A stretch of DNA of 64,000 nt from Rugalucina vietnamica (lineage: Eukaryota > Mollusca > Bivalvia > Lucinida > Lucinidae): assembly GCA_964017185.1 (NCBI GenBank), contig OZ024870.1, forward strand, positions 61,916,812-61,980,811, written 5' to 3'. Position 1 is the first letter of the stretch; each line of letters begins with the position of its first letter. The position numbers and the translations under genes are program-made. Shown piece after piece: positions 1 to 64,000 of the stretch. Under the pieces are notes generated by a model. The model was given only the letters and a program-made list of their open reading frames with translations, did no database searches and had not been told where the DNA came from.

Positions 1-848
1 ACAGCACAAAAAAAAATTAAACACCAAGACATAAAACGAAAGAACCACCACAGAAGTATCGCCTTGGAACTATCAGTAATATAAAATTACTGGCGGGCTT
101 AAATCGATTTTACAGGTACCTCACCTCACCCTCAGCTTCTGCAGTGGTTCATAACATTTAGTTAGTTCTTCGGTCCTCGTGGTGAATCTCCTAACTAGTC
201 TTGCCTTATAAAATTCACTTTACTACAAAAGCCACAGTGTGTAAACTTTGTTCACCTTTTTGCAATATGGAGTATAATTCGGCAAATAGGTTACTGTATG
301 GGCGTTACCTCATGAATACGCTATTGGGTATGGTCTACTTTTGACCTAGGTAAAAGGTATACAGTTGAAAGATTAAACACATGTTTTTCGTTAGAAAATA
401 AGAATTAAATACAAGTTTGTCTAATTCACTGGATTGGACAAATTACAGGTAGCTGATTTCTAATGGTAAATAAGTGACAACACTCTAAGCTGACCGAGTC
501 CGACTTTTCTATAATCTCCCTACTTGAACAGATGGACTAGCCAACCCCGCCCAGATATGAATATTAAAGTTGCCGCCTATACAGTGACCTATTTGTCCAA
601 TTATACTTTACTATATACACCGGCAGAGAAGTTAGATATTAGATATGCATGAACTGTACTGATGTGTTTAACAAAGCAACAGATCATTGATGCTATACTA
701 TATTATGCCATAATTTGCAATTTAGCTCTCAGTCTCATTTAGGTCGTTTTGTAATACATTACTTTCTAAATGTTCTGGCAGCTACATTTTGCATGTCGTT
801 TTACACAAACAAGCTTAGAATAGTGCATTATTTACTTTTGACCTGCAG
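1..848. other. Upstream non-coding stretch before the first visible protease exon
   Basis: No convincing exon, RNA gene or complete mobile element is seen here. Bases 1-55 resemble 60469-60520 (both begin ACAGCACAAAAA and end in ACCACCACAGAA), so the left edge is part of a dispersed repeat, probably a SINE tail. The last bases (about 825-848) form a plausible intron 3' end: a T-rich run followed by CTGCAG, which places the acceptor at 847-848. Earlier exons of the protease gene should lie upstream or outside the window. Confidence 0.5.
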
Positions 849-1079
849 GTGAAGGAGTTGATATGACAGATAGTATCGTCAAATCCTCTAATAGTTCTGA
901 TATGAAGAACATGAAGAAATCCAAAGATGACACTATGTCTCACCCAGTTGTGAAACAATACAATGACATTATGGAGTCCGTTGGAGCTCTTGTTGGATAT
1001 GATCAACTCATTGGAACTGTGTTCAGGGTCGGCACAAAGTATGTCATGACGGCATGGCATTGCATACAAGAAATAATTG
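849..1079 (+). CDS. FAM111-like trypsin-fold serine protease, exon with catalytic His (5'-partial)
   Basis: This internal exon encodes about 77 residues. The end of it reads GTVFRVGTKYVMTAWHC, in which TAWHC matches the TAAHC-type motif that holds the catalytic histidine of trypsin-fold peptidases. The exon is bounded by CAG at 846-848 and by a consensus donor GTAAGT at 1080-1085. The first ATG in frame is at 863, but codons stay open back to the acceptor, so translation probably begins in an earlier exon. It ends after base 1 of a codon, exactly what the terminal exon at 10958 needs. The N-terminal part (Ser/Lys/Met-rich) looks like a linker before the protease domain. The FAM111 assignment rests on the pattern of the joined protein; a generic trypsin-like domain is the fallback. 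Confidence 0.7.
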
Positions 1080-1174
1080 GTAAGTAGCATGTTGTTATTG
1101 ATTTCTTTCATTATCTGTAATTGAAATGCCACTGTTTGGAAACAGAGAATGATTTAGTTGACCCAAATTACTAG

Positions 1175-1345
1175 GGCAATGTACATGTATGTATATTACC
1201 ATAATATTCAAAGATCCTCTTCTCTAAAACCGCTAGGCCAATCAAAGCCAAACTTAATGTAGAGCATCCTTAGGAAAGGAGAATGAAAGTTTGTATAAAT
1301 GATCAAGGCCACATGACCAAGATGGCCACCATGGCTATAAACTGA
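1175..1345 (+). repeat. Left half of an old tandem-cored repeat, interrupted at 1345
   Basis: This segment matches the repeat units at 12190-13500: the same order of a CATAATATTCAAA motif, GGCCAATCAAAGCCAAACT, and GATGGCCACCATGGCTATAAA. It stops abruptly at 1345. The continuation (CAGCAAAAACCTTTAAAAATC and onwards) is found from 10151, on the far side of the hAT-like element, so the repeat predates that insertion. Confidence 0.8.
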
Positions 1346-1598
1346 CAGGCTGTCAACCAATTCCTATATTCCTATTAAACTCCTATATTTTGAGTCCAAA
1401 TCCTATATTTTTAAGCACCTCCTATATTCCTATAAATTCTCCTATATTTTGAAAATATTTCCTATATTTTTAGGAAAATCTGTTGCAGATGAATGATCAT
1501 ATGTAGTAAATAGTAGTGCTCTGAAACTGCATTTTGCCTTTTTATTCTTCATTCTTTATTTTGTATATAAAATTATATTCTTACTATTTATCATATAT

Positions 1599-2579
1599 AT
1601 TATTTTAGAATGCTACCATAAAATAAAACACAAACTGATAAACTTGATTTGTCTTTATATATGTTATCCATTTGTCTCAACATCAGAAAACATACTTTAT
1701 GCAATAACGGCTGTTATAGCAATACTGACAAATTAGTGACAATCCTGTCCAATACGCACATACACAAATTATGTTATGCATGAATATACTAATCAAACAG
1801 ATTCAAATATAACTTTTTGAACTTTTAGAAATGGGTGAATATGGTCACTGGAGCTTGAATATTGGCTGGTTGAACGTCTTAGCAATCATTACATATTATT
1901 GTGGCGATTTTGTAAACACCCTAGCTATTCAATGTTTTTGAATTTTGATTTTGAATATTTTTATTTAAACTATCCTGGCTATTTTATACGAATGAAACGA
2001 CACAACACGACGAAACGATGCAACGGACGGGTACAACGGAACAAAAATTGTGGATGTAACCTCTTCAACTATAACTGGGACAGTATACCACTCTGATTGA
2101 TACAATGGGGTGAGCAACTGCTATGGTGTCTTCTGCAACTATTAACTGATACAGAATAACGCTTGACATGCAGAAAGTATAACCTAAATTGTAACTAAGC
2201 CAGGTTTCATCTGAACGACTCATAACATACGACCCAAAATTTTCAAAAGAAATATACGAGCCAAATAACGACACCAATACAAGAGTAAGCTCTTTAAGTT
2301 AAATGCTTATCTCACATATTTGCAACGGGTATCGTAAGACGAAGTGTATTGAAAAAACCAGTGTGTTCATAAAATTAGAGAAGAGAAGTCTACGATTTTG
2401 ATTTGTGCTCAATGACTGAATGACACAAGGATTACACCTCAAAGCATGCTTTGTGTGTTTCCTCGGCCACCAATCAAATTGCACTAGTCCTAAAATTATC
2501 AACCTTATAAAATAGCAGTCAGATTCAATTCAAAAGTAATGATTGCCAAGACGTCCAACCAGATGCCGCTTGAATCCCG
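1599..2579. repeat. Ngaro split direct repeat B, outer copy
   Basis: This 981-bp segment recurs at 3483-4463 with a constant offset of 1884. The short spurious ORFs in the two copies translate identically. It begins with ATTATTTTAGAATGC and ends with GCTTGAATCCCG. It forms the 3' terminus of the element, which lies on the minus strand. Confidence 0.95.
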
Positions 2580-3184
2580 GCACTTACACACACAAATGAC
2601 CAACATAATTCAAGCCCCAGAGACTTTGTCAATAGATACTCCACCAAATAGCATTGCATATTTATAAAAAATATCTCTTAACAGATTTAGAAAAAAGAGG
2701 TGTGTGGAGCAAATATACAAAGAACATTATGATTCATCAGAAAGCAAATCAGAATTCAGGAAGAATAAAAACATATAAAACATTGGAATACAATCCCTTC
2801 TTTAAAAGTCATCTCGAAGTCTCTATGAAACATAAGGCAGCAGAACCACTAAAGTCCTAGTATTCATCGTCGATGCAGATTGTTCCCTCCAGGAATGATG
2901 TTCCAGTTAGTCCTACGAAAGCCATCACAATAACTGTTTTATGGTCGTTGTTCTTCATGTTCATTTGTTATAAAACTGTGTGGCTAACGGGAAATGGTGC
3001 CATGTGATTGATAGTCCAGCCTCTACCTGCCACCTTCCAGTATGTACCTTCCAGTACTGAGAGACTCGAAGCTAGATACAGCTTGACTGAAATTTGAAAA
3101 AACTAACAGCAGAAAAAGTACAATAAATAGCTATGGAAGAAAACAGAACAGTCGAACGCTTGTGATGGGAATTGGGAGGGAGGG
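2580..3184. other. Spacer between inner A repeat and outer B repeat of the Ngaro element
   Basis: About 605 bp inside the retrotransposon, with no convincing ORF or repeat partner in the window. In the classic Ngaro layout A2 and B2 are close together, so this spacer is either part of the element's 3' region or a secondary insertion. Confidence 0.5.
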
Positions 3185-3487
3185 GAAATTAAGCAACACG
3201 TGTTTTTTTTTTTTAAAATTTTGGAGCGAAAGCAATGACAACCCGGATGTAGAAAAAAGGTTTTACGACATGCCGAAATTTCCAATAAATCAAATCCATA
3301 AACGCTTAATAATTTCAAGTTTCCAAAACAAGCGTCTGAGAATTGCAAGCGTTCGATTGTCCTGATCACAAACCCGGAAGTGTTTACTGTTGTGATAAAA
3401 AGTAAATAATTGAATATTTAAAGAATTGTAAAAGCTATGTCCGCTCAAAATAAATGGGATTACGGTCAGGCCGTGAATCCCCATTAT
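3185..3487. repeat. Ngaro split direct repeat A, inner copy
   Basis: About 303 bp, matching 8959-9262 apart from one base in a T-run. It starts GAAATTAAGCAACACGTG and ends CCCCATTAT. Its last five bases are shared with the start of repeat B at 3483. Confidence 0.93.
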
Positions 3488-4463
3488 TTTAGAATGCTAC
3501 CATAAAATAAAACACAAACTGATAAACTTGATTTGTCTTTATATATGTTATCCATTTGTCTCAACATCAGAAAACATACTTTATGCAATAACGGCTGTTA
3601 TAGCAATACTGACAAATTAGTGACAATCCTGTCCAATACGCACATACACAAATTATGTTATGCATGAATATACTAATCAAACAGATTCAAATATAACTTT
3701 TTGAACTTTTAGAAATGGGTGAATATGGTCACTGGAGCTTGAATATTGGCTGGTTGAACGTCTTAGCAATCATTACATATTATTGTGGCGATTTTGTAAA
3801 CACCCTAGCTATTCAATGTTTTTGAATTTTGATTTTGAATATTTTTATTTAAACTATCCTGGCTATTTTATACGAATGAAACGACACAACACGACGAAAC
3901 GATGCAACGGACGGGTACAACGGAACAAAAATTGTGGATGTAACCTCTTCAACTATAACTGGGACAGTATACCACTCTGATTGATACAATGGGGTGAGCA
4001 ACTGCTATGGTGTCTTCTGCAACTATTAACTGATACAGAATAACGCTTGACATGCAGAAAGTATAACCTAAATTGTAACTAAGCCAGGTTTCATCTGAAC
4101 GACTCATAACATACGACCCAAAATTTTCAAAAGAAATATACGAGCCAAATAACGACACCAATACAAGAGTAAGCTCTTTAAGTTAAATGCTTATCTCACA
4201 TATTTGCAACGGGTATCGTAAGACGAAGTGTATTGAAAAAACCAGTGTGTTCATAAAATTAGAGAAGAGAAGTCTACGATTTTGATTTGTGCTCAATGAC
4301 TGAATGACACAAGGATTACACCTCAAAGCATGCTTTGTGTGTTTCCTCGGCCACCAATCAAATTGCACTAGTCCTAAAATTATCAACCTTATAAAATAGC
4401 AGTCAGATTCAATTCAAAAGTAATGATTGCCAAGACGTCCAACCAGATGCCGCTTGAATCCCG
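3483..4463. repeat. Ngaro split direct repeat B, inner copy
   Basis: Copy of 1599-2579. It directly follows the coding region in the element's own sense and abuts the inner A repeat through the shared ATTAT. Confidence 0.95.
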
Positions 4464-4539
4464 CCACAACAAATTTACCAAATTTGTCCCCCATTCAGCG
4501 GCATATTGGGCGGAAACAGAAGGTTAAGAATGTAGCTGG

Positions 4540-5181
4540 TTAATTTGCGGGGGCATTTGAGTCATATATTGTTTTTGTTGGGTCTAGAAGAAAAAGTCGG
4601 ATCGCTTCCTGCAATGTCAGAAGAAAAATATGGTTGCCGATCTTTGACAGATGTGTACCATCTCTTTTAAGGAGGCCAGGCGTGTCGGTATCAATCTCGT
4701 GAAGGATTGACCGACCCCATGTTAAAGTTCTCACAGCCTGTCTACCAGCCCGATTGACCCGTTTTCTTTTTTGGTCCATCAATTTGAGTTTTTGTTGTAG
4801 GTCCAAATGTTTCATGGACGCTATGTCATCCAAACCTCTCCATTGAGTCCTGGGTAGAATGTCAGACCACACTATGTATGTGTCATTGAAAACAGACTGC
4901 AGATACCATAAAGTCTTTTTGATTTTGCTCATCAATTTAGCTAATTTGATTGACACCAAATCATTGCCTCCCAGGTGGACCACAATTAACGCTGGGGTAG
5001 TATGAAAAAGCATCTTCAGCTGAATGGTCGGCTTTAGTTGTGGCCAGTGCATGCCTGGCCGGCCAAACCAGCGCACAGTTCTGTCAAGGTCTAAGTTAGC
5101 CTGTTTGGATTTGATAGCCTCTTCCTCGGCATGGGAGATGATTGAATCTCCGATGATCCAAACATCTGGAAGAAAGCAAAA
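4540..5181 (-). CDS. SGNH (GDSL-type) hydrolase domain of the Ngaro element
   Basis: The frame is open from 5181 to the stop at 4540, about 213 codons. It contains WIIGDSIISHAE (the Ser block, codon at 5143-5145), VVHLGGNDL (Gly/Asn block) and RDGTHLSKIGN (Asp/His block), the ordered catalytic blocks of SGNH hydrolases. The first ATG (5076) lies downstream of the serine block, so an ATG-initiated product would lack the nucleophile. The frame is the same as that of the upstream recombinase and is separated from it by only two in-frame stops (TAG at 5233-5235 and TAA at 5182-5184). A sequence like a splice acceptor (TTTTGCTTTCTTCCAG in the minus strand, ending at 5166) sits just before the GDS block, so fusion by splicing or readthrough is possible. 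SGNH hydrolase ORFs are reported in some Ngaro elements; their role is not established. Confidence 0.8.
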   Translation of the reverse strand, partial: FCFLPDVWIIGDSIISHAEEEAIKSKQANLDLDRTVRWFGRPGMHWPQLKPTIQLKMLFHTTPALIVVHLGGNDLVSIKLAKLMSKIKKTLWYLQSVFNDTYIVWSDILPRTQWRGLDDIASMKHLDLQQKLKLMDQKRKRVNRAGRQAVRTLTWGRSILHEIDTDTPGLLKRDGTHLSKIGNHIFLLTLQEAIRLFLLDPTKTIYDSNAPAN

Positions 5182-5232
5182 TTAAAGGTCTGGTAAACCG
5201 TATAAAGGATAGAAGACGATATGTGAGGAAGC

Positions 5233-6108
5233 CTAAAGGCGAATATACCCGTCAACAGCATCAGACTTCCAACGACCCAATTTTTTTATTGCATCTGACG
5301 AAATCCCTTTTGAGGCTAAATCTGTAGCTCGACCTATGCGAAATGCATGAGAGGTATAAATGCCAGTAGGAAGCCTCAAAACTCTTACAGCTTTGGCCAG
5401 AACTGCGCTGAATTGGCTCTGTGTCAAAGGTGTGCCGTTTGCATGTGAAAAGAAGTAATATGCATTTGCAGGACGAAGATGCATATAATGACGAATGGTT
5501 GTGACACAACAAAATGAAGAATCTTCAGATTTTGGAATACGCAAAGTAGTGGGCAACCCGCGTTGATTAGTTTTTGAAATTCTAATGGTGATGAGTAAGG
5601 TGTTGCCATCATCAACAAGTTCAATATCACCAGAAAGTAAAGGCCTATCAGGCTGAAGGTAGCTAGAAAAAACTACTTCACTTACCCGCAAAAGTGCAAA
5701 GTAAGATAAGAAGTAAGCACTTTGGAAGAGACAGGATTCAAAATCTGAATAACATATGTTAGGAAGCACATGGCAAATCCTTCTTAGAATATGTTCCGTT
5801 ATAGGAGCACGGACATCACGGGACTTGCGTGACCTTTTAAAGCCCTCTAGGAGCTTCTTTACAACAAATGCATTAGTTGGGTCCTGATAGTTGTGTAACT
5901 TGTGATAAAAACTTATTCCAGACAGGTAGGATGCAATGGTAGATGGTGAATATCCAAGTTCAAAAGAATGTGCAATGAACAGCGTAACATGTTGAATTGG
6001 AACAGGCCATATTACGTGCAATGAATAATTATTTCTAAATTGTTCAAAAGCTGATAAAGCATTATCATAAACACTTCGAGTGTTGGGCGCAATACTGGAA
6101 GCTAACAA
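5233..6108 (-). CDS. Tyrosine recombinase of the Ngaro element
   Basis: The predicted protein has 291 residues. The catalytic set of a phage-integrase-type tyrosine recombinase is in order: Arg141 in FALLRVSEV, His254 and Arg257 in SHAFRIGRAT, Trp280 in LGRWKSDAV, and the nucleophile Tyr288 in DGYIRL. The N-terminal 100 residues (ANTRSVY-like start, then helices around SPSTIASYLSGI) fit a SAM-like core-binding domain. It would integrate the element's circular DNA, replacing the DDE integrase of LTR elements. The ORF begins 6 bp after the RT ORF stop; it may be made as part of a polyprotein. It ends only three residues after the catalytic Tyr, which is short and supports the idea that the natural product continues into the SGNH domain. 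Confidence 0.93.
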   Translation of the reverse strand: MLASSIAPNTRSVYDNALSAFEQFRNNYSLHVIWPVPIQHVTLFIAHSFELGYSPSTIASYLSGISFYHKLHNYQDPTNAFVVKKLLEGFKRSRKSRDVRAPITEHILRRICHVLPNICYSDFESCLFQSAYFLSYFALLRVSEVVFSSYLQPDRPLLSGDIELVDDGNTLLITIRISKTNQRGLPTTLRIPKSEDSSFCCVTTIRHYMHLRPANAYYFFSHANGTPLTQSQFSAVLAKAVRVLRLPTGIYTSHAFRIGRATDLASKGISSDAIKKLGRWKSDAVDGYIRL

Positions 6109-6113
6109 CTGGT

Positions 6114-7871
6114 TTACACTTGTTTGAAGATATTCCAGAGATGGTTGGGTACTGTTGAAGGTTCCGGATCGGCATCGGGAGCGAGTTCGTGGAATTTCTG
6201 CAATTGAAAACGGCTTAGCGTATCGGCGAGTCTGTTAAAACAGCCTCTTACATGTAGTGCTTTAAAGGCAATGTTAAGTTGCAAGCACAAGAGAGTAATG
6301 GCTCTTAAAATGATCATGACTTCATCATTTTTGGAGGTCATGGAGTTAATAATATGGACAGATGATAAATTGTCAGATCGGAAAACTATCTTCTTGTTTT
6401 TAAGCTCTTGACCCCAAATGTGCAAGCACACCAAAAGAGGGAACATTTCCAGAACTGTTATATCAGCAGTAATGCCTTGATCAATCCACCACTGTGGCCA
6501 ATGTGCACATGTCCATTTCCCAGCAAAGTATGCCCCAAAACCTAAGTCAGCACCGCCTGCACTGTCAGTGAATAACTGAACATCCTCATTTGAAACCCAG
6601 TAACGGTCATGAAATACAGATATGCCATTAAACTCTGTAAAGAAATTCAACCAAAGCTGAAGATCCTCCTTCATAGCTAAAGTGATATTCAGATGATGAT
6701 GAGGCTTGGTCAGGCCACAAATAGCATTGATCAGTCGCCGACAGAATGGCCGTCCTGGAACCACTGCTCTACAAGCAAAATTGAGGGAACCAATCAAAGA
6801 TTGCATTTCGCGCAAAGTACATTTCTTCCTTGCCAGCATACTCACAATTTTTTGTCGGATTTCCTCAATCTTTCCCATGGGAATACGAATGGTCATTTCC
6901 TCCGAATCAAGCTCTAAACCAAGAAAAGATAATTTGGTGGTAGGACCCTCTGTTTTATCGGAAGCAAGAGGGACACCAAGTAATTGCATTTTATCCATGA
7001 AAACAGACATTATGAAAGTGCAATCATTGGTATCTTTCTTTCCTCCAAACAAAAAATCGTCTAAATAGTGTAATAAAGATCCACATGGGGATGCCTGTCT
7101 TACACAGAATTCTAAAAACGTAGCAAAAAGTTCCCAGGTCTGGCAAGAAATAGAGCAACCAAATGGCATAGCCTTATCCACATAGAACATCCCGTCAAAC
7201 ATAAAACCGAGCTGATCAGTTTCGGACAACGATACTGGTAGGATCCTAAAGGCTCGACGGACATCGGATTTCCCTAACAAACAGCCTTGACCCAGGTCCT
7301 GTATCATATGCACTGCTTCATCAAAGCTAGTATACTGCACAGAACAAAGTTTAGGATCAATGAAGTCATTTACAGAGTGGCCTGAGGGGAACGAGAGGTG
7401 GTGTATAAGTCGAAATTGATTGGGTTCCTTCTTAGGGACTAAACCAAGTGGAGAAATGCGTAATGTGGGAATTGGGCGGGAAATAAATGGGCCCGCAACT
7501 CTGCCTGCTGTTACTTCGGCTTGAATTTTCTCCCGAACAATGTCTGGATTTCCTAAAGCTGATTTTAAGTTTTTCGAGTCCGAAGGAGAATGCAAACCAG
7601 AATAATGTAGAGGAAAACCAAGAGTGAACCCTTCCAAAATTGCCAATGCCTTAGAGGAATGATAACCATCAAGTTCTTGTCGTAGAGCTTCAATATTGAT
7701 TGGGGATGAAGACAATGTGAATAGATCCGGGGAAATTGTGTAATTTTGCCTGGCAGCGGATTTAACAGCTGAGGAATTACAGTCTGTTACCACGCCGGGC
7801 TTGAAGTCTTCCCCCACGGTTGGTTGTATAACCACGTGGTCCGCGAAAATTGGAACCCCCTCGATTGGCAT
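6114..7871 (-). CDS. Reverse transcriptase-RNase H of the Ngaro element
   Basis: The protein has 585 residues. RT motifs seen: FRLIHHLSFP (about 153-162), GKSDVRRAFR with the first catalytic Asp near 203, MPFGCSIS (235-242), and YLDD at 269-272, the YxDD box. The RNase H domain follows with FTDSAGG (Asp436), LEMFPL (Glu475), FRSDNLSS (Asp500) and LADTLSR (Asp550), so all four acidic residues are present. The ORF overlaps gag by 95 bp in a different frame, which implies frameshifting, reinitiation or a separate start. No protease domain is evident, as expected for DIRS-order elements. The frame is intact. Confidence 0.93.
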   Translation of the reverse strand: MPIEGVPIFADHVVIQPTVGEDFKPGVVTDCNSSAVKSAARQNYTISPDLFTLSSSPINIEALRQELDGYHSSKALAILEGFTLGFPLHYSGLHSPSDSKNLKSALGNPDIVREKIQAEVTAGRVAGPFISRPIPTLRISPLGLVPKKEPNQFRLIHHLSFPSGHSVNDFIDPKLCSVQYTSFDEAVHMIQDLGQGCLLGKSDVRRAFRILPVSLSETDQLGFMFDGMFYVDKAMPFGCSISCQTWELFATFLEFCVRQASPCGSLLHYLDDFLFGGKKDTNDCTFIMSVFMDKMQLLGVPLASDKTEGPTTKLSFLGLELDSEEMTIRIPMGKIEEIRQKIVSMLARKKCTLREMQSLIGSLNFACRAVVPGRPFCRRLINAICGLTKPHHHLNITLAMKEDLQLWLNFFTEFNGISVFHDRYWVSNEDVQLFTDSAGGADLGFGAYFAGKWTCAHWPQWWIDQGITADITVLEMFPLLVCLHIWGQELKNKKIVFRSDNLSSVHIINSMTSKNDEVMIILRAITLLCLQLNIAFKALHVRGCFNRLADTLSRFQLQKFHELAPDADPEPSTVPNHLWNIFKQV

Positions 7872-8913
7872 AAGAACCCCTTGAATTAGCAGTAGACTGT
7901 TTGAAACATGTCACACGTCCATGACTGGGGTTATTACAGTTTGAACAGATATGCTTAAATTTACAGACAGTTCGTGGACAAAAACCATCATTAAAATCAA
8001 AACATGTACCCAAAACATGGTTGTCATACTGCGAATTGCCAGTACTACTGCGACCACCTGTTAATGCACCCGGTTGTGTATTTTGTGGCATGTTGGAAGT
8101 AACCGTACTAGACGTCATAAGTCGAAGCCATAAATCAGAGTTAATCTTACCCCAAGACTGAACCTCGGATTCTTGACGCAAACGAAATTGCACATCATAT
8201 GATCGCCAAGTAAAGGTAACAGACCGGGATGCAGCCTCCCTGATAATGTTCATATACTGCAATATTTCCTGAATTTTGCTTGGGTAACGTTTTAAGTAGA
8301 TGGAGGCAAATATCAGAAAAGCATCTGTCCACTTTTCGATATTGGGAACCTTATCTTTGGTATTAACCTGTGGCCTAGCCTCCAACTGACCTTTGCCTGT
8401 TAGGTGTACGACACCAGTGGAAAAAAGGTCTTGCAGTTCGACACTGCCCTTCAAAAGTAAAGCAAGATTAATATATTCGTGGGCCCATATTTTCTTGCAA
8501 AGCTGTTCTGGGACATGCGAGGCAATATCATCGGAACCTAACCGGACACGATTTTCAGCAAATGAAATTGACTGTAATGTTGGCAAAGTCTGTTGGGAGG
8601 CAGAAATTGCCGAAGGCAAGACGTTAGGACTAAGAGTCTGTTGAGCAGGTGGTGGTGGTGGTGGGGTAGAATCAGACACAGATCGCACTGAAGTTATATT
8701 TGCATCTGCTAGGATTTTTTCGAAATCCACAAAGTTGAGCAAAGAGGGCTCCTTAGAGCCACGTATCGTACCTGGCGGGTGGCCTGAATTCGGTGCAATA
8801 CCGGTACCAGGCCCACCCAGCAAATTGACCCTTTCAATTTCCTCTCTCTCTCCCGTTTCTTCGGTTTCCTGTCGCTTGCGCTTGGAACCACGACGTCTAC
8901 GAGTAGTGGACAT
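7777..8913 (-). CDS. Gag-like nucleic-acid-binding protein of the Ngaro element
   Basis: The 378-residue protein begins with a basic stretch (MSTTRRRRGSKRKRQ) that could act as a nuclear localisation signal, then a Pro-run near residue 85. Residues 304-336 hold two zinc motifs: C-X7-C-X4-C-X3-H, like a CCCH finger, followed by C-X2-C-X4-H-X4-C, the retroviral-type zinc knuckle. The C-terminus is rich in Arg-Gly (RGSYANRGG and similar), consistent with RNA binding. The ATG at 8913 is the first in frame, 46 bp inside the outer A repeat's inner edge. It would package element RNA. No frameshift or stop is seen. Confidence 0.88.
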   Translation of the reverse strand: MSTTRRRRGSKRKRQETEETGEREEIERVNLLGGPGTGIAPNSGHPPGTIRGSKEPSLLNFVDFEKILADANITSVRSVSDSTPPPPPPAQQTLSPNVLPSAISASQQTLPTLQSISFAENRVRLGSDDIASHVPEQLCKKIWAHEYINLALLLKGSVELQDLFSTGVVHLTGKGQLEARPQVNTKDKVPNIEKWTDAFLIFASIYLKRYPSKIQEILQYMNIIREAASRSVTFTWRSYDVQFRLRQESEVQSWGKINSDLWLRLMTSSTVTSNMPQNTQPGALTGGRSSTGNSQYDNHVLGTCFDFNDGFCPRTVCKFKHICSNCNNPSHGRVTCFKQSTANSRGSYANRGGSNFRGPRGYTTNRGGRLQARRGNRL

Positions 8914-8958
8914 ATCGAATCGAAGTCAAATCTTGAAATCAATTAACCAAAAAATTGA

Positions 8959-9262
8959 GAAATTAAGCAACACGTGTTTTTTTTTTTTTAAAATTTTGGA
9001 GCGAAAGCAATGACAACCCGGATGTAGAAAAAAGGTTTTACGACATGCCGAAATTTCCAATAAATCAAATCCATAAACGCTTAATAATTTCAAGTTTCCA
9101 AAACAAGCGTCTGAGAATTGCAAGCGTTCGATTGTCCTGATCACAAACCCGGAAGTGTTTACTGTTGTGATAAAAAGTAAATAATTGAATATTTAAAGAA
9201 TTGTAAAAGCTATGTCCGCTCAAAATAAATGGGATTACGGTCAGGCCGTGAATCCCCATTAT
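8959..9262. repeat. Ngaro split direct repeat A, outer copy (5' end of the element)
   Basis: Matches 3185-3487. It lies just upstream of gag in the element's sense and therefore should contain the promoter or leader. It ends CCCCATTAT at 9262, where hAT-element sequence resumes. Confidence 0.93.
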
Positions 9263-10150
9263 ATACTATAGTATGGTCATTATGTCACTCCTTAGTCAGG
9301 ATTACTTAAAAGTCCAAAGCATATCCCATTTTCAAAACAATTTAAAAACTATATCAAAGTTGTCATGCTTTTTATATAGTGTAGTTTTTATCTATTTTCT
9401 TTCTTCCTATTCCTTAATTTTGTTGTAAATTGATGCAACTGTACAGTGTACATGTACAATAAATCCCAGGGAATGCTGAGATCACAGGAGACAAAGGTAT
9501 GTACCCTAGAGCTTCTGGGGGCCTAGGCGGCCCCCAGACCCCTGCCTATTTTCAAGATATTACATACAGTGCATGTATTATTAAACATTCTGTTCTATAT
9601 TTAATATGGGCATTGGAATTTCAGCTAAGATTCAGAGCTGTGAATTTATTTTACCTTTGAGAAAGAATTCAGTATGAATTTTTCATATTTTCTTCTTTTA
9701 TAAACTATCAGTGAAAAATAAAAGTAGGTCTAGGTTTAGAAGTAGAGAAAAGACCTTAATTTTCTCTTTATTCTTTACATATATTTTCAATGAAAAAGCC
9801 TTTATTTTGCCATAAGAATGCCTTTCTGTGATACTCAGCTAATGGGCCTGTGTAGGATCACCTTCCTGCATAATGCTTCAGCACACTTCATCATTACATG
9901 AATGGTCACCTGTCTCGATTGTGATGCTGTGGAACTGAATGGTTACTTTATCTAGATATTTTAGACATTAATTAATGTAGAAAAAGTGAGTGTGGTTGTA
10001 AGGATTGTTTGTAAAAGAGCATAGAATGAAGCAATTTTCATGAGAAAACTCCTATATTTTTCCTCCAAATGAGCTAAAACCTCCTATATTTCTTAGAAAA
10101 AATTCCTGTATAAACTCCTATATTTTTTAGAAGACTTGGTTGACAGCCTG

Positions 10151-10877
10151 TAAACAGCAAAAACCTTTAAAAATCATCTTCTCCAGAACCAGAATGCCTA
10201 TGATTTTGAAACTTGGCATGAAGCATCAGGCAATGGAGCTCTACAAAGTTTATATAAATCATGACCTTGATCTATTTTATGGCAAGGTCAACATAGGTTG
10301 CCTATGCATTTGAATGGGGAAATTTAGTAAAATGTTATTAAATGGGGGGAAACTTGCTGGGAGTACGCAAATGGACAGAAGATATATGGTTATGAAAAAA
10401 AGTGTCCTCAGGGGTCAGGGATTGCGCTAGCGATCGCCATTTTCGCAAATTGCGACATTTCAGAAAATTTGGCGCAAAAAATTAGACATTTTCGAAAATA
10501 ATTGGCAATAAAATAGGGCACCTTTTAAGCAAAAAAGTGAAAGTTACCACTAATTTACCTGTAAAATTATCAAGTTACTTCTACTGTCACTGACTGTCAA
10601 AACAAACTCAGACAACAGATGCAAGTGATTAGAGAATTGAATAGACAATGATCTGTCACTTCTGCTGGTGTTTATATTCAATTATGCACACAGATGGCAG
10701 GCTCTGAGCGCATGTTTGATTTTACAGGCTGTGTAGAACATACATAGTGGCGAGTGCAAAAGATCGTCACCTAGGCTGTCTACCCCTGTCCCAGCGCTAT
10801 ATACATGTATATGACCATAATATTCAAACATCTTCTCTGAAATCACTTGGCCAATCAAAGCCAAACATTAAGTGGCA
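10151..10877 (+). repeat. Right half of the interrupted tandem-cored repeat, with a further insertion
   Basis: From 10151 the repeat broken at 1345 resumes in register (CAGCAAAAACCTTTAAAA). Unit-like sequence runs to about 10415, is interrupted by roughly 360 bp (10416-10778) that starts CAGGGATTGCGCTAGCGATC and ends near ATCGTCACCTAGGCTG, and resumes with the CAGCGCTATATACATGTATA motif to about 10877. The inserted part may be another degenerate CAG-ended element, but its ends match poorly and I see no target duplication. Confidence 0.6.
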
Positions 10878-10957
10878 GCTACTTGTACCTTTTCATGCAC
10901 CAAAAAGCCTATTTTATCATATTTTGTTTGTCTTAAGTTCTTTTCTCTCTCTTTCAG

Positions 10958-11643
10958 ATCCATTAAAGAATGGTGTAGAAAACTGGGATTTTCTCAGAAA
11001 TCCTCAGGTTCTGATTTCATTCAGCTATCCAAAATTGGTTGCGCACCAAACTCTGTTCAGTATTCAAGCTATTACTTATAACAACAAAGATCTTGATATA
11101 ATTCTATTAGAACTCACTGAACCAAGCAAACTTCCTCCAGGGTTAAAGTTATATCCCAATGAAACCCCTCATATGCAGATGCCGTATGTAGATATAATTG
11201 GATATGGACATCCTAATGAAATTGATAAAACACTTGATCCAGGTTGCATAGTGGTGCCTCCAGGTGACCCAAAAATTCATTCAGCCCAGGCGTGGTTACA
11301 GAAAGAAAAAGAAAGACTGAAAAAAGGCCTTAAGGAGAATGTAAATCCTGATTTAGTTGATTGGGGATTTCATGGCTATGATCGACCAGAGAAAATGATT
11401 TACAACTGTTACTTGGAGGATGGATCCTCCGGAGGGCCAGTTCTGATGCGCAAATACCAAGGGGCCCCAGTTGTTGTTGGGGTTGTTACTAATGGGCTCC
11501 CATATTGCTTTTGGAAATTGAGAAGCACTGCACAGTTAGCCTTTCCAGAAAACTACAGATTTGAGATGGGCACACGGATGACACATATATATCAAGCAAT
11601 AAAGATGTATAACAGTAATTTGGCTCAAGAATTATTTTGGTAG
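10958..11643 (+). CDS. FAM111-like serine protease, terminal exon with catalytic Asp and Ser
   Basis: This exon adds 228 residues to the protease begun at 849-1079 and ends at TAG 11641-11643. It contains LDIILLEL (the Asp box of trypsin-fold enzymes), a GYGHPNEIDKTLDPGC segment, a Lys/Glu-rich insertion (KEKERLKKGLKEN), and DGSSGGPVL, the GxSGGP box with the nucleophilic Ser. The His-Asp-Ser order and the joined length of about 300 residues fit one complete trypsin-like domain. The GHP...DPGC segment and charged insertion before the Ser box recall FAM111 proteases, which process DNA-bound proteins in vertebrate nuclei; this is a family inference. The ATG at 10747 in the same frame is intronic repeat sequence and not a real start. 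The downstream RFEMGTRMTHIYQAI segment is probably the last helix of the domain. Confidence 0.72.
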
Positions 11644-12124
11644 GAAAAGTTTATGAAAGTATTTGGTGGGAGCTTAATGCTCAGTCAACAATTTTACCCC
11701 ATTTTTCCTGTTTAATTAACAAGTACTGGATCTTGACAAGTCCTTAGTAAACACTAAGCATAGAATCTGTTTTTTTTTTTTGTTTTTTTTTACAGTTTTA
11801 CATCCTTCTAAAGATGATTTAACTTGTGTTGAGAAGAATCAATTAGTACTTGAGGCAAAAAAGGGAGTACCTTGATTACCCAGAAAAAAGCTGATGATAC
11901 CTACAGGCAGGACTTGCCTTGGCACATATGTTACACTGCCCTAAGCAAGGGTCAAATACTAAGCAGTGAGATGATCAAATAAATGAGGACATAAACGACT
12001 AGGCAAGGATGCAGTGTATGGGAACAGTAATATGATTAAGGACAATAACTTTGCTATGTTGTAAGTCAATGCTATGTTGTAAGTCAAAACCTAGACCTCT
12101 AGGTCCAGCAGGCATAGACGTTTT
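11644..12124. other. Probable 3' UTR and downstream flank of the protease gene
   Basis: Non-coding. T-runs lie at 11770-11792. One AATAAA hexamer at 11978-11983 could be the poly(A) signal, giving a 3' UTR of roughly 350 bases; this is unproven. Confidence 0.4.
11978..11983 (+). terminator. Candidate polyadenylation signal AATAAA
   Basis: First AATAAA downstream of the protease stop codon on the same strand, at a reasonable distance (about 335 bases). AT-rich DNA yields such hexamers by chance often. Confidence 0.3.
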
Positions 12125-13569
12125 AGCTCACCTGAGCCGAAGGCTCACAAGATGAGCTTATAGGATGGCCATGCTCCGTCGTCCGTCTGTCCGTCATCCG
12201 TCCACAATTTCAAAGATCTTCTCCTCTGAAACCGCCTGGCCAATCAAAGCCAAACTTCATGTGGAGCATCTTTAGGAAGGGGGAACAAAAGTTTATATAA
12301 ATTGTCCAGGTCACATGACCAAAATGGCCGCCATGGCTATAAATAGCAAAAACCTTTAAAAATCTTCTTCTCCAGAACCAGAAGGCCTATGATTTTGAAA
12401 CTTGGCATGAAGCATCACAAAAAGAAGCTCTACAAAGTGTATATAAACCTTGACCCTGCGATGACCTTGACCTATTTTACGGCAAGGTCAACTTAGGTCG
12501 CCAATGCATTTGAATGGGGAAAAATGGTAAAATGCTATTAAATGGGTAAAACTTACTGGGAATAGGCAAATAGACAGAAAATTAATGTTTATGGAAAAAT
12601 TTTGGCCCCTGGGGGTTGTCTGCCCCTGCCTCGGGGCTATATACATGTACATTTCCATAATATTGAAACATCTTCTCCTCTGAAACCACTTGGCCAATGG
12701 AAGCCAAACTTCATGTGGGGCATCCTTAGGAAGAGGGAAAAAAATATTATATAAATGGTCCAGGTCACATGACCAAGATGGCCGCCATGGCTATAAATAG
12801 CAAAAACCTTTAAAAATCTTCTTCTCCAGAACCAGAAGGCCTATGATTTTGAAACTTGACATGAAGCATCAGGCAATGGAGCTCTACAAAGTTCATATAA
12901 ATCATGACCCTGGGATGACCTTGACCTTTTTTTACAGCAAGGTCAACTTAGGTCGCCTATGCATTTGAATGGGAAAAAAAAAGGTGAATGTCATTTAATG
13001 GCAAAATACTTGCTAGGAATGAGCAAATGGACAGAAGATTTATGTTTATGAAAATATTTTGGGCCCAGAGGGTTGCCTGCTCCTGCCATGGGGGTATATA
13101 CATGTGTATGACCATAATATTCAAACATCTTTTTCTCTTAAACCACTTGGCCAATCAAAGCCAAACTGTATATGGAGCATTCTTAGGAAGAGTGAATGAA
13201 AGTTTGTATAATTGGTCAAGGCCACATATGGGTTTGAATCTTGGCATGAAGCATCAGGCAATGGAGCTCTACAAAGTTTGTATAAATCATGACCCTGGGA
13301 TGACCTTGACCTTTTTTACAGCAAAGTCAACTTAGGTTGCCCATGCATTTGAATGGGGAAAATTGTTACAATGTCATTTGAAGGGCAAAACTTGCAGTAA
13401 ATTGGCAAATAGACTGAATCTTTATGATTTAAAAAAGAAATTGACTCCAGAGGTTGCTCTGACCCTGCCCTGGGGTTATATACATGTATATTACCATTCA
13501 AGTCAAACAAGTTTATTGGCATATATCTCAGGTCTCAGGTGAGCGTTTACAGGACCATTGGTCCTCTGG
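12125..13569 (+). mobile_element. Hairpin-headed tandem-cored repeat element (pearl/HINE-like), three core units
   Basis: The left end is an imperfect hairpin (AGCTCACCTGAGCC ... GGCTCACAAGATGAGCT, 12125-12158), followed by a CGTCCGTC-rich stretch. The core is about three tandem units of roughly 455 bp; the marker GGCCAATCAAAGCCAAACT or a variant recurs near 12239, 12693 and 13150. The right end is CTCAGGTGAGC (13534-13544, the complement of the left GCTCACCTGAG), then the hairpin AGGACCATTGGTCCT (13551-13565) and CTGG followed by T. Similar elements lie at 14201, 41040 and 62711. Tandem cores between conserved flanks are known from bivalve pearl and Helentron-associated elements; the class here is inferred from architecture. 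Confidence 0.75.
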
Positions 13570-14198
13570 TTTTAAGGAACTTGCATATATTGTTGGATGA
13601 GTTGTCACAGTTTTTCACCCATCCTAAATACAGCTTAGATTTTAGAGACATTTGCAGAAATGTGATTCTGTGATATAAGAGTGCCTCAGTTATATGAAGT
13701 GTCCTTTGATTGTGCCCTTTGATTGTCTTTTAGTGATAAATTATGTGTGCAAACTGTGCCATAAGGTTTGATAAAGAAACTATACAGGGACCAATCATGA
13801 TTGTTCATTCAGTAACATTTATAGGAAAGTGTTAAACATGGTCATCAAAAACTCTTGAATTCTCTGTCATATTAATAAATGGGCTTTGTGTGTGTTGTAC
13901 ATGGTTGTTAAGAATGTGTGGAACTGTAACAGATTATGCAATGATGTTGGTGTTATGTCTAGACCTGTAGATTTAGATAAGTTAATGAAATTATATGCCA
14001 TATTACATATATGTATGTAAAAAACTTTCCACTGTTTCAAATGTTAAATCTGTCACAACAAAATTTTATTTTAATTGCTGTATTTAAAATGTATCATAAT
14101 GTTATCATCAAGCAAACGTATATGTCCGTGCAATAAATACCCCCTTAAACCCCACTTTAATATAGAAAAACTGGGATTTGCAGGGGTATACCTATTAT
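13570..14198. other. Non-coding stretch with a dispersed repeat at its right end
   Basis: No gene seen. Bases about 14101-14198 match, in inverted orientation, the left flank of the giant element at 34000-34100: a CCCCACTTTAATATAGAAAAA-type block. This paralogous copy lacks the 25-kb insertion and so serves as an empty-site comparison. Confidence 0.55.
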
Positions 14199-14200
14199 TA

Positions 14201-15604
14201 GCTCACCTGAGCCGAAGGCTCACAAGGTGAGCTTACAGTACAGTAGTCGAGCCGGCGTCCGTCCATCCGTCCGTCCGTGTGTCCGTCCGTCCGCATTTTC
14301 AAACTTGAATATCTCTAAGACAACAAGGCCAATTGTGACCAAATTTTATCTAAAGCATCATTGAGGAGGGGGAAAGGTTGTATTAGGTTTTGGGCCAGGT
14401 CGGATCAGAACTCTGGTTTCCATGGCAACAGATAGCTCCCATAGACATACAATGGGAAAAACATAAAAAAATCTTCTTCTCGGAAACCACAAGGCCCAAA
14501 GCTTTCATATTTTGTATGTAGCAATGTATAGTGGTCCTCTTTATAAATCCTGCCAACTGTGCCCCTGGGGTTTGTACGGGCCCTGCCCCGGGGGCATCAT
14601 GGGGAAAACATAAAAAAATCTTCTTCTCTGAAACCACAAGGCCCAGAGCTTTTATATTTTGTATGTTGCAATGTGTAGTGGTCCTCTTTATAAATCCTGC
14701 CAACCGTGCCCCTGGAGTCAAAAATGGCCCTGCCCCGGGGTCATTAGCTCCCATAGACATACAATGGGAAAAACATAAAAAAGATCTTCTTCTCCGAAAC
14801 CACAAGGCACAGAGCTTTCATATTTTGTGTGTAGCAATGTATAGTGGTCCTCTTTATAAATCCTGCCAACCATGCCCCTGGGGTCCATACAGACCCTGCC
14901 CCAGGGGCGTTTTGGGAAAAACGAAAGAATCTTCTTCTCCGAAACCACAAGGCACAGAGCTTTCATATTTTGTGTGTAGCAATGTATAGTGGTCCTCTTT
15001 ATAAATCCTGCCAACCGTGCCCCTGGGGTCCATACTGGCCCCACCCCAGGGTGTCATGGGAAAAACATAAAAAAAATCTTCTTCTCCGAAACCACAAGGC
15101 CCAGAGCTTTCATATTTTGTGTGTAGCAATGTATAGTGGTCCTCTTTATAATCCTGCTAACCATGCCCCTGGGGTCGTTACTGGCCCCACCCTGGGGTAT
15201 AATGGGAAAAACATTATCTACCATAGACTTATAATGGAAATACATGAAAAAATCTTCTCTGCAACAGCATGACACAAAGCTTGTATATTTGATATACAAC
15301 AATGGCATGTGGAACTCTACATAAATCCTGCCAATCATGCCCCTGGGATCAAATATGGCCCCACCCCAAGGGTCATTATGGGACCCTGTCCTAGTTAGAT
15401 GATTTTTTCAAGTGAACCAAAATGGCAGAAAATAGGATACACAATCTAGACAAGAGCAATTCTGCTGATGTAAGTAGGGTTTCAAGGTCACATGACCAAG
15501 ATGGCCACCATACCCATATATTGTAAAAAAAAAAAACAATTACTTTGTCCAGTGACTGTACTTGTTGACTCTCAGGTGAGTGATCATTGCCCTTGGGCTA
15601 CTTG
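14201..15604 (+). mobile_element. Second hairpin-headed tandem-cored element, short core units
   Basis: It starts with the same hairpin (AGCTCACCTGAGCC ... AAGGTGAGCTT) at 14200-14233 and a CCGTCCGTCC stretch. The core has about five units of 110-190 bp (14470-15360) marked by CTTCTTCTCCGAAACCACAA, TAGTGGTCCTCTTTATAAA and CCTGCCAACCGTGCCCCTGG. The right end has CTCAGGTGAG (15571-15580), the small hairpin GCCCTTGGGC (15589-15598) and TACTTGTT. Apparent overlapping ORFs on both strands here are by-products of the tandem units. Confidence 0.75.
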
Positions 15605-15610
15605 TTCTTA

Positions 15611-15700
15611 TTTTTGCTCCAAAACATACATTGTGGGTACTTGTTAGAACTGCCTTGCCGAGGCGGTTCTAACGTGTACCCACAATCTATGTAGCAAAAT
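15611..15700. repeat. Short fold-back element
   Basis: Arms TTGTGGGTAC...TTAGAACTGCC (15630-15653) and GGCGGTTCTAAC...GTACCCACAA (15662-15685) pair around a 7-9 nt loop. Outer flanks TTTTGCTCCAAAACATACA and TATGTAGCAAAA also pair partly. Size about 90 bp. Confidence 0.6.
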
Positions 15701-17046
15701 TGTTAAAATTATCAAAACAATTCCATGAAATTTTCATTATCTTTGAAGGTGCGAAATATGTATTGCATGGGCTAGTTTTCGTAATGTTGTTGTAGCAGAA
15801 CAGCAGATTTTCAATCAAGGAAGACGCTAAAGTATATTGTTTTTGTTAAGGCTTAATGTCAAAGTTTAATGATGAAGATTTCTTAATTTTATGTTGTTAA
15901 TTGTAAGTTTTATTTTAATGGATTATTATAAGTTGGAGTATAATTATAAATTTTATTCAGTGCAAAGTTAAATGATTTCAGTCATGGTAACAAAATGTGA
16001 TGTAAAATGTAGTAGTACACCATGGCTATTGTTTTATGTTCTATGCAATACCATCTAGATTACATATTAAAATTAAAATTAAAATTTACTATATTTTTTA
16101 TTTCAATGTGACTGATTGAATTTGAAGATTTTACTATTTCATATCGGCAAAAAATCCATTGGTGGAGATTTTAATACGAGGATAAACATGTTTTTCCATT
16201 CCTTAACTTTGGCTAGGTCCCAAAGGAAGTGTTGAAAACCAAGGACCTTGCAAACATTAATGAATGATAAAATCATGTTTTATCGTTATTATTGCATAGA
16301 TGGCAAAGGCAAAAGAAGTAATAATGCATTATATTTTATCGCCTCTTTACATTTTCATACATGTAAAAACGCTCAATTTTATGCTTGCTCTGGGCCTACT
16401 TCAGTTTTCATTATTTGCATGCATGGCTGTGTTATTCTGAAAATCATCCTTATATGAGATTATAACGAGGTTGAACTGTACTTTCAACACTTTAATTTTA
16501 GCAATAATGCCTTAGTGGAACAAGTAGCCTACATTTATTGTGCCATGATTAGATTAAAGGCTCCAATTTAATAATAGAGGGACCAGGAATCGATGCAATA
16601 AAATTTAAAGTCCCAACATAGACACCAGGTGAGAAAGAAAACACACAAATCACAACAAAACATTTTTCCGACAGCACACATGAAGAGCAGAATGACTAGC
16701 TCTTTCCCAACAAGGTAGCCATCTGTTTAAGTGAAATAACTTTGTCAAGCATGGCTTTTTTCTGTGTTCATGATGGAATACTGTAATTCAAACAGTGAGT
16801 TAACCCATTTGTGATGAATGAAGGATATCTATGCATTAAATAGGGATTCTCCCTAATTGATAAATATGTCACTTTCAAAGATGAAAATGCCTAGCTCTTT
16901 ATTGTATTCTGGCATATCTTGAAAGTCAGTGATACCATTTATGTCAATTTTAACATTAGTTTGGATATTCACACCTCTAAGCATTATGTAATAAAACACA
17001 TAGATTGAAAACAAATGTACTTTTGAACATGTACTGTATTTCTATT
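15701..17046. other. AT-rich non-coding stretch
   Basis: No gene, RNA gene or clear repeat recognised. Small ORFs such as one at 16248-16457 have no recognisable motif and no splice context. Confidence 0.5.
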
Positions 17047-17109
17047 TATACCCCCGGCATTTATGCCGACGGGTATATAGTTTTCGCTTTTCCGTTCGTC
17101 CGTTCGTAT

Positions 17110-17144
<35 letters not shown>
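17110..17144 (+). repeat. (TTAG)n microsatellite
   Basis: Eight or so consecutive GTTA/TTAG tetramers inside the 17047 element. Related TTCG/TTGG tetramers occur at the same place in the 63122 copy. Confidence 0.85.
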
Positions 17145-17790
17145 CGTTTCTTCGTTCGTAATTCCGGAACGTTCGTGGAATTTACGTCAAAGTTTTGGTT
17201 AAAGTTTCTCTATGTGTGTATATCTCATGAACCTATGGTCAGAAACCATTCATATTTGGACCATAGGTACCCTATAGGGTTTGCTTTGTTTCCATGAGTT
17301 CAGACCCCAGGGTCCATGCCCGGGGGTAGGGCTGGAAGTCAAAATCTAGGTCACCTTTAAAATATGCTGATTACAATTTTAATGTTTCTTCTCTAAGTCT
17401 ATATCTTGACAAACAATCACAGGGATGTATTCTTATTTAGTTTGTAGATACCCTATAGGGTTTGCTTTCATATTCCATGTCACCAAACCCTGGGTACCGT
17501 CCCCAAGGGTGGGGCTAGAGGTCAAAATCTAGGACTTATTTATAATACATGTATGATAAATACCAATATAAATTTTCTGTAAGTCTATTTTCTTGACATC
17601 ACAAAGCCTTATCAGAAAGCATTCATACTTAGACCATAGGTACCATGTAAGGTTCAGACTCTAGTTAGAAATGATTCATACTTGCACCATAGGTACTCAG
17701 TAAGGTTTGCCTTGTTCCTAATGACATTAGACTCTAGGGTCCATGCCCAGGGTGGGGCTAGAGGTCAAGATCTAGGACATTTTATAATTT

Positions 17791-17794
17791 TTTA

Positions 17795-17828
<34 letters not shown>

Positions 17829-17840
17829 TTTTTTTTTTAA
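17791..17840 (+). repeat. A/T-rich simple repeat (TTTA)n/(T)n
   Basis: ATTTATTTATTTATTT followed by a long T-run, inside the 17047 element. Confidence 0.8.
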
Positions 17841-18193
17841 TATTATTTAAGAATGACATTCTACTTTACGTCTAGGACCGAGGACCTGACCCTCAATGTC
17901 CGCGATCAAGTCCTAGATTGAGTATACAAGTCAGCTCTGTATACTGCTTTAAAATAGATCTGTCATTCTACTACACTCCCCCTCCACATGGTTTTAGACA
18001 GTGCTTTTTGCAAATACAAGTTTATAAGATGTACTTGTTTAGGGCGCTCTCTTTCATCAAGAATTGAGGTTCAATGTGTCACTGTCAATGTGCATGTCTG
18101 GGTTGGGGTCGATGGGCTAAATTATTAGGGGTGGGGGCGTGGGAGTGAGCTACCAGCCGGGGGTATCCGTGCCTCTCAAGGCACTTTTTCTAG

Positions 18194-20499
18194 TTATACA
18201 TGTACAGAAACTAAATACACTCACCCTGACACGGGTTTGACAAGAAATATGACCATGAATGTTTAGAATTCTACAGTTGATGTCTTTAATATTGTCCATT
18301 ATAACTGTGCATACTTTAGTTCATTGCAAATTTTAGAAAATTATACATTTTCGCCTTGTTGACCGCCCCCCCCCCCAGCCCCCCCCCCCCCCCCCAACCC
18401 AGAATGCCACTTTGATATGATGTGTGAATGTGAAAAACATGTACTGGCGAAAGGACATGCTGGGTCTAGGGGTGAGGGAGGGGTAGGGGAGAGGGAACAC
18501 ACCTAGCAATAAACTATAAGATTGATAAAATTGATGGAAGATCTTATGCACTAGCTGCTAGCTGTTGTATCAACTTCTTTTCATCCTTCATAGGACAACT
18601 GCACATGTAGTTTCACATATTCATAGGTCAAATGTATTTACATTGTTGTATCTTTTCATGTTTTGTTTGTTTAATAGTCTTTAATTAATAGTCTTTAAAT
18701 CTATACTGGTGTATTTGATGTCAGGAATTATAGCATTGATTTTAAAAGTTTATATCTTGACCCCACCAAACTGTGGATCAGTCTCCTGTTATGGAATTCT
18801 ACTGTAGACAGTCCTTCAACACTACTTTTCCAGGTCCCCTGTTTTCTAATCACTCAGTCCAGTATTATCTGCAGCTGAGTATCTTCTGACAGTTCATGAA
18901 ATTTAACACTATGGTTCAGGTTTAGTTTTGAGCTAGTGTCCTGTATAATTGGAATTCTAGAGTCGAGAGTATCAGTGCAGGATAAAATGTTCTAAGGTTT
19001 CTTCAGCTGTATACACAACTGAGTCGGATTCATTGTAGATTAGTTACAGGATGATCTTGTTGACTGTAAGGAGTAGGCACCACATTACATTTTCAGCTTT
19101 AAAAAATGTTAACCTTTCTTTCAAAATAAACTTCAAAATACAACAGTAAACAATCAATGTGTGGACATTGTTCAGTATTCATATGGCAAACAAGCCCATA
19201 TTTGTTTGCTTGAAAAGTGCTGTTGACAAACAACTGCAAATCAGTCCAAAGTCAAATGGTTCACTTTGGCCAAAGATGAGGTGGGTTGTGAAATTATTTA
19301 GTTGCATTATCTGGATTCTGTTAAATCAGCCAAAATGTTTTGTAAACAAAAGTGTATATACACTGCTGTCGGCTAATTCAGCGCACCTAAGGGCTTGAGA
19401 TAAATTGTAGACTAATTTAAAGTTTCTTTGTATGTGACAAAAGTTTGATCATTGCTGAATAAGGCAAGATGTTTTTCCTCAAACATATTTTACAACTAGC
19501 ATAATTTAGAGAAGCTTAGCATCACTTACCAACAGTTTTTGTGTCCTGCAAAATGTCTGCTAATTGCTGTGCACTTGTTTAGATTCTGCCTGTTTTTATG
19601 GATAAAACACAACAGACTGGACAGATGCAGAAATAGTAGTCATTCAACTAAGAAAGAAGAGTATGTTCCTGATAGTTTCATAATTGTTATTGACATATAA
19701 ATTCTACAAAAGCCTCGTTTAGTGAAAAGGTACCTTTCATATTAATTTAGCTAAATTACCATTTTTTTTCAAGAGAAATTACTAATTTGCAATCCAAAAT
19801 GTTGTGATACTATACATTATGATGTGTTTCATCACTTATGCCTGCAAAAATAATTTAGGACTTCCTAAAGAAAAATTTTATCAATGAGTCACATTGGCAG
19901 ATGCACCAAATTAGCCTTCACAGGTGTATTTTTTTTCCTATAAATGCTAAATTCGCCCCAAAAGTCATAACTTGAAAATTTTGTTTTCCCAAATCTGTGA
20001 TTTAGGGACTTTTTACATCTTATGCATAGAGACCCTTCAATTGAATGAGTCCACTTTCAGTTTTAGGGGCATTTAGAGTGATTTTTATCTAATTTTTTTC
20101 GATGAAATTGCTCTATGCAAACAGAATAGCCCCAGATGGGATGCTGCATTATGTGGCATCATATCTGGTGCTATACTGTTTGCCTATGTCCCATAAAAAG
20201 GATGTCAGGCTTATATTAGTTAAGATATTTCTGAACATTCTGGTACAGGTTTGTGTATTAGAACTATGTTAAAAGTTGAATTGTCTCTGACAGGTTATTT
20301 ATGAATAATGATCCTGATGTGCAATACATGTACTATGATAATCCAGTATATAAGGATAATCTGTGTTTGTTTGCTGTCTGCTCTATGTATTGCAGAGTAG
20401 TTTTTTGCAAAGCAAAATAACTTTTGTCTTTTTTTTTATTATAAAAAAGGAGCTTAAAGGCTCGGTGTACATTCCGATGTTGCATACTTCATCCACTAG
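18194..20499. other. Non-coding stretch with a poly(C) tract
   Basis: About 2.3 kb with no gene recognised. A C-rich run lies at 18365-18397 (two C-blocks separated by AG), potentially i-motif/G-quadruplex forming. The remainder is AT-rich single-copy-like sequence. Confidence 0.5.
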
Positions 20500-20501
20500 T
20501 A

Positions 20502-21462
20502 CGAGGGGTGATCGGAAAGTACGTATAAAAATGCTGTAACACAAGTTTGCGTCAACCGATTGATATGAAATTTAGTACGAATAAACATTGGTCCTTTTGT
20601 AATTAAATGCCATTCTCATTTTAAAGCATTGACGTCAGACGTTCATGCACGAGGCAGCGTAATGACGTCACTTCACGTGACCCGGCGCACCTGTACCCCT
20701 GGGTTGACTTTGCTAGTGTATTTGGTGGGGTTGGGAAAGTTGGTCGACATTTTTTAATGGAAACTAATTTTCTAACATTAATTGACCATTTTTCGAAAAT
20801 ATACGGCATTCTGATGCTTTATCTACTAATACGGTGAAATTGAATGCAACAGGTTAGCGTAAAATATGCAAGAACGTCGATTTCATTTTGTAAACTTAAA
20901 TTCAATACCTTGTTTTCTGGCCGATGTTTAACGAAATGATAAAAGACTGGCATAAACTATAAGTAGTAGAGACAATGTCAAGAATAGATATGTTTCGGGC
21001 TTGCAGTAAATATTTACTTTTAAAATAATGACTTCCCGAAAATGCAACATTTTCGAAAATCTTAAGAGTTTTGTCTATTTGACACAGTCGGTATTTGCAA
21101 GACTCTACAGACAAATCAATTCGATAAACAACCTCGTAACTTTACAAATATAAGCTGTGTACGTTGCAGTTAATGAGTATTAAATAAAATGTGGGCATAC
21201 GCTGTCAAAACGGTTGTTACAATACTTTGAACCAAGAAGTATTTTGAAATAAGAATATAATTTCGACGTTACGTTGCGCCGCATAACGTTAGGCGGTGTT
21301 TCCATAACGACAGCTGCAACGCACATGCGCGTTTTATGCATGCATTATTGCAATGGATTAATCGCATATATATTGCTGCATTATTTGATGAAATTTCATC
21401 TCGAAATGATAAAAGATAAAGAAATGACAACATTTTTATACGTACTTTCCGATCACCCCACG
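20502..21462. mobile_element. Mariner-type MITE (TA target)
   Basis: Inverted termini of about 37 bp begin CGAGGGGTGATCGGAAAGTA at 20502 and end with its near-complement at 21462, with two mismatches. TA dinucleotides flank both ends (20500-20501 and 21463-21464). The TIR type and the TA target duplication are those of Tc1/mariner elements. No transposase remains in the 961 bp. Confidence 0.82.
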
Positions 21463-21694
21463 TATGTATCTATTCTATTATAAATTAATACCATTCCATC
21501 ATGTACAAATTGTTACATTTGATAAAAAAATCTGTTTACTGTACAGTTTTTAATGATAACTATGGTATTATATAATATGATTGTGAGCATATTGAGGTAT
21601 TGGCATGCGTTGAATTTGTATACTGACGTCGACAAAAAACGCCTCAGTCAAGTTTGACACGTCATACTGCCAAGATTAACAACTGTAATTATTT

Positions 21695-21928
21695 GAGCCG
21701 CCCCATGGGAAAACCAACAATCTACATAGGCGAAAACAAAGGCGCAGATCAGCTTCGCGGTAACCGCGAAGCCGATCAGCGCCTTTGTTTTTGCCACACG
21801 GATAGTACAATCCCTCCTCTACTTAACTACAAAATGTCAAGCTTCTAGCCTGCTTCTGTGCTTGTACAGGCCGGTTTGTGTCAGACCTGTTTGGAAACCA
21901 CATTGTTGGTTTTCCCACGAGGTGGCTC
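21695..21928. mobile_element. 234-bp MITE with central cruciform, copy 1
   Basis: Termini GAGCCGCCCCATGGGAAAAC (21695) and GTTTTCCCACGAGGTGGCTC (ending 21928) are inverted. The interior holds a long hairpin at 21731-21792 whose central palindrome GCTTCGCGGT/ACCGCGAAGC (21752-21772) has almost no loop, flanked by GATCAG and CAAAGGCGC pairing. A second copy is at 25931-26164. Confidence 0.75.
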
Positions 21929-22898
21929 ATTTTATATATTGGTCATATCTTTTGCTAACATTTTACGCATTCGTAAATACTGAAATGAAATTATTTAGGC
22001 AGCTGCTTGAAACATGGCATGCACCCCTTTCAAAAAGCCGATTCTGTTTATGATCCAGTCTACCAGGCATCGCTTCTTTTGATAACTGAAAGTTTCCTTT
22101 GCAATACCAACGCATAAGCCATAGAGTGGGATATCCATACGTGACCATATGTTGTTGAAACCCTTTTTAGCTCGACTGCATGAAGTGCATAGAGCTATTG
22201 CAGTCACCCCGGTCGTCCACGTTCCCGTTCCCGTGCGTGTGCGCGTGCGCGTCACACTTGCGTTAAAGTTTTCTAGAAGTCCATATCTTGACAACCACTC
22301 ATCAGAAAGCATTCATACTTGGACCATAGATACCCTGTAGGGTTCATTCCATGGCATCGGGCCCCTGGGTCCAGGCCAGGGGGTGGGGCTGGAGGTTAAA
22401 ATCTAGAACACCTTCAAAAATGGCAATTCTTGTGTTAAAGTTTTCTAGAAGTCCATATCTTGACAACCACTCATCAGAAAGCATTGATACTTGGGCCATT
22501 GACACCCTGTAGGGTCGGCTTTCATTCCATGGCATCAGATCCCTGGGTCCATGCCAGGGGGTGGGGCTAGAGGTTAAAATCTAGAACACCATTAATGATA
22601 ATGGCTTTTCTGTGATATAGTATTCTAGAAGTCTATATCTTGAAAACTTTTTATCAAAGGGCTTTCATACTCGGACCATAGGTACCCTGTAGGGTTGAGT
22701 TTCATTCCATGGCATCGGGCCCCTGGGTCCATGCCTGGGGGTGGGGCTGGAGGTTAAAAACTAGAACACTAAAAAATAGATGTACTGCTGTGTAACTTTT
22801 ACAAGGAGGCATATCTTGACAACAACTTATCATAAAGCATTCATACTTCATACACTTTAGGTTTCATGACATCGAACCTCTGGGGGCGGGGCTAGAGG

Positions 22899-24080
22899 TC
22901 AAAATCTAGAACTCCCCGAATTTTTTTTCTTTTTATTTCTTAATAGAAACAACTTAGGAGGATGGTTGGTCATTCATCCTTTGACTTTGTGACACTGACT
23001 TGTGTGTCATGACGGTAAGGGTCGGTTGACCTACTTTCCATGGTTCAGTGATTTTGCCTTATATCTTGACACTCAATTAGTATATTTTCTTACTTCTTTC
23101 AGATTATGAGTTAGTACGACCAGGCCTTTGACCCCAATATACTTATAGGTCACTGTGACCTAATTTCATGGTTCAGTGATTTTGCCTTATATCTTGACAC
23201 TCAGTATATTTTCATACTTTTTTCAGATTATGAGTGAGTATGACCAGACCTTTGACCCCAATATACTTATAGGTCACTGTGACCTTATTTCACGGTTGAG
23301 TGATTTTGCCTTATATCTCGGTACTCAAATGGTTTATGAACAAACTTCTTTCAAAGTATGTTTGCGTATGACAAGACCTTTGACCCTGAAGTAGTCCTAG
23401 GTCACTGTGACCTAATTTCACGGTTGAGTGATTTTGCCTTATATCTTGACACTCGATTAGTATATTTTCATACTTTTTTCAGATTATGAGTGAGTATGAC
23501 CAGACCTTTGACCCCAATATACTTATAGGTCACTGTGACCTAATTTCACGGTTCAGTGATTTTGCCTTCTATCTCGGTACTCAAATTGTTTATGAACAAA
23601 CTTCTTTCAAAGTATGTTTGCGTATGACAAGACCTTTGACCCTGAAGTAGTCCTAGGTCACTGTGACCTAATTTCACGGTTCAGTGATTTTGCCTTATAC
23701 AATACAGATCAAAATCTAGAACTCCCCGAATTTTTTTTCTTTTTATTTCTTAATAGAAACAACTTAGGAGGATGGTTGGTCATTCATCCTTTGACTTTGT
23801 GACACTGACTTGTGTGTCATGACGGTAAAGGTCGGTTGACCTACTTTCCATGGTTCAGTGATTTTGCCTTATATCTTGACACTCAATTAGTATATTTTCT
23901 TACTTCTTTCAGATTATGAGTTAGTATGACCAGGCCTTTGACCCCAATATACTTATAGGTCACTGTGACCTAATTTCATGGTTCAGTGATTTTGCCTTAT
24001 ATCTTGACACTCAATTAGTATATTTTCATACTTTTTTCAGATTATGAGTGAGTATGACCAGACCTTTGACCCCAATATTC
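22899..24080 (+). repeat. 810-bp higher-order duplication inside the 128-bp array
   Basis: A block starting TCAAAATCTAGAACTCCCCG at 22899 recurs at 23709, and the following ~350 bp are nearly identical. The array has been duplicated as a multi-unit block and not only monomer by monomer. Confidence 0.75.
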
Positions 24081-24611
24081 TTATAGGTCACTGTGTCCTA
24101 ATTTCACGGTTCAGTGACTTTGCCTTATATCTCGGCACTCAAGTGGTTTATGAACAAACTTCTTTCACACTATGTTTGGGTATGACAAGACCTTTGACCC
24201 TAAAGTAGTCCTAGGTCAATATGACCTAATTTCACGGTTCAGTGCTTTTCCTTTATATCTCGGCACTCAATTGGTATATGAACATACTTCTTTCACGATA
24301 TGTATGAGTATGACAAGACCTTTGACCGTAAAGTATTCCTGGATCACTGTGACCTAATTTCATGGTTCAGTGATTTTGCCTTATATCTCGACACTCAGTT
24401 GGTATTTTTTCATACTTCTTTCTGATTATGAATGAGTATGACCACCCCTTTAACCCAAACATACTTATAGGTCACTATGACCTAATTTCATGGTTCAGTG
24501 ATTTTGCTTTATATCTCAACACTGAATGGGTATATGATCATTTTTCTTTTACATTATGAGTAAGTATCACTAGACCTTTGACCCTGCAATACTTATAGGT
24601 CAGTGTGACCT
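23147..24611 (+). promoter_or_regulatory. Array of nine perfect ERE-type palindromes
   Basis: The 15-mer AGGTCANNNTGACCT occurs at 23147, 23271, 23399, 23527, 23655, 23957, 24213, 24469 and 24597, with spacer CTG in six, ATA, CTA and GTG in the others. Two further units (near 24085 and 24341) carry one or two mismatches. This is the consensus binding palindrome of vertebrate oestrogen receptors. Occurrence follows the 128-bp tandem unit, so the motif may be incidental to the repeat; the fact that spacer bases vary while half-sites stay intact is suggestive only. Confidence 0.6.
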
Positions 24612-24874
24612 TTTTTCACGGTTCAGTGATTTTGCCTTGTGTCTTGGCACTCAGTTGGTATATGAACACACTTCTTTCACAATATGAGTGAGACCTTTAA
24701 ATCTTAGTAGTTATCTTAGTAGTTATAGTTAACTTTCATGGTTCAGTGATTTTGCCTTATTGCATGAAGGCAAAAAGATGTATGAGCATAATGCTTTGGG
24801 TTACTGGTCGGGTTTGGCCTTATGTTTGACAAAGGTCTGAAGCAGTCGAGCACGCTGTCCTGCGACAGCTCTTA

Positions 24875-25238
24875 TTTTGAAAACCAATTTATATATTGAC
24901 CTCTGGGAAGATTGGATTAGTCCAACTGAGCTTCCTATATAAATTAAGTCATTATTATTATTATTATTATTATTATTAATTTCGTTCTTTAGGGCTATTG
25001 ACATCAAATGCAGCTTATGATTTATGCTTAAATGGTAATCACAGTCAAAATGGTCAACAGTGTTTCCAACGGCTATTGTTGCATGGCTATTTGACAAAGA
25101 ATGGTGTCTATTGTTTCTTTCCCTGCTTTTCAACTCGAAACGAACGTCCTTATGGATAACGTTTTTGACGTCTAGGGAATAAGCGTCAGAATTCAATGGA
25201 AATCTACTATATTACTATGTTATGAAATTAGACTCAAG
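24875..25238. other. Short non-coding stretch with (ATT)n microsatellite
   Basis: Holds an ATT trinucleotide run at about 24951-24979. An apparent minus-strand ORF through it is an artefact of that run (poly-Asn). Confidence 0.6.
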
Positions 25239-25517
25239 TTGATGAAACTGAAAAACAACAACGTTAAAACTAAACTCATGAAACATAGAAAGACAATGAA
25301 GGAACATGGTCACAAACTTGTCGACGATGTAACTAAGAAAAACACAGAACTTATCAGCCGCCTACTTGCTCATGAAAAGATAGACTCGGCCTGGTTTTTC
25401 AATGGTTTCATTTATGGAAAAACCAGTGAGGGGAAACGCTACCGCTTTGATTTGTATACTGACATTGATGCAGTAATCAACAAGAAGAAAGAAGAAGATG
25501 AAGAAGATGCTGACTAG
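25239..25517 (+). pseudogene. Fragment of a non-LTR retrotransposon ORF1-like protein
   Basis: A 92-residue frame begins with a helix-prone basic segment (KTKLMKHRKTMKEHG), continues with DVTKKNTELISRLLAHEKIDSAWFFNGFIYGKTSEGKRYRFDLYTDIDAVI in pattern terms (Ser-Ala-Trp, Phe-Asn-Gly, Lys-Arg-x-Arg-Phe-Asp), and ends with an acidic tail. The 'Ala-Trp ... Asn-Gly ... Lys' pattern after a coiled-coil-like helix recalls the C-terminal domain of ORF1 proteins of CR1/L1-type elements. No upstream part or RT follows, so it is probably a truncated relic. It could instead be a small host protein; no promoter or splice evidence supports that. Confidence 0.4.
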
Positions 25518-25930
25518 ACCTGATGATGAACTATGACTGTCAATCTCTGATTGAAATTGAATCTTATGGATACTTTCAAATGAGACAAATTGTTTTGTGT
25601 GTGAGTGTGATTATGTGTGGAAATACTCAAAAGAAAACAATTAGGTGCTTATAAGCTTATATGAATAAACAAATAGACTAGACAGGATTACATAAAATGT
25701 GATACAGATATGAAAAAAGAAAGGGGTGAGTTATATATTTCTTCTCTCTTCTCTTCTGTTCCTCTCATACTTGGTAATGTTTACAGTATTTTCAGAAAAG
25801 ACATTGCTGGTAAATTACGCCTTCTTGACCATATGGAATGTGTACATAAAAGCTGGGTACCAATATGTATTAGGGAAACCCACATGGATAATAATGGATT
25901 ATTTTAATCCCTTTACAAATAGCTACTGTA
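25518..25930. other. Non-coding stretch
   Basis: No motif recognised. Two overlapping small ORFs at 25710-25998 run into the MITE that follows and are not supported. Confidence 0.5.
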
Positions 25931-26164
25931 AGCCTTCGCATGAGAAAACCAACAATTTGCATATGCGAAAGCAGGGACGCGGATCAGCTGTGCAGTAACT
26001 GCAGAGCTGATCGGCACCTTTGTTTTTCGCTACACGGATAGTGCTATTCCTCCTCTACTTATATCCAACGTTTCAAGCTTCTAGCTTTACGCTGTCACTG
26101 CGCGGCCTGGTTTGTGTCGGGCTTGGTCGGGACTCAAATCGTTGGTTTTCTCATGCACCGGCTC
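25931..26164. mobile_element. 234-bp MITE with central cruciform, copy 2
   Basis: Same family as 21695-21928: inner TIR GCATGAGAAAACCAACAA and complement near 26138-26157, and a central hairpin at about 25967-26025 with GATCAGCT/AGCTGATC and TGCAGT/ACTGCA stems. The stem bases differ from copy 1 but remain paired. Confidence 0.72.
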
Positions 26165-28493
26165 ATATAATAGTCAGTTATGTTGTCTGTTAGCAGTGGC
26201 CTATTATAACAAAAAGTATGTTAATTATTATAAAATTAGAAATACATGTGTAGGTCTATATTTTTATTGCTACAGAAAGTAAATAACTAAATATTGATAA
26301 TTTGATACATGGGCGGTCTGATGTGTGAATCTACTGTCTTCAAACATGCTATGATCAGCTGAAAATGTATAACCACATAACGCTATTTTGTGGTGGCATA
26401 GCCTTTTTATTTGATCTGACAATGCACTACAGATTCCCTAATGAGACCGCTCATATATGCCTAAACTTTTTCAATCATTTTAATAGTGGGTCAATAGGTG
26501 CATATTTTTGTGTCATTTTATTTTATTTCTTTAGTATCTGAAGTGGGACAATATACTTGTCTGTCCATTCAAAGGCTCATGGTTATAAGCAAACTGTTAA
26601 ATGTATTTAGTACTAAAAATTGATGTGACTGGGGCAACTAGGTACATTGTATCTGTATAGAGTCTGGGAAGCTGCAATTGGGCAGAATGTTTCACCTGTA
26701 TCAACACTCTAGTATGAAAATTAATATATCTGTAGGTACACTGAAGGACATTATCTCATGAGCTGGCATTACTGTAATGGTGCACCTTTGTTGCTAAAAT
26801 TGCCCTAAAAATTCAACCCAGACACTAAAATTGTATGGTTTTGATGTAGTGTATCAAATGAACAGTTAATGCTCAACTATAGGGAAAATGCACTGACTGT
26901 GCTGGTTGACCTCTGACATAAATTTGTTGGTCGGACTGCATAAGTTTTCAATGTTTTAACTTGGTGATAGACAATATCACATGGCACTGGAGGAATGTGC
27001 AAAACAAAGGGGTGCCCCTTTTCTGGTGTTTCCAGAGGTTTGTCATGTGAGGTCAACCGGCTTGGTCAGTTCATTTGCACTATACATATGCACAATCTAA
27101 TCTTCAAAATATTAGATCATAGGTAAAACAGCAAATGGTTGTTTGAGCATCCTAAAGGTCTCCTTGCTTTTAACATATGACACTGAGCCAGCCCTGTAAA
27201 TGCATGTTTCATGCAAAAACTGATTTTTCTTATAATGTATCAACAGTTTGACCAAAGCTTAGGTGGTGGTTGTAGAAAAGGAGTACTATAGCACTTAAAG
27301 GTGATGAAGACAGGCTTTCTCAGGACTTGGCTCAGATGTATATAACTGTATAATTAACATAGTAACAAACAAATATCACCCCAAGGTTTCCTTATGGTCT
27401 TAAAAATTACATATTGATTTTTTGTATACTATGAAAAGAGAGATAACTATGAGAGACATTGAATGCTGTAGATAAAAACTTGTTCTTTCCCTTTTATAAC
27501 TTTTCGCCTTTCGAAAGGAAAGGACATGTTTCACTATATAAAATTGAAGATAGTTTGCATTTTGTTTGCATTTGACATAACATCAAAAAAAACAAAAAAG
27601 AGGAATTTTGAATATTAAAAGTGTTAATCATCATGGCAATTTAATGGCTGAAAGAATGTCTTAAGCCCTGAACAATGAATAGGAATTCTTATTCATGTAC
27701 AGACAATGCTATTTCTAATGCAGAATACATATATATTTCTGTATAAATTTGTCATACACACATTAATATCTGTAACAAGTAGTTGAAGTTACCAATTATG
27801 TTTACTGTATTTAATGTAATAATACTATATGTTTTCATGTAGATAATATTTTGAAAAAAGCAGTTGAGGTTGCAAATGACAAATGATCATTACACATGTA
27901 GGTCTCTATACACTCTGTTTAGAGATAGATTGAGATAGCCAATTTAACTTGGAGGTGTATGCTTTCTTGTTTAACCTGGCAAGGCAGGAGAAAATGCTGT
28001 ATAATAACTATAACGCTGATAGCTTTGTTTCACTTGGTGTGTATTAAATGTGATATGCAAATTTACAACAACTGTACTATGTGTATAGAGATGTATCTGT
28101 GAAGTATGAACTAGGTTGCTGAAACTAAAAATACATAAACTACATTGTACATTGTTTTTTGTAAAAAGATCACTAGGTTTTGTTATAAGAAAGGATTTTT
28201 TTTCCATCAAACTCAAACCACCTGAATATATTTTTATAGGATGAAAGCTATGAACTAGTCCCGACTGGGGTTAATGGATGATCAGAGTTACAGAGCAGCG
28301 CCTATTTATGAGGCGCAAAATGTAGGACAAATCAAACACAATGCAAGAGTCACAACCTAATCTTCTGCATGATGGTGTTTTTGACATATCTCTGATCATT
28401 CAGGGGCCAGAGTTTGGACTATTTTGTTGTTTTAGAAGATAATTTGTTATGTAAATCCAAGACACATGTTATTTGAATTTGTTGTTACCATGA
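26165..28493. other. Non-coding stretch of about 2.3 kb
   Basis: AT-rich, no gene recognised. An inverted repeat of about 33 bp lies at 26886-26919 and 27045-27076 (shared GGTTGACCTC core, spacer about 125 bp). The part next to 28494 may be the 5' UTR of the L1-like element, whose 5' boundary I cannot fix. Confidence 0.5.
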
Positions 28494-31400
28494 TTGTATA
28501 TTTGTATGTTGTTGAATTATCTTGTCTTTTTTCTATACTCTCTGTCTTCCTTTGTCTGTCATGCGGGATGGCCAACTCTCTGTCAAGTCAATCTAGAAAA
28601 TTCTTTATATTTTTCAATGGCTGAACTCAAAATATTGTCATTTAATGTTCAAGGTCTGGGTGGAATAAAAAAGCAGAAAGATGTTTTTAACTATTTGCAA
28701 AATAAAAATTTTGACATTTTATGCCTGCAAGATACCCATTTTACAAAAGATCAAGAAATACATATAAGGAATAGATGGGATGGAGACTGCTATTTCAGTG
28801 CGGCTCCTCAATCTAACGCTAGAGGAGTGGCAATATTTTTTGGAAAAAACTTAGATTATAAAATACATAGTCAAAAAGAAGACATCAATGGGAACTTATT
28901 AATTTTAGATATAACTATTTCCAATAAAAGATTATCCTTGATTAATATCTATGGACCCAATAAAGATGACCCAGTCTTCTATGAAACTTTATTTAAACAT
29001 ATAGACGATATAGGAAATGAACTATACATTATCTGTGGAGATTTTAATCTTACACTAAATCCAAATATTGACTGTTTTAATTACAAGCATATAAACAATC
29101 CCAAAGCAAGAAACTTTTTGATTAATAGGATACAGGAAAATAATCTTACTGACACATTTAGAGAACTTCACCCAACCCTAAAAAGATATACTTGGAGACG
29201 TAAGACCCCCCTTAAACAATCAAGACTTGATTTTTTCTTAGTTACAGAAAGCATTGTAAACTCAGTCAAAAAATCTAAAATTGAAACTGGCTATAGATCT
29301 GATCATTCAATGGTAACATTAATATTAGCAATGGACAACTTTGAACATGGCAAATCTCTATGGAAACATAATAATTCTCTTTTAACAGACTCAGAATATC
29401 TTAAAATAATAAATGCTAAAATACAGGATATCAAAAAACAATATTGTCTACCAGTCTACAATCATGACGCTATTGATGAAATTCCAGATGAAGAACTGCA
29501 GTTTGTAATTAGTGATCAGTTATTTTTAGAAACAGTAATGATGGAAATACGAGGGAAATCTATATCTTATGCTTCATACAAGAAGAAAACAAAAAATATG
29601 TATGAACAAAATTTAATTGAACATATTCAACATTTAGAAGATAACTTATCAGAAAACAGCATTTCAGATCTAGAAAAATTAAAATTTGACCTAAGTAAAC
29701 TAAGGGAAGAAAAAATGAAGGGATATCTGATCCGCTCAAGAGCAAATAATATTGAAAATGGAGAAAAACCCTCAAAATTTTTCTGTAACCTAGAAACAAA
29801 TAATTTCACAAGTAAGGTAATAAATGTAATAGAAAAGGAAGATGGTAAAATCATTACTGACCAAAAAGAGATTTTATCAGAAACATGTAACTACTACAAA
29901 ACCTTATACGAAAGTAAAGAAAATACATTAGACGATATAGATCTGAATGCTTTCATGCAAGACATAGATGTACCAAAATTAAATGAAGAAGAAGCTCTTA
30001 ACTTAGAAGGAATGGTGACATTAAATGAAGCAGGTAAAACATTGAAAAATATGAAAAATAATAAAAGTCCGGGTACAAGTGGTTTCTCAGCTGATTTTTA
30101 CAAAGTGTTTTGGAGACAGTTGGGTACATTTGTAGTTAGAGCCATAAATTCTGGGTTTCAAGAAGGAGAACTTTCAGTTACTCAACAACATGGTTTAATA
30201 GTGTGTATTCCAAAGGAAAGTAAATGTAGAAATTATTTAAAAAACTGGAGACCCATAACTCTATTAAATACAGTGTATAAAATCGCATCTGGATGCATTG
30301 CTAACAGAATTAAAAAAGTATTAGATAAGTTAATAAATACAGATCAAACAGGCTTTATTGAAGGTAGGTTTATTGGTGAAAACACAAGACTTGTATATGA
30401 CATATTGCAGTTTACGGAAGAACAAAACATACCAGGGTTATTGCTTCTCATAGATTTTGAAAAAGCTTTTGACTCAGTGTCATGGTCTTTTATCAACAAA
30501 GTACTAAATTTTTTTAAGTTTGGACCTTCTATTATAAGTTGGATAAACATTTTCAATAAAAATGCTTGTTCTGCAGTCACTCAGTGTGGACATTTATCTC
30601 CCTTTTTTAAGTTAGGCCGTGGTTGTCGACAAGGGGACCCAATCTCACCTTATTTGTTTATTTTGTGTGCAGAAATACTCTCCATTAGGTTAAGAAATAA
30701 TAAAAATATAAAGGGTATTAAAATAGGTAACATTGAACTTAAGTTTTCACAATATGCAGATGATGCCTCAGCTTTTCTAGATGGATCAAAAACTTCCCTT
30801 GAGGAGACATTACAGGAACTTGAAAATTTTGCAAACATATCAGGCTTAAAAACTAATTTTGATAAAACGCAAGTGGTCTGGATAGGAGCAAAAAAATACA
30901 GCACAGAGGCCATCAAAACAAGATGGAAACTCTCATGGGGAACAACTCAATTTAAATTACTTGGAATAATGTTTGATGTAGACTTAGATAAAATGATAAA
31001 AATGAATTATGCTAATAAAATAGTACAAATAAAACATTCTATAAAAATATGGCGAAGAAGATTTCTTTCCCCCTTGGGGAAAATTACTGTTATCAAATCC
31101 CTTTTGTTGCCAAAAGTAATTCATTTATTGACAGCTCTACCCAATCCTGACACAGAGACATTAAATATTATTAGTGGCATGTTCTATGATTTTCTATGGT
31201 ATGGAAGAGCTAAAATAAAGCAGTCGGTAGTTGTTAAGCAATATTTAGAAGGTGGGCTTAATATGATAAATTTGATTGCATTTAATCAAGCTCTAAAAAT
31301 AACATGGTTAAGACGTATTCTTCAAAGAGAGAGCAAATGGCAATTACTGATAAAAAAACAGGTGAATATAGAAAATGTATTTTGTTGCGGCTCATCATAT

Positions 31401-32600
31401 GTAGCATCAGCTTTAAATAGCATAAAAAATTGTTTTTGGAAAGATGTTTTCAAAGCTTTAGCAGAGTTTCAGCAACAGCTAGATGTTGATTGGGATGAAT
31501 CCAATCCTTACCAAACACCTATCTTTTACAATAAAAATCTATTAATTGATGGCAAGAGTTTTTTCTACAAGTCATGGTTAGAGAAAGGAATTTTTTACAT
31601 TCGTGATTTTATGGACAGTAATGGTAACTTTCTTAATTTTCATGCATTTTCTCAGTCAACAACAATAAATACAAATTTTCTAAAATATCAAGGAGTCATT
31701 GAATGTCTCAGAAAATTCATGAAGAAAAAACATAATGAGGGTAACACTAAAATGACTTTTATTGGACCCATACTTCCAAAAGCAATAAAATCAATACTTA
31801 ATCAGAAGAAAGGCTCCCAAAACATTTATAATGTGCTAAATAAAAATAATGATGAACCATCAGGAAAAAGAAGATGGAACCACCTATATCATATTGATGA
31901 AAAGTCATGGGAATATATATTTTTGGCACCTTTCAAAATAACAAAGTGTACAAAGCTTAGATGGTTTCAAACATGCATAAATCACAAAATTTTAGTAACA
32001 AATAAATTACTTCATCAGATGAAAATGATTGATAGTCCTACATGCTCTTTATGTGGTAATAATGAAGAATCTATTGAACATTTATTCTGGAAGTGCCCAA
32101 ATACACAACAATTTTTAAATGAAGTAAAGGACAAATTTCAGGAAATTCGTGTCTTATTAAATTTGCATGAATGCAAATTTATTCTAGGAATTTATCCTCA
32201 AAACACATCAGACATTATCCAGTTTTTAATGCTTGTTGCAAAATACTACATCAATATGTGCAAAGGCACTCATAGACAGTTGACATTTCTAGAATATAAA
32301 ATACACGTCCAGTCAATACTGCAAAGCCACAAACAAATAGCACTAGAGAATAATAGACTGCAGATTTTTCTAGAAACCTGGACACCTTTTAGCAATTTAT
32401 TTGACATAAATTGATAGCATAAATTAGATCACACAAGCAAGGGGCAAATAGTAATTATTTATGTATGGGATTCTGATGACGATACTTTGTTTGATTGTCT
32501 TTGGAGTCTGGGCTAACCCCACTATTAATGTAATGCATTATAAATAGACCAGCATGGATTCCACAGTGATCAGAACAGAAGTATCTACAACATCCCTTGC
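28494..32600 (+). mobile_element. L1-like non-LTR retrotransposon (ORF2-bearing copy)
   Basis: Defined by the ORF at 28617-32414 and its flanks. No ORF1 is visible upstream. No poly(A) tail or target duplication was found, so both boundaries are approximate. Confidence 0.6.
28617..32414 (+). CDS. L1-like ORF2: AP-type endonuclease plus reverse transcriptase
   Basis: The frame is open from 28494; I prefer the ATG at 28617 (MAELKILSFNVQGLGG), because the endonuclease domain starts there and the preceding 41 residues look like translated leader. The endonuclease shows LSFNVQGLGG, CLQDTHF, ICGDFN and YRSDHSMV. The canonical catalytic Glu (LQETH) is Asp here. RT motifs: NWRPITLLNT, LIDFEKAFDSVSW, GRGCRQGDPISPYLFIL and QYADDASAF (YADD codons at 30753-30764). 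Near the C-terminus CSLCGNNEESIEHLFWKC (from 32043) is a zinc-knuckle-like motif. GCRQGDPISPYLF and the length of 1265 residues fit the L1 superfamily. No stop or frameshift interrupts it, so the copy may be recently active. Confidence 0.9.
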   Translation: MAELKILSFNVQGLGGIKKQKDVFNYLQNKNFDILCLQDTHFTKDQEIHIRNRWDGDCYFSAAPQSNARGVAIFFGKNLDYKIHSQKEDINGNLLILDITISNKRLSLINIYGPNKDDPVFYETLFKHIDDIGNELYIICGDFNLTLNPNIDCFNYKHINNPKARNFLINRIQENNLTDTFRELHPTLKRYTWRRKTPLKQSRLDFFLVTESIVNSVKKSKIETGYRSDHSMVTLILAMDNFEHGKSLWKHNNSLLTDSEYLKIINAKIQDIKKQYCLPVYNHDAIDEIPDEELQFVISDQLFLETVMMEIRGKSISYASYKKKTKNMYEQNLIEHIQHLEDNLSENSISDLEKLKFDLSKLREEKMKGYLIRSRANNIENGEKPSKFFCNLETNNFTSKVINVIEKEDGKIITDQKEILSETCNYYKTLYESKENTLDDIDLNAFMQDIDVPKLNEEEALNLEGMVTLNEAGKTLKNMKNNKSPGTSGFSADFYKVFWRQLGTFVVRAINSGFQEGELSVTQQHGLIVCIPKESKCRNYLKNWRPITLLNTVYKIASGCIANRIKKVLDKLINTDQTGFIEGRFIGENTRLVYDILQFTEEQNIPGLLLLIDFEKAFDSVSWSFINKVLNFFKFGPSIISWINIFNKNACSAVTQCGHLSPFFKLGRGCRQGDPISPYLFILCAEILSIRLRNNKNIKGIKIGNIELKFSQYADDASAFLDGSKTSLEETLQELENFANISGLKTNFDKTQVVWIGAKKYSTEAIKTRWKLSWGTTQFKLLGIMFDVDLDKMIKMNYANKIVQIKHSIKIWRRRFLSPLGKITVIKSLLLPKVIHLLTALPNPDTETLNIISGMFYDFLWYGRAKIKQSVVVKQYLEGGLNMINLIAFNQALKITWLRRILQRESKWQLLIKKQVNIENVFCCGSSYVASALNSIKNCFWKDVFKALAEFQQQLDVDWDESNPYQTPIFYNKNLLIDGKSFFYKSWLEKGIFYIRDFMDSNGNFLNFHAFSQSTTINTNFLKYQGVIECLRKFMKKKHNEGNTKMTFIGPILPKAIKSILNQKKGSQNIYNVLNKNNDEPSGKRRWNHLYHIDEKSWEYIFLAPFKITKCTKLRWFQTCINHKILVTNKLLHQMKMIDSPTCSLCGNNEESIEHLFWKCPNTQQFLNEVKDKFQEIRVLLNLHECKFILGIYPQNTSDIIQFLMLVAKYYINMCKGTHRQLTFLEYKIHVQSILQSHKQIALENNRLQIFLETWTPFSNLFDIN

Positions 32601-32829
32601 TTGGTGATCTACGCCTCATTAGTTAAATTTAATAGTTTTACCAAAAATTAAAACAATAGACACAAAATCTAAACAAGAAAAAAAAATCAAAAAGAGAACT
32701 TTTAATCAGTACTAAGTACCTATCCAAAACACCACCCAAGATAATTGAATAAACAACAAAAAAACAAACAATTTTTGAAAAGGCTATAAGAGAACAATAA
32801 ACGGCCAACCCCGCATGACAGATTACTCT
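32415..32829. other. L1-like 3' flank and SINE tail region
   Basis: Non-coding and A-rich. It contains A-runs at 32680-32690 and 32757-32764. It probably covers the L1 3' UTR followed by the tail of the minus-strand SINE. Confidence 0.45.
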
Positions 32830-32839
32830 TTTTCTTTTG

Positions 32840-32910
32840 TGGAAGACCTCACTTTGATTTGAACCACACACATACTAATGGGCTGAGAGGTCTAACCATT
32901 AAACCTTCTC
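32840..32910 (-). repeat. tRNA-derived SINE head
   Basis: On the minus strand the segment carries an A-box-like TTAATGGTTAGACC (32889-32903) and a B-box-like GTGGTTCAAATCAAA (32852-32866), spaced as in tRNA genes. The fold is incomplete and there is no proper acceptor stem, so it is a SINE head and not a tRNA gene. The body extends leftwards toward about 32600. Confidence 0.6.
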
Positions 32911-34079
32911 CTTCTTCCTCTCCCATCTCTCTCTACACTTATGAAAAAAAAAAGGTGTGACAATTTATTGTAGAAATCTACAAATTTAGGAAAAATAAGT
33001 ATAAGTAAAAGTGAAGGTAATGAAGGTATGAAAGAGAAAGTGTGAGTGTAATATTGTTCTTTCTTTATAGTGCATGCATTGTAAACGGGTGAGGGGGATC
33101 CCCGACCCCCTCCTCGTAATATGCGGGGTAATAAATTTACATAACACCTTAAAAAAAAAAAAAAAAAAAAAAAAGTTGTGCATCTGAATATAACAGCATC
33201 GGTTCTGCAATGTTTCATCATTAGAACACGTAAGTGATAAAGACATCGCTGTCAAAAAGATATTGCTGCAGGAGCGTCAGAGAAAGTTCTATGATAACAA
33301 AAATCGATAGAGGGAATCTTATACCGAAGCGAACTAAAGTCTCGGACTATGGAGTTGCTTCGGACACCAAGAACCGAACAGTATCATTTTTTCGTACTGT
33401 CTGTTTCTTTTCTTGTGAAGTCCATATGTTATTTTCAGCATTTCAAGTTCACATAGTCCAGTTATGTTACGTTTCAAAATTTTGATGGTTTATAGTTCGT
33501 AAAATGACTTTGCAGGGCTTTCAAGAATGTTCACGTCAAAAACGTCTGTATCATGACGTCAGAATGCAATTTTAAAAATGATGCACCCAAACAAGTTTTG
33601 AGAAAAGTGTGCATCTTAATCAAATTCAGTTTATGCTATACCATGAGAGAGAACTTAAGAATTTTGTTCATATTGTATATCTATTGGCCAAGTTGTGCAA
33701 CATTTTTGATGAGGCGTTTTTATCGACGTCAGTATAGATGTTATTAGTTGATTTTAATGCATATTTATCATTATGATTAATTAATATGTTATTTGCATTT
33801 ATAACTCTCAAAAGCATATGTAGCTTTCAAATTAGTGTTGAGCTTTTTTGACATTTCCCTCTTTTGTAATACACAAAAACATTACAAAAACTTGTCCATG
33901 CAATATACAGAGAATTTTTGAGCTTTAAAAATTGAAAATTTTTAGCTGAAAAAAAAAAAAAAAATGATTTTTCTTGTTTTTGCTCAAAACATAGATTCTA
34001 TGTTTTGGAGCAAAAATAAGAAAAATAGGTATACACCTGCATACCCCAATTTTACTATATTAAAATGGGGTTCAAGGGG
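32911..34079. other. Non-coding stretch with long A-run
   Basis: An A-run of about 25 at 33150-33174 follows a GGGGGATCCCC palindrome (33092-33102). Bases 33988-34079 contain the palindrome ACATAGATTCTATGT and the dispersed block that also occurs inverted near 14101-14198. No gene seen. Confidence 0.5.
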
Positions 34080-34088
34080 GTGTACATG

Positions 34089-35739
34089 GGTTTGCATAAA
34101 TGTATTATTTAGGGACTTTTCTTGAGGGACCAAGGGACCAGGGACCTGGTCCCTCAAGGACCAAGGGCTATAATTTAGGGACCAGGTAACAGAGGGACCA
34201 AATACAAAACGTGCATATAATGGCATATCTGTATGCATCTAATCTGCAATAGGCTATTGTGTGGACCAAAATCAGCATGTGCCGGTCCCTGAGGGATGTT
34301 TGTGTCAAGGTTTATTTTTTTTTTTTTTTTCATTGATTTTGTATCTACTTTATTAATTTAACCGTGCTATTAAAGTGTATAGTAAGATATGCCCATAGGG
34401 AAAACCAAAGAAAGAGAGAAATTACCAAGAAAGAAAATTTAAAGAAATTTGGAAGAAATAAATGAAAAGAAGGAAAACTGAAATGGAGAGAAAGAAAAAA
34501 TGAAATGAATAAAAATATACATAAAATTCTACATGTATTTTGTGTAGTTTATGCAGTGCTGTTTTAGAAGGAAAAAAGGAGAGAGAGAGAGGGGAAAATA
34601 AAATGAAAAATATACAATGTGTATTTTAAAAGAAGGAATACCAAGGAAAGAGAGAAAGACAGAAAGGAAAGAGAGAAAAGAGAAAAAAAAAATGAAATTA
34701 CAGAAAAAAAATAGAATGCTACTTTCTATTACCTTACACAGTATTAGTTTCTGCATTAATATTTTTGTACCTTATGAAAACTAACATGTCATATTCTTGT
34801 ATATTGTAAAATGAAAATCACCAACTATATGTTTATTGCCTCCAATAGACACTAATTAATGCTAATGTATGATTTATGATAATCTCTTACATTCAACATA
34901 CGTAAAAAAGGGAAAAAAACAAAGACAGAAAAAATGGCAGGTACTTCATACTCCCGGTCCCGAAATGTATCCAATCATGTGCACATACTGTTTTACTCTG
35001 AAGAAAGCACATCTGATTATTTGTCCTGTGTTTATAAGAGCGTCTAATTTCGGGACACGGAGTATGAAGTACGAAGCCAAATAGCAAACATGTATTTTGT
35101 ATGGGCCAAAAATTTCGGGACAATCATAGCTATATAGGGCAGGTATTTAGGGATTGTGTCACACATTTGTACATTTGATGCTGGTGTCTACGTAGCTATC
35201 TGGCAGTTAAGTTGCGTGAGTTGTGTAAGTTATAATAGTTACCTTTGTTAGGACGACATAAACGAAATATAGATGGAAAAAGCTATAAATAACAGAAATT
35301 TTTGCGTATTGTCATCATGTTTTAAGGCCTTACGATAGTCCTGAAGCTCTAACTGTTCCTTTCCAAGGAAACGGCCGTCAAACATACGTATGATAGACCA
35401 CTATTGTAAGTTAAGTTCTGTAAGTTGTCATAGCTGACAGTGATAAAAGATAAGTTCATTAAGGTGGACTTAAGAACATTAGATCAAAACAACATGGCAA
35501 AACAGTTAAACAGTTGCATCTAGGGCTGAGCTAAGTTCGATAAGTTACAATAGTTGCACACAATAGCAAAGCTAAATGCACGTACATGTCTGCATCTAAG
35601 TTAAGTTTGATGAGTTGTATAAGTTAAGCAAGCTGAGTTATATAGGCTTTAGATTAATAACTTGGATGAGTTAAGTTAAGCAAGTCGAAGTCTGGGTTTA
35701 ATTAGCTATGTGAGTAAGATATGTTATATGTATCATTGG
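34089..35739 (+). repeat. Outer part of the left arm of the giant inverted repeat
   Basis: It matches 58307-59044 in inverted orientation, with divergence and indels. It contains the GGGACC-rich terminal block (34110-34310), a purine-rich tract (34400-34700), a fold-back pair CATACTCCCGGTCCCGAAAT (34949-34968) / TTTCGGGACACGGAGTATGA (35048-35067), and a decayed zone of TAAGTT-like words that grades into the array. Confidence 0.7.
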
Positions 35740-38700
35740 ACAAGCTAAGTTTGTTAAGTAGAGTAAGTTAAGCAAGCTAAGTTGAAGAATAAGTTTGATG
35801 AGCTGAATAAGTTAAGCGATGAGTTGGATAAACTGAACAGTAAGTTCGATGAGTTGGATAAGTTGAGCGATGAGTTAGATGAGTTGGATAAGTTGAGCGT
35901 TGAGTTAGATAAGTTGGATAAGTTGAACATTAAGCTCGATGAGTTGCATGAGTTATACGCTGAGTCAGGTAAGTAGAGCGATGAGTTGGGTAAGTTGAAC
36001 AGTAAGTTGGATGAGTTGGATAAGTTGTAAGCTTTCGATGAGTTGGATAAGTTTCATGTTGATTTGGATGAGTTCGATAAGTTGAACAGTAAGTTGGATG
36101 AGTTGGATAAGTTATACACTGAATTCGATGAGTTGGATAAGTTGCATGCTGAGTTCTATGAGTTGCATAAGTTGAACTATAAGTTCATTAAGTTTGATTA
36201 AGTTGAACAGTAAGTTGGATGAGTTGGATAAGTTGTAAGCTGAGTTCGATGAGTTGGATAAGTTGTAAGCTGAGTTCGATGAGTTGGATAAGTTGTAAGC
36301 TGAGTTGGGTAAGTTGCATAAGTTGAACAGTAAGTTCGATGAGTTCGATAAGTTGATCAGTAAGTTGGATGAGTTGGATAAGTTGTAAGCTGAGTTGGGT
36401 AAGTTGAATAAAGTGAACAGTAAGTTGGATGAGTTGGATAAGTTGTAAGCTGAGTTGGGTAAGTTGCATAAGTTGAACAGTAAGTTCGATGAGTTCGATA
36501 AGTTGAACAGTGAGTTGGATAAGTTGTAAGCTGAGTTCGATGAGTTGCATAAGTTGAACAGTAAGTTGGATGAGTGAAATAAGTTGTAAGCTGAGTTGGG
36601 TAAGTTGCATAAGTTGAACAGTATGTTGGATGAGTTGGATAAGTTGTAAGCTAAGTTGGGTAAGTTGCATAAGTTGAACAGAAAGTTCGATGAGTTCAAT
36701 AAGTTAAACAGTAAGTTGAATGAGTTGGATAAGTTGCATGTTGAGTTGGATGAGTTGGATGAGATGGATAAGTAATACAAAGAGTTCGATGAGTTGGATA
36801 AGTTGCATGCTGAGTTGGATGAGTTGCATAAGTTGAACTATAAGTTCGTTAAGTTCGATAAGTTGAACAGTAAGTTGGATGAGTTGGATAAGTTGTAAGC
36901 TGAGTTGGGTGAGTTGCATAAGTTGAACAGTAAGTTGGATGAGTTGGATAAGTTGTAAGCTGAGTTGGGTAAGTTGCATAAGTTGAACAGTAAGTTCGAT
37001 GAGTTCGATAAGTTGAACAGTAAGTTGGATAAGTTGTAAGCTGAGTTGGATAAGTTGCATGTTGAGTTGGATGAGTTGGATAAGTTATACGAAGAGTTCG
37101 ATGAGTTGGATAAGTTGCATGCTGAGTTGGATGAGTTGGATAAGTTGAACTATAAGTTCGTTAAGTTCAATAAGTTGAACAGTAAGTTGGATGAGTTGGA
37201 TAAGCTGTAAGCTGAGTTGGGTAAGTTGCATAAGTTGAACAGTAAGTTGGATGAGTTGGATAAGTTGTCAGCTGAGTTGGATAAGTTGCATAAGTTGAAC
37301 AGTGAGTTCGAAGAGTTCGATAAGTTGAACAGTAAGTTGGATGAGTTGGATAAGTTGTAAGCTGAGTTGGGTAAGTTGCATAAGTTGAACAGTAAGTTGG
37401 ATGAGTTGGATAATTTTTAAGCTGAGTTGGGTAAGTTGCATAAGTTGAACAGTAAGTTCGATGAGTTCGATAAGTTGAACAGTAAGTTGAATGGGTTGGA
37501 TAAGTTGTAAGCTGAGTTGGATGAGTTGGATAAGTTGCATGTTGAGTTGGATGAGTTGGATAAGTTATAGGAAGAGTTCGATGAGTTGGATAAGTTGCAT
37601 GATGAGTTCAATGAGTTGCATATGTTGAACTGTAAGTTCGTTAAGTTCGATAAGTTGAACAGTATGTTGGATGAGTTGGATAAGTTGTAAGATGAGTTGG
37701 GTAAGTTGCATAAGTTTAACAGTAAGTTCGATGAGTTCGATAAGTTGAACAGTAAGTTGGATGAGTTGGATAAGTTGTAAGCTGAGTTCGATGAGTTGGA
37801 TAAGTTGCATGCTGAGTCGGATGAGTTGAGATCGTTAAGTTCGATAAGTTGAACAGTAAGTTGGATGAGTTGGATAAGTTGTAAGCTGAGTTGGGTAAGT
37901 TGCATAAGTCGAACAGTAAGTTGGATGAGTTGGATAAGTTGTAAGTTGAGTTGGGTAAGTTGGGTAAGTTGCATAAGTTGAACAGTAAGTTCGATGATTT
38001 CGATAAGTTGAACAGTAAGTTCGATGATTTCGATAAGTTGTAAGCTGAGTTGCATAAGTTGAACTATAAGTTCGTTAAGTTCGATAAGTTGAACAGTAAG
38101 TTGGATGAGTTGGATAAGTTGTAAGCTGAGTTGGGTGAGTTGCATAAGTTGAACAGTAAGTTGGATGAGTTGGATAATTTGTAAGCTGAGTTGGGTAAGT
38201 TGCATAAGTTGAACAGTAAGTTCGATGAGTTCGATAAGTTGAACAGTAAGTTGAATGAGTTGGATAAGTTGTAAGCTGAGTTGGATGAGTTGGATAAGTT
38301 GCATGTTGAGTTGGATGAGTTGGATAAGTTATACGAAGAGTTCGATGAGTTGGATAAGTTGCATGCTGAGTTGGATGAGTTGCATAAGTTGAACTATAAG
38401 TTCGTTAAGTTTGATAAGTTAAACAGTAAGTTGGATGAGTTGGATAAGTTGTAAGCTGAGTTGGGTGAGTTGCATAAGTTGAACAGTAAGTTGGATGAGT
38501 TGGATAATTTGTAAGCTGAGTTGGGTAAGTTGCATAAGTTGAACAGTAAGTTCGATGAGTTCGATAAGTTGAACAGTAAGTTGAATGAGTTGGATAAGTT
38601 GTAAGCTGAGTTGGATGAGTTGGATAAGTTGCATGTTGAGTTGGATGAGTTGGATAAGTTATACGAAGAGTTCGATGAGTTGGATAAGTTGCATGCTGAG

Positions 38701-40404
38701 TTGGATGAGTTGCATAAGTTGAACTATAAGTTCGTTAAGTTTGATAAGTTAAACAGTAAGTTGGATGAGTTGGATAAGTTGTAAGCTGAGTTGGGTAAGT
38801 TGCATAAGTTGAACAGTAAGTTCGATGAGTTCGATCAGTTGTAAGCTGAGTTGGGTAAGTTGCATAAGTTGAACAGTAAGTTCGATGAGTTTGATAAGTT
38901 GAACAGTAAGTTGGATGAGGTGGATAAGTTGTAAGCTGAGTTCGATGGGTTGGATAAGTTGAACAGTAAGTTGGATGAGTTGGATAAGTTGTAAGCTGAG
39001 TTGGGTAAGTTGCATAAGTTGAACAGTAAGTTCGATGAGTTCGATAAGTTGAACAGTAAGTTGAATGAGTTGGATAAGTTGTAAGCTGAGTTGGATGAGT
39101 TGGATAAGTTGCATGTTGAGTTGGATGAGTTGGATAAGTTATACGAAGAGTTCGATGAGTTGGATAAGTTGCATGCTGAGTTGGATGAGTTGCATAAGTT
39201 GAACTATAAGTTCGTTAAGTTTGATAAGTTAAACAGTAAGTTGGATGAGTTGGATAAGTTGTAAGCTGAGTTGGGTAAGTTGCATAAGTTGAACAGTAAG
39301 TTCGATGAGTTCGATCAGTTGTAAGCTGAGTTGGGTAAGTTGCATAAGTTGAACAGTAAGTTCGATGAGTTTGATAAGTTGAACAGTAAGTTGGATGAGG
39401 TGGATAAGTTGTAAGCTGAGTTCGATGGGTTGGATAAGTTGAACAGTAAGTTGGATGAGTTGGATAAGTTGTAAGCTGAATTGGGTAAGTTGCATAAGTT
39501 GAACAGTAAGTTCGATGAGCTCGATAAGTTGAACAGTAAGTTGGATGAGTTAGATAAGTTGTAAACTGAGTCGGATGAGTTGGATAAGTTGCATGTTGAG
39601 TTGGATGAGTTGGATAAGTTATACGAAGAGTTCGATGAGTTGGATAAGTTGCATGCTGAGTTGGATGAGTTGCATATGTTGAACAGTAAGTTCGTTAAGT
39701 TCGATAAGTTGAACAGTAAGTTGGATGAGTTGGATAAGTTGTAAGCTGAGTTGGGTAAGTTGCATAAGTTTAACAGTAAGTTCGATGAGTTCGATAAGTT
39801 GAACAGTAAGTTGGATGAGTTGGATAAGTTGTAAGCTGAGTTCGATGTGTTGGATAAGTTGCATGCTGAGTTTGGAGAGTTGCATAAGTTGAATTATAAG
39901 TTCATTCAGTTTGATAAGTTGAACAATAAGACAGTAAGTTGGATGAGTTGGATAAGTTGTAAGCTGAGTCGGGTAAGTTGCATAAGTTGAACAGTAAGTT
40001 GGATGAGTTGGATAAGTTGTAAGCTGTGTTGGGTAAGTTGCATAAGTTGAACAGTATGTTCGATGAGTTCGATAAGTTGAACAGTAAGTTGGATGAGTTG
40101 GATAAGTTGTAAGCTGAGTTGGATGAGTTGCATAAGTTGCATGTTGAGTTGGATGAGTTGGATAAGTTATACGAAGAGTTCGATGAGTTGGATAAGTTGC
40201 ATGCTGAGTGGGATGAGTTGCATAAGTTGAACTATAAGTTCATTGAGTTCGAAAAGTTGAACAGTAAGTTGGATGAGTTGGGTAAGTTGCATAAATTGAA
40301 CAGTAAGTTCGATGAGTTCGATCAGTTGTAAGCTGAGTTGGGTAAATTGCATAAGTTGAACAGTAAGTTCGTTAAGTTCAATAAGTTGAACAGTAAGTTG
40401 GATG
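35740..40404 (+). repeat. Left tandem array of 9- and 12-bp units
   Basis: Monomers are nonamers such as GATAAGTTG, GATGAGTTG and CATAAGTTG with 12-mers such as AACAGTAAGTTG and TAAGCTGAGTTG, usually combined 9+9+12. A longer order is visible: the marker TTATACGAAGAGTTC recurs near 37087, 37567, 38329, 38659, 39139, 39619 and 40167, mostly 480 bp apart, and blocks 38659-39138 and 39139-39618 are nearly identical. Reading frames on both strands are artefacts of the unit, except that the + frame (Asp-Glu-Leu-Asp-Lys-Leu) is free of stops at the array edges. Confidence 0.92.
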
Positions 40405-40684
40405 AAACATTCGCGGTGTCTCTTTTAACTGTATACCTTTAGCTTTTACCTAAGTCAAAGGTCAATCTTAAAAAGAATAGTTGTTTTTGAACTTGACGGC
40501 ATTGTAATGATTTGAAGTATTTAGTTGTCTGCCTGATATTTTTTAAGTATCTTCGTTTCTTTGTTGTTGATAATATTTAGAATAAACAAAAGAAATACAG
40601 CTTGTTTATGTTTCATTGCAAAATACCACTTCGAAGATTTCGTCTCAAATGAGTGCTGGGAGACAACCAACAACATCACTGTCT
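40405..40684. other. Left edge of the core of the giant element
   Basis: Non-coding sequence between the array and the first SINE; no partner on the other side of the core was found. Confidence 0.5.
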
Positions 40685-40750
40685 ATGGGTAGCACAGAGG
40701 CCTGGTAGTAGAGCATCAGACTCTGAATCAAGGGTCCTTGGTTCCATTTT
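40685..40750 (+). repeat. tRNA-derived SINE head, related to tRNA-Gln(CTG)
   Basis: GGTAGTAGAGCATC resembles an A box region, and GACTCTGAATC matches the anticodon arm of eukaryotic tRNA-Gln(CTG). GGGTCCTTGGTTCCA stands for the B box but departs from GGTTCRANTCC. The acceptor stem does not close, so it is a degenerate SINE and not a functional tRNA. Confidence 0.5.
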
Positions 40751-41038
40751 CACTCGGAGCACTGTTGTGTCCTTAACTTCTCACATTTCTGGTTTATACC
40801 AAGGAAACATTTGCTCCTTCCCAACACAGCTTAGCTAATGTTTACTAGGACAATATACCTAAAACAAATGAACAGTTTACTCTTGTGCCGATGTTTACTA
40901 GCTTACTGAAAACTAGCAAGCTAATCTACATCCATTGTTCGTAAAATGTACATCTGTTTAAAGGAATATAGTCTGTATTACCATATTGCTAAAAAAGACA
41001 TGCTGCCTATCAGTGTTGAGCGATACACATGTATTTGT

Positions 41039-42188
41039 AGCTCACCTGAGCCTTAGGCCTACAGGTGATTTTATAGGATAGAAAGGTACCCATCCTCTGT
41101 TGTCTTCCGCCAAAGATCTTTTTCTCTGATACCAATAGGCCAATCAAATCTAAATTTTATATGAAGACAAGTTTTTCTAGAAAGGTTGGAAGTATGTGTA
41201 TATAAAATATCCAGGTCACATAACCAAGATGGCCTCCATGTCCATGTATGGGTAAAACCCTATTATAATCTCGAGAAACCAGTGGATCGATTTTACGAAT
41301 TTTTGCATGAATCATTAAAGACTAAGTACAGTAACTACAATGAACCACGTATATATATGTATGTGATGACCATGACCTATTTTTATAGCTAGGTCAACAC
41401 AAGTCGCCTTTGCATTTGAATTGGGAAAATGTCATTTAAAGGGAAAATCTTGCAGGGAATGGGCACAATGACTGAAGATTCTGAAAAAGATATGGACCCT
41501 AGGGGTTCATCTGCCTCCCCAGGGCCGTGGCTAAATCACCATATCACCATAATATTCAAACATCTCTGAAATCACTATGCCAATCAGAGCCAAATTTTAT
41601 AAAAAAGCATCCTTAAGAAGAGGGAACCAATGTGTATATAAAAATCCAGGTCACATGACCAAGATGGTCACCATACCCAATTATGGTAAAAAAAAAATAT
41701 TCTCTGGAACCAGTGGACCAATTTCAATGAAACTTGACATAAAACATTGATGACTACAGCACTACAATGTGCATATAAATCATGACCCTTTGAAGACCAT
41801 AACCTATTTCAAAGTAAAGTCAACATGAAACGCCAGGGTAAACAGTTAAAACATTATTTAAATGGTAAATCTTTAAATGGGCGGTTAGACTGAATTTTTA
41901 AGATTCTGAAAAACTGGACCCCAAGAATTCATCTGCCCCCAACCCTTGGGAATATGTATACATGTTTATTACCGTAATATTCAAACATCATCTCCTCTGA
42001 AACTTCTTGCCCAATCAAAGCCAAAATTTATATGAAACATTTATAGGAATGGGGAACCAATAGTTATGTAAAGGTTCTAGGTCACGTGACCAAGATGGCC
42101 ACCATCAGCTAAAAATCTCAGCTACTTTTCTTTTGTCCAATGACTGTTGTCTCGCAGGTGAGCATCGCACCCCTTTGGGCTATTTGTT
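41039..42188 (+). mobile_element. Hairpin-headed tandem-cored element inside the giant element's core
   Basis: It begins AGCTCACCTGAGCCTTAGGC at 41039 and ends CTCGCAGGTGAGC (42151-42163) then CCCTTTGGGCTATTTGTT. The core has two to three diverged units with GGCCAATCAAATCTAAA, AAGATGGCCTCCATG and ACCATGACCTATTT. It is more diverged than the 12125 copy, so it is older. Confidence 0.68.
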
Positions 42189-42479
42189 TTATGTGTGTGC
42201 TAGATCACGTGCAAATCGGTTGTACTGGAGCTGAGGTTTGCTTTCTGCTTTCAATACTCTTTAAATTTTCAGATGGAAATTATAGCACAAATGGTATCAA
42301 TGATAGCTTTCAAGCTGTGCAACATCCTTTGTGCATTAGTATCTAGTTGCAACATCATTGCCCAGTACGTCGTTGCTGAGTACGGTTCATGTCTCTGCCC
42401 AGTACGGTAAAAGCTATTTTAAGCTAATTATAAATAGAATCGTTAAAAAGCTATTTATAAATAAAATCGTTTAGATATA
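42189..42479. other. Non-coding spacer
   Basis: Contains a local direct repeat of an AAATAGAATCGTTAAAAAGCT-like word (42433 and 42461). No gene. Confidence 0.45.
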
Positions 42480-43299
42480 CTCAAGGACTTTGAAAACGCC
42501 TCACTTGTTTTATTGCTGCTCACTCTCAGAATACATGATATATCGGCAAAAATATTTTTGAACTAAAAAGTACATTCAGTCTGCTTAACTTCGATACCGA
42601 AACCGAAGCGTCAACGACAGTTATTAACGTCATACACAATGAATTCAAGCGTTACCCAGAATTCAACAAAACCAAAGTATGGGGACGGTTAATATTCATC
42701 AGATACAACACGATTTCTGGAAAGAAACACCAAAAGCCAAGCAAATGCTGTTGGTTTGCTTTCATTTGCACTAAAACAGCGGTAGTTACGCCACTTTTAC
42801 GTTTATTAAGAAAACTTTATTTTTTGCGTGTAAAATGAAACGAATTCAAAAGATTTTGTGCATAATGAATAGGCAAAGACTTACGTAAAAATTACAATCA
42901 CTTTCGACGCTGTAATCGAATGGCTATAGGTATTTTGAACACTTACGCTTGACGTCAACAAATAACGTTAGCGCCTCAAACGACATTGAAAGACATCCCT
43001 CATTTTGATTTTGCTTTTTCTTGTGCTTAAGGTCGTTAGCTCTCACTAGAGGCGGTTTGTTTTTACAAAATCCGTTTATTGTAGCCGTTTTAAGGTTTTC
43101 TTGCGTCTCGATGACGTCTGTGAAAACAGCTGTAGCAAACAAACAAGCGAACACTTTTTTATGGATCTTTATGGATAAATATTGTTTATCGTGTTGGCAT
43201 ATACGTTACTATGTTCATTTTGTACATCCGCTCAACTTTAAGAAAGTTTTTAAGCAAAATATAACCGATGTACAGTGAGGCGTTTTCAAAGTCCTCTAG
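42480..43299. mobile_element. 820-bp TIR element with TA target, AGGACTTTGAAAACGCC family
   Basis: AGGACTTTGAAAACGCCTCA at 42484 is matched by its exact complement ending at 43295 (22-bp perfect inverted repeat, extending with mismatches to 42480 and 43299). TA flanks both ends (42478-42479 and 43300-43301). No transposase. Confidence 0.75.
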
Positions 43300-43800
43300 T
43301 ATATATTGACAATGTAACTTACATAATGAGTACCTTTGGTGGTCCAACCTTTACATGTATATAGATTTTTAATTTTTGTTTTCATTTAATTACGTTCAAG
43401 TTTAAAATTCATTGTCAAGAAGATTAAATATTATTGTATTCTGCAGACCCTTAACCCCACTTGTATAAAGTAAAACTTAAAATTGAAGGGTATATATATT
43501 TTATTTATTTTTTTGAAATGCATTTTTATTCCGTCGTGACATTTTGTGGATTAACGCCCCAGTCAACGATGTTTCAGTCACTGTCATGTCGGGCAAGAGC
43601 TCAAGTTTTTTAACAGTCTTAAAGATTCAACGTGTTTTGTGAAAGGCCTCATATCTGCTACCCATTTGGATTCTCACCCAAAGACCTTTTTGTTCTGAGT
43701 CCGATCATCGACCGATAGGCAACTGCGCAACCCTGAACGAACAATTTAAATAAAATGTTTTTCCAACATGCACAATTTAATGATGAACGATTTGGATGCC
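43300..43800. other. Non-coding spacer
   Basis: No gene recognised. It includes words such as GCCCCAGTCAAC that recur in nearby SINE-like sequence. Confidence 0.4.
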
Positions 43801-43808
43801 CATTAAGT

Positions 43809-43861
43809 GTTTTGTCTGTTTGTTTGTTTGTTTGTATGTTTGCTTGCTTGCTTGCTTGTTT
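43809..43861 (+). repeat. (TTTG)n/(TTGC)n microsatellite
   Basis: Run of TTTG then TTGC tetramers. It may be the 3' tail of the minus-strand SINE that follows. Confidence 0.85.
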
Positions 43862-44050
43862 GTATCAAGGGTTAACGAGGGAGTCAACAAATTTTCAGTC
43901 ATGTCGGCAAAGCGGCAATGTTCCATGGTTATAAGACAGTTTTGGGCCAATGTGCCTTGCTCAATGACACAACACGGCAGCCCAAGTGGGGATCGAACAC
44001 AGGCCCTCTTGATTTGGAGTTAGTTGGTCTACCGCTAGGCCGTGCTTGGG
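43862..44050 (-). repeat. tRNA-derived SINE
   Basis: On the minus strand: CACGGCCTAGCGGTAGACC (A box at about 44024-44042), CTAACTCCAAATC, and TGTGTTCGATCCCCAC (B box, 43985-44000). It is followed by the complement of TGTGCCTTGCTCAATGACAC, a core segment common in marine invertebrate and fish SINEs. The TTTG-type repeat at 43809-43861 would be its tail. Confidence 0.75.
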
Positions 44051-44084
44051 ATTGCCGTTTATCCCAAGTGACGTGGAGTCTATT

Positions 44085-44753
44085 TCTAAAGCCATGTTCA
44101 TGTGCAACATTTGCACTCGGGTGTAATTTTGCACACTGGGTGTAAATTTGAACCCCGGGTGTATGGTATGCCATGAAAACTGTGTTTTAAGAAAATACAC
44201 CAGGGTGCAAAACTACACCCTGGTTTAAATTGTCTCCTACTTTCCAGGTGGAGTAAATTGAATTGCAGCCGGATAATTTTTGCACCCGTGTGCATTGTGT
44301 GCATATGAACGCAAAACGCTTAATCGTTACACATTTTTGTTTGTTTGAATTGATACTTTACGTCCCAGTCAACAGCTTAGGTCATGCCTGGAGATTGCAT
44401 CCACTTTATGGGCCTTTCACCCAAAGTTAGGATGTCATGACATCCAAAAATGCTAAAAATATAACCATCTAGCTAAGCCAATAAGGCTTATAGGTATAAC
44501 CAGTTTGACTTGAAACCATTTTTCTTGGACAGGCCCAAGCCGCAGCGGTTTACCAGTAGTCAGATGACCAGTCAGTAGCGAACAAGCTTTGCCCTTCTAC
44601 ATCAAATGACCTCTGTTAATAAGGAGCATTTTAGTCAAAATTTAATGTCAAAACCAGGTGAATATGAACATGATCTCGCTGCATATGGCCGCTACACAAG
44701 CGGGTGAAAATTTTCACCCGGTTGCAAATACAGCACATGAACACGGCTTTAGA
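44085..44753. mobile_element. 669-bp TIR element, TCTAAAGCC family
   Basis: TCTAAAGCCATGTTCATGTG at 44085 pairs with the complement ending at 44753 (20 of 21 bases). Subterminal palindromes such as GGGTGAAAATTTTCACCC (44702-44719) and repeated GGGTGTAA/TTACACCC-like words lie inside. No clear target duplication; no ORF. Confidence 0.65.
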
Positions 44754-44944
44754 TTGTAATTTAGTACTGCAGATCTATTGAGCAGCGAAAGACAACGTGT
44801 TTGTCCTAAACACCGCGTTTTTCATTGTGGGCATATAGTATGCCATAAAGGCTCTCTGAAGAGCCTAAAGTAGCCTAAACACCCATTTTTTCATTAATAT
44901 GCTCACTGCTCTTAAAGGATCTAAGTTTTATATTTAAATCCTAC
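44754..44944. other. Short non-coding spacer
   Basis: Nothing recognised. Confidence 0.4.
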
Positions 44945-45720
44945 AATGGGGAACTATCAGTGGTCGATGTGGTAGAGTATGGCACTGTAGATCCCTACTG
45001 GGGAGGTTGCGGTAGAGAAGGGCGCTATAGATGTTGTAGACGTAGCAGTAGAGTATGGCGCTGTATATTAATAACATGGAGTTTGCGATAGATTTTGGCA
45101 TTGAATATCCCACAGGAGACGTTGTGCTAGAATATGGCACATTGCGGTAGAGGATTGTGCGGTATACTACTCGGTACGTTGTGGTAGAGTCCGGCACTGT
45201 ACATTCCTACGTTGACGTTGCAGTAGAGTATGGCGCTGTTGATATCTGCTGGGGACGTTGCGTTGCGCTAGAGAATTGCACTGAAGATACCTAGTAGGGG
45301 CGTTGCAGTAGTGTTTACATCTCTGCACCGTACTGATGCTATGTTGCCACTGTCTCAGATGACAGTCAGTCATGTCAGGACAAAGCCACAACAAACACAT
45401 AATCTGTGCACCATACTGATGGTATGGTTGCCCCAAACCCATATCTGTAGATTTCTACTGTGGATGTTGCAGTAGAGTATGTCGTAGATTCCTATTAGAA
45501 ACGTCGCGGTAGAGTGTGGCGCTGTAGATCTCTACTGGGTACGTCGCAGATGAGTGTGGCGCTATATGTCTCTACTGGGAACAATATGGTACAGCATGGC
45601 GCTGAAGATCCCTACTGGTTTCGCTGTGGTAGAAAATAGCGCTGTAGATCACAACCTGGGATGTTGCGGAAGAGAAATGCACAGTGGATCTCTACTGATC
45701 CTTGAATTTTCTGTAAAAAT
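44945..45720 (+). repeat. Degenerate minisatellite of ~55-60 bp units
   Basis: About a dozen diverged units built on TACTGGGGACGTTGCGGTAG and AGTATGGCGCTGTAGAT. Minus-strand ORFs across it are products of the repeat. Confidence 0.75.
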
Positions 45721-46149
45721 CCCAAAAAGTGGAGGCAACGTCCCGACATGACCTTAGTGATTGACTGGGACGGAAAGCATCAATTTAAACAAACAAACAA
45801 ACTGAACAGCAGGCCATTTTGAGCACCTATATAAGAAACATACAAGGGTCGAGCAAAACGTTCGAGGACATTCTTGATAACGTTTATAATGGATGTCCGA
45901 ATGTTTTCGTATTTTCACAAGTGTAATCATGGTCTATCGTCAATATTCATGTAAAATGTTATTTGTCGAATCTTATTTTTGATTGGTCAAATTACATCGA
46001 CTTATAAATATAAAAATATTTTTAAAATGCGCTTTCCAAACCTCATTGAATTAAAGAAATATTGAAAATGATATAATTTGGCTTGAATTGAGAACTTTCA
46101 GTTTATTGCCTTCCCAAGACGACGCTGCCGCGACAGTTTTATGAAAGTC
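45721..46149. other. Non-coding spacer
   Basis: No gene or repeat partner recognised. Confidence 0.45.
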
Positions 46150-46152
46150 TAA

Positions 46153-46891
46153 AGTCCAATTCGCATGCGCAAAAAATACACGCGTGTAAATATACTCTGG
46201 TGTGTATTTATACGCCGGTGTGCAAATCAACCTGAGAGTAAATTTAAATTGCGTTCGCATGGGTTTTATTGCCAGGAGTATTTTTGTAGGTAAATTTATC
46301 ATTTCTGGATTAAAACCGTTCATTTAAGTTGTCTGTATTTGCAAAACAAGAAGAGGCTGCTTCAAGGTGTTCATGTAGACTTTGGCAACAGAGGGGAATC
46401 ATGTAATGGGCAGGCATAACCTTAGCAGTTATACAGTTCCCTAATTTTTCATCCTTTCACAAGGAATTACTGTTGAAATGCCCCAAGAATCCTAACCAAG
46501 AATGATGAAGAAATAGTGTGGCTGTTTGCACTCCATATGATCTAAAATGTTATGAATGGCAATAAACTCTTATTTAGCAACAACTGTCATATAATCAGTT
46601 AGGAACAAAAAATGTGAAAATTTGTTATCTAAAAGCAGAATATTGACTTGAAATAAAAATACTCATGGGTAAATTTTGCTTTGCGTTCACATGGGACATG
46701 ATAGTAAATTTACACGTGTGTATTTGTAAAAATAAATTTGCATCTGGTCAGACCCAGGAGTAAATTTACCCATATGTAAAAATACTCTGGTGTGTATTTA
46801 CGTTCGCATGCGCCATTTACTTACCCCGAGTAAAATTTGCATACCGGAGTATATTTACACGTGTGTATTTTTGGCGCATGTGAATTGGACT
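46153..46891. mobile_element. PIF/Harbinger-type MITE (TAA target)
   Basis: AGTCCAATTCGCATGCGC at 46153 pairs with the near-complement ending GAATTGGACT at 46891, and the inverted similarity continues for about 50 bp. TAA flanks both ends (46150-46152 and 46892-46894). A 3-bp TWA target fits PIF/Harbinger. Inside are many ACACGTGT/TTTACTC-like words; no transposase. Confidence 0.7.
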
Positions 46892-46894
46892 TAA

Positions 46895-47468
46895 GATAAA
46901 CTTGCACATAGATAAAATTTATGTGACACTTTAGAATAAAATCTACAGAAACGTTTAATTTGTTACAGCCAGCTATAGACACATCAGCACTGAAGCATTA
47001 ACAGTGTACAATGATGTGCAAAGTGTTAGTCATGACGAAAGCACCCTGTATACCGTTGATGCAACCAAATTTGTTACGGCATAGATTGATGCAACATTTC
47101 ACGAAGGTAGGGGGAAATTGACCATTAATTCAATTTTACAGGCATTAATGTTAGGATGTCTTGGCCGTGCCTTTGTGGCAAAAAGAAGTAAGAATACCTT
47201 CGGTTTTTGCCATAAGTAGTTTGTTAAAAAAAACCTTATCTTGTGACAGAAATAATAAATTCCATTGAAGAAATACACGAAAATTAATTATGTTCGGCTT
47301 GCTAATTGCTCAAATCCATCATCGACGAAAGAAGAATGGCCGCAGAAGTATATCATTCTTGCCGGCTGAATTATACCTCAGATTCACTTTTAGGGGAAAC
47401 GAAAACATTGCCACTGTCGGATTATCTTAGAAATGTTTAGCACCAACAGCAGGACTGGTTGTTTTTTA
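46895..47468. other. Non-coding spacer
   Basis: No gene seen. Confidence 0.45.
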
Positions 47469-47470
47469 TA

Positions 47471-48399
47471 CGAGGGTCATTCAATAAGTAATGCAATATT
47501 GGCCATAATTTTTCGTTTGAACACGTTATTTATGTTTGATTTAGCTTTCTTGAAATATAAATTCAATTCGCCTTCTGCGAGACAGTTCAACACCGAGTCA
47601 CATGCTCTACTTCCTGTTGCCTAGCAACAATATAACACTGTGTAAAGGCACTTGGCCACGACTCTTAAAACCGTTGCCATGGTGACAGGAAAACCAAAAT
47701 AAACGCATTCACTTTATTTTCTTACACCGAACTTAATATAGTTGCATTTAAAGTTCAAGATAATGCAATCTGATTGATATATTTTAAATGACACCCAATC
47801 AAAGTTGAAAAAATGACTAAAATTTCTCGATCGAAGGGTGAAAAATGGGGGTAGAGATACAATTTCTGCTACAATTTGACGTCTAGTTTGTTTAATCGAA
47901 TATTTATACACCTATTTGTATCTGCCATTGACGCTTTGTAAACTACTTGCTATAAAATGCAAATCTCAGATAACATACTTCGTTGCCTAGCAACCAAAAT
48001 CTATGGAAATGCATAAAACTGAAATTGCATAGGTTCTGGCGTTGCTAAGCAACAGTTGACACGCATGGGGCTGTATGAACATTGCAGTTGCCTAGAAAGT
48101 TCTGGCTAAGGTGACATTACACAAACATGTATATAGATAGCTATTTAAAACACCACTAAAGAAATACCAAAGCTTTATGTTTATTTATTTAATTTTTGAA
48201 AAGTGGTTTTCGTGGCCATGACACCTGCGCTGCCATTCTATGGTTGCTAAGCAACATAAAGTGTATGGTCCGATTTAGTTGATGTTTATTTTCCTTAATG
48301 CAGATTGAATCAAACTTTAAAAAATTAAAAACATTGCCTCTGTCAGATAAAAATACAAAAAATACGCTACGTATTGCATTACTTTTTGAATGACCTACG
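47471..48399. mobile_element. Mariner-type MITE carrying X-box motifs
   Basis: CGAGGGTCATTCAATAAGTA at 47471 pairs with the complement ending at 48399 (25 of 27 terminal bases), with TA duplicated at 47469-47470 and 48400-48401. The TIR resembles Tc1/mariner ends. No transposase is left in the 929 bp. The interior has an unusual density of GTTGC(C/T)(T/A)AGCAAC palindromes. Confidence 0.82.
47616..48255. promoter_or_regulatory. Cluster of four X-box (RFX-type) palindromes
   Basis: GTTGCCTAGCAAC at 47616-47628 and 47982-47994; GTTGCTAAGCAAC at 48041-48053 and 48243-48255. A related GTTGCCATGGTGAC lies at 47673-47686 and a half-site GTTGCCTAG at 48087. The RFX consensus is GTNRCC(0-3 N)RGYAAC, which the first pair fits exactly with a 1-base spacer. 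Binding is not shown. Confidence 0.6.
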
Positions 48400-48410
48400 T
48401 ACTTATATTA

Positions 48411-49039
48411 GAGAGGTTGAGAAAATAAACTTGTAACGTGTACGTGTACTTGTAGCTTTATTTACCCGTACACGATCGTTTTGAGTGTAAAATCGTTTGA
48501 GAAAATCGAACGTGTACGTGTAGATTTCATAAAGTATATGCAGCTTTATTGTTTATACATGTGTTGATATATGAAAGTAAATATGGATGATTTATTGTTA
48601 GCCTGACTTTTAGACAACGATGATGAGTTAATTTTATTGTCACAAGTTTGTTCCGGCTCCGATGTGCCCTCTTTTGAAAAGGGTATCGACCTAGACACCT
48701 ACACAGAAGAGCAATCCAAAGCAAGTTTTAAGAAAGTACATACCTACATACATATATGGTCACATGTACGTCGATTCGTCTTTGGTCAGATATACTTCGG
48801 CTGCACGTGCAAAACGATTTGGCAACGCTTCATCGAACTTCGTTTCTGCTTGTACCTACCTGACCTATCGATGGAAACATATAAAGAAAACTTACAAGTC
48901 GCAAATTTATTTCATTCACAGCCTAACTGATTCTCAACGTGTAGCGAGTATTTTGAACTTGTAATAAATGACGAAGTTTGGGGATAAAACTGTTCTACAC
49001 GTACACGTACAAGTTACAAGTTCATTTTCTCAACCTCTC
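48411..49039. mobile_element. 629-bp TIR element, GAGAGGTTGAGAAAAT family (TA target)
   Basis: GAGAGGTTGAGAAAATAAAC at 48411 pairs with the complement ending at 49039 over about 45 bp, including ACGTGTACGTGTA words. TA flanks both ends (48409-48410 and 49040-49041). It sits nine bases from the preceding mariner-type MITE. No transposase. Confidence 0.75.
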
Positions 49040-49041
49040 TA

Positions 49042-49896
49042 TTGTCTCCATCTTTACACTTCTTTTCTGTAAGGTTACTTGAAAACCATAGAGAAAGTTT
49101 TTCTCATGAAGGAACTTGTGTTAACATAAAAAGCAACTATTTTCCCTTTCTTCAGTTTTTTATCAGGCGTAAAAACTTTATCTGTGTTTCCGCTAACATG
49201 CCGAAAAAAATCAAGGTCGGTAGGTAGGCAAATCTTTTTATTGTTTCTCTATTTTTTTTTTTTTTTTTTTTTTTTTTTTGTTGAAAACCAGTAAAAATTC
49301 ATAATATGCAACTTTATTCATCTGAAATACTAGAAAATGACAGATATTGAATAAAATATAATTGTTAGATCCTTTGGAAGCAGTAAAAACATTCAAAGAG
49401 AGAAGGTGGGCCATATTGTACAATTTCGGGTAATGAACCTTCATCAGTGACCCTTCACTAAACCGGCAGCAAAAGTCAGACATTCATGATCGCTACAATT
49501 TCTAGAATTTACACAAGTATCGTCTAAATCAAAGAATAATATTCCAAAAGAGGCCAAATATTCTAAATTCTGTTAAGATGGTGATTCTTAACATACAACA
49601 TATTTTAAATATTCCAAATATTTTCACTGATCTCAAAGGATCAAAAGAAAAATATAATCTGCACTATGGATGATGTACGGGGAGACTTTTCAGGGCCGCC
49701 ACACGGCACAATACCAGCTGCAGTAATAGCAAATAAAATATAATTGTTAGATCCTTTGGAAGCAGCAAAAACATTCAAAGAGAGAAGGTGGGCCATATTG
49801 TACAATTTCGGGTAATGAACCTTCATCAATGACCCTTTACAAAACTGGCAGCGAAAGCCAGACATTTGAAGTTTGAAACATAATCGAACTTAAAGA
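49042..49896. other. Right edge of the core with local duplication
   Basis: A T-run of about 27 is at 49252-49279. A ~130-bp block beginning TTAGATCCTTTGGAAGCAG occurs at about 49364-49483 and again at about 49746-49865. No gene. Confidence 0.6.
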
Positions 49897-52800
49897 ACAT
49901 TCAACTTATAGTTCAACTTCTGCAAATCATCCAACTCAGCATACAACTTATCCAACTCAACGAACTCAGTGTATAACTTATCCAACTCATCCAACTTACT
50001 GTTCAACTTATGCAACTTACCCAACTCAGCTTACAACTTATCCAACTCATAGAACTCAGTGTATAACTTATCAAGCTCATCCGACTTACTGTTCAACTTA
50101 TGCAACTTACCCAACTCAGCTTACAACTGATCCAACTCATCGAACTAACTGTTCAACTTATGCAACTTACCCAACTCAGCTTACAAATTATCCAACCCAT
50201 CCAACTTACTGTTCAACTTATCGAACTTAACGAACTCAACATGCAACTTATCCAACTCATCGAACTCAGCTTACAACTTATCCAACTCATCCAACTTACT
50301 GTTCAACTTATCAAACTAATCGAACTTACTGTTCAACTTATGCAACTTACCCAACTCAGATTACAACTTATCCAACTCATCCAACTTACTGTTCAACTTA
50401 TCGAACTTAACGAACTTATAGTTCAACTTATGCAACTCATCCAACTCAGCATGCAACTTATCCAACTCATCGAACTCTTTGTATAACTTATCCAACTCAT
50501 CCAACTCAACATGCAACTTATCCAACTCAGCTTACAACTTATCCAACTTACTGTTCAACTTATCGAACTCATCGAACTTACTGTTCAACTTATGCAACTT
50601 ACCCAACTCAGCTTACAACTTATCCAACTCATCCAACTTACTGTTCAACTTATGCAACTCACCCAACTCAGCTTACAACTTATCCAACTCATCCAACATA
50701 CTGTTCAACTTATGCAACTTACCCAACTCAGCTTACAACTTATCCAACTCATCCAACTTACTGTTGAACTTATCGAACTCATCGAACTTACTGTTCAACT
50801 TATGCAACTTACCCAACTCAGCTTACAACTTATCCAACTTATCCAACTTACTGTTCAACTTATGCAACTTACCCAACTCAGCTTACAACTTATCCAACTC
50901 ATCCAACTTACTGTTTAACTTATCTTTATCGAACTTAACGAACTTATAGTTCAACTTATGCAACTCATCCAAATTAGCATGCAACTTATCCAACTCATCG
51001 AACTCAGCGTATTACTTATCCAACTCATCCAACTCATCTTCCTATAACTTATCCAACTCATCCAACTCATCTTACAACTTATCCAACTCATCCAACTTAC
51101 TGTTCAACTTATCCAACTCATCGAACTCAGCTTACAACTTATCCAACTCATCCAACTTCCTGTTCAACTTATGGAACTCATCAAACTTACTGTTCAACTT
51201 ATCGAACTTATCCAACTTACTGTTCAACTTATGCAACTTACCCAACTTAGCTTACAACTTATCCAACTCATCCAACTTACTATTCATTTTATCGAACTTA
51301 ACGAACTTATAGTTCAACTTATGCAACTCATCCAACTCAGCATCCAACTTATCCAACTATCGATCACATCATATAACTTATCAAACTCATCGGACTCAAC
51401 ATACAACTTATCCATCTCATCGAACTCAACTTACAACTTTACCAACTCATCCAATTTACTGTTCAACTTATCCAACTCATCGAACTCAGCTTACAACTTA
51501 TCCAACTCATCCAACTTACTGTTCAACTTATCCAACTTATCGAACTCAGCTTACAACTTATCCAACTCATCCAACTTCCTGTTCAACTTATCGAACTCAT
51601 CAAACTTACTGTTCAACTTATCGAACTTATCCAACTTACTGTTCAACTTATGCAACTTACCCAACTCAGCTTACAACTTATCCAACTCATCCAACTTACT
51701 ATTCAACTTATCGAACTTAACGAACTTATAGTTCAACTTATGCAACTCATCCAACTCAGCATGCAACTTATCCAACTCATCGAGCTCTTCGTATAACTTA
51801 TCCATCTCATCCAACTCAACATGCAACTTATCCAACTCATCCAACTCAGCTTACAACTTATCTAACTCATCGAACTTACTGTTCAACTTATCGAAATCAT
51901 CGAACTTACTGTTCAACTTATGCAACTTACCCAACTCAACTTACAACTTATCCAACTCATCCAACTTACTGTTCCACTTATGCAACTTACCCAACTCAGC
52001 TTACAACTTATCCAACTCATCCAACTTACTGTTCAACTTATCGAACTTAACGATCTCAACTCATCCAACTCAGCATGCAACTTATCCAACTCATCAAACT
52101 CAGCTTACAACTTATACAACTCATCCAACTTACTGTTCAACTTATCCAACTCATCGAACTCAGCTTACAACTTATCCAACGCATCCAACTTACTGTTCAA
52201 TTTATCGAACTCATCGAACGTACTGTTCAACTTATCGAATTCATCGAACTTACTGTTCAACTTATGCAACTTACCCAACTCAGCTTACAACTTATCCAAC
52301 TCATCCAACTTACTGTTCAACTTATCGAACTCAACGAACTTATAGTTCAACTTATGCAACTCATCCAACTCAGCATGCAACTTATCCAACTCATAGAACA
52401 CATCGTATAACTTATGAAAATCATCAGACTCAACATGCAACTTATCCAACTCATCGAACTCAGCTTACAACTTATCCAACTCATCCAACTTACTGTTCAA
52501 CTTATCCAACTCATCGAACTCAGCTTACAGCTTATCCAACTCATCGAACTCAACTTACAGCTTATCCAACTCATCCAACTTACTGTTCAACTTATGGAAC
52601 TTAACGAACTAATAGTTCAACTTATGCAACTCACCCAACTCAGCATGTAACTTATCCAACACATCGAACACATCGTATAACTTATCAAACTCATCGGACT
52701 CAACATGCAACTTATCCAACTCAACGAACTCAGCTTCAACTTATCCAACTCATCCAACTTACTGTTCAACTTATCCAACTCATCGAACTCAGCTTACAAC

Positions 52801-54117
52801 TTATCCAACTCATCCAACTTTCTGTTCAACTTATCGAACTCATCGAACTTACTGTTCAACTTATCGAAATCATCAAACTTACTGTTCAAGCTATGCAACT
52901 TACCCAACTCAGCTTACAACTTATCCAACTCATCCAACTTACTGTTCAACTTATGCAACTCATCGAACTCAGCTTACAACTTATCCAACTCATCCAACTC
53001 ACTGTTCAACTTTTCGAACTCATCGAACTTACTGTTTAACTTATGCAACTTACCCAACTCAGCTTACAACTTATCCAACTCATCCATCTTACTGTTCAAC
53101 TTATGCAGCTTACCCAACTCAGCTTACAACTTATCCAACTCATCCAACTTACTGTTCAACTTATCGAACTTAACGAACTTATAGTTCAACTAATGCAACT
53201 CATCCAACTCAGCATGCAACTAATCCAATTCATCGAACATTTCGTATAACTTATCCAACTCTTCCAACTCAGCTTACAACTTATCCAACTCATCAAACTC
53301 AGCTTACAACTTATCCAACTCATCCAACTTACTGTTCAACTTATCGAACTTAACGAACTTATAGTTCAACTTATGCAACTCATCCAACTCAGCATGCAAC
53401 TTATCCAACTCATCGAACATTTCGTATAACTTATCCAACTCTTACAACTAAGCTTACGACTTATCCAACTCATCAAACTCAGCTTACAACTTATCCAACT
53501 CATCGAACTTACTGTTCAACTTATCGAACTCATCGAACTTACTGTTCAACTTATCGAACTCATCGAACTTACTGTTCAACTTATGCAACTTACCCAACCA
53601 TGCTTACAACTTATACATCTCATCCAACTTACTGTTCAACTTTTGCAACTTACCCAACTCAGCTTACAACTTATCCAACTCATCCACTTACTGTTCAATT
53701 TATCGAACTTAACGAACTTATAGTTCAACTTATGCAACTCATCCAACTCAGCATGCAACTTATACAACTCATCGAATATTTCGTTTAACTTATCCAACTC
53801 ATCCAACTCATCGAACTAACTGTTCAACTTATGCAGCTTACCCAACTCAGCGTATAACTTATGCAAGTCATCGAACTCAGCATGCAACTTATCCAACTCA
53901 TCAAACTCAGCGTATAACTTATCCAACTCATCGAACTTACTGTTCAACTTATGCAACTTATCCAACTCATCGAACTTACTGTTCAACTTAACCAACTCAT
54001 CGAACTTATTCTTTAACTTATCCAACTCAGCGAACTCAACATGCAACTTACCCTACTTATCGAACTAAACATTCAACTTAGGTTACTCAACTTACTGAAC
54101 TCTTTGAACTTAACTTA
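49897..54117 (-). repeat. Right tandem array, inverted relative to the left one
   Basis: On the minus strand it shows the same 9- and 12-bp units (GATAAGTTG, AACAGTAAGTTG, TAAGCTGAGTTG). The same longer word TTATACGAAGAGTTC appears near 50474 and, with variants, elsewhere. Near its outer edge (53816-54046, minus strand) the Asp-Glu-Leu-Asp-Lys-Leu frame is stop-free for 76 codons. All plus-strand ORFs here (Asn/Ser/Leu- or Gln/Leu-rich) are by-products. Confidence 0.92.
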
Positions 54118-54309
54118 AATATTAAGACATATTATAAAGTATGATATCCTATGTTCCCCAACCTATATGCTAACTATTATAACTCATCCAACTCAACTTT
54201 CATTGTTTAGTATCCATGAATAGTTCGTTCTACACATCAGCTACTGTTTGTTATATTAAATGCAACTATAACAACTTATCCTACTCAACTTACATCTTTG
54301 ATCATCCCG
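54118..54309 (-). repeat. Decayed outer zone of the right arm
   Basis: Scattered CAACTTATCC-like words that become rarer outward, mirroring 35210-35739. The LINE begins at about 54310. Confidence 0.55.
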
Positions 54310-54516
54310 TACGGTATAAGTATCTTCAATATCTATCTATCTATCTTTTCATACTGCAGCACCCTCTCACGAGTATTATGTGCAGTCGCGCTGTCAGTGC
54401 AAGAATAAAAGCTAGATTCTAGCAGATGTGAAAGTAAAAACAGTGAGAATGATAAAAAGTTTGATAGTGTTAGTGCAGAGTGATATTTAAAAGCAGGTTA
54501 AAAACAGTGTTAAAAT

Positions 54517-57500
54517 TTATGGGGACCTATGTTTGATCTGGCAGACCCCTTCTTTGAAGGCGTCAAGATCAGTCCTAAGCACAAGTTCCGAGGGGAGCCT
54601 GTTCCAAAGAACAATTGTGGCTGGATAAAAAGACTGCTGATAATACTTTGTTTGAGTATGGATTTGTCTATACGAGAGAGGGTGCATGTGTCGGGTGAAT
54701 CTCTGGGGTTGCTCAAAATATGTTGGCATCTGTATTGCCACATGACCATATACAATTTTATAAAACATGATTAGCCTAGAGTCAATGCGTCGATTTTCAA
54801 GTGATCGCCAACCTAGGTTGTCAAGCATGTGTGAGACACTGTCATAAGTAGAATAGTTGTTTTTGACCCATCTGGCAGCTCGTCTTTGTGTCATTTCAAT
54901 TTTTAAGATGTTTTCTTTTGTATGGGGGGTCCAAACTGAGGAGGCGTATTCGACCTGCGGTCTAACTAGGGTCTTATATGCTAATTCCTTAACCTGTTCA
55001 TTTTTAGTTTTTACATTTCTCTTGATGAAGCCGAGTGTTCTGTTTGCTTTACCTGTAATTTCATTTATGTGATGATTCCAACTTAGATCTTGAGAGATGT
55101 TGACGCCGAGATATTTAGCACTGTCTACTGATTCTAATACCTGACCATGGAGAGTGTATTGAGACTGGAGTGGTTGCCGGGATCTTGTTATGTGGAGAAC
55201 TTGGCATTTTCCTGGGTTAAATTCCATGTCCCAGGTCCGTTCCCATTCCTCCAAGGTATCTAGGTCAGACTGTAATATATTTGCATCTTCAAGTGAGGTT
55301 ACTGTTAAGTAGACTGCCGTATCGTCGGCGAACAACCTTACCTGAGACTGTATATTTTGAGGCAAATCATTGATGTAGAGCAGGAAGAGGAGAGGGCCGA
55401 GCACAGAACCTTGTGGCACACCTGATGTCACAGGGACCTCCGCTGACCTCTCCCCCTCCAACACTACTGCCTGGGTTCGTCCCAAGAGAAAAGCTCGGAT
55501 CCAGTTAAATGTATTGCCTTTGACACCATGCTGAGAAAGTTTAAAGAGTAATTTTAAGTGATTTACCTTGTCAAAGGCTTTGCTGAAGTCTAGCAGCACT
55601 AAATCTGTTTGGTTACCTTTCATGAGCTGTCTTCCTAGGTCTTCAACTAATTGGAGTAACTGTGTCTCACAAGATCTTTTCTGCCTAAAACCATGTTGAA
55701 GATCATATAAGATGTTATGCTTATTGAAGTGAGCAGTAATATTCGAAGCAATTATATGCTCCATCACCTTGCACAATATACAAGTCAAGGAGATGGGCCT
55801 ATAATTGGAGGGATCACTTTTCTCACCTTTCTTGAAAATGGGGCTTACATTGGCTTTAGTCCAGTCAGAAGGAAGTGTACCAGTGGCAAGAGATTTTTCA
55901 AAGATCAGTTGGATGACAGGGGCAATCTCCACTCTCAATTCCCTTAGTACAATGGGTCTAATTTCATCAGGGCCGGCTGCTTTGTCTGGTCGCAAGTTAT
56001 AGAGTAATTTGATGATTCCATTCAGGTTAATGTTGATGTCTGGCATTTGAGGGTAGCTACATTTGAATTTATCGGGGATATTTCTATTGAAATACTGCTG
56101 AAGCTTATCAGTGCAGATCTGGCCAAGTTTTAGTGGGGATAGCTGTGAAAAAACTGATTGAAACTGTCTGTTTAAAATGTTTGCCTTTTCCTTATTTATG
56201 GAGGAGGTTTGGTTTGTACGAGGGTCATTCAGAGGGGAGACACCCTGTGCATCCTGTCTTGCATTTTTAATAAGTGAAAAGAGCTTTTTAGGTACAAATC
56301 CTGAGTCATTTCCAGTGGTGTCACTTCCGTCTTCAGTCAGTCCAAGTATGTTTTGAAGGTAATTGTTGTAGGCTGTCTTAATTTTACTTTGCACAAGATG
56401 CTTAACCTGTTTGAAGTGGTGTCTGTCCTTTGGTCTGCCTCTCTTCTGTTTTTGATAGAGGCTGTCTCTTTTCCTGACAAGGCGTTTAATTTCTTGGGTA
56501 ATCCAAGGTAGGCTTCTTTTAGTGCCAAATTTCTTGACTGGGATATACTTAGAAATGCCGCTTTGTAGAGCATTCTTAAAAGCAGACCAAATGACTTCTA
56601 CACACTCCTGATGGAGATTTTTTAATATTTCGTCCTTCTTTTCATTCATGTAGGTCCGGAAGTCTGTCCAGTTTGCTTTTTTGAATAAAGGGACTTTGCG
56701 GGGTACTTGTTTACTGATATTTGGTTTGATATTTATGGAAGCGACCACAATGTCATGGTCAGCAATGCCAGGTGAAACTTTAACTTCATTTACCAGGGTA
56801 TGGTTGGATGTTAGGAAAAGGTCAAGGACGTTTTCACCTCTGGTTGGCTCATTTACCATTTGCACCAGGCTGAAGTCATCCAAAAGATTGACAAAGGTTT
56901 CATAGTTTGAGGGAAAGTCTGACCCAGATTTCATTGAGGGTACATGCTCATGGTCCCATGTAAACTTTGGAAAATTAAAGTCTCCAAGCAACCATAAAGT
57001 ACCCTTCAACTGTGCAGCCATATCAAGAGAACGGTTAAGTTCTAATAAACTCTCAGAGTCTCCCTCATCTGACCTGTAATATGCTGCTACATATATAGGT
57101 TTTGTTGTGACAGTATCTACCTTGACCCAGATAATCTCACAATTTGTTTTGAGCTGCTTCTGCTCAGTTGCAATGAGGTTATCTTTTACAAGGATAAAAA
57201 CACCGCCACCGCAAGTATCAGTCACCCTATCTTGTCTAAATGAGGTATAACCTAGAGAGTTTGGGAAGATTTCACTGCTCAGATGGTTTTTGGTGAGCCA
57301 AGACTCTGTGCCTACTACTATGTCCGGTCTGTGTTCGTCAATAATAGTTTGGAACTCTGCTTTTTTGTTTATTATTGAACGACAATTTATGTTTAGTACT
57401 GTTAAAGCTTGCTTGCTTGACGTGGCCCGGATTGGCGAAGGTGATCTAGGATTGGAGGGTGTAACCGGTTCCTCCGACAGGGTGCTAAAACTATTTACAG

Positions 57501-58014
57501 AAGAAAATGAGCTAAATGCAGACTGTGCTGATGTTGAAAAATTTAAGCCATCACAGTTTGAGCAAATCCAGGAAAAAGAGCGGTCTGTGTTTACCAAATC
57601 ATCATACATGTCTTTTCCAAAGGACTGACAGTATATATGAAACCACTGACCACACCCGTCACAGCTAATAGCAGGATCAGTATCACAAACTTCAAGGGCA
57701 CATGTTCCACATGGGAAATCAATAGGACCTGGGTTGGTCTCTATGTCTGCTGAAAGTGAAATAAGTATGAAGCATAAGTAGGATAGGGATGAGTCCCTTT
57801 GCTTCTTCAAGGGGATGTGCCACTTGGTAGATTTCATAAGGCTAGCTTGGCAAGAAATCCAGGTGGGTTCCAAGTTATTTGGTCTAATACATGGCCTAGC
57901 TAGTCTGTAGGTGATCTCCTTTAGATCTGAGGGTGTTTGAACCACTACAAGTACTGTAAGAGTACAAATGATGGGCAATAATATACCTGTAATCATTTTC
58001 AATTTCTGTTCCAA
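54517..58014 (-). CDS. CR1-like ORF: signal-like N-terminus, 2A motif, PHD finger, endonuclease, reverse transcriptase
   Basis: The protein has 1165 residues. Residues 8-26 are hydrophobic ([19 protein letters not shown]). DIETNPGP at 90-97 matches the 2A consensus D-x-E-x-N-P-G-P and is preceded by hydrophobic [12 protein letters not shown]. Residues about 102-155 have the C4HC3 spacing of a PHD finger (CGTC, [18 protein letters not shown]). The AP-type endonuclease follows ([30 protein letters not shown]). RT motifs: [42 protein letters not shown] in pattern terms, and FADD (codons 55321-55332). The C-terminal [12 protein letters not shown] and WNRLPSELV segments are typical of CR1/jockey elements. 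The single long ORF is unbroken; a separate ORF1 is absent. Start at 58014 is chosen as the first ATG. Confidence 0.9.
   Translation of the reverse strand: [1165 protein letters not shown]
57724..57747 (-). other. 2A-type ribosome-skipping motif (DIETNPGP)
   Basis: Codons GAC ATA GAG ACC AAC CCA GGT CCT encode the motif. In known 2A sequences the bond between the last Gly and Pro is not formed, so a 96-residue N-terminal peptide would be released and the endonuclease-RT would start at Pro97. 2A-like sequences have been reported in non-LTR elements of sea urchins and other invertebrates; activity of this one is inferred. Confidence 0.75.
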
Positions 58015-58313
58015 GGTCTTTTGCCAATGTTGGTCACTTATATCTTTGAGAAGTTGAAAAACAAATATGGCCGCCGCTTACCTCCTAGATAATAGGGAAT
58101 TATTTACTGAGGAGAAAAACGTTCGTAGAGAAGTTTTGCTGCAAAGATCGCTCAATTCAGCGACACAGTAACCTACATTACTACAAATCAAGTATGTTTG
58201 ACCACAAAAACCAAGGTTATTATTGATGAAACACTGTTTTTTCAGAAATTTTCTGAGACGAAGAAAGAAATCAGCTGTTAGTTGCACGACGCATGCGCAC
58301 AATATATACGGTA

Positions 58314-59044
58314 AGCTGTAAGCTGAGCTAGATGAGTTAAGCTAAGCTGAGAATTCGTTGCGTTTTCGCCTCAAGAAAGACCCGAACTATCAGCCAAATT
58401 GTGTATACTTTTTGTCCCTATGTGCTGAGCATGATGAGCTGAGTAAGTTGAGTTGAGTTGAGATGTGACACTGCACCTTTCCATTGTGTAGATATTCGGG
58501 ACCGGGAGTATGAAGTATAAGCCGAAAAAATAGGAGGAAAGAAAAATGAGCTTAGAAGAGGGATGTAAAATTGAATAACAATACCTAAAGCTTCATTAAA
58601 TCTTTTTAAAACCAGGCACCTTTAATTTACTGATTAAAATGAAATAATCCTGAACATATCCATTAAACACTGACCACCAAATTACCAAAATTGTCATTTT
58701 CCCAATTTAAAAATTAAATATATCTAGATCTAATAAATAAATAGTTATACAGATAAAGTAGATTCAAAATCAATGAGAAAATGTTTAAAAGATAATTGAA
58801 CTCCCAAAATAAAAATAAAAATCAGCCCTGGGTATAGGGAATAGAGACAATCCTTCTTCAGGGACTGGCGCAGGCTGATTTTGGTCCATACTATAGCTCA
58901 CTGCAAATAAGATATGCCATAAATGCACATATTTTTATTTGGTCCCTCTATTACCTGGTCCCTAAATTATAACCTTTGGTCCCTGAGGGACCAGGTCCCT
59001 GGTCCCTTGGTCCCTCAAGAAAAGTCCCTAAATTATACATTACC
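58314..59044 (-). repeat. Outermost part of the right arm of the giant inverted repeat
   Basis: Inverted match to the left outer arm: GTAAGCTGAGCTAGATGAG words, CGGGACCGGGAGTATGAAGT (58499-58518), TAAAGTAGATTCAAAATCAA (58756-58775), and the GGTCCCT-rich terminal block (58850-59036). Confidence 0.7.
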
Positions 59045-59130
59045 GTGTACATGTCACGGAAATGTTATCCAAATGGCATTCTCATTCAATTTATTTTGAT
59101 TTTGGACACAATTATTCAACCTTTTCTCTT

Positions 59131-60084
59131 TAGCTCACCTGTATGAAAGTACATGAAGAGCTATTGCAGCCACCCTGGCATCAGCGTTGCTCAAATGTTA
59201 GTTTTTGGATAAAGTTTTTGTAAGTCTATGTCTCTTGAACATGTTGATGGATCAAGTAGATACTTTGCATGTTGTTAGATATTGGTCTGAAGTTTTACGC
59301 TGTATCATCACGACCCACCTGGGTGACCTTGAGATCAAGGTCATGGACATAGAAATTTTGTGTTAAAGTTTGTTGATAAAGGTTTAAAAACTGTATATTG
59401 ATTGAACTGATAGATGGATGTAGTTGATATTTTGCTTGCTATTAGGTGTGATTATTCTTAAGTTTTATGTTGAACCATCTTGACCCACCTGAGTGACTTT
59501 GAGGTCACAGACTTAGAAATCTCAAGTTAAAAAATTTTCGATTAAAGATTATATCAGTCTATATCTCTTTAATATGTAGATGGATCAAGTTGATACTTTG
59601 CATGTTGTTAGATATTGGTCTGAAGTTTTACACTGTATCATCACGACCCACCTGGGTGACCTTGAGATCAAGGTCATGGACATAGAAATTTTGTGTTAAA
59701 GATTTTGGTTAAAGGTTTAAAAACTGTATATTGATTTAACAGATGGATGGATGTAGTTGATATTTTGCTTGCTATTAGATATTATTCTTAAGTTTTATGT
59801 TGTACCATCTTGACCCATCTGAGTGACTTTGAGGTCAAGGTCACAGACTTATAAATCTTATGTTTAAAAGTTTTAGGTTAGAGATTTTTATAAGTCTGTA
59901 TCTCTTTAATATATAATAGATGGATCAAGTTGATACTTTGCATGTGGGTAGATATTGGTCTGAAGTTGTATGCTGTACCATCACGATTCACCTTAGTGAC
60001 ATTGAGGTCATGTGTCATAGATTTTAGTAGATTTAGTGGCAAAGCACAAATCAGGCAAGCTACGCGGTCCTGCGACAGCTCTTA
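59131..60084 (+). mobile_element. Hairpin-headed element with ~340-bp tandem units
   Basis: The left hairpin is at 59131-59163 (TAGCTCACCTGTA ... GTACATGAAGAGCTA). Units recur at about 59241, 59578 and 59926 (GATGGATCAAGTTGATACTT, GATATTGGTCTGAAGTTTTA, GACCCACCTGGGTGACCTTG). The right end is GTCCTGCGAC hairpin (60067-60076) then AGCTCTTAT. AGAGCTATTGCAG near the left end and CTGCGACAGCTCTT at the right end are near complements, so short subterminal inverted repeats exist. Confidence 0.72.
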
Positions 60085-61499
60085 TGATCAAAGTAAAAGC
60101 TTCTAGGGCATCATGCTAAAACCACTTGTAACCAAGAGTTGTGGGTTTGATTATGGAGTTCTTCAGTCTTTTGGAGGAGACTTTAATTGCAGTCGTATTC
60201 TGCATATGACTTTAGCTCACCTAGACAACAACTCCTAACACAAAACAGAGGAGACTTTAAAGATAAAATTAAGCAGTGATCAGGAACTTTGCTTTCAGAA
60301 CCAAAGTTTCTTCATTAAAACTGAGGTGGGAAAACAAGTTTACAATCAGACACTAATACAAAGATAACATATTGTAGGCTAACTGAGCAGCTGTTACCCT
60401 ACAGGTGACTAGTCACTTACCCAAACTTAATTGAATGTAAGAATATGCTCTTAAAAGGTGCCAATTAAACAGCACAAAAATGACACCAAAACATGATACA
60501 AATAAAAACCACCACAGAAAAAGCTAAGGCCAAAAAAAATGTGTGTTTACGGTTTCACGACTGACCCTATTTTTTCCAGCGACCCTAACAGATTTTATTG
60601 GGTCCTTTCTAAAAAAAAAACAATATAAAGTTGGCGCAACCAACAATAATTCAAAATGCTAATCACCCAGAATCTTGTATTTCGCGACCATTTTTGCTCG
60701 CTGCTGTCTGTATCCATTCAGAACTAGCCCATTGAGTGGACAACCTGATTGTTTCGATTATTCACCTGTATTGTATACTGGTCAAAATAAGTTAGGGATC
60801 AAACTATTAGGGATGCATTTTTGAGCCAATCGATAATTAATAAATTTTTTATTTATGGTGAATTAGCAGTTTTATCGCACTTTCATATGCCACCAAGTTT
60901 GAAATTGTGCGCCATCTGACTTAAGCACAGCAGCTGTTCTGTAAACCACAATACCCTAAAAAACAAAGTGATAAAAGGTCCATAAAAACCGATTCCACAA
61001 AAAAAAAAAAAAATCAGTTTTGCCAATTCCTGAAAATTTTGTGAATTTGCACGTTAGTCATCAAGATTCATCATTTCTAAGGTTAGCCAGCTAAAAACGA
61101 TTGGAAATTTCTAGCCATTTTAAAAGTTTTGCACGAACAAACTTACACTTCACCAATTCTCTATGGAAATTGCATACCACTTTAATTTTAAGGGTAGTCC
61201 AACTTAAAGCCTGGTCTTGTTGAATGCAAAGATTATTGCTTCATTCCTCAAATGTACAAAGCTTACAAAATGAATAACCTTGATGATAGAAATGTTTCGT
61301 TTCACCAGCAGTTTGAAATCTTTTAGAAATTGCGTGTTGATCCCTAACTTTTAGTTGGGTGTGAAGGCCCAGATCGAGCCGTCGAGTTCATGGATGTTTT
61401 CAACATTAATCACTTAAAATATTTCTTTGTAGCAAATGACAATATGACTGAATCTTTAAATGGCTTTTATTGATGGGATAGCATTTTTACAATCTACTG
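60085..61499. other. Non-coding stretch
   Basis: No gene recognised. 60105-60160 weakly resembles a tRNA-type SINE body (GTTGTGGGTTTGATTATGG as a B-box-like word), and 60469-60520 matches the first 55 bases of the window, so a dispersed repeat is likely. An A-run is at 60998-61011. Confidence 0.45.
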
Positions 61500-62057
61500 T
61501 CTAAAAACTTGCCTCTGATAATGGTTTTTCGCAGAAAATTTTTGTGTGGTGGACGATAGGAAAGTTATTTTCGTGTCAAAAGCTTGATCTTAGTTTGTCC
61601 TAATAGGACCTGCAAAAATTTTGAAAATCGGTTAACAGATAAAGTTTTAATGGCCAAAATGAATTTTGAATAGGGATTTTGCATTAGCAAGGGAGATAAT
61701 CCATGATCATGAAAATGGGTATTTTTCGAAATATTTTACTCGATCATGAAGATGTTGCCTCTGGAAAGTCATTTGTGTCATTTCATAAAGATTTTGAGCA
61801 ATCATAATGAAATACCAAGAATTTCAAATTTTTGCGGGAAAATATTTACCTCCCTTTCATGAGATTTTTGTACAGAAATTCCCTATTCAAAAATGCTTTT
61901 GACCAGAACTTTTTTATTTGTTAACCGATTTTCAAAATTTTTGCTGCACATTTTGCGACAAACTAATCGCTCCATTGTGCCAAGGAAATATTTCATCTAG
62001 ATGTAAGCAGTTGCAAAATATCTGCGAAAAACCATTATCAGATGGTAGAAAACAGAC
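61500..62057. repeat. Imperfect 560-bp palindrome (fold-back element)
   Basis: Arms share one centre near 61778: GATAATGGTTTTTCGCAGA (61517-61535) with its complement at 62021-62039, and GCAAAAATTTTGAAAATCGG (61612) with its complement ending 61944. Other blocks (AATAGGGA/TCCCTATT) also align. No ORF. Confidence 0.72.
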
Positions 62058-62293
62058 TTTAAGACTTGTTACTTTGCAAATCATCAGTGGGGTATGAAAT
62101 AGGCGAGCCAACCTGGCGAGCTAAAATTGCGAGTTAGAATTTTTGAATTCTATTACATCATTTGTCAATGATGATTGAAAAGTAGCATATGTAGCATAGA
62201 AAAGTAATTGCATTATATACAATTATAAAATTCTGCTTTTCTTTACATTTTTGATGTGCCCATTTCGGCCTATTCTATTACATTTGTTATAAC
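62058..62293. other. Short non-coding spacer
   Basis: Nothing recognised. Confidence 0.4.
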
Positions 62294-62532
62294 CTGGACC
62301 CAGTTGTTCAAAGCATCGTTAGCTTAACGATATCGTTAAGACATAAATTTGTTAAGCAAATATCAGCTAAAGTAACAAATACACTGTTATTTTTTGTTGA
62401 AAAAATGTGAGAATCCTTTGCATTTTTCACATTTTTTCAACAAAAAATAACAGTGTATTTGTAATATTAATGTTTGAAATTTTAACGAAACGTTAACTAA
62501 CGATGTCGTTAATTTTGAACAACTGGCTCCAG
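62294..62532. mobile_element. 239-bp MITE with perfect 36-bp internal hairpin
   Basis: Ends CTGGACCCAGTTGTTCAAA (62294) and the complement of CTGGAGCCAGTTGTTCAAA (ending 62532). Inside, 62375-62410 and 62427-62462 are perfectly complementary over 36 bp around a 16-nt loop. Target duplication not resolved. Confidence 0.75.
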
Positions 62533-62710
62533 ATATATATTCAATTTCCATTGCATCAGACCTGTTATTGATTACTTTCCAAGTTAATCTGTCCGTGCAG
62601 TCAGTCAGTTTGTCTGTCTGTGATGTGTGAGTAACGCTTGGCACTCGGTCAGGAACCGTTAGAGCTAGGATCTTGAAATTTGGTATGTAGTTTGTATAAC
62701 CCATATTTTT

Positions 62711-63118
62711 AGCTCACCTGAGCCGAAGGCTCACAAGGTGAGCTTATAGGATGGCCATGCTCCGGCATCCGTCTGTTGTCCGTCCGTCCTTCATCGTCGT
62801 CGTCCACAATTTCAAAGATCTTCTTCTCTGAAACCGCTTGGCCGATCAAGTTGAAATTTTATGTGGAGCCTCCTTGGGTAGTGGCATTATAATTTTGTTC
62901 GCGATATCTTGGTGGCTGCCACGCCCATTTATGGTAAAAACCACTCAAAAATCTTCTTCTCCAGAACTGGTGGGCCGATTTCTACGAAACTTGGTATGTA
63001 GCATCGGGGTCTCCAGCCCATCACAGTTTGATAAAAATGATGACCATAGGATGACCTTGACCTATTTCACGGCAAGGTCAATTTTGCTTTTACATGGGAA
63101 AAAGTGAAAACTATGGAT
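62711..63118 (+). mobile_element. Truncated hairpin-headed tandem-cored element
   Basis: Begins with the AGCTCACCTGAGCC hairpin (62711-62745) and CCGTCCGTCC stretch, then one core unit (TCTTCTTCTCTGAAACCGC ... GATGACCTTGACCTATTTC). It is cut at about 63118 by the next element, which was probably inserted into it or joined to it. Confidence 0.7.
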
Positions 63119-63121
63119 TTT

Positions 63122-63440
63122 TATACCCCCGGCATTTATGCCGACGGGTATATAGTTTTCGCTTTTCCGTTCGTATGTTCGTTGGTTCGTTCGTTGGTTA
63201 GTTCGTTCGTTCGTTAGTTCGTTATTCCGGAACGTTCGTGGAATTTATGTCAAAGTTTTGGTTAAAGTTTCTCTGGTGGTGTATATCTCATGAACTAATG
63301 ATCATAAACCATTCATATTTTAACCATAGGTACCCTATAGGGTTTGCTTTGTTTCTGTGAGTTTGGATTCTGGGTCCATGCCCGGGGGTGGGGCTAGAGG
63401 TCAAAATCTAGGTCACCTTTACTTTGGGTCAAAGTTTTGG
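63122..63440 (+). mobile_element. Partial second copy of the TATACCCCCGGC hairpin element
   Basis: The head hairpin 63122-63152 and the following TAGTTTTCGCTTTTCCGTTC match 17047 onward almost base for base, through GGAACGTTCGTGGAATTTA and the first GGTCCATGCCCGGGGG unit. Similarity ends near 63440 and the right end is missing or outside the window. Confidence 0.72.
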
Positions 63441-64000
63441 TTTAAGGATGTTCGCTGCCAATGAAAAAGTATTCAAACTTTTTTTCTAACCACACTTTTT
63501 GGATTCCAAAATACAACACAAGACATTTGAAAACAAAATAAATATAGGGTAGTGTGCATTTTTTCAAGCTACAGGCCTCTGAATGAGACCTCTGAGCACA
63601 ATGTTTTAAATTTAGTAAATTTAATTTAATTTTTTATTTTTTGAAACAAACCTGTCTTGAACAAAAATACACATAGAATGCTTTCAAAAGTCATAATATT
63701 TACGTAACGAAGACTATTTTGGGCCACAAGCATAGAAAAATTTGCAACTTGAAGTCGATGACAAAATTTTACGACTCCTTTTCCAACCCTACCCCCATAC
63801 ATAAAAAGTCGGAAAAACTCTATATTTTGAAATGTGCAAAATCCATATTTGTTGATTCAAACTTTTTCTTGTATTTTCACACAACATAAAACTTGGTAAT
63901 ATTGTTCGAATAAAAGAAAGAAATATATAGGGTAGTGTGCATATAAGAGAGAACCAACAACTTGAAAATCGCCATTTTCAGCCTTTTTTCGGCTGTTTTG
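63441..64000. other. Non-coding right edge
   Basis: AT-rich. The phrase TATAGGGTAGTGTGCAT occurs at about 63544 and again at 63928, so a local direct repeat of about 385 bp period is likely. No gene. Confidence 0.5.

Follow-up and report, generated by a model that had tools for sequence, protein, structure and literature searches.

The 64-kb window (the whole stretch of mollusc DNA analyzed here) contains, at positions 34089–59044, a unit of 24,956 bp that includes a nested LINE. Its limits are given by a short direct repeat and by inverted ends, the right end being defined also by a second copy of the terminus found elsewhere. The window has three copies of the 9-mer GTGTACATG, at 9446, 34080, and 59045. 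As a preliminary description of this DNA had claimed, this 9-mer flanks the unit on both sides: the copies at 34080–34088 and 59045–59053, equal at 9/9 bases, lie directly outside inverted copies of one terminal block. Among 200,000 trials with two random 30-bp zones of the window, 1709 (0.85%) gave a common 9-mer. Given this chance rate, there is good support for a 9-bp target site duplication, but the repeat alone does not prove it. Beyond the 9-mer, no inverted similarity was detected between the outer flanks. The left flank (34021–34081) is a copy of a repeat at 14139–14199 (61 bp, 87% alike). When the two flanks were joined over a single GTGTACATG, the right flank agreed with this paralogue at 8 of its first 10 bases but at 9 of its first 20, and the paralogue thus gives only a hint of an empty site.

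The left terminal inverted repeat is GGGACC-rich and spans 34089–34306 on the plus strand; the right one spans 58844–59044 on the minus strand. The inverted copies of a terminal block expected just inside the duplication are indeed present. The alignment of 34099–34306 with 59041–58844 covers 209 columns (ends of ~200 bp) with 83% identity, and with 35501–54300 masked this pair is the strongest inverted match in the window (217 bits; the next scored 86.9). At the left tip, seven or eight extra bases compared with the right precede the start of the match at 34099. Both ends start with GGT, that is, with G/C at two of the first three bases. The 17% difference between the ends and their unequal tips count against a transposon reading.

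The preliminary description had proposed a search for other copies with these ends, and one, of the right terminus only, was found as a translated fragment from a 2.08-Mb contig (P0121); this answers the first refuting condition named there, the absence of any other copy. It is identical at 24/24 residues to 58977–59048. The identity runs through ..LNYTLP plus one Cys codon, after which the sequences are unrelated; the element is predicted to end in ..ATTACC, whose final two bases fall in the Pro codon of ..LNYTLP. The window does not encode the exact sequence of P0121, and the P0121 locus differs from the window in both flank and interior, the common stretch being only about 70 bp and known as protein alone. 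This match speaks for a mobile family and defines where the element ends on the right. The shortness of the shared stretch and the different interior are themselves points against a transposon. Exact DNA pattern scans of viral and genome contig collections, both of which may leave out the source genome, gave 0 matches, and across the viral and bacterial collections no pattern scan of DNA returned anything judged related. Three IMG/VR loci (L001–L003) were retrieved with a loose GGGACC pattern; their 15–37 matching columns lie in GGGACC runs, are GC-rich, and were attributed to chance or convergence.

Inside the terminal blocks lie a left spacer (34307–35594, plus strand) and an outer right spacer (58307–58843, minus strand). 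The collinear inverted landmarks reported earlier could be recovered as three pairs, in the same order in both arms: 34325–34353 with 58781–58753 (29 columns, 93%), 34942–34964 with 58517–58495 (23/23), and 35217–35241 with 54195–54171 (25 columns, 88%). The left members all fall in the left spacer, and the outer right spacer holds the right members of the first two pairs. The second landmark is additionally part of a local inverted repeat within the left arm (34942–35073).

Further inward, two tandem arrays of the same 9/12-bp unit enclose a 9.5-kb core. The left array (35595–40405, plus strand) has a 30-bp period and is dense from about 35780; the right array (49898–54290, minus strand) has the same units in inverse orientation and is dense to about 54080. 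Their opposite orientation, also part of the initial account, is confirmed: the array motif was counted 282 times forward and 0 times in reverse in 35000–40499, and 0 times forward and 255 times in reverse in 49500–54499, compared with a background of 8 forward and 7 reverse matches in 1–33500. Three matches in the outer right arm (58331, 58447, and 58452) run contrary to this orientation rule. Spacings of 9 and 12 bp account for 380 of 422 in the left array and for 324 of 376 in the right. Spacings that are nearly all multiples of three suggested coding arrays, but read in phase the left array has 46 stops among 1516 codons and the right array 48 among 1343, and we therefore conclude that both arrays are non-coding. 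A protein search with the array frame brought up 365 candidates but no match at 1e-10, and hence no second copy with arrays; because it missed even the frame of the window itself, this negative carries no information.

The best long alignment of the left with the right array is 81% identical (~19% different). Within the arrays, however, cross-arm blocks of 410–434 bp reach 96–98% identity without gaps and lie out of mirror order. Compared with the 83% identity of the outer ends, this similarity suggests exchange between the arms or renewal from other copies.

The core (40406–49897) contains no Pfam domain in any of six frames, and no transposase, either MULE-type or P-type with a THAP domain, was seen in this search; hence a transposase was likely supplied in trans. 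A non-autonomous copy would be without a P-type transposase in any case. Scans of the window for Rfam families (at gathering thresholds) and for tRNAs were also negative. Five inverted-repeat pairs in the core look like small nested elements, with target-duplication candidates of only 2–4 bp that are not established, and 41032–42116 matches repeats outside the element. The inner array edges have no GGGACC cluster, which makes the arms look like the two halves of a single unit and not like two complete elements.

The right arm alone carries an intact LINE of about 4 kb (54317–58306, minus strand) with a PHD finger, an endonuclease, and a reverse transcriptase (open frame 54520–58077). Its outer bounds are tentative, being set by two copies of the 7-bp TACGGTA at 54310 and 58307. 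The relatives of this LINE make a mollusc origin of the DNA likely. Because of this insertion, the figure of 25 kb is inflated, and the element without the LINE is about 21 kb or less. The idea of one transposed unit is supported for a foldback-like unit with its 9-bp duplication, but is not supported for all 25 kb moving in one piece, since the LINE, and perhaps several small elements, arrived later. The exceptional size claimed at the outset stands against single foldback or MULE elements, which reach about 10 kb in the literature covered, but not against composite units of hundreds of kb on record between Drosophila foldbacks (PMC6431247).

We observe two inverted ends, a 9-bp direct repeat, inverted arrays, and a further right terminus at an unrelated site. 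In our reading, to which we assign a probability of roughly 0.8, 34089–59044 is a non-autonomous DNA transposon of the cut-and-paste kind with a foldback structure. A transposase produced from another locus, possibly of the MULE group (Mutator, Phantom, or Rehavkus type), would act in trans by recognizing the outer ends with their GGGACC repeats; numerous weak sites in the arrays may assist it, if the array units serve as binding sites. The two ends would then be paired and the unit inserted by a 9-bp staggered cut. Through gene conversion or unequal crossing over, the arms may have exchanged array sequence. The LINE, and perhaps also some of the small elements of the core, would have been acquired once the unit was in place. 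A broader proposal, toward which we lean less than even, is a mollusc family of giant foldback transposons with satellite-like arms: several kb of 9/12-bp units would be kept alike by inter-arm exchange while the outer ends drift, and a mobile unit of ~20 kb with any core would seed inverted satellite arrays.

A foldback-type transposon of a non-MULE superfamily (P, hAT, or undescribed) is an unlikely but still serious alternative, which differs in superfamily only and overlaps with the reading we prefer. The P element itself makes 8-bp duplications. Foldback forms are described as arising in several superfamilies (PMC3169594, PMC4079207), and the core yielded no transposase. However, the 9-bp duplication fits the range of 8–11 bp given for MULEs (PMC6446971) and is unlike the 7 bp of Galileo, of the P superfamily (PMC3573991). 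Moreover, the GG-ends and asymmetric tips recall MULEs (PMC3169594, PMC13359780), most members of which are reported to have G/C at the first three terminal bases (PMC13359780).

Less probable is a composite, in which two one-armed or partial foldback elements inserted nearby (or one that was split) now enclose a 9.5-kb piece of ordinary host DNA, whether or not the outer ends ever mobilized the whole. The core, free of Pfam domains, with nested inverted repeats and a segment repeated outside, does resemble ordinary repeat-rich DNA, there is precedent for units between foldbacks in Drosophila (PMC6431247), and the outer ends have diverged. Nevertheless, the 9-bp repeat sits beyond the outer end on each side, nothing like a terminus marks the inner edges, and foldback middles are variable anyway, as in Tetris (PMC4079207). 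We consider it highly improbable that a satellite-bearing segment was long ago duplicated in inverted orientation, with the terminal blocks as segment ends and the edge 9-mer shared by chance. The 0.85% chance rate and a homogenization of arrays that ignores mirror order, as in satellites, could be accommodated in this way, but the P0121 terminus copy breaks off at the predicted end in another context, and the flanks show no inverted similarity beyond the 9-mer. Finally, a hairpin or chimeric assembly join between the arms, raised in the preliminary description as a potential refutation, can practically be dismissed: long-read data do contain foldback artefacts (PMC12870357), but a copied strand would be near-identical, whereas the arrays and outer ends differ by ~19% and 17%, and the LINE is nested in one arm only.

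If confirmed in the genome, the transposon would extend foldback arms from about 1–2 kb in the literature covered to 5–6 kb, bring a mollusc into the host range of foldback elements with satellite arms, and allow two arms of one transposon to be compared for exchange. It would also bear on the origin of satellites from transposons, a question already raised in bivalves, where Helentron-type carriers have been named (PMC7492417). Among the papers retrieved on foldbacks in molluscs or bivalves, none describes a mollusc foldback element of this kind, judging by titles and opening parts of abstracts. Foldback architecture itself is already known; the large size and the sequence sharing between arms are apparently unusual.

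With long inverted arms and internal short tandem repeats, the element has the structure of a foldback-type TIR element. Its form and 9-bp duplication resemble those of the MULE-type foldbacks Tm1, Tetris, and Rehavkus-1_TC, an analogy with no superfamily tie through a transposase. In Drosophila FB elements, too, the arms consist of short tandem repeats and the duplications are 9 bp long, a likeness by description only, but FB elements measure just a few kb. Very large units between foldbacks are described for Ising's TE (PMC6431247). Galileo of Drosophila (P superfamily) likewise has long, internally repeated ends, which in its case carry extra transposase binding sites (PMC3688188); its arms, however, reach about 1.26 kb and its duplications differ, as noted above (PMC3573991). 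Tetris and DAIBAM of the Drosophila virilis group are similar in being non-autonomous foldbacks with an outer flanking domain, tandem repeats, a variable middle, and 8–10 bp duplications, and a relative has the same ends; their arms of up to 1,735 bp consist of 220-bp units, compared with ~5–6 kb and 9/12-bp units here (PMC4079207). Tm1 of root-knot nematodes (Mutator/Phantom) is reported at 1080 and 2593 bp, with 13–15 bp units, other terminal motifs, and a known transposase-bearing member, but it shares composite inverted ends with short tandem repeats, 9-bp duplications, a general lack of transposase, and asymmetric 7-bp motifs at the very tips, comparable with the tip asymmetry here (PMC3169594). 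Rehavkus-1_TC of Tribolium castaneum, from the MULE-related Rehavkus group, is 9.5 kb in all and has a 164-bp unit, mostly in five and eight monomers (PMC10218199), and this group, listed from arthropods and annelids, carries a PHD-finger transposase (PMC6446971), whereas no transposase was seen here. Yet Rehavkus-1_TC likewise has satellite arrays in its inverted termini (PMC10218199), and 9-bp duplications are listed for its group, as found here (PMC6446971).

The 9-bp sequence GTGTACATG lies at both edges of the element (34089-59044), at positions 34080 and 59045, and a third exact occurrence in the window is at 9446. Just inside the pair, inverted copies of a terminal block (34099-34306 versus 59041-58844) are 83% alike over 209 columns; with 35501-54300 masked, they rank first among inverted matches in the window (217 bits; next, 86.9). 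Both ends start with GGT: read from the outside in, the right end is GGT-AATGTAT-AATTTAGGGAC and the left end is GGT-TTGCATA-AATGTAT-TATTTAGGGAC, the left tip being longer by seven or eight bases, depending on the alignment. Short inverted landmarks inward of the terminal blocks keep the same order in both arms, and the inverted termini and collinear landmarks of the preliminary description were thereby confirmed. The 9-bp target duplication it proposed stands insofar as GTGTACATG is present at both edges, but two 30-bp zones drawn at random from the window shared a 9-mer in 1709 of 200,000 trials; the duplication is therefore supported, though not proven by the repeat alone. The left flank (34021-34081) is a copy of a repeat present inverted at 14139-14199, the match breaking off inside the target duplication, and the latter repeat is possibly a paralogue of the empty insertion site.

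A second copy of the right terminus was recovered when a translated frame spanning it (58 aa) was used to query the protein library. The single protein returned, P0121 (49 aa, E 3.4e-8), is encoded on a 2.08-Mb contig and not letter for letter by the window. It matches window positions 58977-59048 at 24/24 residues, ending ..LNYTLP and then Cys; the Pro codon contains the last two bases of ..ATTACC, the element end predicted from the position of GTGTACATG. Past the one shared Cys codon, plausibly a chance match (2/64 codons), the flank diverges, as does the interior beyond about 70 bp inward. For this one terminus, known as protein sequence, the same end with a different flank and interior is a pattern that relatives in a foldback family can show; compare Tetris and DAIBAM, as described in PMC4079207.

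The arrays are opposed in orientation, as had been described: the array motif was counted 282 times forward and never in reverse at 35000-40499, and 255 times in reverse and never forward at 49500-54499. Three exceptions occur in the outer part of the right arm, where motif matches at 58331, 58447 and 58452 point the other way. AGTT recurs at 9 or 12 bp in 380/422 spacings of the left array (35595-40405) and 324/376 of the right (49898-54290), nested in both within a 30-bp period. The array edges are sharp at the core (40405, 49898) and gradual outward. Both arrays are non-coding, since a common 12-bp unit includes TAA and in-phase stops occupy 46/1516 codons of the left array frame and 48/1343 of the right. 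Outside the element, four further tandem arrays (14452-15213, 22257-22848, 23027-24692 and 59246-60018) have units in the range of about 128-180 bp, some with additional periods.

When the left array was cut into fifteen 300-bp blocks, 8/15 had a right-array partner of at least 0.90 identity (rounded; top, 0.96), and the two outermost reached just 0.65 and 0.67. Mean best block identity between arrays (left to right, 0.867; right to left, 0.849) may be compared with that inside one array (left, 0.878; right, 0.829). Among the ungapped matches between the arms are stretches of 410 bp (97.8% identical), 425 bp (96.7%) and 434 bp (96.1%), in contrast to the outer ends of the element at 83%. Best partners showed no mirror order with either 300-bp (Spearman 0.26, p 0.35) or 90-bp blocks (Spearman -0.05, p 0.75). 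We consider arm-to-arm exchange a somewhat more likely source of the cross-arm likeness than renewal of array sequence from other copies of the element, which would also produce it. High cross-arm identity, lost mirror order and 83% ends together are not what one duplication event and subsequent even drift would yield.

No Pfam domain was matched at E 0.1 when all six frames of the 9492-bp core between the arrays (40406-49897) were searched, with stops read as X. Five inverted-repeat pairs in it (42458-43321, 44085-44753, 46148-46896, 47469-48401 and 48409-49041) resemble small nested elements, for which target duplications were sought and no clear ones established; the part at 41032-42116 matches dispersed repeats lying outside the element. 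In character the core resembles ordinary, repeat-rich DNA or filler that has decayed. Within its GC-richer part, 44965-45695 holds a degenerate tandem-like family of many copies about 40 bp apart, and at the right edge of the core is a 135-bp direct repeat (49350-49484 and 49732-49866, 95% alike).

The right arm carries a nested LINE with an intact minus-strand open frame (54520-58077, 1186 codons) encoding a PHD finger, endonuclease and reverse transcriptase; a 7-bp repeat, TACGGTA, at 54310 and 58307 around it tentatively suggests its bounds. Its top library match, P0001, which represents a cluster of 49 sequences and is encoded on a 2.43-Mb contig, covers 98% of the query at 100% identity. 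Since the window contains no exact coding sequence for P0001, this protein represents a separate, nearly identical copy of the LINE, and the nested LINE looks like a recent arrival. In the 120 matches listed (of 205), named relatives were found in Candidatus Thiodiazotropha, Sedimenticola and gammaproteobacterium bins, and one in Batillaria attramentaria. Because lucinid clams harbour Thiodiazotropha, and Batillaria belongs to the snails, the bin contigs carrying these relatives are probably host DNA and the window itself probably comes from a mollusc. Two other retroelements lie in the window: left of the element, a plus-strand LINE open frame of 1306 codons (28494-32411; endonuclease, RT, zf-RVT), and, at 4543-8925 on the minus strand, neighbouring frames for reverse transcriptase (PF00078) and tyrosine integrase (PF00589) that we take to be DIRS/Ngaro-like.

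The size of ~25 kb first put forward fits the whole interval, but the LINE is a later insertion, leaving about 21 kb; should the small elements of the core be later arrivals too, the original element was shorter still. The left arm is about 6.3 kb (34089-40405) and the right, minus the LINE, about 5.2 kb (49898-59044).

The element is most likely a non-autonomous foldback-type DNA transposon, mobilised by a transposase supplied in trans that would insert it via a 9-bp staggered cut; by analogy with Galileo (PMC3688188), the array units may act as transposase sites. The nine-base duplication, GG-starting ends, arm arrays and unequal tips suggest a likeness to MULE-type foldbacks. As no transposase ties it to MULEs, the element is assigned by structure alone, without a superfamily. 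One survey of mollusc genomes found MULEs throughout those it analysed (PMC10294476). In Tm1, duplications are likewise 9 bp, the tandem units are short and the asymmetric tips are 7 bp long (PMC3169594), and Rehavkus-1_TC has satellite arrays within inverted termini (PMC10218199), its group making 9-bp target duplications (PMC6446971). Among arthropods, complete MULEs are up to 9972 bp long and their ends up to 1193 bp (PMC13359780), Tetris arms have a maximum of 1735 bp (PMC4079207), and larger foldback-bounded units are on record as composites (PMC6431247). The form of the element is already known; its size and cross-arm likeness are unusual.
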